From the IMG/VR virus record IMGVR_UViG_3300042546_000752, positions 1-30,374 of that record: 30,374 nt of DNA. The stretch is one strand, 5' to 3'. This document shows, one piece after another, positions 1 through 30,374 of this stretch. Source of the stretch: a virus. Positions within the stretch are counted from its first letter, which is position 1, and the number at the start of each line of letters is the position of its first letter. The notes beneath the pieces were generated by a model that saw only the letters and a list, made by a program, of their open reading frames with translations, searched no databases and was not told where the DNA came from. Position numbers and translations under genes: made by a program.

Positions 1-310
1 CTTCGTTACCATTACCCATACGTCCCGCATAAACGCGATTTGCGATGGCTTCTGGTTTGCGTTCGTATTTAGCAGCAGTGGCTTGATCGGGGAAATATTT
101 TTTAAACACTCCCATCAAACCTTTTGCGGAATAATTTAAATTCTCACTAAATGCTTTGAAACCACCTGTTTCGTGCGCCGTCTGACCAAAAAAGTGTGCA
201 GCGCGAGCAGGGGATAACTTATAATAGGCTGCAGCAGCACGCAGGGTTCCTGGTCCCCACGCACCGTCTGCTGTGACTCCAATCTTTTGCTGTAATGATT
301 TCAAACTCAT
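1..310 (-). CDS. Endolysin, GH19 (chitinase-like) family, C-terminus cut by window edge
   Basis: Peptidoglycan-degrading endolysin released at lysis. The visible 103 residues open with a short peptidoglycan-binding-like segment (residues 3-24, ending DGAWGPGTLRAA), then enter the GH19 fold at about residue 33. HFFGQTAHETGGF (39-51) contains the Glu (E47) that is the family's general acid, followed by FSENLNYS. The ATG at 308-310 is preceded by GAGGTG, a good Shine-Dalgarno. The rest of the catalytic domain lies left of the window. It follows a holin-like membrane protein and a lipoprotein, which fits a lysis cassette. The family assignment is from motif recognition. A virion-associated lysozyme is less likely given the small leader and the neighbours. 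Confidence 0.88.
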   Translation of the reverse strand, partial: MSLKSLQQKIGVTADGAWGPGTLRAAAAYYKLSPARAAHFFGQTAHETGGFKAFSENLNYSAKGLMGVFKKYFPDQATAAKYERKPEAIANRVYAGRMGNGNE

Positions 311-318
311 AATTCACC

Positions 319-675
319 TCAAGCAATCGTATCTTCTACTTCTTCAACGAGTTCTTTAACTGGTTCTGGAAGAAGATCTTCTGCTTTAGCAGCTGGGGGC
401 GTTTCTGGTGTTGGCGCAACTGGTGGGACATTTTTATCTTCTTGCTTGCCGAGCATAATGCCAGAAAGAATACCAGTTAGGAATGTTGCGATAGGAGTAA
501 TTAATTCAAAAAATTTCGCATCATTTGGGGATTGTTGCATTGGCTGCGTGACAAAAATCAATGAGTAGAGAACTACAAACACGATTCCTGTTAATGTAAA
601 TGCCAATGAGAGACCGACTGTAAATTTCAATCGAGCCATCAATTCTGATTCAGTATAACGTGGACCCTTAAACAT
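319..675 (-). CDS. Holin-like two-TM membrane protein
   Basis: This 118-aa protein has two hydrophobic segments, about residues 17-45 and 58-77. A charged, proline-rich acidic tail follows (about 78-118, PPVAPTPETPPAAKAED...). Size, topology and position directly upstream of the endolysin suggest a holin or other lysis-associated inner-membrane protein. Similar proteins in aquatic T4-like phages are usually annotated only as hypothetical. The ATG is preceded by AGGAG at good spacing. Only 8 nt separate its stop from the endolysin start. No catalytic motif is seen, and the holin role is inferred from context. Confidence 0.7.
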   Translation of the reverse strand: MFKGPRYTESELMARLKFTVGLSLAFTLTGIVFVVLYSLIFVTQPMQQSPNDAKFFELITPIATFLTGILSGIMLGKQEDKNVPPVAPTPETPPAAKAEDLLPEPVKELVEEVEDTIA

Positions 676-677
676 AA

Positions 678-923
678 TTATTCTCCTGTATTTTCAGTTT
701 CAGTATTACAATTACAATCTGCAGCTGGTGCTGCTGGTTCTTCAACTGGTGTTTGTTGTGGTGGCAACCCATTCAATGTGTCAAAACAGAAACCATCAAC
801 CTCACACTGTGGGCGAGAGCATTCTGCTTTATCTTTATTTTCTGGATCTTGGCAAGGATATCTATATGTATCTGCGCACCCAACTAATAATAAAGCAGCA
901 AAAATATTTAATACCGCTTTCAT
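678..923 (-). CDS. Small secreted lipoprotein (o-spanin-like candidate)
   Basis: An 81-aa protein with a bacterial lipoprotein signal: MKAVLNIF..LLLVGC with lipobox L-V-G|C at Cys16. Ala at +2 suggests outer-membrane sorting in a Gram-negative cell. The mature part is rich in Cys, Pro and acidic residues (TYRYPCQDPENKDKAEC...), a pattern I recognise from short lipoproteins of aquatic T4-like phages. It lies 2 nt before the holin-like gene, so an outer-membrane spanin component is plausible, although no i-spanin partner is visible here. AGAGGT precedes the ATG. The lipoprotein call is strong and the spanin role is speculative. Confidence 0.72.
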   Translation of the reverse strand: MKAVLNIFAALLLVGCADTYRYPCQDPENKDKAECSRPQCEVDGFCFDTLNGLPPQQTPVEEPAAPAADCNCNTETENTGE

Positions 924-926
924 TTT

Positions 927-1916
927 TTACCTCTCATCTAATTTAACATTACCTGAACGGCGACCTGCAGTCGTTGTTCCTTTCGGAAGCGCTGCTCTTG
1001 GTCTTGGTCCTTCAAAACTCATTTTATCAACATGTTGAACTGAGACCCCTTTTTTACCTGCTGCAGATTTAACAATATAACTTGCAGCATGCGGAGAACC
1101 TTCAACAAATTTACCGCGACCAGTTGTTGCTTCTTTACGAACAAAATGATTTAATTCTGGATGTGTATTGTGTACTGTGTCTAATGCTTTTTGGGCTTTT
1201 TGTTTTAAGCCCTGCAACTCTGAATCTTTTGCAGTACGCATTGCATCCAAATGCTTACCTGCTTGTTTTATATGAGACATAATACTTGAATGTATTTCGT
1301 CTTTTTTCTTTTGAGGAAGTTTAGCATATTTTGGATGATTATTCAACATTTCTTTTGCAGCATGATGATGTACTGCACTATTTTCTTCTGGTCCACCTGA
1401 CATTAATTGTGAACCACCACCCTTTTTCATAGACAAACGAATACCTTCGCCTGTTTTAGATTTTGGATTCATGATCGCAATATCAGTTTTAGAAGTTGCA
1501 CCTTTTGTTGCACCATACTTTTTCCAAGTTTCTGAGATTTCACCCTTACCACCACCTGTCACTTTTGCTTGGTGTTTTCCTTTTACGGCTGCTTTAAAAT
1601 CAGGGTGAGTTGCTAATGAATGTATTGTATGGATAGCGTTTTCGTGCTCTGAGTGATATGCTGCTTTATGCGCAGCAGTTTTTTTACCACCAACAAAACC
1701 TTCATGATGACCAGCGTTATCAAAATGCAATGGATGTTTTTTATTTGTTTTGGCTTTACTGAATTCTTTTTGCATTGCCTCTTTGTCGTGCGCAATGCCT
1801 AATCCATTCATATGGTTCCAGATTCTAGCGTGAGCGTGTTCGTCGCTATATGCGCCAACTTTTGCCTCAATTAATAAATCTTCATTGAGTTGTTTAAACT
1901 GTAAAAATGTTTTCAT
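927..1916 (-). CDS. Putative capsid-targeted PD-(D/E)XK-like protein
   Basis: This 329-aa protein is very rich in His, Lys and Gly. Its N-terminus MKTFLQFKQLNEDLLIE|A resembles T4 internal-protein leaders, which begin MKT[YF] and end in a prohead-protease site [LI]-x-E. Candidate cuts follow E12 and E17. The centre has SKTDIAIM (142-149) and, 16 residues on, LSMKKGGGSQLMSGGPEE (161-178). This D-x(n)-S-x-K-K pattern resembles the core of PD-(D/E)XK nucleases, with D145 and K164 as putative catalytic residues. A conserved-looking EATTGRGKF follows at 262-270. It overlaps the preceding 51-aa gene by ATGA. Neither nuclease activity nor packaging is proven; it could be a catalytically inactive core protein. 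Confidence 0.7.
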   Translation of the reverse strand: MKTFLQFKQLNEDLLIEAKVGAYSDEHAHARIWNHMNGLGIAHDKEAMQKEFSKAKTNKKHPLHFDNAGHHEGFVGGKKTAAHKAAYHSEHENAIHTIHSLATHPDFKAAVKGKHQAKVTGGGKGEISETWKKYGATKGATSKTDIAIMNPKSKTGEGIRLSMKKGGGSQLMSGGPEENSAVHHHAAKEMLNNHPKYAKLPQKKKDEIHSSIMSHIKQAGKHLDAMRTAKDSELQGLKQKAQKALDTVHNTHPELNHFVRKEATTGRGKFVEGSPHAASYIVKSAAGKKGVSVQHVDKMSFEGPRPRAALPKGTTTAGRRSGNVKLDER

Positions 1917-2068
1917 AGTTTTGGCGGCTTTCTTCTCAAGATTTTTTTATTGAGACGCTTTTTAATTTGTAAAGCATAAACGTCAGATGGGTTTGTTAAA
2001 GAAGGTACACCACCTGCTGCAACAGACACTGCTGGTGCTTCCTCTTTTACTTTAATTCTCTGAGACAT
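1913..2068 (-). CDS. Small 51-aa basic protein
   Basis: A short reading frame starting with ATG at 2066-2068 (MSQRIKVKEEAPAVSV...) and ending with a TGA that forms an ATGA overlap with the next gene. It reads through AGGVPSLTNPSDVYALQIKK (18-37) into a strongly basic tail ending RRKPPKL. It overlaps the preceding 129-aa gene by 22 nt and fills the otherwise empty space between two head-cluster genes. The coupling at both ends supports translation. IKVKE|E near the N-terminus could be a prohead-protease-type site. Function is unknown; a small head protein is the natural guess from position. Confidence 0.68.
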   Translation of the reverse strand: MSQRIKVKEEAPAVSVAAGGVPSLTNPSDVYALQIKKRLNKKILRRKPPKL

Positions 2069-2436
2069 TTTACTGCTTCCTGATCTAAGCCAATATCGTT
2101 TGACCGCAAATTTTTACCACGAATACCAAAAACAATTTCTGGCATGTAATTTAAAAAGACTAAAAATGGTTTGATTATTTCATAGTCTTTTTCTTCTAAT
2201 TTATAAAATAATATTCGAGTTGCACCTTCAACACCAAAAACATTATAAAGAACAGTAATATGATTTAAAATTAAGCGACCCTTAAATTCGCCAGAATCTC
2301 GATACTTTGTGATTAATCTTTTTATATACTGTATGCGGTTCAAATCTTCTTCGAACTCGCTCATTACAGCATTTGGTTTGCTATAACATTTTATAGCATA
2401 TAATAAAAAGTTTTCATCACACAAGTTTTGAAACAT
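2047..2436 (-). CDS. Conserved T4-like phage protein (DUF7207-like)
   Basis: A 129-aa, mostly alpha-helical protein. Its middle reads YIKRLITKYRDSGEFKGRLI followed by NHITVLYNVFGVEGATRILF, and it continues into YMPEIVFGIRG. I recognise this as a conserved protein of aquatic T4-like phages in structural regions, usually left as a domain of unknown function (DUF7207 by recollection). It contains no signal peptide, membrane span or catalytic motif. It sits 12 nt after the 2449-2838 gene. A virion or assembly role follows from position only. Confidence 0.75.
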   Translation of the reverse strand: MFQNLCDENFLLYAIKCYSKPNAVMSEFEEDLNRIQYIKRLITKYRDSGEFKGRLILNHITVLYNVFGVEGATRILFYKLEEKDYEIIKPFLVFLNYMPEIVFGIRGKNLRSNDIGLDQEAVKCLRELK

Positions 2437-2448
2437 TCAATTTACCAA

Positions 2449-2838
2449 CTAGTAATCGGCAGTTCTTCTCGTGCGTAATAAAAATTGTGAAACGCCATAA
2501 TCTGTTGGATTCTCATCCTCAGATTCTATTTCTTCCAACTCTTCATCATCAACGCCGAGATAATCTAACTCGTCTTCATCTACAACATTTGCATAAACAT
2601 CATACCCTTGCGGAGTAAGATCGTAAGTGATATACAAATAATGACCTGTGTAATCGTTTGCGCCGTCTTTCAGTTCAAACAAAAACTCATCATCTTCTTT
2701 TAGATTTATGACTGGCAAAACAAGACCATTTTGACCCAGCGTCATAGCAAGAACGCTATACGCTGTGCCAAGATCTAAAAATGGTTTTGCTAGAAATAAA
2801 TCTAGATCAGTATTTAATTTTTCAAGTTCTTTAGTCAT
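2449..2838 (-). CDS. Acidic conserved hypothetical protein
   Basis: A 129-aa, strongly acidic protein. A beta-rich middle (YLYITYDLTPQGYDVYANVV) leads to a run of Asp and Glu at about residues 85-110 and a short basic end (LLRTRRTADY). The ATG overlaps the stop of the 543-aa gene upstream by ATGA, so translation is probably coupled. I do not recognise a family with certainty. The cluster of scaffold-like genes suggests a head-related role, which is only contextual. Confidence 0.7.
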   Translation of the reverse strand: MTKELEKLNTDLDLFLAKPFLDLGTAYSVLAMTLGQNGLVLPVINLKEDDEFLFELKDGANDYTGHYLYITYDLTPQGYDVYANVVDEDELDYLGVDDEELEEIESEDENPTDYGVSQFLLRTRRTADY

Positions 2839-4466
2839 TTTTGTGGTTGTTTCTTTTTGCCCATTGGATGGAATACAACTGGATCTGCTTGCTTCTTAGT
2901 CATTGTCTTACCAGCAAACATCTTTTCGCGCATCTTCTCGCGCAATTCTTCTTCGCCGAGTTTAACACCACGAGCGCGAAGAACGTCTTTGCGCGTAATC
3001 AAATGCTTTGGATGTGCCTTTGCAGCAAGATTTTTTTCTTTTGCTGTCTTTGGTACTGTACCGCCCTTTGCTTCGCTCATTTCAGCAAACTTCTTTTCGA
3101 CGTCGTTATACTGATCTTTTGCGACAACAGAAACTTCGTGGGCTTCTTTATCTGTAAGAGTTGGTACGCGATCCTTTACGAACTCTGGGCTCAACATTTT
3201 TGGTTCGCCTGGTGGAATGAACTTCCACGCCTTACCGCTAACTGTTGTACCTGAGAAGTAACGAACTTCTTCTCTCACAGTTGGAACCATTTTACGCACG
3301 TCACGCTTCACATTTTCTTCGTCATCATCTGCTGGTGTGAAATCTTTTTTCTTTGCGTATGGATCCATTTTATATGTTCTTGCTCTTGGTGCTGCAATAT
3401 CTTTTTCATAATTTTTTCTTGCAACTTTATTGAATGCTTTTTTCCAATCAGCAGCACCTTCTTCAACTGTTTCTACTTCTTCTTTGGCTAGTTTAGCAGT
3501 TGCCTTTTCAATACCACCAAGACGCTTTTTAGCACCTTTTCTGTAATCTCTCGCTAAATCCATATATGCTGCTTTATTTTCTGGATCTCTTTTTCTTGAG
3601 CCCGACGTTTCAAAACTGGCAGCAATTCCTGTCTTTGCGCGCACTTGATTTGCTGCTTTGTTGACATAAGAAGCCAATGTTGATTTCTTGAGTTCATCAA
3701 TGTGCTCAACTTCTTCTTTCGTTAGTTTTTCTTTTGCCTTTGCAACTCCAGCTTCGCGTCTGTCCATTTTCGCAAGAGCCCATGGATAGGTCTTTTTCAT
3801 ATATTCTGGATCAGAGCCATCACGACCACCATAACGCATTTGATGATAGTCGTACGCTTTTTTCATTTCTTTACTTGCTTTTTTAGCATAACTTTGCAAA
3901 GTAGATTTTTTGAGTTCATCGACTTGTTGGAATTCCTCATACATGTGTCGAGGTTCTTGATCATTAATTACATGATGTGTATATTTTTTTCCGTTGTGGG
4001 TGACATTAACATGTGATTCTTCTTCACCCCCAGAATCTACAATAGCCTGAATCTCATGAGGTTCAAGATGATCATTATCGCCTCGTTTTAGAGCTTTATG
4101 TACAACATCGTCAGTTAGATCATGGTGCGAACGCACCGTATATCCGTAAGATTTACCGTTGACTTTTCCTGTATAATGAAAGAGTCCACCTTCATCAATC
4201 TGCTCGGCTTCTTCATTCATCTCACCTTCCATATAATTGGCGGCAGTAAGAACATAATCTTCAGCAAGAGTAATCTTGCTTTGTACCCACTCAGGTAAGT
4301 TTGTTGAGTCGTCAAGCATGTCGTGCAACTTCTGAGCATTTGTAATAATGCTCTTTAATTGCGACTTTGCCATGTCGCCTTCGTAGTCGTATTCGCGCTC
4401 GTCTTTTTCTTCTGTGAAGTGTGTCTTAACGAGAAGATTAGCGAAAATATCTTTATAGTCACTCAT
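2835..4466 (-). CDS. Repeat-bearing head/scaffold-like protein, 543 aa
   Basis: A charged protein with four parts. Residues 30-84 form a helical domain I recognise from phage scaffold-region proteins (AKSQLKSIITNAQKLHDML, then LPEWVQSKITLAEDYV). Residues 93-175 carry GGLFHYTGKVNGKSYGYTV and surrounding sequence. Residues 182-255 and 256-335 are two diverged copies of a 74-80-residue unit beginning [VI]DELKKSTL.SY..KA and ending KL.KEEVE. A basic C-terminal part follows (HLITRKDVLRARGVKLGEEE). Units are separated by acidic EEVE-x-[VI]-DE linkers resembling prohead-protease sites. AAGG precedes the ATG. It is probably an internal head or core protein, inferred from composition and neighbours; no enzyme motif is seen. 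Confidence 0.78.
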   Translation of the reverse strand: MSDYKDIFANLLVKTHFTEEKDEREYDYEGDMAKSQLKSIITNAQKLHDMLDDSTNLPEWVQSKITLAEDYVLTAANYMEGEMNEEAEQIDEGGLFHYTGKVNGKSYGYTVRSHHDLTDDVVHKALKRGDNDHLEPHEIQAIVDSGGEEESHVNVTHNGKKYTHHVINDQEPRHMYEEFQQVDELKKSTLQSYAKKASKEMKKAYDYHQMRYGGRDGSDPEYMKKTYPWALAKMDRREAGVAKAKEKLTKEEVEHIDELKKSTLASYVNKAANQVRAKTGIAASFETSGSRKRDPENKAAYMDLARDYRKGAKKRLGGIEKATAKLAKEEVETVEEGAADWKKAFNKVARKNYEKDIAAPRARTYKMDPYAKKKDFTPADDDEENVKRDVRKMVPTVREEVRYFSGTTVSGKAWKFIPPGEPKMLSPEFVKDRVPTLTDKEAHEVSVVAKDQYNDVEKKFAEMSEAKGGTVPKTAKEKNLAAKAHPKHLITRKDVLRARGVKLGEEELREKMREKMFAGKTMTKKQADPVVFHPMGKKKQPQK

Positions 4467-4467
4467 T

Positions 4468-5196
4468 TTACTTACCTTTTCTTTGAGTTAATAATTGTTT
4501 TAGTTTTGCTCTTGCTAAATTACGAGCGCGACGAAAACCATATGGATGTTTTCCAGCAGGGGCATTTGCTGGTTTTGTTTTAACTGGTCCACCAAGAATT
4601 GTTTCTGCTTCTTGTTTTGTTGCTTCATCAACAACGACAACTTCTTCCTGCATCTTACGCATTTTGCGAGCGAGAGAGGCATAATGACCATATGCTGTAC
4701 CTGCTTGACGCTTTGCTTTCTTTTCAGCCATCTCTTTGTCGATTAGATCTTGACGAACTTTCTGCTGCTTTGGTAACAATGCTTCATCAGTTTGTTCAAC
4801 ATTTTCACCAAGACGACCAGCCTTAATCGTTCCACCCGCTTTCACATAAGAAATAATGTCACGATTAGTTTCTAATCCACCACCAAGACCTTCTCCACCT
4901 TCGCGGCGACGTCTTCCCATTTCACGAACGCGCTCTGAAGAAGAAACAAGTTCTTTGTTTTTCTTCGAATTTGCAACAGCAGCAATAGCAGCCATACGTG
5001 CCTTTTTCTTATTAATGTCACCAACATCTTTCTTGGCTTGAGCGACGCTCTTTTGTGCGCCCTCATGACCAATGCTCTTCAGAAATTCTTGGAACTTTGG
5101 ATTTTTCGCATGAGTTTTCTTCAGTTTGCTCTTGAGCGCTTCGGAACCAGAAGTAAAAACCTTATGCCAAGCAGCATTTTCGTTAATATCGTTCAT
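4468..5196 (-). CDS. Basic head-cluster protein, 242 aa
   Basis: A lysine- and arginine-rich protein. The N-terminal third (AWHKVFTSGSEALKSKLKK, then KFQEFLKSIGHEGAQKSVAQ) is helical. A glycine/arginine stretch follows (MGRRRREGGEGLGGG), then two acidic linkers, ENVEQTDEALL (about 130-140) and EEVVVVDEATK (about 184-194). The very basic tail is AGKHPYGFRRARNLARAKLK. The linkers match those in the 543- and 787-aa neighbours. GAGGAT precedes the ATG by 9 nt, and the stop is 1 nt before the 543-aa gene. High positive charge suggests DNA contact inside the head. The family is not recognised. Confidence 0.72.
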   Translation of the reverse strand: MNDINENAAWHKVFTSGSEALKSKLKKTHAKNPKFQEFLKSIGHEGAQKSVAQAKKDVGDINKKKARMAAIAAVANSKKNKELVSSSERVREMGRRRREGGEGLGGGLETNRDIISYVKAGGTIKAGRLGENVEQTDEALLPKQQKVRQDLIDKEMAEKKAKRQAGTAYGHYASLARKMRKMQEEVVVVDEATKQEAETILGGPVKTKPANAPAGKHPYGFRRARNLARAKLKQLLTQRKGK

Positions 5197-5214
5197 GCGA
5201 ATATCCTCGGTTAA

Positions 5215-5748
5215 TTAAACGCCCTTGAGCGTTGTGGCAACCATCCAGTTAAGTTTACCGAACTCTTCAATCTTGGCTTGCAAGAAGTTGGAGAATCCAA
5301 TTTCGTTGGCAGCTTCGGCAGCTGCATAAAGCGTCTTCATTTCGCGAATGAGTTTGCTCATCTCATTGTTTAGATTCAAAAGCATTTCGCGTGGTGCAAG
5401 CATTGTAGAAGTATCTTCTACGATTGAAGACTTACGAGCAAGCGTTGCTGGTGAAAGTATTACATATCCACCAAGGATACGAATATGTTCAGCGTGCGGG
5501 TCAACTGACTCGTACAAACCCTCATAAACTTTCTTGAAAAGTTCATGGTATTGTGGGAAGTTTGCGCCGTCGACATTCAAATGATAGGTATGAGCCTTCA
5601 AATAAACGCCATAAACGTCGTTTAGAGCCTTATCAGCCATTGTGACAAGACCTGCCTTTTGTACTTCTACATCTTCTTTTAACTTCGCAGCCATAACAGA
5701 CTTTGCTGCGCCAGCTACTGAAAGTAGTGATTTATCTTTAATGAACAT
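5215..5748 (-). CDS. Dps-like ferritin-superfamily protein
   Basis: This 177-aa four-helix-bundle protein resembles Dps, the dodecameric iron-storing and DNA-protecting protein. Aligned to E. coli Dps, H56 (YHLNVDGANF), H68 (YHELF), D83 (ESVDP) and E87 (HAEHIR) fall at the exact spacing of ferroxidase residues H51, H63, D78 and E82, followed by IRILGGY. The equivalent of D67 is K72, and the usual Trp after the first His is Leu, so the iron site may be altered. The C-terminal helix ends FGKLNWMVATTLKGV. A roughly 30-residue N-terminal extension holds AKLKE|D, a possible prohead-protease site. GGAG precedes the ATG, and an AATAAATA late-promoter-like box ends 27 nt upstream. Family call is good; virion location is inferred. 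Confidence 0.82.
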   Translation of the reverse strand: MFIKDKSLLSVAGAAKSVMAAKLKEDVEVQKAGLVTMADKALNDVYGVYLKAHTYHLNVDGANFPQYHELFKKVYEGLYESVDPHAEHIRILGGYVILSPATLARKSSIVEDTSTMLAPREMLLNLNNEMSKLIREMKTLYAAAEAANEIGFSNFLQAKIEEFGKLNWMVATTLKGV

Positions 5749-5774
5749 GAAATTTACTCCTGGTTAGGTTCTAT

Positions 5775-5782
5775 TATTTATT
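5775..5782 (-). promoter_or_regulatory. Late-promoter-like box (AATAAATA) before the Dps-like gene
   Basis: AATAAATA matches the T4 late -10 consensus TATAAATA at 7 of 8 positions. It lies in the 36-nt gap between the 787-aa gene and the Dps-like gene, 27 nt before the ATG, leaving a leader of about 20 nt that includes GGAG. Confidence 0.65.
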
Positions 5783-5784
5783 TG

Positions 5785-8148
5785 TCACTCAATCTCATCA
5801 TTAAATTCTTCTTTAAATGCTTCGTTGAAATCTACTGATTCACGACGCAAATCTTTGTCTGCTGTGTGGTATGTTTTACCCTTCGTAATATACGAATTCA
5901 CACGAGCATGACCCCATTGTTGTGGGGTTGTTCCTGGACGGTGACCCGAATTCCAAGCCGCAACTCCACGGTTATACACTTTACGAAGTGTTCCGAGAGA
6001 AACACCCGACTTCTTGGCTTTTGCAGCCAATGAAGTATCGGCTTTACCTTCTTCGATTGCTTCTTCGGCAACTCTTGGTAGTTCTCTGTATGATTTTGCT
6101 AGAGTTTTTGAAGGTAGTTTCTTAGCAGCTTTACGACCCATTTGAAGCGCAGATCCAGCAAAAGGAACTTTGCCGCTAATTGCAGCATTGACACCAGCCT
6201 GACGCATTACAGCATTTTTCTTTTGTTTATTAACGTCAATTCTTTCGTCTAAATGAGTTTCTTCTGCATACACAGTTCGAACTCTTTGTGCGTTTGGGCG
6301 CATTGAAGTGATTCTGGTTTGCTTATCTAATTTTTTAAAGAATGCTCTTGCATGAGCATGACTAAATGCTGGTTTTTTCACCTCTGGTTTCTTTCTTTTC
6401 ATAAAGTCCAAGAAACCTTCGCGCTGAGTTTGAGGTTGTTCAACTTCTTCCTTACGCATCTTGGATAAATTATCATGGAATGCTTTTGCTTTTACGGGAT
6501 CTGTTTTTGCAAGTTTGTCGTAGATCTTTTTGTTGTTCTTATCAACTTCTGTTTGTGTGCCTAAACGCCACTCTGCGCGCCAGTATGATGGCTTGAGTTT
6601 CTTTTGGGCTTCATCGAGTTCGACTTCTTCGTTTGTCTTAGCGGCTTGCTTCTTTGCATATTCTGCACGAGCCTGAGCCAGCATTTCCTCGCCACGCTTA
6701 CGGCTGGCATCGCTTGCAGTTTTTTCTCTGTCAAATGCACGACCCAACTTTTCTGCTGCACTCATACGGCGAGCTTCATCAATAACAGGACCATCATGTT
6801 CAACGCTATCGCCAACATATGTACGACCTGGTTCATATACAGGAAATGGTCGTGCTGGTTGAGATGCATTGAACTTTTTTGTCAATTGTTTTTGAGCAAA
6901 TTTTCGTGCTTTATTAGTGTTGCCAAGTTTTCTGAGTGGATTTGGGTCACCAGCTTTGTCTGTTTTTACGGCAGCGTCAACGGTTCTCATCGTAAAGGGT
7001 CTTTTTTCTTGACTGACTTTTAGATACTTTTTGTAATCGACCTCATCCACCTGCTCGACTTCTTCATCCATTCGCTTCTTTACTGCAAAACCGCCTTTAG
7101 GTGAGAGTTTCTTGTTATGCTTTTCTGGATCGTAAATATTTGCAGTACCATCTTTTTCTGACTTTTCAGTTTTTGGATTGTAGTGCATTACGCTACCAGA
7201 GCGACCGAAAGAAACTTTCTTTTCTTCGTGCAAACGAACATTGCTAATATGAGTTTTGTATAGTGGCTTGTGTGTGCCGCCACCAAGAGAAGATTGACTG
7301 TGATCGCTGCGGAAATAAACGTGATTATCTTTAATCTTTTCTACAGTGCCAGTATTTTGACCGCCTTTAATTGTTACAACGCGATCGCCAACTTTTGGTT
7401 CAGGGCGAGCTTTATTCATTGCAGCCAACACACCTGCGACTTTACTTTCGTTTTTCATCGTTTCTCCCAAACTCTTAAAATACTGTACTTGTCTTTCTCT
7501 TTTCATTGCGCCAGCTTTTGTATCGTATGTACCAAGATTGCGTCCTGTCTTTTTAGACACAAGACGAAACTTGCCATCAACTTTTACAATTGACTCGTCC
7601 ATCTTTGGACTTACACCTTTGAATTCTCGCTTGGCGTCTTCATTGTCCCAATATGCACAACACATTCTTTCAGTTACGAAATCATGAATGTCTTCATGAT
7701 TGCAGTAGGCTTTAATCTTTACGTTAGCCTTTCCTGGTAGCGTTACCAAGTCAACATGCTTTGCCATTTCAACATAGGCTTCGTTTGGTGCTTTCAAACC
7801 ACCAAACTCGTTTAGTTCGTTTTTATCAACTGGCTTCTCTGATTCCTTTACCCAGTGAATGCAATTAGCGCAGTTTGTTCCTTCAATCTTTTCTGGTGCA
7901 CCTTCAATTACAATACCAATTTCCTCACTAAACATTTTATGAAAACGTTTAGTGTATTTGCTTGGTTTTGTTTTTGCAGTTGCATCGCCAGGAGCAGGTT
8001 TATATGCTCTTGAATCTTTGTCTGAATACTTGCTCATTTTTTTCCAATGAGCAGCGCGAGCCTTTGCTGTGGACGTGCTAAGACCAGCCACATACTTTTT
8101 AGGTAGCCCCGATTCTTTGTCCTTTGTCACTGAAGGAAACTTTTTCAT
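5785..8148 (-). CDS. Multi-domain head-cluster protein, 787 aa (DUF5872- and DUF5824-like ends)
   Basis: A mosaic of small phage domains joined by acidic linkers. Residues 5-70 resemble DUF5872 (SGLPKKYVAGLS, ARAAHWKKM, PAPGD, TKPSKYTKRF). Residues 88-170 hold a Cys cluster (C93, C96, C149, C163, C164) that could bind zinc or Fe-S. Residues 190-226 carry the phage motif SKKTGRNLGTYDTKAGAMKR and 250-307 a KOW-like module (VGDRVVTIKGGQNTGTVEKI). Residues 705-766 resemble DUF5824 (SGVSLGTLRKVYNRGVAAW, TTPQQWGHARVNSYITKGK). EEVEQVDE (362-369), EEVELDE (507-513), EEVEQ (567-571) and EETHLDE (629-635) punctuate it. It overlaps the upstream kinase fusion gene by ATGA. It is probably a processed internal head protein (inference). 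Confidence 0.78.
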   Translation of the reverse strand: MKKFPSVTKDKESGLPKKYVAGLSTSTAKARAAHWKKMSKYSDKDSRAYKPAPGDATAKTKPSKYTKRFHKMFSEEIGIVIEGAPEKIEGTNCANCIHWVKESEKPVDKNELNEFGGLKAPNEAYVEMAKHVDLVTLPGKANVKIKAYCNHEDIHDFVTERMCCAYWDNEDAKREFKGVSPKMDESIVKVDGKFRLVSKKTGRNLGTYDTKAGAMKRERQVQYFKSLGETMKNESKVAGVLAAMNKARPEPKVGDRVVTIKGGQNTGTVEKIKDNHVYFRSDHSQSSLGGGTHKPLYKTHISNVRLHEEKKVSFGRSGSVMHYNPKTEKSEKDGTANIYDPEKHNKKLSPKGGFAVKKRMDEEVEQVDEVDYKKYLKVSQEKRPFTMRTVDAAVKTDKAGDPNPLRKLGNTNKARKFAQKQLTKKFNASQPARPFPVYEPGRTYVGDSVEHDGPVIDEARRMSAAEKLGRAFDREKTASDASRKRGEEMLAQARAEYAKKQAAKTNEEVELDEAQKKLKPSYWRAEWRLGTQTEVDKNNKKIYDKLAKTDPVKAKAFHDNLSKMRKEEVEQPQTQREGFLDFMKRKKPEVKKPAFSHAHARAFFKKLDKQTRITSMRPNAQRVRTVYAEETHLDERIDVNKQKKNAVMRQAGVNAAISGKVPFAGSALQMGRKAAKKLPSKTLAKSYRELPRVAEEAIEEGKADTSLAAKAKKSGVSLGTLRKVYNRGVAAWNSGHRPGTTPQQWGHARVNSYITKGKTYHTADKDLRRESVDFNEAFKEEFNDEIE

Positions 8149-9599
8149 TTTGTTTCTTCTTGCACTGCAGTTGATGTTAAACCAATACCGCCTGTAGGCA
8201 CAGCACCCATTCTTCCATCAAAGTAACTGCTCATTCCAGACTTTGCGACAGAAACAGGAGTTAAATCTTTTAACTTCTTTTTCTTAGGCTTCTTATTTTC
8301 TTCTTCGCCGATGGTTGGCTCAGCAGACCTGGCAACGGCAATGCCGCCCCCTCTTGCATCTCCCGAATATCCTTCCAATGGACTCTGTTCTTTTCTTCGA
8401 ACGCCTTTCTTTTTATCTTCATCAGCGATTTTTTCAGCTTGCGAATAATCTTTAACATCATTTGTCACTTGTCCTGGTGTTAAATGTTTAATGAAATTAG
8501 CAGCGTCATCCGCGCCTGCCTCTAAAACTTTTTCGTCAAGAAAACGTTCAACACCTTCTGACAATTCTCTCAACCAACCTGCAATTTCACTCTTACGAGT
8601 TTCTTCAGCAATAATAATATTTTCTGAGTTATCGTAAATGAAGAATGTTTTGAATTGTTCAAAGAACAAATTCATATTTGCAACTGACGTTTGATACCGT
8701 TGTGAACGAACTTCTTCATTAAAGGTCTTTGAGCCTTTTGTGAGGCGGAAGTTGTTACGATTGCGAGAAACTTCATCTGAAGTATAGACGAATACCATGG
8801 CTGTATCATAACCCATGGCTTCAAGAATTGCTTTTGAAACGATAATCTTTTCTTTATTCTCAGCAGTGCCATTAATAATTACAGATGGATGATCTTCAAG
8901 TTCAAGAAGATTCTTCTGTTCTAGAATTGCTTTGTTTAATTTATCGAGACTTAATTCAATTAAATTGTGCTCATTGAACACTGAATGAATAAGAAAATCT
9001 TTACCGCTTCCTGGTCCACCAACAAGGAAAATTGCTTTATAACTTTCTTTTAGTTTACTCATGCCTGCTTTTACCTTGTCATGTATATGTGCGCCAAGTT
9101 TCTTGTCGCTATATTTTGAAATAAATTCGTCTCTTTTTCCAGCAGCAACTAATGCTCGATGTTTAGAAGCAGATTCTCCTTCTTCTCCTTCTGAATCTGG
9201 ATCGCGATGACCTGCTGATTTGACTTCTATCTTTTTAATTTTTGGGAATTCTTTTGCACGATACTTGTTCAATAACTCTTGATATTCACCGACACGATCC
9301 GAACCAGCATGAATCGTGACGTGAGTATGACCCTGCTTTTCCATATGCTGCATAGCATGAATGATGGTGCGGATCTTTGGGTGTGAAACGACGTTTGCCT
9401 TCGGAAATAGTTTACGAAGTGCATGAACTTTATCCCCATGAGACAAGGGATTGCTACGGCTATCTTGCGTGTGGGTTGGGAAAATATAGTGTGTCCCGCC
9501 TGTTTTTTCGGCGTGCTCCATCGCACCGTGGACGACTCTTCCGTGACCTTCTTCTGTTGGAGGGTTAAAACGACCCCATACTACTGTTGCTTTACTCAT
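8145..9599 (-). CDS. Cytidylyltransferase-like nucleotidyltransferase fused to a P-loop kinase
   Basis: The first domain (about 1-165) carries the nucleotidylyltransferase signature GRFNPPTEEGH (9-19) and a late SASKHR (143-148) in the place of the family's ISSTxxR. The second (about 185-335) starts with Walker A GGPGSGKD (194-201) and looks like a small ATP-binding kinase. A lysine-rich, low-complexity tail of about 130 residues follows, including RFLDEKVLEAG. Cytidylyltransferase-like proteins are known in cyanophage head regions; the substrate here is unknown. I start at the ATG at 9597-9599. A TTG at 9618-9620 would add 7 residues, but it lies only 7 nt from the AATAAATA box, whereas the ATG has the usual 28-nt spacing. 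A NadR-type NAD salvage enzyme is an alternative. Confidence 0.82.
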   Translation of the reverse strand: MSKATVVWGRFNPPTEEGHGRVVHGAMEHAEKTGGTHYIFPTHTQDSRSNPLSHGDKVHALRKLFPKANVVSHPKIRTIIHAMQHMEKQGHTHVTIHAGSDRVGEYQELLNKYRAKEFPKIKKIEVKSAGHRDPDSEGEEGESASKHRALVAAGKRDEFISKYSDKKLGAHIHDKVKAGMSKLKESYKAIFLVGGPGSGKDFLIHSVFNEHNLIELSLDKLNKAILEQKNLLELEDHPSVIINGTAENKEKIIVSKAILEAMGYDTAMVFVYTSDEVSRNRNNFRLTKGSKTFNEEVRSQRYQTSVANMNLFFEQFKTFFIYDNSENIIIAEETRKSEIAGWLRELSEGVERFLDEKVLEAGADDAANFIKHLTPGQVTNDVKDYSQAEKIADEDKKKGVRRKEQSPLEGYSGDARGGGIAVARSAEPTIGEEENKKPKKKKLKDLTPVSVAKSGMSSYFDGRMGAVPTGGIGLTSTAVQEETK

Positions 9600-9625
9600 A
9601 TTTTTACCATCTGTTGGCAATAAGA

Positions 9626-10795
9626 TTATTTATTCTTCCTTCCTTTTAGAAGATTTTGTCGCGCGAACTCTTCGCGATCGACTAATTTTGTGGGGTGACC
9701 ATTATGAACCATTACAAATCCCTCAGGCTTGGTAGCCTTACCTTCAATATGATGCTCAAATTCAGCGGAGGAAGATAACGTATTTACCAAAGCATTTTTA
9801 GCCTTTTGAATGGCGTGGTGGATTTTAAATGCTTGAGATAGATGGCGATGATTGCGGTTTACGTCGTTATTGAATGCATTAAGGGCTTCGTGTTGCTTTA
9901 ATTTACCTTTTTGAGTCTTTTTCTTCTCAATTTCATTCTCGAAACGATTGGAAACAAAGGAACGATAACCCTCTACGCTCGGTTTAGTACCTTCTCGGAC
10001 AGTATGATTGATGTATCGATCTAGGTGCTCGCCGTGTGAACGAACCACGTGATACATCTCAGGATGAGACGCCTGATGATGGCGAACTGCGGCTTTGAGG
10101 TAAGTATCGAACTCTTTTTTATTCTTTTCGGAATGTTCCGCAGGTTTAACGCCTGGGTGAATTAGATGAACATCTGAATGAGAACCGAACTTATCGTGGT
10201 CGACGTCGAATCCAGCGGTCATATCGCTTAAATCCGATCCGTGGTATTTGGTATGAACGACCAAACCGATATGAGCCTTGGCTATCTTTTGACCGTGTTC
10301 TGAATCTGTAGGAGTAGAATAGGTGATCGTATTTGGAGTGAAATGATATTTTCCACCCTTTTTAGCCACGTCACCTTTGGTATACATTAGGTCGCCTTGA
10401 TAGACGCCGTGTTTTGGAGCAACTTTAGGGAGATGGCGTAGTGCGGTTTTGAGTTTTTCAACTAAACCTGGAGCGTGACCGTGGTTCTTTTCGATATCGG
10501 CTTCGGTATAATTAATTTTGGGGCTTTTGTTAAATGCAGACTTGCTGGCTACGAAAAACTTGCCCGTTTGTGGATGACGACCAAATACGAGCGAAGGAGA
10601 TCCGTCGTACTTGGTCGTCACTTTTGTTGTATTGAACGCACCGTGAAGTTTGTCGTTCACTGCCGAGAGAGCATCAACTGTGTGGTGAAATCCAGACTCA
10701 CCACCGTGAATAAAGTTATCTTCAGCGTGTGTTAAGTGTGTTAGATGCTTAACTGGTTCAATTTCTTCCGTTAGATAATTTCTAAAAGATAACAT
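9626..10795 (-). CDS. Ligase-like KxDG nucleotidyltransferase with capsid-targeting-like leader (DUF6267-like)
   Basis: This protein has the core of covalent nucleotidyltransferases (DNA/RNA ligases): motif I TTKYDGSPSLVFG with nucleophile K62 in K62-Y-D-G65, GVYQGDLMY (130-138) at motif III/IIIa, PEGFVMV (E358) at motif IV and TKLVD (K370) at motif V. I recognise it as the T4-like phage family usually named DUF6267. The leader MLSFRNYLTE|E aligns residue for residue with the T4 internal-protein leader MKTYQEFIAE, whose E10 precedes the gp21 cut. The long His-rich centre lacks other known domains. It stands alone behind an ACTAAATA box. Adenylyltransferase chemistry is predicted; substrate and packaging are untested. 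Confidence 0.82.
   Translation of the reverse strand: MLSFRNYLTEEIEPVKHLTHLTHAEDNFIHGGESGFHHTVDALSAVNDKLHGAFNTTKVTTKYDGSPSLVFGRHPQTGKFFVASKSAFNKSPKINYTEADIEKNHGHAPGLVEKLKTALRHLPKVAPKHGVYQGDLMYTKGDVAKKGGKYHFTPNTITYSTPTDSEHGQKIAKAHIGLVVHTKYHGSDLSDMTAGFDVDHDKFGSHSDVHLIHPGVKPAEHSEKNKKEFDTYLKAAVRHHQASHPEMYHVVRSHGEHLDRYINHTVREGTKPSVEGYRSFVSNRFENEIEKKKTQKGKLKQHEALNAFNNDVNRNHRHLSQAFKIHHAIQKAKNALVNTLSSSAEFEHHIEGKATKPEGFVMVHNGHPTKLVDREEFARQNLLKGRKNK
9627..9634 (-). promoter_or_regulatory. Late-promoter-like box (AATAAATA) before the nucleotidyltransferase/kinase gene
   Basis: AATAAATA, 7 of 8 to the T4 late consensus, overlaps the last codons of the ligase-like gene and ends 28 nt before the ATG at 9599. 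Its spacing supports that ATG over the upstream TTG. Confidence 0.62.
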
Positions 10796-10831
10796 TAAAA
10801 TATACTCTCTCCGCTCTGTGGGATATGAGTA

Positions 10832-10839
10832 TATTTAGT
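10832..10839 (-). promoter_or_regulatory. Late-promoter-like box (ACTAAATA) before the ligase-like gene
   Basis: ACTAAATA keeps the TAAATA core of the T4 late element. It lies in the 54-nt non-coding gap after rmlD, 37 nt before the ATG at 10795, followed by GGAGAGAG as the ribosome-binding region. Confidence 0.6.
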
Positions 10840-10849
10840 TTCTTTTAGA

Positions 10850-11626
10850 TTACTGCTTCATCTTAGCAATTGCTTCAGCTAATGCTTCACGCACTGGACG
10901 CATTGCAGGATGGGCTGGAATTGTGCAGGTTGAACGCGAAGCCAACGTAGCAGCTTTGAATTCTTCCTCAGTAAACCACTGAACGTTCTCCAATCCCATC
11001 AATTCAACGAGTTCATGCATATTGACCGAACCTTCGTTGACGAGATTTACAGGACCTGTTTCGCCCTTTTCGATAAGATCACAGGCAACGCGAACGGCTT
11101 CGTCGAGATCCGTAAGAGAGTTTTGACCTGAGTCAATCAACTTACCAGTCTTGGCATAGTTCATTACCTTTGTGAGATAATTCTTCTTTTCATTCAAACC
11201 AGTGAATGGCATACGAATGCGAAACACAAGAGCACGATCCTTCAAGTAAAGATCTGAAACGCCCTTGGTAACGGAATAGATGCTACCGAAGTAATTTGGA
11301 TCTTCGTTTACATGAGTGATCTCGCCTTGGTAAATGCAACCGCTCGAGAAGTGAGCCAACTTTGTCCAGCCTCTGTTGCATGCATCAAGAAGTAGGGCTG
11401 GGAAAATGGCATTTGCTTCTGCCGTTTCTTCGCGTTGCAACTCACAAGCATCAACGTTTGGTGAACCAGTCATGCCTGCGCAATTTACCACCCACTGATA
11501 CCCACCGTCAGTAGCCTCTTCAAGAGCATCTTCATGGCTACAATAAGTTACAATATGACCTCGTTTGACGAGTTCATTGAAAACTTTTTTACCTGTCCAT
11601 CCACGACCAACAACTAGAATTTTCAT
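10850..11626 (-). CDS. rmlD: RmlD-like NAD(P)-dependent dTDP-sugar reductase (SDR family)
   Basis: An extended short-chain dehydrogenase/reductase that would reduce a dTDP-4-keto-6-deoxysugar. Residues 2-14 give the nucleotide-binding glycine motif (KILVVGRGWTGKK). The catalytic set is visible as HFSSGCIYQG and Y-S-V-T-K-G (YxxxK). At 258 aa it is a little shorter than bacterial RmlD (about 290-300 aa). I use the ATG at 11624-11626 because GAGGTG precedes it by the right distance; a TTG at 11638 is less likely. It follows rmlA with coupled spacing. With no rmlC nearby, the product may be a 6-deoxysugar other than rhamnose. Another SDR epimerase/reductase is possible. Confidence 0.82.
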   Translation of the reverse strand: MKILVVGRGWTGKKVFNELVKRGHIVTYCSHEDALEEATDGGYQWVVNCAGMTGSPNVDACELQREETAEANAIFPALLLDACNRGWTKLAHFSSGCIYQGEITHVNEDPNYFGSIYSVTKGVSDLYLKDRALVFRIRMPFTGLNEKKNYLTKVMNYAKTGKLIDSGQNSLTDLDEAVRVACDLIEKGETGPVNLVNEGSVNMHELVELMGLENVQWFTEEEFKAATLASRSTCTIPAHPAMRPVREALAEAIAKMKQ

Positions 11627-11634
11627 TTTACACC

Positions 11635-12513
11635 TCAACTATAACGACCCATAGATATGATTTTATCAAGATACTTACCATAATCAGATTTTGAATACTT
11701 CTTAGCGGCATTCGATAACTGATGTTGTGTAATCCAAGCATTACGATAAGCAATTTCCTCTGGGCATGCAATCATTGTGCCAGTTCTTCTTTGAACTGAA
11801 CCCACAAAGGTTGATGCTTCAGCAAGAGATTCAAAAGTGCCTGTATCAATCCAGGCAATACCACGATTTAAATATTCCACCTTACAGCTATGATCTTTCA
11901 TGTAGATATTGTTAATGTCGGTGATTTCAAGTTCACCACGAGCAGAAGGAGCAATTTGCCACGCATAATCTACGACGTTATTGTCGTAGAAATATAATCC
12001 TGTCACAGCATAGTTTGTTGGAGCAACTTTTGGTTTCTCAAGAATTGCAACTGGATCGCCGTGTTCGTTCACTTCAAGAACACCGAAACGTTCTGGATCC
12101 TGAACATGATAGGCGAACAAAGTGCAACCTTGATTGTTTTTGGCATAATTGAAGCGATTGATTAAATCATTTCCGTAGAAAATGTTATCGCCAAGAATCA
12201 AAGCAACTTCGTCTTTACCAATCCATTTCTCAGCAATACGAAAGCACTCAGCAATTCCTTTTGGCTCTAATTGAACTGCGTATGTAATGTTTAAACCCCA
12301 TTGCGACCCATCTTTGAGCAAACGTTTAAATTGCTCAGCATCATTGGGTGAATTGATGATCATAATATCGCGAATACCAGCAAGCATTAGCGTAGTGAGC
12401 GGATAGTAAACAAGTGGCTTGTCGTAAACAGGCAACAATTGCTTTGATGTCACTTCAGTGCATGGATACAAACGAGTGCCCATGCCACCAGATAAGATTA
12501 TTCCCTTTCTCAT
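11635..12513 (-). CDS. rmlA: Glucose-1-phosphate thymidylyltransferase (RmlA)
   Basis: Makes dTDP-glucose from glucose-1-phosphate and dTTP, the entry step to dTDP-6-deoxysugars. The N-terminal signature KGIILSGGMGTRLYPCTEVT and KQLLPVYDKPLVYYP is nearly canonical. LILGDNIFYG (metal/nucleotide site), EKPKVAPTNYAVTGLYFYD and the GELEITDINNIYM segment follow in the family order. At 292 aa it has full family length, with no sign of damage. ATG overlaps the rmlB stop by ATGA, so rmlB-rmlA-rmlD form one translationally linked unit. It competes for dTTP, which a phage cell would have in quantity. High confidence. Confidence 0.95.
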   Translation of the reverse strand: MRKGIILSGGMGTRLYPCTEVTSKQLLPVYDKPLVYYPLTTLMLAGIRDIMIINSPNDAEQFKRLLKDGSQWGLNITYAVQLEPKGIAECFRIAEKWIGKDEVALILGDNIFYGNDLINRFNYAKNNQGCTLFAYHVQDPERFGVLEVNEHGDPVAILEKPKVAPTNYAVTGLYFYDNNVVDYAWQIAPSARGELEITDINNIYMKDHSCKVEYLNRGIAWIDTGTFESLAEASTFVGSVQRRTGTMIACPEEIAYRNAWITQHQLSNAAKKYSKSDYGKYLDKIISMGRYS

Positions 12514-13457
12514 TTATACCACTCCAATGTTTTTTCAAGACCCACAATAATATCTGTTTTTGCTGACCAGCCAAGTTCCTTTTGAATCTTTTCAGCGTTC
12601 ATTGCATATCTAAAGTCATGACCTTTACGATCACTCACAAAATTAATCCATGACTGATACATGTTGATTGGTTTGCCCATAATGTCAAGAATCATAGCAA
12701 CCATTTCAAGATTACTTACTTCGTGACCGCCACCAATATTATATCGCTCGCCAGATTTAAAGTTTTTACCAATCTCAAGTAAAGCCTCGCAATGATCTTC
12801 GACATATAACCAGTCACGAACGTTTTGACCTGTGCCATAAACAGGAACAGGCGTATTGTTTTTGATATGCCGAATTACAGTTGGGATAAACTTTTCTTTG
12901 TGTTGACGAGGACCATAATTGTTCGAGCAATTGGTCACAATTGCATCAATCTTATGAGTATTTACATAAGACCGAACAAGATGATCGCTGGCGGCTTTAG
13001 TTGCCGAATACGGATTGCGAGGATTGTATGGAGTTGTTTCCATAAATGGAGGATCTTCGCGAGTCAAACTACCATATACTTCGTCAGTTGAAATATGAAC
13101 GAGTTTACCGCCATATTTTTTGATGCACTTTAAAATGTTGTGAGTGCCATTAATATTAGTGCTGAGGAAAACATCGTCACCGTCAATAGAATTATCAACG
13201 TGAGACTCAGCAGCAAAATGGTAAGTAATTTCTGGTTCATAACGATTGTACAGTAAATCTAGATTTTCATGATCTCTAATATCGACGTGTTTCAAAGAAA
13301 CACGCCAATCGTCCAAATATCCTTCTAGGTTTTTGACATCTGCTGCATAAGAGTTATTGTCAATAATAACAAGTTCGTCTGAGGGATATTTTTTAAGGTG
13401 AGCGATTACAAAATTAGAACCGATAAATCCCAAACCACCAGTCACAAATGTAGTCAT
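12510..13457 (-). CDS. rmlB: dTDP-glucose 4,6-dehydratase (RmlB)
   Basis: Converts dTDP-glucose to dTDP-4-keto-6-deoxyglucose. The protein begins with the Rossmann glycine motif VTGGLGFIGSNF, then has HFAAESHVDNSIDG, ISTDEVYGSL (catalytic Thr-Asp-Glu) and Y-S-A-T-K-A-A-S-D-H (YxxxK). RDWLYVEDHCEA and YNIGGGHEVSNLE complete the family set. At 315 aa it is near the usual length. GAGG lies 6-9 nt before the ATG. CATAAATA inside the end of the upstream gene, 33 nt away, could serve as a late promoter for the rml unit. Confidence 0.95.
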   Translation of the reverse strand: MTTFVTGGLGFIGSNFVIAHLKKYPSDELVIIDNNSYAADVKNLEGYLDDWRVSLKHVDIRDHENLDLLYNRYEPEITYHFAAESHVDNSIDGDDVFLSTNINGTHNILKCIKKYGGKLVHISTDEVYGSLTREDPPFMETTPYNPRNPYSATKAASDHLVRSYVNTHKIDAIVTNCSNNYGPRQHKEKFIPTVIRHIKNNTPVPVYGTGQNVRDWLYVEDHCEALLEIGKNFKSGERYNIGGGHEVSNLEMVAMILDIMGKPINMYQSWINFVSDRKGHDFRYAMNAEKIQKELGWSAKTDIIVGLEKTLEWYK

Positions 13458-13463
13458 AAAACC

Positions 13464-14375
13464 TCATCGTTCAACAATCACAACGTTTTTATTTATGCGC
13501 TTTTTATACGCAGCCAAAATTCTAATTCCTGGATATTCTTTTATACTCTTTCTCGTCTTATCATTACGAATAAAGAAGTATACATCTTTATCGCCTTTTA
13601 CATCTGTCATGTCAGTAATTACATGACTTACATCAATTACCAAATTTTCACCTTCTAATTTAAAGTCATCATTACTGAATGTCTTTGTGATCACAGCACC
13701 ATTTTGAGCAAGATCTGATCCGAATACAACATCGTTCTTTTCTTTGCGAGTTGATGTGACTGCAATATTAGGTTCAATTGTATAATAACTTCCTTGATTA
13801 ATCAACTTTGTTTGCTCATTTTTTATTGCTTTATCAATAATTTTTTTGGCTTCTTCGCTAAAATATGAGTCCGCAGATTCCCAAGTTTCAGCATCATCTT
13901 TTTTGATTGATACAGGAAACTTCTGCATTCTTTTATTCATAAACATTACATCTGCTTTTTTTCTTCCTGCAGTGTCCGCACCAACGGAACCCACAGAAGT
14001 GCAAGATGGTATTTTAAAGGTTTTATTTTTTCCTTTGAATACAATATTCACACTGCCCATTTTCTTTATGGTCTTTTGAACCATATCAACTAGGAATTGT
14101 TCATTTCCAACTCCAGCAGAGGCACCTCCCTGCTTACCCGCAGGTTTTGCCAAAATCACAAATTTCCCGATCTTCACTTTACCGACAGAAGATTCAGAAG
14201 ATGGGTTTTTATCGTAGTTACTTCCCTTTATGCTCTTATTTAAATTTTTAAGAACATCTATTCGATTTTCTTCCGTCAAAACCGCAATTTTGTTATTGCT
14301 AATTTTCTTAACATTTCTGTAACCAATAGAATTGACTAAAGCAATTACAGTTTCAATCGAAGTGATTTGCGGCAT
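13464..14375 (-). CDS. Putative PD-(D/E)XK-type endonuclease-like protein
   Basis: A 303-aa protein. The central part has GNEQFLVDMV (E92), GRKKADVMFM (D142) and, 14 residues on, PVSIKKDDAE (K158), giving the E...D...S-x-K arrangement of restriction-endonuclease-like folds. This D-x(n)-S-x-K-K block is like that in the 329-aa head-cluster protein. The N-terminal 75 residues look like a separate small alpha/beta domain; the C-terminus is basic (AAYKKRINKNVVIVER). It follows the zincin gene by 4 nt. No leader resembling the capsid-targeting type is present (MPQITSIETV). DNA cleavage is predicted from the motif alone. Confidence 0.66.
   Translation of the reverse strand: MPQITSIETVIALVNSIGYRNVKKISNNKIAVLTEENRIDVLKNLNKSIKGSNYDKNPSSESSVGKVKIGKFVILAKPAGKQGGASAGVGNEQFLVDMVQKTIKKMGSVNIVFKGKNKTFKIPSCTSVGSVGADTAGRKKADVMFMNKRMQKFPVSIKKDDAETWESADSYFSEEAKKIIDKAIKNEQTKLINQGSYYTIEPNIAVTSTRKEKNDVVFGSDLAQNGAVITKTFSNDDFKLEGENLVIDVSHVITDMTDVKGDKDVYFFIRNDKTRKSIKEYPGIRILAAYKKRINKNVVIVER
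13490..13497 (-). promoter_or_regulatory. Late-promoter-like box (CATAAATA) before rmlB
   Basis: CATAAATA matches the T4 late element at 7 of 8 bases. It lies within the last codons of the PD-(D/E)XK-like gene and ends 33 nt before the rmlB ATG, in the same distance range as the other boxes. Confidence 0.55.
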
Positions 14376-14379
14376 CTAA

Positions 14380-14763
14380 TCACTCGTAGATTCTTGGATT
14401 TTTTTTACCGTAGTTTCTCATAATAACTCCAGCAACACTATTTGCTTCGTTCTCAAATTCGCTACCAGTTTCACCAGCGTAGTTTGTTAACACACCATCT
14501 AGATTTTGTTTATGATGTACCATTTCATGGGCTAAAGTTCTAAGAACGTCAGCAGTATGTCTACCGCCTGTATTCAAATAGATCTTTTTCTCGCTCGGAG
14601 AATACCCACCAAAACTCTTATTTTCAGCAGCAATAGCCTTATCGGGAATTAGCACTAGTTCAGGCATTTCGCTTACGTTTAGATAATCTCTACAGTAATC
14701 CATAAAGTCGTCAATGTGACTTTTTGTTTCCTGTTCTTTTAGGTATTGCTTGTACTTCAACAT
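14380..14763 (-). CDS. Small HExxH zincin metallopeptidase with capsid-targeting-like leader
   Basis: A 127-aa predicted zinc protease. TLAHEMVHHKQNLDG carries HEMVH (HExxH) near residues 83-87, and ETGSEFENEANSVAG about 20 residues later offers the third Glu ligand of a gluzincin. KKIYLNTGG just before the helix fits the minimal zincin fold. The N-terminus MLKYKQYLKE|Q aligns with the T4 internal-protein leader (MKTYQEFIAE), with Glu at position 10. The start lies inside the end of the preceding zincin gene, a 53-nt overlap in another frame. Small metallopeptidases of this kind occur in aquatic T4-like phages; the target is unknown. Confidence 0.8.
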   Translation of the reverse strand: MLKYKQYLKEQETKSHIDDFMDYCRDYLNVSEMPELVLIPDKAIAAENKSFGGYSPSEKKIYLNTGGRHTADVLRTLAHEMVHHKQNLDGVLTNYAGETGSEFENEANSVAGVIMRNYGKKNPRIYE

Positions 14764-15370
14764 TGAGTTTGTAAACCTTCTTAAGAAACCGTTTCCATAT
14801 CTTCGGATCGGCTTTCCGAAAATGCAGTCGGTACATATAGATTGACTCGCATTCGGTCCAATTAATCTTATGTGCCTTACGAAGGTTATTTATATTCAGA
14901 TGCTCGGCTTGAGTCTCATAAGCGTGAGCATCAATCTCGTCTGGATTTCCATAGTACATCAACTTCATACGATCTTTTTTCTGCTTTGGCGTATACTGTT
15001 TAGTGTAAGAATAGCCTCGACCACGCTGTTGATGCTTATGGCGATACTCGTGGTGAATCGCTCGAACGACTTTTATCGCCAGATTCTTGGCTTCTTTTTC
15101 GGTAATGACCACCTTTTTATTCGCAACAGGAAAACTTAACGTAATCAATATGTTTTCAGGAATCGTCGAAAAGATTCGAGGACAATATTGCCCTGAAACA
15201 ATAACTGAGTGGTTTGGGAGATGGGCTTCATCGTAGCGCGAGGAAGTGAAATAAATGATAGACTTCTGAAACGTTTTATTCAGACTGCGAATGATAGCAG
15301 GTACAGACTTGACGCCCACCCAAGATGGGCTAATGGCGTCAACTTTTTTCTGTATCTTGTCTAATTTCAT
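14711..15370 (-). CDS. Second zincin-like phage protein, 219 aa
   Basis: A 219-aa protein with RAIHHEYRHKHQQRGRG near residues 102-118; HEYRH fits HExxH. GNPDEIDAHAYETQAEHL follows about 30 residues later and could supply the downstream Glu/Asp ligand. The basic C-terminal tail (residues about 180-219) is rich in Lys and Arg. The ATG overlaps the helicase stop by ATGA, so it is co-translated with gp41. Two predicted metallopeptidases in a row is unusual. It could also be a structural protein retaining a zinc site. Confidence 0.68.
   Translation of the reverse strand: MKLDKIQKKVDAISPSWVGVKSVPAIIRSLNKTFQKSIIYFTSSRYDEAHLPNHSVIVSGQYCPRIFSTIPENILITLSFPVANKKVVITEKEAKNLAIKVVRAIHHEYRHKHQQRGRGYSYTKQYTPKQKKDRMKLMYYGNPDEIDAHAYETQAEHLNINNLRKAHKINWTECESIYMYRLHFRKADPKIWKRFLKKVYKLNVEVQAIPKRTGNKKSH
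14887..14894 (-). promoter_or_regulatory. Perfect TATAAATA inside the 219-aa gene
   Basis: Exact 8 of 8 match to the T4 late -10 element, within codons for NINN of the 219-aa zincin-like gene. It is 124 nt before the small zincin ATG, farther than the 27-37 nt of the other boxes, so it may be chance coding sequence. Confidence 0.3.
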
Positions 15371-16752
15371 ACCTTAATGGCACTGAATTTATTCTTCGGT
15401 CTATCTCTATCCATTCCGCGATCTAACTCCTGCCCCGAATCAGCCAAGGTCGTTTGTGCGGCGGCTTCAACATCATAAAGTTTCATCTTGGAACGATCAA
15501 CGCCGATCACAAAACGCTTATTCATCGTTGGATCATTATATCTATTCTTCAACTGTTTCACCATAATGTGATTCAGTTTTTCGAGTTCCTCGGAAGTAAT
15601 TAGGGCAAACATAAAGTCAGCCGTTGCAGGCAAACCAAACGATTCAGAAGTATCCTCAAGACCAGGATCGGTATTGGTGAAACCTGAGCGAGTCGTTTGA
15701 GTGGCTGAAACAATCGGGACTTTAAACTCAACTGCAAGACCACGAATTTCTTCCGCAATCGCTTTGATATATGAATACGAGTTTACGTTCGCGCCGTGTT
15801 TCAAACGAGCCGACGCACATATATTCAGATAATCAATAAAGACGATATCGGGCTTAAAGTTTTTCTTGATGGCAAGTTCATTCAACAACGTTCGAAAGTG
15901 AATCGAACCTGCGGACGCAGTTGGATATTCTTTAATGATCAACTTACCTTTAATATTCTCTTTGATGCGAGAGATCTTTCTTTCATAAGTATCTTTCGGT
16001 AAGTTTGCAAGGTCATCCAACTTAACGTTCAAGAGATTCGCGTCAATACGTTCAGCAATCTTTTCTTCAGCCATTTCAAGAGTAATGTACAAGACGTTAT
16101 AGTTTTGACTCAACGCACCTGCCGCCACATGACACATGAATAGCGACTTACCAACGCCAGTTCCTGCCAACGCAACGTTTAGAGTTTTAGTCGGCAAACC
16201 GCCTTTAGTGATACGATTGAAGAAGTCTAGATCGAAAGGGATGCGCTTTTCAACTTGATGATAGAAGTCAAATCGCTTAGAAGCATCTTCAATATAGTCG
16301 TGACCAATGTTAGGATCGAACGAAACTGAAAGCGCATCCGAAAGAATCTTCGGAATCGCACCTTTAGTCTTATCAGTCTTTTCATCTAGAATATGAATTG
16401 ATTCTAGAATTGCATTATGAAGTGCTTTCTCTTGACAAAACTTTTCAGTCAACTCAAGAAGCCATTCCATCTTACTTGAGTCATCGCTGGACTTCAGCGA
16501 TTCAATCAATTCATTTGTCTGGCGAAAATCTTCTTCAAAGAGATTATCTCTCTGAGAAAGAGAGATGTTAATCGCTTCAAATGAAGGAACGTTATTATAT
16601 TTTAGAACATAACTTTGTACTTCTTCAAATACTATTTTTTCGACTCTTTCTTGGAAGTACTCGCTTTTTAGAAACGGAAGGGTCTTTCTTACGAACGGTT
16701 CGTTTTTGAACAGGTTCTTCAATATAATTTGCTCGATCTTCGTCAAACTCAT
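15367..16752 (-). CDS. 41: Replicative DNA helicase, gp41/DnaB family
   Basis: Hexameric 5'-3' replication-fork helicase. The whole 461-aa protein aligns by eye with T4 gp41: GAIPKILSDALSVSFDPNIG, then Walker A ALAGTGVGKSLF (196-203), EMAEEKIAERIDANLL, IKEYPTASAGSIHFRTLLNE, Walker B KPDIVFIDYLN and the arginine-finger region QLKNRYNDP. T4 gp41 begins in the same place, which supports the ATG at 16752 even though it lies 128 nt inside the preceding gene. It is downstream of uvsX, as in related phages. No primase or gp59-like loader lies in the window. Confidence 0.95.
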   Translation of the reverse strand: MSLTKIEQIILKNLFKNEPFVRKTLPFLKSEYFQERVEKIVFEEVQSYVLKYNNVPSFEAINISLSQRDNLFEEDFRQTNELIESLKSSDDSSKMEWLLELTEKFCQEKALHNAILESIHILDEKTDKTKGAIPKILSDALSVSFDPNIGHDYIEDASKRFDFYHQVEKRIPFDLDFFNRITKGGLPTKTLNVALAGTGVGKSLFMCHVAAGALSQNYNVLYITLEMAEEKIAERIDANLLNVKLDDLANLPKDTYERKISRIKENIKGKLIIKEYPTASAGSIHFRTLLNELAIKKNFKPDIVFIDYLNICASARLKHGANVNSYSYIKAIAEEIRGLAVEFKVPIVSATQTTRSGFTNTDPGLEDTSESFGLPATADFMFALITSEELEKLNHIMVKQLKNRYNDPTMNKRFVIGVDRSKMKLYDVEAAAQTTLADSGQELDRGMDRDRPKNKFSAIKV

Positions 16753-17140
16753 TTTCTGCTCCCTTCAACTCTTGTTCTAAAGAGTTAATTCTTTCATCCG
16801 CCGCTTTAATCGCATCTTCAAGAACAATCAATAGAATGTCACCAGCAATTCTATTAAAATCGCCCTTTAAAGTCAAATCGCCTTTCAGTTTACTCGGTTG
16901 CTTGATAACGTCAACATCAAAGTTTGCTTTTGCTGAACCATCACTCAGCGTTTCACCAATTTGAATTCTACCGATAGTGAAAATGACATCTTTATACTTT
17001 CCTTTTAAAAGACGAAAAGCAATTGATACATTATCGTTTTTATAAACGTCAGGCTCATGATAAATTTCATAATACTTACCTTTGCGATACTTGCGATCGC
17101 GATTCCACTTATGAAATTTGTCTAGGAAATTACTCATCAT
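16625..17140 (-). CDS. Conserved hypothetical protein between uvsX and gp41
   Basis: A 171-aa protein beginning M-MSNFLDKFHKWNRDRKYRKG, with a beta-rich middle (VSIAFRLLKGKYKDVIFTIG), a helix at about 108-135 and an extremely basic C-terminus (VRKKDPSVSKKRVLPRKSRK). It overlaps the uvsX end by 11 nt. Its last 42 codons overlap the gp41 start by 128 nt in a different frame. The basic tail is encoded within this dual-coding stretch. Position between recombinase and helicase suggests a replication or recombination accessory role, but no family is recognised and nothing catalytic is visible. Confidence 0.72.
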   Translation of the reverse strand: MMSNFLDKFHKWNRDRKYRKGKYYEIYHEPDVYKNDNVSIAFRLLKGKYKDVIFTIGRIQIGETLSDGSAKANFDVDVIKQPSKLKGDLTLKGDFNRIAGDILLIVLEDAIKAADERINSLEQELKGAENEFDEDRANYIEEPVQKRTVRKKDPSVSKKRVLPRKSRKNSI

Positions 17141-18194
17141 CTTCTACATCTCCTGCAGGAGTGGTATCTAGATTACCAGCAACAGCAGAACTGAATTGAT
17201 AGTTCTTACGAATCCATTCTTTGAATCCGTCATCCGCAAGAATGCTATCCCAGAATTCGGCACATTCAGTATCAGCCAAACGCCACTTCTTGGCTTCAAC
17301 TTCGCCAGTGGCGGTATTCACTTTTGCATACCAACCTACATTAGGCTTCGTAACATGACCAGACTCAAGTGCCATGTCAAGAAGACCACTGTACTTGCTA
17401 ATGCCGCCATCGAAGCGAACTGTGACGGGGATCTTGGCTTTTTCACGAACATAGCGAGACTTCTCCACGTTGATGATAAAGTTATAACCAATCAAATCAG
17501 TACCTTCTTTTTCTTGCTGACGACCAAGGATGTAGATGTTATCAGCAGAGTAATAGGAACCTGTTCCGCCGCCGACAATATCCTTGGGATACAAACCTAT
17601 TTCTTTATAGGTGTGATTTACTACAACCATAGGAATGTCTTTTAAGGTGAGATGAGGTGTTACCATACGGAACAGGGATTTTATTTGCTTTGCGCGGCTC
17701 ATGTCAGCGACTGACTTACCATCCAACGCATCCTCGACTTCTTTCTTCGAAGCCAAGTTACCAATTGAGTCAATGACGATCATTACACGCTCGCCACGCT
17801 CGATGTTAGTCAACTGTTGCATAATGTCAAACTTCAATTGCTCAACGTCCGTGATTGGAGTATGAACAACGCGATCGGTATCAATACCAAACGAAGTGAA
17901 ATAGTTTTGTGGAGTACCAAACTCTGAGTCGTAGAACAATACAACTGCATCTGGATACTTAACCTGATATGCTTTCACCATCAAGAGACTGAACGCAGTC
18001 TTGAAGTGCTTTGACGGACCAGCCCACATCGTAAGACCAGGAGTGAAACCGCCATCAAGGTCGCCAGAGAAGGCAACGTTCACAACGGGAATGCTGGTTT
18101 GAATCATGTCCTTTGCGGCAAAGAACTTGGAACGAGCAAGAATTGCTGAATCCTTAATCGTGGAATTTTTCTTAATCTTATCAAGTAAACTCAT
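17130..18194 (-). CDS. uvsX: UvsX RecA-like recombinase
   Basis: Strand-exchange recombinase for recombination-dependent replication and repair. Walker A is WAGPSKHFKTAF (59-66 GPSKHFKT; T4 has GPSKSFKS). LFYDSEFGTPQNYFTSFGID, ERVMIVIDSIGNLASKKE (Walker B), NHTYKEIG, VGGGTGSYYSADNIYILGR and VRFDGGISKYSGLLDMALE line up with T4 UvsX in order. At 354 aa it is slightly shorter than T4's 391. The acidic C-terminus (AGDVEDDE) is also typical of RecA-type proteins. TAGGAG precedes the ATG. Confidence 0.96.
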   Translation of the reverse strand: MSLLDKIKKNSTIKDSAILARSKFFAAKDMIQTSIPVVNVAFSGDLDGGFTPGLTMWAGPSKHFKTAFSLLMVKAYQVKYPDAVVLFYDSEFGTPQNYFTSFGIDTDRVVHTPITDVEQLKFDIMQQLTNIERGERVMIVIDSIGNLASKKEVEDALDGKSVADMSRAKQIKSLFRMVTPHLTLKDIPMVVVNHTYKEIGLYPKDIVGGGTGSYYSADNIYILGRQQEKEGTDLIGYNFIINVEKSRYVREKAKIPVTVRFDGGISKYSGLLDMALESGHVTKPNVGWYAKVNTATGEVEAKKWRLADTECAEFWDSILADDGFKEWIRKNYQFSSAVAGNLDTTPAGDVEDDE

Positions 18195-18203
18195 TTGTAT
18201 CTC

Positions 18204-20756
18204 CTATGAGAAAAAGTCATCTAGCGAATTAGTTTTCTCGCTCTTCCAGTTAATACTGTCAAGAACAATCGTCAACGGATCGAGAAACGCTTTCTCGAAT
18301 TGAGTATCATAATCTAAATATGGTCCCAAGTCAAATTCTTTCGGGATAGTTGTTAAGAACGATATGACGCTACATTGAAGTGGGTTTGGTTCCTTTACAT
18401 ACAAGAACTTTATCTTTTCGCCTTCTTTGATTTCCTGATACTTCTTTTCAAGGTTCTTTGTACGGATCGCATTATTAAAAATAAGTGCACCCTTAACATG
18501 AATTGGTGTACCTTTCGCATAAACACTATTCTTGTCAGCATATTCTCTTACTCCATTCACCGATCTCGGGAATGCAACATCTTCAACAGGTAATGTCTTA
18601 AACTCTTTGCGGAAGTTTGCAATAAACTGAATCAAGGTATCTTGATCTTTTGTGAGAATAACTTCAAACGCTTCCTTAATCTTTTCGCGGCAAGCATTCG
18701 GCGTTGAAGATTTAACCGCTTCAAGACCCATGATCTTAAGTTTCGGTTTCTTGTATTCAACACCTTCGTTATTATACACATTGATCAGATAACGCTTCTT
18801 TGCAGTCCAAATCGCTTTGTCAGCAAGAGCCTCGCGCTTCATCTTCATCTTCTGCGCATAAGCATTTACATACTCAGACAACTCCTGATATGATGCATCA
18901 ATATATGGCTGCAGTTTCTGATCACAAAACTGATCCATTGCACGAATGATCTTTAACTTCTCAACCTTTTCGATGTTCGGTATAGACTTCTTGATAAGTG
19001 GTCCGAGATTCAAATAGATTGAATCGGTATCTGAAGCAATTACATAATCAGCATTTCGCGTTTTAACAATGCCGTTGATATAGGCATTAAGTTTATTTTC
19101 AATCCACCGAATAGATAACTGACCGCTGAGAGTGATCGCTTCAGCAATACGAATATCAAAGAAACGGAAGTATTGATTGCCGATAGCACCGTAAGCCGAG
19201 TTCAATGTTACTTTCTTAGCCAACTGAATGTTATTGAATTTAGCAATTTGCTTTTCGAGTTCTCGCTTTTCAGATTCTGAAACAGATTTCTCGAGTAACT
19301 TCTTTGCTTCAGTCGCTTTGTTCTTGTACATGGCGCGATCTTCATACATACGCTCCATGATCTCGGACAAGAATCCTTGCTTGCTGATATCAAACAGTTG
19401 ACCGTTTGGCGTTACCGTAACATTCAACTTCTTTAATTCTTCAGTTGGTATCTTACCATCAAGCAGTGAATCGACATTGATCTTACTACCCCATTGAGAC
19501 ATAAACTTACGCATTTCATCCGTATAGTTTTTAGGTTCAATCAACATTTCAGGTGAAAGATTGTATTGCATGATCAAGTGCGGATACAGACTGTTCAAGT
19601 CAAACGAGGCAACCCACTCGTGCATACCAAGGATTGGATCTTTAACGAATGCGCCAGCATATTGACTATCCTTTTCTGCATTTCTGCGTGGAGGAATAAC
19701 CATATGCTTGGCTTTCAGAGTATTGTATGTGATTGTATCCCACATTCGTACTTGCGAGAACACATCATCATAATTTACTTTAGCGTCATACGCCAAAGTC
19801 ATCGCAAGTTCAATCAGGCGAATTTTATCTTCGAGTTTCTGAACCAGCTCTACGTCGCGAATGTTATACTCAATAAACTTTTGATAATCAAGTCTATAGA
19901 GTTGATGTAGATTTTCATATTCAGAATAGTCTAACTTACGCTCGCCAAGTTCAACGCTACAGATATGATCTAGTTTGTATGACTCTTGATTTGGATTTGC
20001 TGAATACTTGCGATAGAGTTCGTAGTAGTCTAGAATTGAAATGCCATAAAGTTCATAGCAAGTTTGTTTCTTGCCACGAAAATTAATTTCACTCGAAGTG
20101 ACTTTACCCCAGGGCGAAAGTTTCAATGCCTTGTCTTCACCAAACAAGCGAGTGATGCGGTTTACAAGATATGGAAAGTCGAAGAAACGAACGTTCCAAC
20201 CGCTGACAATATCAGGATAATATAAAGTCCACTTATCAATAAACTTTTCGATAAGTTCAAACTCATCCTGACACTTGATGTATTCAGTATTCTCGAAGGT
20301 GTTATTGAAGTCGCCACAACCGAAAACATAATTGCGACCACCCATACCGAGAGTGATGGCGGTGACTTCTTCAGTCGCCTTTGAAGGTTCAGGGAATCCG
20401 TTTTCAGATCCAACCTCAATGTCGATATATGCAACACATATCTGACTCAAGTCCCAATCAATTTCTTCTGGGAAGATGTCAGATATGAATGCATACTCAT
20501 AACGGTTTGAACCGTACACTTCAAAGTTGTTGACATCTTTAAATTCATCCATGAAGTTTCTTGCCTCACGAATGGATTTAAAGACCTTTTCTTCAACATA
20601 CTCTTTATTCAGAGTTTGCCATTTAGTTGGAGTTGTGGATTTAACATAGAACTTTGGATTGTAATGAACCTTCTTGCGGAATCTCTTACCATCTTTAATC
20701 CCGCGAAACAACACATTGTCACCAATAATGGTGACATTAGTGTAAAATGCACTCAT
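18204..20756 (-). CDS. 43: Family B DNA polymerase, gp43-like
   Basis: Replicative polymerase with proofreading exonuclease. Exo I is YIDIEVGSENGFPEP (D112, E114, same numbering as T4), Exo II GWNVRFFDFPYL (N188, D193) and Exo III YNIRDVEL (Y297, D301). Polymerase motif A is SFDLNSLYP (D386), motif B KKVTLNSAYGAIGN (K515, N519) and motif C IASDTDSIYL (D576, D578). The last residues, NSLDDFFS, match the clamp-binding tail that T4 gp43 uses for gp45. It has 850 aa, against 898 in T4, with no split or intein. The ATG overlaps the Sm-like gene by ATGA, so initiation is probably coupled to it. Confidence 0.97.
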   Translation of the reverse strand: MSAFYTNVTIIGDNVLFRGIKDGKRFRKKVHYNPKFYVKSTTPTKWQTLNKEYVEEKVFKSIREARNFMDEFKDVNNFEVYGSNRYEYAFISDIFPEEIDWDLSQICVAYIDIEVGSENGFPEPSKATEEVTAITLGMGGRNYVFGCGDFNNTFENTEYIKCQDEFELIEKFIDKWTLYYPDIVSGWNVRFFDFPYLVNRITRLFGEDKALKLSPWGKVTSSEINFRGKKQTCYELYGISILDYYELYRKYSANPNQESYKLDHICSVELGERKLDYSEYENLHQLYRLDYQKFIEYNIRDVELVQKLEDKIRLIELAMTLAYDAKVNYDDVFSQVRMWDTITYNTLKAKHMVIPPRRNAEKDSQYAGAFVKDPILGMHEWVASFDLNSLYPHLIMQYNLSPEMLIEPKNYTDEMRKFMSQWGSKINVDSLLDGKIPTEELKKLNVTVTPNGQLFDISKQGFLSEIMERMYEDRAMYKNKATEAKKLLEKSVSESEKRELEKQIAKFNNIQLAKKVTLNSAYGAIGNQYFRFFDIRIAEAITLSGQLSIRWIENKLNAYINGIVKTRNADYVIASDTDSIYLNLGPLIKKSIPNIEKVEKLKIIRAMDQFCDQKLQPYIDASYQELSEYVNAYAQKMKMKREALADKAIWTAKKRYLINVYNNEGVEYKKPKLKIMGLEAVKSSTPNACREKIKEAFEVILTKDQDTLIQFIANFRKEFKTLPVEDVAFPRSVNGVREYADKNSVYAKGTPIHVKGALIFNNAIRTKNLEKKYQEIKEGEKIKFLYVKEPNPLQCSVISFLTTIPKEFDLGPYLDYDTQFEKAFLDPLTIVLDSINWKSEKTNSLDDFFS

Positions 20757-21040
20757 ACAATCAGTTGTTTTGGAGGAGTTACGATGCCGCCGAACATTGA
20801 GTTATAGGTATTCTTGACATCGTCAGAAGCATCGCCAGAAGTAATGATTCTATCGTGAGATATCTTTTTATTACCTTCCATAAGATTACACCAAGGAACG
20901 AAACCAAAAGTAAATCCGTCTTGTGCAGGACGAAGCATAATTGAAAGTGGATTCTTCAATTCAATATAACTTTCATTTTCAGAAACAACTTCGCCAATAA
21001 TTTCTTCGCCTGTAATCAATTTTAAAATTCTAACAGTCAT
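20753..21040 (-). CDS. Sm-like (LSm/Hfq-fold) protein
   Basis: This 95-aa protein has an Sm fold pattern: VRILKLITGEEIIGEVVSEN, then SYIELKNPLSIML and FGFVPWCNLM. I recognise it as close to the Sm-like protein of putative cyanophage origin whose crystal structure was reported; Sm proteins form RNA-binding rings. The C-terminal NTYNSMFGGIVTPPKQLIV is typical of the phage family. It overlaps the polymerase ATG by 4 nt, in a position where T4 carries the translational repressor RegA next to gene 43. AAAGGTGAACTAA precedes the ATG. RNA binding is a family-level expectation; control of polymerase is my inference. Confidence 0.78.
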   Translation of the reverse strand: MTVRILKLITGEEIIGEVVSENESYIELKNPLSIMLRPAQDGFTFGFVPWCNLMEGNKKISHDRIITSGDASDDVKNTYNSMFGGIVTPPKQLIV

Positions 21041-21053
21041 TTAGTTCACCTTT
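21038..21053 (-). repeat. Identical 16-nt start leader, copy 1 (Sm-like gene)
   Basis: AAAGGTGAACTAAATG, which includes the Shine-Dalgarno and start codon, occurs here and again at 22373-22388 before the 68-aa gene. Confidence 0.7.
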
Positions 21054-21867
21054 ATTTAAATTTACCGACATCTAGTATATCAGATTTGTGCACTTCAACG
21101 TAACCTTTTTTACCAGAGACTTTGATTGCCCGCCCTCTAGTTTTGTGCGTTGTGTTTGCTGCAATCAACAACACTATTGCCAACGGATCAAATACAAACA
21201 CAAGCAATATTATAACCCATCGCACAGCAGAATCAAAATGATTTTCAGCCTCTTTACCATATATCAACTCAGCGATATACTTTAGAGGACCAATTTCAAC
21301 TTCTTGTTTTTTCTGTTCGGAAAGGAGTTTGTTACGCTCGCTTTTTAATGAAAGAATTTCTTTGTCTATTTCTGATCTATTCATCTCAATCGTTTTTCTT
21401 TCGGAATCTAAACGTCGTTTTTCCTGTAAACCTTTCGTCACACTTCCAAGTTCTATATACTTGACCAAAGTATTATCTATGTTTGTGATTTGCTTGACAT
21501 AAAGATCTCGAGTGAATTCTTTACTTTCAATATTATCGTTTATTGTTTCAATCTGCGCAATTAAATCACTTGTACTTGTAGCCGAACTTTCAATGTGTGC
21601 TCGAGAAAGGTAACCAAATATTCCCATTGAGGTGATGAGCATTAGTATTGCAATTGCGGTCGACATGTACGATCGCATCAAGATAGAGCACTGATCCCAA
21701 TTACGATACAACCAAGAAACTGAAACAAGTTTAGCGACTTCAAGTGCTGCACCCATCATTAAGATGGACCAAAATGCTCCACTGAATATTGCTGTAAGCC
21801 CAATAATTGAGTAGTACGCCGCAACACCTGACAGAAATAGTGCGGTCATTAAAACGATAATTTGCAT
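21052..21867 (-). CDS. Membrane protein with periplasmic or cytoplasmic coiled coil
   Basis: A 271-aa protein with three hydrophobic segments near the N-terminus (about 1-25, 28-45, 68-87), a long charged coiled coil (about 95-200, with LQEKRRLDSERKTIEMNRSE and ILSLKSERNKLLSEQKKQEV), and one more span (about 216-240, WVIILLVFVFDPLAIVLLIA). Coil-bearing membrane proteins like this occur in aquatic T4-like phages without known function. AATAAATA ends 27 nt upstream of the ATG, so late expression is likely. A role in envelope remodelling, superinfection exclusion or lysis timing is possible; none is shown. Confidence 0.74.
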   Translation of the reverse strand: MQIIVLMTALFLSGVAAYYSIIGLTAIFSGAFWSILMMGAALEVAKLVSVSWLYRNWDQCSILMRSYMSTAIAILMLITSMGIFGYLSRAHIESSATSTSDLIAQIETINDNIESKEFTRDLYVKQITNIDNTLVKYIELGSVTKGLQEKRRLDSERKTIEMNRSEIDKEILSLKSERNKLLSEQKKQEVEIGPLKYIAELIYGKEAENHFDSAVRWVIILLVFVFDPLAIVLLIAANTTHKTRGRAIKVSGKKGYVEVHKSDILDVGKFK

Positions 21868-21893
21868 CTAACAGACCGAATAAACAAGTTTAA

Positions 21894-21901
21894 TATTTAT
21901 T
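21894..21901 (-). promoter_or_regulatory. Late-promoter-like box (AATAAATA) before the coiled-coil membrane protein
   Basis: AATAAATA overlaps the end of the 91-aa gene and ends 27 nt before the ATG at 21867, the same distance as at the Dps-like gene. Confidence 0.62.
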
Positions 21902-22172
21902 CAACGACTTTCCTGCTAGACATTGCCTTCCATTTTCTGGATACGGCTCGATCTTCTTCCGCTTGTATTTCGGTTTTCTCTATTCTCTTGCGTGGATACC
22001 CGTCCAAAAGAGTTTTATCTTTTAAACTTTTTGGGACTTGATTGCAATAAAAGACGCCATTGGACATGGTCCAGGTATCTTTTCCTACCTTAAGATACCA
22101 TCCCATAAACTCTTTTATCTCAACATCATTTCTCACGAAATGATCTTTGAGTTCAGCAAGCGAATTCATCAT
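21897..22172 (-). CDS. Small hypothetical protein, 91 aa
   Basis: A soluble, charged protein (NSLAELKDHFVRNDVEIKEF, then MGWYLKVGKDTWTMSNGVFY). There are two ATGs in tandem (22172 and 22169); GGTGA precedes them, and the first overlaps the stop of the 68-aa gene. The C-terminus is Lys/Arg-rich (SRKWKAMSSRKVVE). Its last codons contain the AATAAATA box for the next gene. I recognise no family. Confidence 0.62.
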   Translation of the reverse strand: MMNSLAELKDHFVRNDVEIKEFMGWYLKVGKDTWTMSNGVFYCNQVPKSLKDKTLLDGYPRKRIEKTEIQAEEDRAVSRKWKAMSSRKVVE

Positions 22173-22375
22173 TCACCATCAGACGAATCGCGATTTTCAG
22201 AAGTGTTGCGCTTCAACTTAAATCCAACATGACTTGCGTGAGCAGCAATCATTGCTCTACGAAGATCACCGCGCTCATGTGCGTTTTTCACCCACCCATA
22301 TGTTTCAGCCATAGCAAGCGAACGCTTGATGCTGCGTGGAAGTTTAGCATTAAAGAAATCACTACGATTAGCCAT
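22169..22375 (-). CDS. Conserved small T4-like phage protein, 68 aa
   Basis: A basic helical protein: MANRSDFFNAKLPRSIKRSL and GWVKNAHERGDLRRAMIAAH. Sequences beginning MANRSDFF..KLPR recur in aquatic T4-like phages as conserved hypotheticals. It overlaps the methyltransferase stop by 8 nt and shares an identical 16-nt leader (AAAGGTGAACTAAATG) with the Sm-like gene. The role is unknown. Confidence 0.7.
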   Translation of the reverse strand: MANRSDFFNAKLPRSIKRSLAMAETYGWVKNAHERGDLRRAMIAAHASHVGFKLKRNTSENRDSSDGE

Positions 22376-22994
22376 TTAGTTCACCTTTGTCTATTACCAT
22401 TAGGGTACTATCTTTCTTTTTATCTTTCTCTCTGAGGTCAAAAACCTTAATACATTTTTGCATCTCAGGTGGAACAATTGATGAAAGTTGATATAACCAA
22501 CTGTATTCATCAATGTCTTCAATACACATCATACCATTTTCTGAGAGTTTAGGCAAGTAATATTGAATTGCCAGTTTTATCGACTCGAGTGTATGTGGAC
22601 CATCATCTATGATTAAATCAAAAAAGTCATCTTTAAAAAGGTTTGATGTTTGCTCGGTGTATGCGTCTGCAATTATCTGTACAATTCTAGATTGATTGTC
22701 GAGAGCAGCACAGTGCTTAATATCGATACCAACAATATTTGCTTCTGGGAAGTAATCGCGCCATAGTAGGTGGGACCCACCATTCCAAATGCCAATCTCT
22801 AAAACATTTTTTGTCAATCTAATACGTTTAAATAACTCTCCGTATACAGATTCAACATAAGAATGTTTAACTTCAATCCATTTAGCAATTGTATTGTTTG
22901 TACTAAATTTGTCTGTGTCGTACAAATTGGTTTTACATAATTCCAGCAATTCAGTAGCCATATTTTTCTTTTCTAATAAGGATGATAGTAACAT
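22368..22994 (-). CDS. SAM-dependent methyltransferase (TylF/CmcI-like)
   Basis: A 208-aa class I methyltransferase. VLEIGIWNGGSHLLWRDYF (about 65-83) is motif I, followed by NIVGIDI and a conserved acidic FDLIIDDGPHTLESIK. MMCIEDIDEYSWL follows. The D-D-G-x-H pattern is that of sugar O-methyltransferases of the CmcI/TylF group. The ATG at 22994 follows the previous stop immediately; an internal ATG at 22961 (MATELLEL) is an alternative start. It lies downstream of four glycosyltransferase-like genes, so methylation of a phage-made glycan is plausible. The substrate is not determined by sequence. Confidence 0.8.
   Translation of the reverse strand: MLLSSLLEKKNMATELLELCKTNLYDTDKFSTNNTIAKWIEVKHSYVESVYGELFKRIRLTKNVLEIGIWNGGSHLLWRDYFPEANIVGIDIKHCAALDNQSRIVQIIADAYTEQTSNLFKDDFFDLIIDDGPHTLESIKLAIQYYLPKLSENGMMCIEDIDEYSWLYQLSSIVPPEMQKCIKVFDLREKDKKKDSTLMVIDKGELNG
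22373..22388 (-). repeat. Identical 16-nt start leader, copy 2 (68-aa gene)
   Basis: Same AAAGGTGAACTAAATG as at 21038-21053, 1.3 kb away, covering the Shine-Dalgarno through the ATG. Confidence 0.7.
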
Positions 22995-23714
22995 TTATGC
23001 GTTTAATGCTTTTTCACATCTAGCCCAAAACATCTCTTGATTGCCTGGGTGTGCGATTTGAAAATTATGATAGTACATATCGCCGAATTCTTGGTTACCA
23101 AATGTAGTACCAATTCCATAAACTGGCATATCGTCTTTCAATGCCCAGAAAGGTCGCTGATCTTCTTCCCAACCATATTTGTGTGGCGCTTTATCGAAAG
23201 ATACAGGGAGAATAAGTTCCACTGGAACATTCTTGGCTTCAGCAGCCCAAGTATATTCTTCAGCAACATCAGATCTTTCTGTTTCTAATGCAGGAGGTTT
23301 ACCGATGTTGATGTATGTTTCTTTTGAAAGAGCAATTGCCGAAGGTGCTGCAAAAAGATGTTGATCGTTTTTTATATGATTTGAACGTTGAACGTTTCCT
23401 ATCACTTTACCGTTTGATGCTTGCTCAATATAGTATTCAATTGCCTTTTCGCTTAATGGAATACAATCAATGTCGAGAATTAATACCACATCGTGATCCA
23501 ATTCTTGCTTAACTCCCGATTCTTTCATGTATTCTGGTCCTGCGCCATTTACAGTCCAGAAGTAATCTATGAATTGAGCGTGGCTTGGCATGCCTTTAAC
23601 TTGATAGAATGGGATTTTAGATTTGTTGAATTTATCAACAACTTTCTTTTGCATCTCTGGGGTTTTGTCTAAAATATTTCCCATAAAATAAGTAACAATA
23701 CATGGATTTTTCAT
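22995..23714 (-). CDS. Glycosyltransferase-like protein (GT-A type), paralogue A
   Basis: A 239-aa protein. The segment DVVLILDIDCIPLSEKAIEY (residues 75-94) contains D81-x-D83, the metal-nucleotide motif of GT-A glycosyltransferases, after a beta strand. The region after it (GNVQRSNHIKNDQHLFAAPS, then AIALSKETY) and the end (QEMFWARCEKAL) resemble the neighbouring 201-aa protein, so the two are paralogues. It overlaps the upstream 282-aa gene by ATGA. The sugar transferred is unknown. Confidence 0.7.
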   Translation of the reverse strand: MKNPCIVTYFMGNILDKTPEMQKKVVDKFNKSKIPFYQVKGMPSHAQFIDYFWTVNGAGPEYMKESGVKQELDHDVVLILDIDCIPLSEKAIEYYIEQASNGKVIGNVQRSNHIKNDQHLFAAPSAIALSKETYINIGKPPALETERSDVAEEYTWAAEAKNVPVELILPVSFDKAPHKYGWEEDQRPFWALKDDMPVYGIGTTFGNQEFGDMYYHNFQIAHPGNQEMFWARCEKALNA

Positions 23715-24559
23715 TTTGCACTCTCTAAGTTTTGTATTTCAGTAAAAAGATCGACAGCCAATTGATCGTAGAAACGTTTATGCGCTTCAAGTTTAGCATC
23801 ATCTGTGCGATGATGAATTCCACGATCGGCTTGGTGGTCGGACGAAGTTAGCCTTCTTTGTATATTCTTTTTTCGATCGAAAAATGATTTTGTATACGGC
23901 AACAAATTCATATGACATATTGCCAATTGATCTGTAGCGCGAGTCAAATCCCAAAAATGCCTTCCGACTGAATATATTGAAGTTCCCAAATAATCGACAT
24001 TATAGTTATGAATACTTCTCATCCAACGAGTATTCAAAACAATGTTAGGAGGGTTTTGTTGTTTCCATAATTCAAAAGATTTACCACGATGTGGATGAGG
24101 ATAATCGTTTTTATAATGTACGCCATGATGGCGTTGTTCCAGCAATGGTAAATTTGGATCGGGTTCAACGTTTTCGTTTTGAACTGAATCGACCATCAGA
24201 TGACAAGGAATTAAAACCTGTCTATTGAACTTGATGTTATCTAAGAATGATAGGTTTCCAATTAAAAATTCTGTCGGATTTAATGTTGTAACCCAACTTC
24301 CAGGAAACTCTTCAAACAAGTCTTTTTCAACTTTTGATAAAACAACATCCCAGAGAAAGTTGCTCACTTCTTTCTGAGTTACTTTGTAGTATCTCCAATG
24401 TGGGACATGCTTTTTATAAAGTTCGTAAGTGTTATCTTCTGAATTATCTTGCCAATTGAAGTCTACGATAACGCCAAAGTCGAATTTCTTTGCGCTATGT
24501 GGAAGCCACCACTGAAGGAGATAGTGTTCCGTATCAGTGCTTAATACTACGATCTTCAT
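23711..24559 (-). CDS. Glycosyltransferase-like protein, 282 aa (GT2/GT92-like)
   Basis: A 282-aa protein that opens with VVLSTDTEHYLLQWWLPHSA and KFDFGVIVDFNWQDNSEDNT, the pattern of the GT92/Glyco_tranf_2_4-like group in which an aspartate-rich strand precedes ELYKKHVPHW. WVTTLNPTEFLI occupies the position of the acidic metal motif. The C-terminal half is rich in His and Arg. It is coupled to both neighbours by overlaps. No closer family or acceptor can be named. Confidence 0.68.
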   Translation of the reverse strand: MKIVVLSTDTEHYLLQWWLPHSAKKFDFGVIVDFNWQDNSEDNTYELYKKHVPHWRYYKVTQKEVSNFLWDVVLSKVEKDLFEEFPGSWVTTLNPTEFLIGNLSFLDNIKFNRQVLIPCHLMVDSVQNENVEPDPNLPLLEQRHHGVHYKNDYPHPHRGKSFELWKQQNPPNIVLNTRWMRSIHNYNVDYLGTSIYSVGRHFWDLTRATDQLAICHMNLLPYTKSFFDRKKNIQRRLTSSDHQADRGIHHRTDDAKLEAHKRFYDQLAVDLFTEIQNLESAK

Positions 24560-25139
24560 AGATTCCTCTGACTAACAATTCTTCGCATTTGTTCCAATAC
24601 TTTTGTTCTTGGTTTTCTCCACCTGCTTGCCAAAACAATTCTTTATCGCCATGGCAATATGTTTTGCAATTATCTGAATCAACGTTACTAATTCTCAGTG
24701 TCAACACAGGAACATTATTTTTTCTTGCAGTAGAGAACAGATCTCTCATGTTTGGTGTTTTGAGTTTGTTGTATGTTTCTCTGCTCATTGCAATACCATC
24801 ATATAATGATAAGTTTACAATCTTACCTTCCTGAGCATTTTGAATCATAAAGTCTATTGATTCAACATTCAATGGCACGACATTACAATTTAAGAAAAGA
24901 ATTACTTCCGCATTCACCGATCCCTTGGAAGTTTCCTTTATTTTATCAACCATGTTTGCAGGAAAATCTTTTGGTATACAGTTGTTCATGACCCACATGA
25001 AATTTTGAAATTCAAGCGGTGGCATGTCACTACCAAAACCCAGTCTTGGGTATTGATTCACATTGTATTTCTCATACATTTCTCTCTGGAACTCAATAGT
25101 TTTACCCTTTGTTCCACCACCATGAAGAGTTACAATCAT
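24534..25139 (-). CDS. Glycosyltransferase-like paralogue B with degenerate DxD
   Basis: A 201-aa protein homologous to the 239-aa one: AEVILFLNCNVVPLNVESID aligns with DVVLILDIDCIPLSEKAIEY, but D-x-D is N84-C-N86. Both have an [IA]AxSxETY block and both end with F/Y-W-x-[KR]-C-E. The protein is shorter and keeps the frame intact. I start at ATG 25137-25139, which is preceded by GTGAGAGT; a GTG at 25163 lies inside the upstream gene. Loss of DxD suggests altered or lost metal dependence, or a non-catalytic subunit. It overlaps the 282-aa gene start by 26 nt. Confidence 0.65.
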   Translation of the reverse strand: MIVTLHGGGTKGKTIEFQREMYEKYNVNQYPRLGFGSDMPPLEFQNFMWVMNNCIPKDFPANMVDKIKETSKGSVNAEVILFLNCNVVPLNVESIDFMIQNAQEGKIVNLSLYDGIAMSRETYNKLKTPNMRDLFSTARKNNVPVLTLRISNVDSDNCKTYCHGDKELFWQAGGENQEQKYWNKCEELLVRGIYEDRSIKH

Positions 25140-25150
25140 ACTCTCACGAC

Positions 25151-25915
25151 TTACCGTTTCCACGGCAAAACTCCATTATATCTTCTTGTCATTATATCGT
25201 TACCGTTTAAAAAGAAATCTGCTTGAACAGACAATCCTGTATTACCCACTCGATATTTTACCGTATAATCGAGGGTTCCGTCAAACTTTAATTTGTTGTT
25301 TGGATGCATAAGAGTTGACGCCAACACTCGATCAATCTCAGGCTGACCTGGCTCGCGGAATTTACGATACCAAAGAGGAACCATTCCGATGGCTACTTGC
25401 TTCTTTACAAAGTAGCAGTTCACGTCGATGAAAAAGTCGTTAGGATTTAGAACTGACGCCCACTTACCCAGACTCTCGCAATCATCTAAGCAAATAACTT
25501 TACCTTCTTGATCAATGATCTTGCGGAAAGAAAATGCCCAGTCTAGATCTTTTTCCTTAACCAAAGCGACAAGTTTTTCGATATGATTAGGCTCAAGTGC
25601 ATTGTCTTCATCCAAGAAAATGAAGAAGTCACCATTTGCGATAAACGTAGCAGCACCATAAACGCGATGACCATTGTAACGATCGACGCCTGTTGCATAT
25701 GGGAGAACACAAACGTACTCATTACTGAACGAACCACGTTCGGCACCAACTGGGAAATTCAAGTCGTATAGAATTCCATTTGCGGCACCCCATCGTTCTT
25801 GACCATCTACAAATACAAGATGCTCAACGTCTTTATACGTTTGCTCGCGAACTGACTTAATGCATTCAGCGAGATGAGGATTGCCAACGCTTGCTGTGAT
25901 TACACTTACTTTCAT
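25151..25915 (-). CDS. Family 2 glycosyltransferase
   Basis: A 254-aa GT2 enzyme, a GT-A fold transferring sugar from a nucleotide donor. KVSVITASVGNPHLAECIKS starts the Rossmann half, with SVREQTYKDVEHLVFVDG next. GDFFIFLDEDNALEPNHIEK contains D102-E-D104, the DxD metal site, and YRKFREPGQPEIDRVLA lies in the acceptor half. Full-length and undamaged. The ATG overlaps the oxygenase stop by ATGA. It is a candidate consumer of the dTDP-sugar from the rml unit, which I infer only from co-occurrence. Confidence 0.86.
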   Translation of the reverse strand: MKVSVITASVGNPHLAECIKSVREQTYKDVEHLVFVDGQERWGAANGILYDLNFPVGAERGSFSNEYVCVLPYATGVDRYNGHRVYGAATFIANGDFFIFLDEDNALEPNHIEKLVALVKEKDLDWAFSFRKIIDQEGKVICLDDCESLGKWASVLNPNDFFIDVNCYFVKKQVAIGMVPLWYRKFREPGQPEIDRVLASTLMHPNNKLKFDGTLDYTVKYRVGNTGLSVQADFFLNGNDIMTRRYNGVLPWKR

Positions 25916-26664
25916 AATTGACTTCTCTTTTTACAAAATTCCATAATGCTAGGATCATTATACTGATCTTTGTGCGGAGTGAAAAATGCTTTCTTGCGCG
26001 TTTCTGTTTCCAAAGTGATTGGAGTCAAGTAGTATGTCGCCAAACTCATTCTTGCCGTTTGAGGTGGGCAAGTCAATTCATCTGGTAGTCCGTGCCAAGA
26101 GTTATGAGTTGTATCGAACACAACTGCGCGATTAAATTTGTTTTCGTATCGCGCATAACACTCTTTGGGGAGATTTTTTTCGTAGTCGTGCGACCAGAAT
26201 TCTATTCCGCCGCCCCACTCAGATTGCCAATCAGGAGTCATGTAAACAATGACATTGAAGTTTCTGCGCAATGGTAGTTTTGGATGTACAGAATAGTCCT
26301 TATGGATGTTCAGTTTACCACCACGACAGTGCGAATGCATCCCTCCGCCGTGAAGTCCATAGTCAGCATGTATCTCATCAGCGCCAGTAATGACTTGTAA
26401 TTTATCTACAAACTCTTTACTGCAAAGATAGTACAATGCAGAGTAGATGTTTGCTGGAAATTTATCCCAATGCGAACATGCTTTTTTTACTTCAACTGGA
26501 TTATCGTAGGCTACAGTCCAAACATCAGAGTTATGTTTGGGAAATTCTTCTGCAATCTTATTCGCAAGTTTTTCTTCAAAGAAGTTATCAATCACAACAT
26601 GATTGAATGGCTTTGCGTTATTAAACTTCTCAGAAAGTGAGAGAAGATCTAATTCGTTAATCAT
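25912..26664 (-). CDS. 2-oxoglutarate/Fe(II)-dependent dioxygenase
   Basis: A 250-aa prolyl-hydroxylase-like oxygenase. LNIHKDYSVHP provides H121-x-D123, NSWHGLPDE provides the distal H191 and TARMSLATYYLT provides R205 for 2-oxoglutarate, all in family order. FNVIVYMTPDWQSEWGGGIE between them is typical. 2OG oxygenases are common in aquatic T4-like phages. It heads the glycosyltransferase string behind an ACTAAATA box 30 nt upstream, so hydroxylation followed by glycosylation of the same target is a reasonable guess. The target (protein, nucleobase or glycan) is unknown. Confidence 0.88.
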   Translation of the reverse strand: MINELDLLSLSEKFNNAKPFNHVVIDNFFEEKLANKIAEEFPKHNSDVWTVAYDNPVEVKKACSHWDKFPANIYSALYYLCSKEFVDKLQVITGADEIHADYGLHGGGMHSHCRGGKLNIHKDYSVHPKLPLRRNFNVIVYMTPDWQSEWGGGIEFWSHDYEKNLPKECYARYENKFNRAVVFDTTHNSWHGLPDELTCPPQTARMSLATYYLTPITLETETRKKAFFTPHKDQYNDPSIMEFCKKRSQL

Positions 26665-26693
26665 AAAGAACCCATCAGTGACATGGTATCATA

Positions 26694-26701
26694 TATTTAG
26701 T
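26694..26701 (-). promoter_or_regulatory. Late-promoter-like box (ACTAAATA) before the 2OG oxygenase
   Basis: Same octamer as before the ligase-like gene, in the 39-nt gap after the 87-aa gene and 30 nt before the ATG at 26664. It probably heads the modification island. Confidence 0.6.
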
Positions 26702-26703
26702 CG

Positions 26704-26967
26704 TCACTCAAAAACGACTCGCAGGATTCCTGCAAATAATATAACACCAATCACGCCATTCAGAATCATCAACGCGCGATCATTCCATTTAAAACCAACA
26801 AAGAACCAACCAACAGCCCCAATCCAACTACAAACCAAATCTATCCATTGAAATTGCGTCAAGCCGCTTGCTCGTATAGTAATGCCAATCAATGTAATGA
26901 TACTGGCTGTCCATTTAACATACCACGTGATATCATACTTGGGTGTTACTGATTTAAGTGTGCTCAT
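26704..26967 (-). CDS. Small membrane protein (DUF6552-like)
   Basis: An 87-aa protein with hydrophobic segments at about 17-33 (WTASIITLIGITIRASG), 41-57 and 64-84. The stretch VGWFFVGFKWNDRALMILNG recalls the small phage family I know as DUF6552. I start at ATG 26965-26967, preceded by AAGGAAG; a TTG at 26976 is unlikely. The ATG overlaps the DUF1289 stop by ATGA. The role is unknown. Confidence 0.7.
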   Translation of the reverse strand: MSTLKSVTPKYDITWYVKWTASIITLIGITIRASGLTQFQWIDLVCSWIGAVGWFFVGFKWNDRALMILNGVIGVILFAGILRVVFE

Positions 26968-27146
26968 CTTCGACAACTTCCTTTGTTGGCTTTTCGTTCA
27001 CGATCTTCGCATTCTCTTACGACAGACTTCTTCTCATCGTGAGACATTTTAGTCCATTGTGCAATTTCTTGGAGTGTGCGAAAACACCCGAGGCAGAAAC
27101 CGCTTCGGGTGTTCATTTTGCATATTCCCTTACATGGACTTCTCAT
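26964..27146 (-). CDS. DUF1289 family protein
   Basis: A 60-aa protein: RSPCKGICKMNTRSGFCLGC followed by RTLQEIAQWTKMSHDEKK. This is the DUF1289 signature (SPC..vC......C.GC.RT..EI..W), a small Cys-rich protein widespread in proteobacteria. The four Cys (C5, C9, C18, C21) could bind a metal or cluster. A stop/start TAATG and an ATGA couple it to both neighbours. Likely host-derived, it is one clue to a proteobacterial host. The function of the family is not known. Confidence 0.9.
   Translation of the reverse strand: MRSPCKGICKMNTRSGFCLGCFRTLQEIAQWTKMSHDEKKSVVRECEDRERKANKGSCRR
27083..27113 (-). other. Strong hairpin inside the DUF1289 coding sequence
   Basis: AACACCCGA (27083-27091) and TCGGGTGTT (27105-27113) form a perfect 9-bp stem, extendable by GGC/GCT with one G-U pair to 12 bp, leaving a 7-nt loop. 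On the minus-strand RNA it lies early in the DUF1289 gene and is followed by UUUUCG after the stem's last U pairs begin. It could act as an attenuator or processing site. Confidence 0.5.
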
Positions 27147-27355
27147 TACAATTTAAATTTTTCCTCAACAGTAAACTTGTCAACATAAAAACTATATGTC
27201 AACCAAGCAAACCAACCAACCAGCGAAACAAGCATGAGAATCACACCAAGTTTCGGACCAAGAAGATCGAGGAGAAAATAAAATGCAACACCACCAGCAG
27301 TAAATGCCGCAAGTGTTTTAGCAGTTTCAATCATAGCCTTTGAACGAATACTCAT
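27146..27355 (-). CDS. Small two-TM membrane protein
   Basis: A 69-aa protein with hydrophobic segments at about 11-31 (TLAAFTAGGVAFYFLLDLLG) and 34-56 (GVILMLVSLVGWFAWLTYSF). A short charged end (DKFTVEEKFKL) follows. TAGGAG precedes the ATG. TAATG couples it to the DUF1289 gene. No family recognised; inner-membrane location is expected. Confidence 0.68.
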   Translation of the reverse strand: MSIRSKAMIETAKTLAAFTAGGVAFYFLLDLLGPKLGVILMLVSLVGWFAWLTYSFYVDKFTVEEKFKL

Positions 27356-27370
27356 AAAAAATCTCCTATG

Positions 27371-27691
27371 TTAGCCTCGCCGCATGCGAGAGATATCTTT
27401 CATTTGCTCTTCGTCGATTACAGGCACTGCGTTCGACTTGTGCATCGTAGCAATACCCTTCACCAAAGTGCCTGTATACATCAGGCTCTCTCTTTTTTCT
27501 GTAAAGACTTTATCGGACTTCAGCGACTGAATGCTGCGAGCAGCATCAGCCCCAACTCGTGAACCATATTCAAGGCGCGGAAGTTTCTCTACTCCGAGAA
27601 TTGCCGCGCTCCTGTTATACTTCTTCGCAATCACACCTTTTGGCTTGCGTTTCTTTTTGGGTTTGAAACGCGCAGCGCAATAAATCATCAT
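27371..27691 (-). CDS. Conserved phage protein, 106 aa
   Basis: A basic N-terminus (RFKPKKKRKPKGVIAKKYNR) and a C-terminal half (YTGTLVKGIATMHKSNAVPV, then MKDISRMRRG) that I recognise as a widely shared phage hypothetical family, found in T7-like and T4-like aquatic phages. Two tandem ATGs (27691, 27688); the first overlaps the preceding stop by ATGA. DNA or RNA contact is possible from the charge; the function is unknown. Confidence 0.76.
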   Translation of the reverse strand: MMIYCAARFKPKKKRKPKGVIAKKYNRSAAILGVEKLPRLEYGSRVGADAARSIQSLKSDKVFTEKRESLMYTGTLVKGIATMHKSNAVPVIDEEQMKDISRMRRG

Positions 27692-27876
27692 ACAGGATAC
27701 TTCTCTACATGACCACTATAGAATCGCGAAACATCATTAATCTTTGCGAGCATCTCGTGTGGCACAGGCATATCATGAATTGAACTTAATGCAATCATTT
27801 CGTTTGCAAACTTTCGCAGTACACGAATCTCTTCCATTGTACCACGAGGCATAACCTCAAAGTCACCATTACTCAT
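27688..27876 (-). CDS. Small conserved phage protein, 62 aa
   Basis: SNGDFEVMPRGTMEEIRVLR and a following helical segment resemble a short conserved protein of aquatic phages. Soluble and helical, with no catalytic motif. ATGA overlaps link it to both neighbours in the tight operon. Confidence 0.68.
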   Translation of the reverse strand: MSNGDFEVMPRGTMEEIRVLRKFANEMIALSSIHDMPVPHEMLAKINDVSRFYSGHVEKYPV

Positions 27877-28094
27877 ACTTTCTCCACAAGTTTAGAAAGA
27901 GTGTATTCAGCAATCTTGAAACGAATCATCGTCGGAATATCAGTAAAGGGGTCTTCCAAGAAATATGAACAACCATTCACCCAACTATTATATTTCACAA
28001 ACCTTGCAAAATCAAGCATATGTTTGCGATTGCTCGCATCAAACGGAACTCTTGTCCTTGGTGCAAGAATAGAACGGCGATATTCACTTATCAT
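27873..28094 (-). CDS. Small conserved phage protein, 73 aa
   Basis: FDASNRKHMLDFARFVKYNS followed by W-x(6)-FLEDPFTDIPTMIRFKI is a pattern I recall from short early proteins of aquatic T7- and T4-like phages. The start overlaps the end of the 35-aa membrane gene by 11 nt. Its stop region overlaps the 62-aa gene by ATGA. The function is unknown. Confidence 0.7.
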   Translation of the reverse strand: MISEYRRSILAPRTRVPFDASNRKHMLDFARFVKYNSWVNGCSYFLEDPFTDIPTMIRFKIAEYTLSKLVEKV

Positions 28095-28191
28095 AATAAT
28101 ATCTTCCCTTTCGTTTTGCAGGAATACAGACTAGTATACCTGAAATCAATCCGCAAAGAAAGCAAATGACACCGAACCAATGCGCATCCAT
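28084..28191 (-). CDS. Tiny single-TM protein, 35 aa
   Basis: ATG at 28189-28191 in a TGATG overlap with the stop of the 76-aa gene. The product has one hydrophobic span (WFGVICFLCGLISGILVCIP, residues 4-23) followed by a basic tail (AKRKGRYYYDK), a positive-inside single-span arrangement. The stop lies 11 nt inside the next gene. It fills the only gap in an otherwise gapless operon, which supports it as real. The function is unknown. Confidence 0.6.
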   Translation of the reverse strand: MDAHWFGVICFLCGLISGILVCIPAKRKGRYYYDK

Positions 28192-28421
28192 CACTTGATG
28201 CTCCAGTTCCAATCTTCTTCAGAAGGTCCCACCAATCGTTCAGTCTCAATATCTTCAGCAATATCATCAATCACTTCCCAGCCCAATTCAATCAAACGAG
28301 ATGCAACATGATGAGGATTGGCGCCGCGCAACTCTTCTTGAGTGAAGATAACAACACAACACCCCATTGCTTCTAATGCGCGTGCATGCTCAACGATCTT
28401 AGACATATCTTCCATTATCAT
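28191..28421 (-). CDS. Small acidic protein, 76 aa
   Basis: An acidic soluble protein (IVEHARALEAMGCCVVIFTQ and VASRLIELGWEVIDDIAEDI) with an alpha/beta pattern and no known motif. There are two in-frame ATGs at 28421 and 28415; the first overlaps the preceding stop by ATGA. Not recognised beyond being a phage early-type protein. Confidence 0.65.
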   Translation of the reverse strand: MIMEDMSKIVEHARALEAMGCCVVIFTQEELRGANPHHVASRLIELGWEVIDDIAEDIETERLVGPSEEDWNWSIK

Positions 28422-28639
28422 TGCTCCGAGTTGTAATTGCTATCGCACGGATCAAATGCAAGATCATCGTAACTCACCATGTCGGGATCACGATCATAAT
28501 CTTCCGCTTCCCATCGAGCGATAATGTTATGGACTTCGACCACTGAAATTCCAAGAGAAGCAGCAATTTCAGTTTCCTTCATGCCATCTTCGCGAAACAT
28601 CTCGATGACATCAATCTCTAAATTAGCAAAGTATCCCAT
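28418..28639 (-). CDS. Small helix-turn-helix protein
   Basis: A 73-aa protein whose N-terminal half, VIEMFREDGMKETEIAASLG followed by ISVVEVHNIIARWE, is a helix-turn-helix of the sigma-region-4/HTH_23 sort. The C-terminal half is acidic (DYDRDPDMVSYDD). TAATG couples it to the upstream gene. It may regulate phage or host transcription, binding DNA through residues about 13-40. The target is unknown. Confidence 0.68.
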   Translation of the reverse strand: MGYFANLEIDVIEMFREDGMKETEIAASLGISVVEVHNIIARWEAEDYDRDPDMVSYDDLAFDPCDSNYNSEQ

Positions 28640-28866
28640 TAGAACGGTACTCCTTCGGTGGGTATAGAAACTTGATTCAACTCAGCCTGATACTTTCGAT
28701 CGCCGACAACCAAAAGAAGGTTGCGAGCACGCTCAAGTTTCTCTGCCATGTCATAGCAGTTCTTGGCGCTCAGATCGTGCTGACTCATGGTGTTCGCAAG
28801 AACATGATCAACACCATTCACCAGATCAATCGCCTCATTCAACAGAGTCTCAGTTTGCTTTTTCAT
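28639..28866 (-). CDS. Small helical protein, 75 aa
   Basis: A soluble helical protein (LLNEAIDLVNGVDHVLANTM and YDMAEKLERARNLLLVVGDR). I start at ATG 28864-28866, in TGATG overlap with the preceding stop, rather than at the GTG one codon earlier. No family recognised. Confidence 0.65.
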   Translation of the reverse strand: MKKQTETLLNEAIDLVNGVDHVLANTMSQHDLSAKNCYDMAEKLERARNLLLVVGDRKYQAELNQVSIPTEGVPF

Positions 28867-29078
28867 CACGCAGCACTCCTAACAGAATCAATATTTTCAT
28901 GGTCAAGCAGAACTCGCTCACGCACAGCACTGTAAACTTGGATCGGCTTATCAAGCATGACGGTATGCTGAATGCCACCACCATACTTGACTCGACTCAA
29001 CTCAACGCGACCAGACACAGGGAACTCGCCCATGTACATACCAGTCACATTCAGACCTTCAAGATTCCAGTTGCTCAT
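28866..29078 (-). CDS. Small conserved phage protein, 70 aa (DUF7161-like)
   Basis: A beta-rich protein: NVTGMYMGEFPVSGRVELSR followed by VKYGGGIQHTVMLDKPIQVY. I recognise the G-x-Y-x-G-x-F-x-V-S-G-x-V-x-x-S-R pattern from short proteins in many phages. The ATG at 29076-29078 has GGAG 8 nt before it; a GTG at 29087 is less likely. The function is unknown. Confidence 0.7.
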   Translation of the reverse strand: MSNWNLEGLNVTGMYMGEFPVSGRVELSRVKYGGGIQHTVMLDKPIQVYSAVRERVLLDHENIDSVRSAA

Positions 29079-29080
29079 AC

Positions 29081-29287
29081 TCACCACTCCTTGAAAGTGC
29101 CGCTGGCTTCATTGTCGTCAAAGCCTTGATTGTACTCAGCGATCTGCCGTTTGGTCATGAATCGCTCTTCGATTTCGTCGCTGGCATACGTCGCATCACT
29201 GAAGAAGTGTGGACGACGAGGACGACGATAGTAACTGTCAGCAGAACCACGATCGTACGCACCGCCATGTCGTTTGTCGATGTTCAT
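29081..29287 (-). CDS. Small conserved phage protein, 68 aa
   Basis: MNIDKRHGGAYDRGSADSYY and RRPRRPHFFSD, then AEYNQGFDDNEASGTFKEW, resemble a widespread short phage protein with a basic aromatic start. ATG at 29285-29287 in a TAATG overlap with the preceding stop is preferred to the longer ATG at 29326, which lies inside the upstream gene. The function is unknown. Confidence 0.72.
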   Translation of the reverse strand: MNIDKRHGGAYDRGSADSYYRRPRRPHFFSDATYASDEIEERFMTKRQIAEYNQGFDDNEASGTFKEW

Positions 29288-29553
29288 TAGGCAACCACCT
29301 GGATGCGAGGAGCAGCATCCTTCCATTCAGCCATGTCGTCGAAGAAATCATGACCAGGAAGCGGAGCGAAGAACTCGTCAGCAAGAGGACGCTTATCAGC
29401 CTCGCCCTTCCACACACGCTTGATTGCCTTGGCGCGGAATCGACCGTCGTTGAGGATTTCGGTCACGAGACCGACATAAAAGCAGTCGTTGATACCAACG
29501 AAGTCAAGACTCTTGACGACGTCACCAATCTTCACAGTGTTTTCACATTTCAT
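29287..29553 (-). CDS. Small protein, 88 aa, with predicted leaderless start
   Basis: A beta-rich protein (VKIGDVVKSLDFVGINDCFY, then LVTEILNDGRFRAKAIKRVW) with an SH3/KOW-like feel. The ATG at 29551-29553 has no Shine-Dalgarno; the sigma70-like -10 at 29560-29565 puts +1 on this ATG. A GTG at 29535 is an alternative start. It is the first gene of the long coupled string of small genes. Family not recognised. Confidence 0.68.
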   Translation of the reverse strand: MKCENTVKIGDVVKSLDFVGINDCFYVGLVTEILNDGRFRAKAIKRVWKGEADKRPLADEFFAPLPGHDFFDDMAEWKDAAPRIQVVA

Positions 29554-29622
29554 ACATATATTATCGCATTTTCCCGTAAAAAAGGCAACAGGGAAAACTC
29601 TTGCAAAATCAATAACTTACGA
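29551..29622 (-). promoter_or_regulatory. Early promoter unit A (sigma70-like, predicted leaderless)
   Basis: -35 TTGCCT (29583-29588), 17-nt spacer, -10 GATAAT (29560-29565). The expected +1 falls on the A of the ATG at 29553. The 18-nt box TCGTAAGTTATTGATTTT is at 29605-29622, 52-69 nt upstream. Copy of the unit at 29991-30062. Confidence 0.72.
29605..29622 (-). repeat. 18-nt upstream box, copy A
   Basis: TCGTAAGTTATTGATTTT, identical to 30045-30062. It overlaps the last codons of the 60-aa gene (stop TGA within it). Confidence 0.85.
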
Positions 29623-29791
29623 GCACCTCATCGAACACAAGTTTTGCCTGTTCGAAACTGGTGTCTGGAAGGTCAATCTTGTTGCCAGTAGAGCGGCATT
29701 CTATCTCATAGTGATAATCTGACACATACCAGAGTGTGTGTCGAGCACCGAACTTGTCGTTTTCAGACATGATATACTGGTGATTTTTCAT
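29609..29791 (-). CDS. Small hypothetical protein, 60 aa
   Basis: MKNHQYIMSENDKFGARHTL is followed by WYVSDYHYEIECRS, a beta-rich small protein. ATG at 29789-29791 sits 4 nt after the preceding stop; a GTG at 29806 is possible. Its last codons coincide with the 18-nt promoter box for the next unit. Not recognised. Confidence 0.6.
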   Translation of the reverse strand: MKNHQYIMSENDKFGARHTLWYVSDYHYEIECRSTGNKIDLPDTSFEQAKLVFDEVLVSY

Positions 29792-29795
29792 GACT

Positions 29796-29993
29796 TTAGA
29801 CTTCACCGTTTGCGTAAGACTGAATGAAAAACGTGACGTCCTCTATGAATTCTCGTAACTCGTGGGTGGTAGCCGTTTCTGGTTTGGCTGTGGGGTAGTC
29901 AAATCCCGCTGCTATTGCTGCTGGTTTGATAGCGTTGACTAGGGTAATGAGGCGTGCCCGTTCTTGCTGGGCTGCATTTTCTTGATACATCAT
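29796..29993 (-). CDS. Small helical protein, 65 aa, with predicted leaderless start
   Basis: A helical protein (AQQERARLITLVNAIKPAAI and ATTHELREFIEDVTFFIQSY). Tandem ATGs at 29993 and 29990 have no Shine-Dalgarno. Promoter unit B places +1 on the first. Not recognised; a product of early transcription is likely. Confidence 0.6.
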   Translation of the reverse strand: MMYQENAAQQERARLITLVNAIKPAAIAAGFDYPTAKPETATTHELREFIEDVTFFIQSYANGEV

Positions 29994-30062
29994 ACAACAA
30001 TTGTCGTATAAAACACAGGAGAAAACAACAGAGAAATTTCCTGTAAAATCAATAACTTACGA
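29991..30062 (-). promoter_or_regulatory. Early promoter unit B (sigma70-like, predicted leaderless)
   Basis: Same layout as unit A: -35 TTGTTT (30023-30028), 17-nt spacer, weak -10 GACAAT (30000-30005), +1 predicted on the ATG at 29993, and the 18-nt box at 30045-30062. CTGTTG at the -35 is shared by both units. Confidence 0.65.
30045..30062 (-). repeat. 18-nt upstream box, copy B
   Basis: TCGTAAGTTATTGATTTT, identical to 29605-29622, at exactly the same distance from its ATG. Confidence 0.85.
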
Positions 30063-30066
30063 CATC

Positions 30067-30088
30067 CCTCTCTCGCCGAGGAGAGAGG
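30067..30088 (-). terminator. Hairpin after dCMP deaminase, possible terminator
   Basis: CCTCTCTC and GAGAGAGG form a perfect 8-bp stem with a 6-nt loop, 13 nt after the deaminase stop and just before promoter unit B. It lacks an immediate U-run, so it is a weak intrinsic terminator at best. It may be a processing or insulating structure. Confidence 0.45.
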
Positions 30089-30101
30089 CTGGAGAGCGGT
30101 C

Positions 30102-30374
30102 TTAAAATGGGGGTTCCCCTAGTTCTGGGGGCAGGTCGAAATAGCGTATTCGGACTCCTGCTTCGCGCAGCATGGTTTCCGCATGGTCGATCGAGTAATG
30201 CTTCCCAGCACCGACTCCTTTCCATGGACGATTCGGACCAATGACTTCCTTGATGCCAGCCTGAATCAATGCGCGTGTGCAATCAGCGCATGGCTTTGGT
30301 TCCCAGTTTAGATATGCGCGTGAGTTGTTGAGTGAAACACCAACGCGAGCAGCATTGAAGATTGCGTTTCGCTC
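30102..30374 (-). CDS. cd: dCMP deaminase, N-terminus cut by window edge
   Basis: The visible 90 residues open inside the HAE zinc motif (ERNAIFNAARVG, with His and Ala just outside the window) and include PKPCADCTRALIQAGIKEVI, the P-C-x-x-C pair that binds zinc. SIDHAETMLREAGVRIRYFD ends the fold. The enzyme would make dUMP from dCMP for thymidylate synthesis, a classic T4-like nucleotide gene. The match to ComE/T4 cd-type deaminases is clear. The stop is TAA at 30102-30104. Confidence 0.9.
   Translation of the reverse strand, partial: ERNAIFNAARVGVSLNNSRAYLNWEPKPCADCTRALIQAGIKEVIGPNRPWKGVGAGKHYSIDHAETMLREAGVRIRYFDLPPELGEPPF

Follow-up and report, generated by a model that had tools for sequence, protein, structure and literature searches.

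We conclude that this 30-kb fragment of a T4-like aquatic phage (IMGVR_UViG_3300042546_000752, positions 1-30,374; hereafter the window), whose proteins are known here from sequence alone, probably encodes enzyme cargo bearing a head-loading leader of the T4 type. Two short N-termini, MLSFRNYLTE on a 389-residue DUF6267 protein and MLKYKQYLKE on a 127-residue zincin-like protein, together with a looser relative on a 329-residue protein, are in our judgement likely to be T4-type capsid-targeting sequences; the precursors would be cut by a gp21-like protease, and the enzymes would be carried in the head and delivered with the DNA. We favor this reading because the leaders match the functional positions of T4, occur on unrelated carriers, are conserved in close homologues and are present on virion proteins of related phages. 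These same lines uphold the targeting part of the preliminary description, which had all three enzymes loaded into the head, with the 329-residue leader the weaker case. The relevant features are as follows.

927..1916, minus strand: 329-aa protein with a possible PD-(D/E)XK-like stretch (TDIAI...IRLSMKK); open reading frame with homologues; probable cargo.
1866..1916, minus strand: its leader MKTFLQFKQLNEDLLIE, codons 1-17, predicted cut after E12 or E17, both invariant in 5 aligned sequences.
8145..9620, minus strand: 491-aa cytidyltransferase with a zeta-toxin-like P-loop domain (PHROG 395, E 3e-36; Zeta_toxin, E 2e-7).
9626..10795, minus strand: 389-aa DUF6267 protein (Pfam PF19782) with an RNA-ligase-like fold; open reading frame; predicted leader-bearing cargo.
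10766..10795, minus strand: its leader MLSFRNYLTE, codons 1-10, strict pattern, predicted cut after E10.
14380..14763, minus strand: 127-aa zincin-like metallopeptidase with an HEMVH motif read from the sequence; open reading frame; predicted leader-bearing cargo.
14734..14763, minus strand: its leader MLKYKQYLKE, codons 1-10, strict pattern, predicted cut after E10.

The three N-termini stand, as first described, at the starts of the minus-strand reading frames listed above. All have aromatic residues at positions 4 and 7, and [LIV]-x-E sites follow: LTE and LKE at residues 8-10 of the 389- and 127-residue proteins, respectively, and LNE (10-12) and LIE (15-17) in the 329-residue protein. In T4 IPIII, residues 4 and 7 are reported to govern targeting and residues 8 and 10 processing (PMC9026906), so that the fit claimed for MLSFRNYLTE and MLKYKQYLKE (aromatic at 4 and 7, aliphatic at 8, Glu10) holds at positions mapped by mutation. 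The T4 internal proteins IPI, IPII and IPIII share this layout in N-terminal leaders of 10-19 residues, which there, as here, are common to unrelated mature parts. The cargo differs: the T4 leaders mark small internal proteins, whereas most carriers here are enzymes (ligase fold, zincin, nucleotidyltransferase, kinase-like, SAM lyase).

We wrote the strict pattern, M..[FYW]..[FYW][LIVMF].E, with the two leaders already in view, and a coincidental resemblance of short N-termini rich in Met, Lys and Phe to the T4 leader would draw support from this post hoc choice and from doubtful genome-wide matches such as MKDYSHFMVE of the C48C1 DNA helicase. We nevertheless consider coincidence very improbable. 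With T4 set aside, the scan covered 12 genomes or contigs, the window and one close relative among them; the pattern fits 20 of their 1926 called gene starts, 3 of which come from those two, but only 2 of the 7406 internal methionines in these reading frames (Fisher p = 2.7e-12). Among first-ATG N-termini, 17 of 1768 match, where 2000 shuffles gave 0.27 on average (sd 0.53) and never more than 3. Chance resemblance was rejected on these two controls, and codon-level constraint on the zincin leader, given below, also argues against it. At the shuffled rate, at least two strict leaders among 33 genes would arise with p = 1.3e-5, where 33 is an estimate of the window's gene number and a greedy caller gave 45. 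As a positive control, the same scan of T4 matched 3 of 272 genes, namely ipII, ipIII and 61.1, and missed ipI. A scan for promoters and terminators gave nothing clearly over chance level; TATAAATA, which we take to be the T4 late-promoter consensus, had 1 match with 1.33 expected.

Eight of nine Kyanoviridae isolates scanned whole have a strict leader, as listed after omission of matches preceded by over 70 codons of open frame; the whole-genome scan of HTVC008M gave zero. The 79 distinct leader sequences collected, some of them cut-off copies, fall into 19 homology groups (three single-member groups were doubtful and later dropped), and the leader is thus common to proteins with unrelated mature parts. 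Across 36 representatives, position 4 is always Phe, though Tyr and Trp were permitted, whereas the presence of aromatics at 4 and 7 in 36/36 follows from how the search was built. Positions that the pattern leaves free resemble T4 MKTYQEFIAE, with Lys at 2 in 19 representatives and Ser or Thr at 3 in 22. Left out of this set were MNVYQEYIEE (S-SZBM1, 51 aa), MFKFGFFFSE (G009, 56 aa) and the helicase of C48C1; we kept MGKFIDFVSE of L114, which probably begins at an internal position of a zincin.

The strict leader is found at 46 of 47 zincin loci of at least 57 percent identity, the window lineage included, and the remaining locus, L084, has a near variant. In 22 distinct genes, pN/pS is 0.11 for codons 2-10 and 0.17 for the rest of the gene, falling to 0.03 for leader positions 4, 7, 8 and 10 alone. 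The MLKYKQYLKE codons overlap the 3' end of an upstream 219-aa gene in another frame, an overlap that may add to the codon constraint in the window. The HExxH motif (HEMVH) makes this protein a putative zincin, with profile matches that are weak (DUF6782, E 5e-4, below the curated cut-off; PHROG 87 metallo-protease, E 1.6e-4).

The preliminary description of the 389-residue protein as ligase-like proved sound. It matches PF19782 (DUF6267) with E 9e-97 and 325 bits against a curated cut-off of 27, and it contains KxDG (K62-x-D-G), QGD, EGxV and KL motifs, in which K62, D64, G65, E358, G359, V361 and K370 are invariant among 20 sequences. We take KxDG to be motif I of the ligase superfamily, and the downstream EG(x)V and K motifs to be further ones. 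Its AlphaFold model has a pLDDT of 86, with residues 1-16 below 50, as expected for a detachable tail. In a VIA-align comparison covering chains ranked high by Foldseek, the best 13 matches, at Z 9.3-7.8, are RNA ligases without exception; by title, the others shown are ligases of RNA, tRNA or DNA, or else a ligation complex. Z is at least 8 only for Naegleria and one trypanosome entry. The Naegleria RNA ligase aligns over 184 residues (Z 9.3) and T4 RNA ligase 2 (2hvq) gives Z 7.6. The protein shares invariant KxDG, EGxV and KL motifs with the Rnl2-like family, from which it departs in sequence (11-13 percent identity in the first VIA-align matches) and in a large helical region at residues 223-343. 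Foldseek similarity was weak (best E 0.015, to a DNA ligase; none below 0.001), DUF6267 had no convincing match among PDB sequences (best E 0.048), and a literature search for DUF6267 returned no match. Based on the predicted fold and the motifs, this protein is ligase-like and nearest to RNA ligases.

Homologue N-termini, to which the leader claim had been referred, gave a divided answer: the leader is kept in close zincin homologues, whereas the DUF6267 proteins of P-RSM6, S-SZBM1, S-CRM01, S-SM1, S-CREM2 and S-SCSM1 are without it. Among viral contigs, 18 of 29 DUF6267 loci have the strict leader, several of these being near-identical contigs. Because those six cyanophage copies lack it, the leader is not a general feature of the DUF6267 family, and that explanation was discarded. 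In several cyanophages with a leaderless DUF6267, the leader is found on the cytidylyltransferase instead. The window shows the opposite arrangement, with the leader on DUF6267 and the zincin and none on the 491-residue cytidyltransferase, which has a TTG start and is similar to S-SCSM1_91, S-SZBM1_140 and S-CREM2 gp154, leader-bearing enzymes reported in virions. In the window, neighboring proteins are rich in lysine and contain acidic repeats.

The 329-residue leader MKTFLQFKQLNEDLLIE resembles that of T4 IPI, MKTFKEFTSTTTPVSTITE, and is a weaker, IPI-like version of the signal. A looser IPI-type pattern was found 7 times against 1.57 in shuffled sequences (a level reached in 1 of 1000 shuffles), and several of these 7 matches appear to be fortuitous. 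Four closer relatives have, in place of this leader, a longer N-terminus ending in I-N-E or L-D-E. The nuclease-like label fared less well: the TDIAI...LSMKK stretch is partly conserved among homologues, with no convincing family match and a poor model (pLDDT 50).

Published virion proteomes connect the leader with particles. In Table 3 of PMC10665884, all four strict-leader proteins of S-CREM2 are reported in virions, compared with 52 of 219 proteins overall (p = 0.0029; p = 0.00035 without named structural proteins). Allowing the relaxed pattern P2 adds gp30, absent from the reported virion proteins (4/5, p = 0.012), and permitting Leu at position 4 adds gp13, reported, and gp175, not reported (5/6, p = 0.003). 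Pooled over four published proteomes, of which S-CREM2 alone is significant by itself, 7 of 10 leader proteins are reported (p = 4e-4), with approximate CDS totals for S-SCSM1 (290, from 293 features) and S-SM1 (236, from 240) and with S-SZBM1_140 counted though it matches the relaxed pattern only; applying that pattern to S-CREM2 too makes gp30 a miss and the count 7/11. Two 51-aa frames were dropped from the count, one in S-SZBM1 starting 12 codons inside annotated SSZBM1_14 and a GTG frame antisense within S-SM1 gp17. The virion-reported cytidylyltransferases of S-CREM2, S-SZBM1, S-SCSM1 and S-SM1 have the leader in 4/4 checked. An NMNAT is reported in S-CBWM1 virions. Three leaderless DUF6267 proteins (S-CREM2 gp87, S-SZBM1 141 and S-SCSM1 257) are not among the proteins reported in the published tables. 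The tables also lack three proteins with a strict leader, S-SZBM1_191, S-SZBM1_192 and S-SCSM1_30, and include same-cluster proteins without one, for example S-SCSM1_92 and S-SZBM1_139. Only the full pattern is informative, because a broad [LIVMF].E motif near the N-terminus has no significant association with reported virion presence among S-CREM2 proteins other than the named structural ones (7/28 detected versus 21/167 undetected proteins, p = 0.14; in a second count, 11/28 versus 40/167, p = 0.10).

Earlier reports place cytidylyltransferases, kinases and a SAM hydrolase in virions of cyanophages. The virion enzymes of S-CREM2, S-SCSM1, S-SZBM1, S-SM1 and S-CRM01 (cytidylyltransferase/NMNAT-like, kinases, SAM hydrolase) belong to a related gene cluster and share the leader; they were published as virion proteins, and the published passages considered name no packaging signal. 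The leader could instead be a real shared peptide that docks enzymes elsewhere than the prohead core, at the replication complex, membrane or tail. Many leader genes do lie in a replication block, between those for helicase and primase, and not among head genes, a difference from T4 that might suggest such docking. We find docking of this kind quite unlikely, given functional positions identical to those of the T4 leader, the enrichment of leader proteins in virions and the occurrence of leaders amid head genes as well (S-CREM2 gp136; S-SZBM1_191/192 near terminase genes).

It is also possible, though unlikely, that the proteins belong to the head core or scaffold, remaining in the head or serving its assembly without being delivered to the host. 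According to the T4 record, gp21 cleaves proteins of the core and shell as well, and the window's lysine-rich neighbors resemble in composition S-CREM2 gp155 and gp160, S-SCSM1 92 and S-SZBM1 139, virion proteins without a strict leader, to which blastp found no significant similarity. Tagged enzymes such as the SAM lyase (PF23780), kinase-like, nucleotidyltransferase and ligase-fold proteins have no evident assembly role, however, and T4 IPI is reported to be injected (PMC3012670).

A gp21-family protease accompanies such leaders in isolates, as it does in T4. PF03420 was found in 15 of 22 related records searched, a set outside which the window lies; these include all 10 isolates, T4 among them. 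It was not found in seven: G001-G005, the nearest relatives searched, G011 and G012. G001-G005 are fragments like the window, and G012 is also a fragment. G011 has 265,680 bases and a distant zincin without the strict leader.

That the leader marks head targeting is well supported by these comparisons, and we infer core binding, gp21 cleavage, injection and an early role for the cargo. We propose that, late in infection, the precursors would bind the prohead core via F/Y4 and F/Y7 and that the phage's gp21-like protease would then cut after E10 at [LIV]-x-E. The mature enzyme would stay inside the head and, at the next infection, should pass into the host with the DNA. In the window lineage, the cargo would consist of the RNA-ligase-fold enzyme (389 aa), the zincin (127 aa) and the 329-residue protein with its IPI-type leader, and we infer that its role in the first minutes is most likely to protect the infection, through RNA repair or inactivation of a host protein. 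A broader proposal, which we offer tentatively, is that Kyanoviridae share a head-loading code, M-K-[ST]-F-K-Q-F-L-[TS]-E, marking exchangeable head-borne enzymes, and that the tag moves between genes (the cytidylyltransferase in cyanophages; the RNA-ligase-like protein, zincin and 329-residue protein here). This lineage would then carry a repair and counter-defence kit available at time zero, with an RNA ligase resealing tRNA cut by host anticodon nucleases and a protease directed against a host protein, the zincin being fused in a relative to a polynucleotide-kinase-family domain; elsewhere, the kit would hold NAD- or SAM-directed enzymes.

The authors of the S-CREM2 proteome themselves allow for contamination (PMC10665884), a question that becomes testable because the sequence tag has a known mechanism in T4. 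The tag predicts exact mature N-termini, and it provides a means of listing head-borne effectors across this aquatic phage family. The DUF6267 ligase-like protein may be delivered into cells together with the phage DNA. More broadly, the finding of a T4-like tag on several unrelated enzymes points to phages that bring enzymes, along with their DNA, into the host cell.

Three minus-strand genes of the window, a virus record of 30,374 bases, begin with capsid-targeting-like leaders, and the open reading frames and N-termini claimed for them in the preliminary description are present exactly as written:

9626-10795, minus strand: 389-aa protein, N-terminus MLSFRNYLTE
14380-14763, minus strand: 127-aa zincin-like protein, N-terminus MLKYKQYLKE
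927-1916, minus strand: 329-aa protein with a possible PD-(D/E)XK-like stretch, N-terminus MKTFLQFKQLNEDLLIE

The first two leaders agree position by position, as had been proposed, sharing aromatic residues at 4 and 7, an aliphatic residue at 8 and Glu10. The 329-aa protein also carries aromatic residues at 4 and 7, and its [LI]-x-E sites at residues 10-12 and 15-17 give a layout like that of T4 IPI, MKTFKEFTSTTTPVSTITE, a precursor of 95 residues with a mature form given as 76 residues (PMC3012670). For T4 IPIII, residues 4 and 7 are described as mainly governing targeting, and residues 8 and 10 as governing processing (PMC9026906). In its residues the leader matches the T4 capsid-targeting sequence, and it is expected to work like it.

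A strict pattern, M..[FYW]..[FYW][LIVMF].E, written after the 389-aa and 127-aa starts had been seen, was scanned across 12 genomes or contigs besides T4, the window among them. Of 1926 called genes, 20 have it at a start, vs 2 matches among 7406 internal methionines (p = 2.7e-12), and residue shuffling yields a mean of 0.27 matches vs 17 observed. Applied to T4, the pattern recovers ipII, ipIII and 61.1 and misses ipI. A strict leader stands at a plausible start in 8 of 9 Kyanoviridae isolates scanned whole; HTVC008M has none. Leaving T4 aside, all loci together yield 79 distinct leader sequences, a few of which are truncated copies; they sort into 19 homology groups, and we regard three groups with a single member as doubtful. 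In 36 representatives, position 4 is always Phe, and the free positions also converge on the T4 leader (Lys2 in 19, Ser/Thr3 in 22); position 9 is Thr or Ser in 18. Among 22 distinct zincin genes, pN/pS is 0.11 over codons 2-10 vs 0.17 in the mature part, and 0.03 for positions 4, 7, 8 and 10 alone. The T4 gene 61.1 (NC_000866, 18966-19130), which adjoins the primase gene, encodes a hypothetical protein of 54 aa that starts with the strict leader MKTFKEFIKE and is possibly an unrecognised internal protein.

On viral contigs, 18 of 29 DUF6267 loci have the strict leader, five a near variant and five another N-terminus, and one is cut off; because several contigs are near-identical, these loci do not amount to 29 independent cases. 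Among cultured relatives, phage Melnitz of Methylophilales H5P1 encodes a DUF6267 protein that bears the leader. For the zincin (the best 80 of 93 scan loci plus three from isolates), the strict leader is found at 46 of 83 loci, once at an internal start, with a near variant at two; the 35 leaderless loci have at most 53 percent identity to the query. Four relatives of the 329-aa protein do not share the M..F..F start and keep [IL]-x-E directly ahead of the conserved domain, that of P-RSM6 having MKSFVSFKSEAKLLEG; a fifth related locus is identical to the 329-aa protein. Glu12 and Glu17 are invariant in five aligned sequences.

Published virion proteomes of related phages provide an independent test. 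In S-CREM2, for which 52 of 219 annotated proteins are listed as detected (PMC10665884, Table 3), the strict leader occurs at the annotated starts of gp6 (SAM hydrolase), gp14 (kinase-like), gp136 and gp154 (cytidylyltransferase), and all four are in that list (p = 0.0029, or 0.00035 without named structural proteins). Of the proteins with Leu at position 4, gp13 is listed and gp175 is not. The leader proteins reported in virions number one of three in S-SZBM1 (140 yes, 191 and 192 no; PMC9146016, Table 1), one of two in S-SCSM1 (virion labels in the record; PMC9602691) and one of one in S-SM1 (T4-GC190; PMC3037559). Pooled, 7 of 10 are in virions vs 1.85 expected (p = 4e-4), a count in which two totals are approximate and one leader fits only the relaxed pattern; taken phage by phage, significance is reached in S-CREM2 only. 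The cytidylyltransferases of all four phages bear leaders (MKNFSSFLTE, MRFRQFIIE, MKSFLQFLKE and MKKFSAFLNE), whereas the leaderless DUF6267 proteins of S-SZBM1 (141), S-CREM2 (gp87) and S-SCSM1 (257) are not reported in virions in these tables and labels. As far as these sources report, virion presence in the four phages tracks the tag rather than the protein family. The S-CRM01 kinase g130, with leader MISFDQFLSE, is presumably the kinase cited as a virion protein in PMC10665884. In S-CREM2 gp12 (7704-10313 of its locus), which is listed as virion-detected and carries a Cas9-like label, residues 17-25 read LRFASFMAE; gp12 matches PHROG 3561 (function unknown), and our analyses gave no sign of Cas9 identity.

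The 389-aa protein belongs to DUF6267 (PF19782), and its earlier ligase-like label is supported by the predicted structure, in which residues 1-16 fall below pLDDT 50 and most of the chain from residue 17 onwards is modelled with confidence. RNA ligases fill the first 13 rows of the VIA-align listing (Z 9.3-7.8), and T4 RNA ligase 2 (2hvq) scores Z 7.6; going by title, the remaining rows shown are ligases of RNA, tRNA or DNA, or else a ligation complex. Foldseek alone is weak, with a DNA ligase as best match (E 0.015) and unrelated proteins in lower rows. In 20 sequences K62-x-D64-G65, E358-G-x-V361 and K370 are invariant. The 127-aa protein has an HEMVH motif and weak metallopeptidase profile matches. 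Its homologues in other phages are joined to nucleotidyltransferase-like sequence: that of locus L087 matches CTP_transf_like below cut-off (E 0.005), and one in a Flavobacterium phage is annotated as NMN adenylyltransferase. Another homologue, at locus L083 (5001-5990), opens with the strict leader MHTFKRYLQE and is fused to a region matching the PHROG polynucleotide kinase family (E 2e-7).

Elsewhere in the window, the proteins at 2835-4466, 4468-5196 and 5785-8148 are lysine-rich, with repeated acidic EEVExVDE-type stretches, some followed by similar basic modules (LKKSTLxSYxxKA). Most acidic stretches terminate in [VIL]-x-E; these ends could be gp21-like sites, so the proteins may be multi-cut head-core proteins. 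A ferritin/Dps-like protein within the cluster (5215-5748; PF00210, E 1.5e-16) has K-L-K-E at the end of its first 25 residues. The cytidyltransferase-kinase protein at 8145-9620 starts from a TTG codon and lacks the leader; its relatives in three related records (G007, G008 and G009) start MKSFLE(V/I)I(Q/L/E)E. In phage C48C1 (21622-21690 of locus L002; record 63448 onwards), an upstream GTG start would give the cytidyltransferase the leader IKNFSQYLLE, and the annotated start looks too late. Between the leader-bearing 389-aa and 127-aa genes, at 10850-13457, lie three apparent nucleotide-sugar (dTDP-sugar type) synthesis genes, recognised by eye only.

Proteases of the gp21 family are encoded in 15 of 22 related records. 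We propose that the leader proteins would bind the prohead core, be cut after Glu10 and be ejected together with the DNA. What sets this system apart from the T4 capsid-targeting sequence is that the tag is carried by enzymes, shifts between genes and is spread through the family. On capsid targeting in cyanophages our literature search found a T4 review only, and on DUF6267 nothing; most subscription journals lie outside its coverage, so an earlier description is possible. For the cargo we favour, as a guess, a role in the early protection of infection. On this guess the RNA ligase might act against host RNA cleavage, and the SAM lyase of S-CREM2 (PF23780), for which a defence link is suggested in PMC10665884, might act against methylation-dependent defence.
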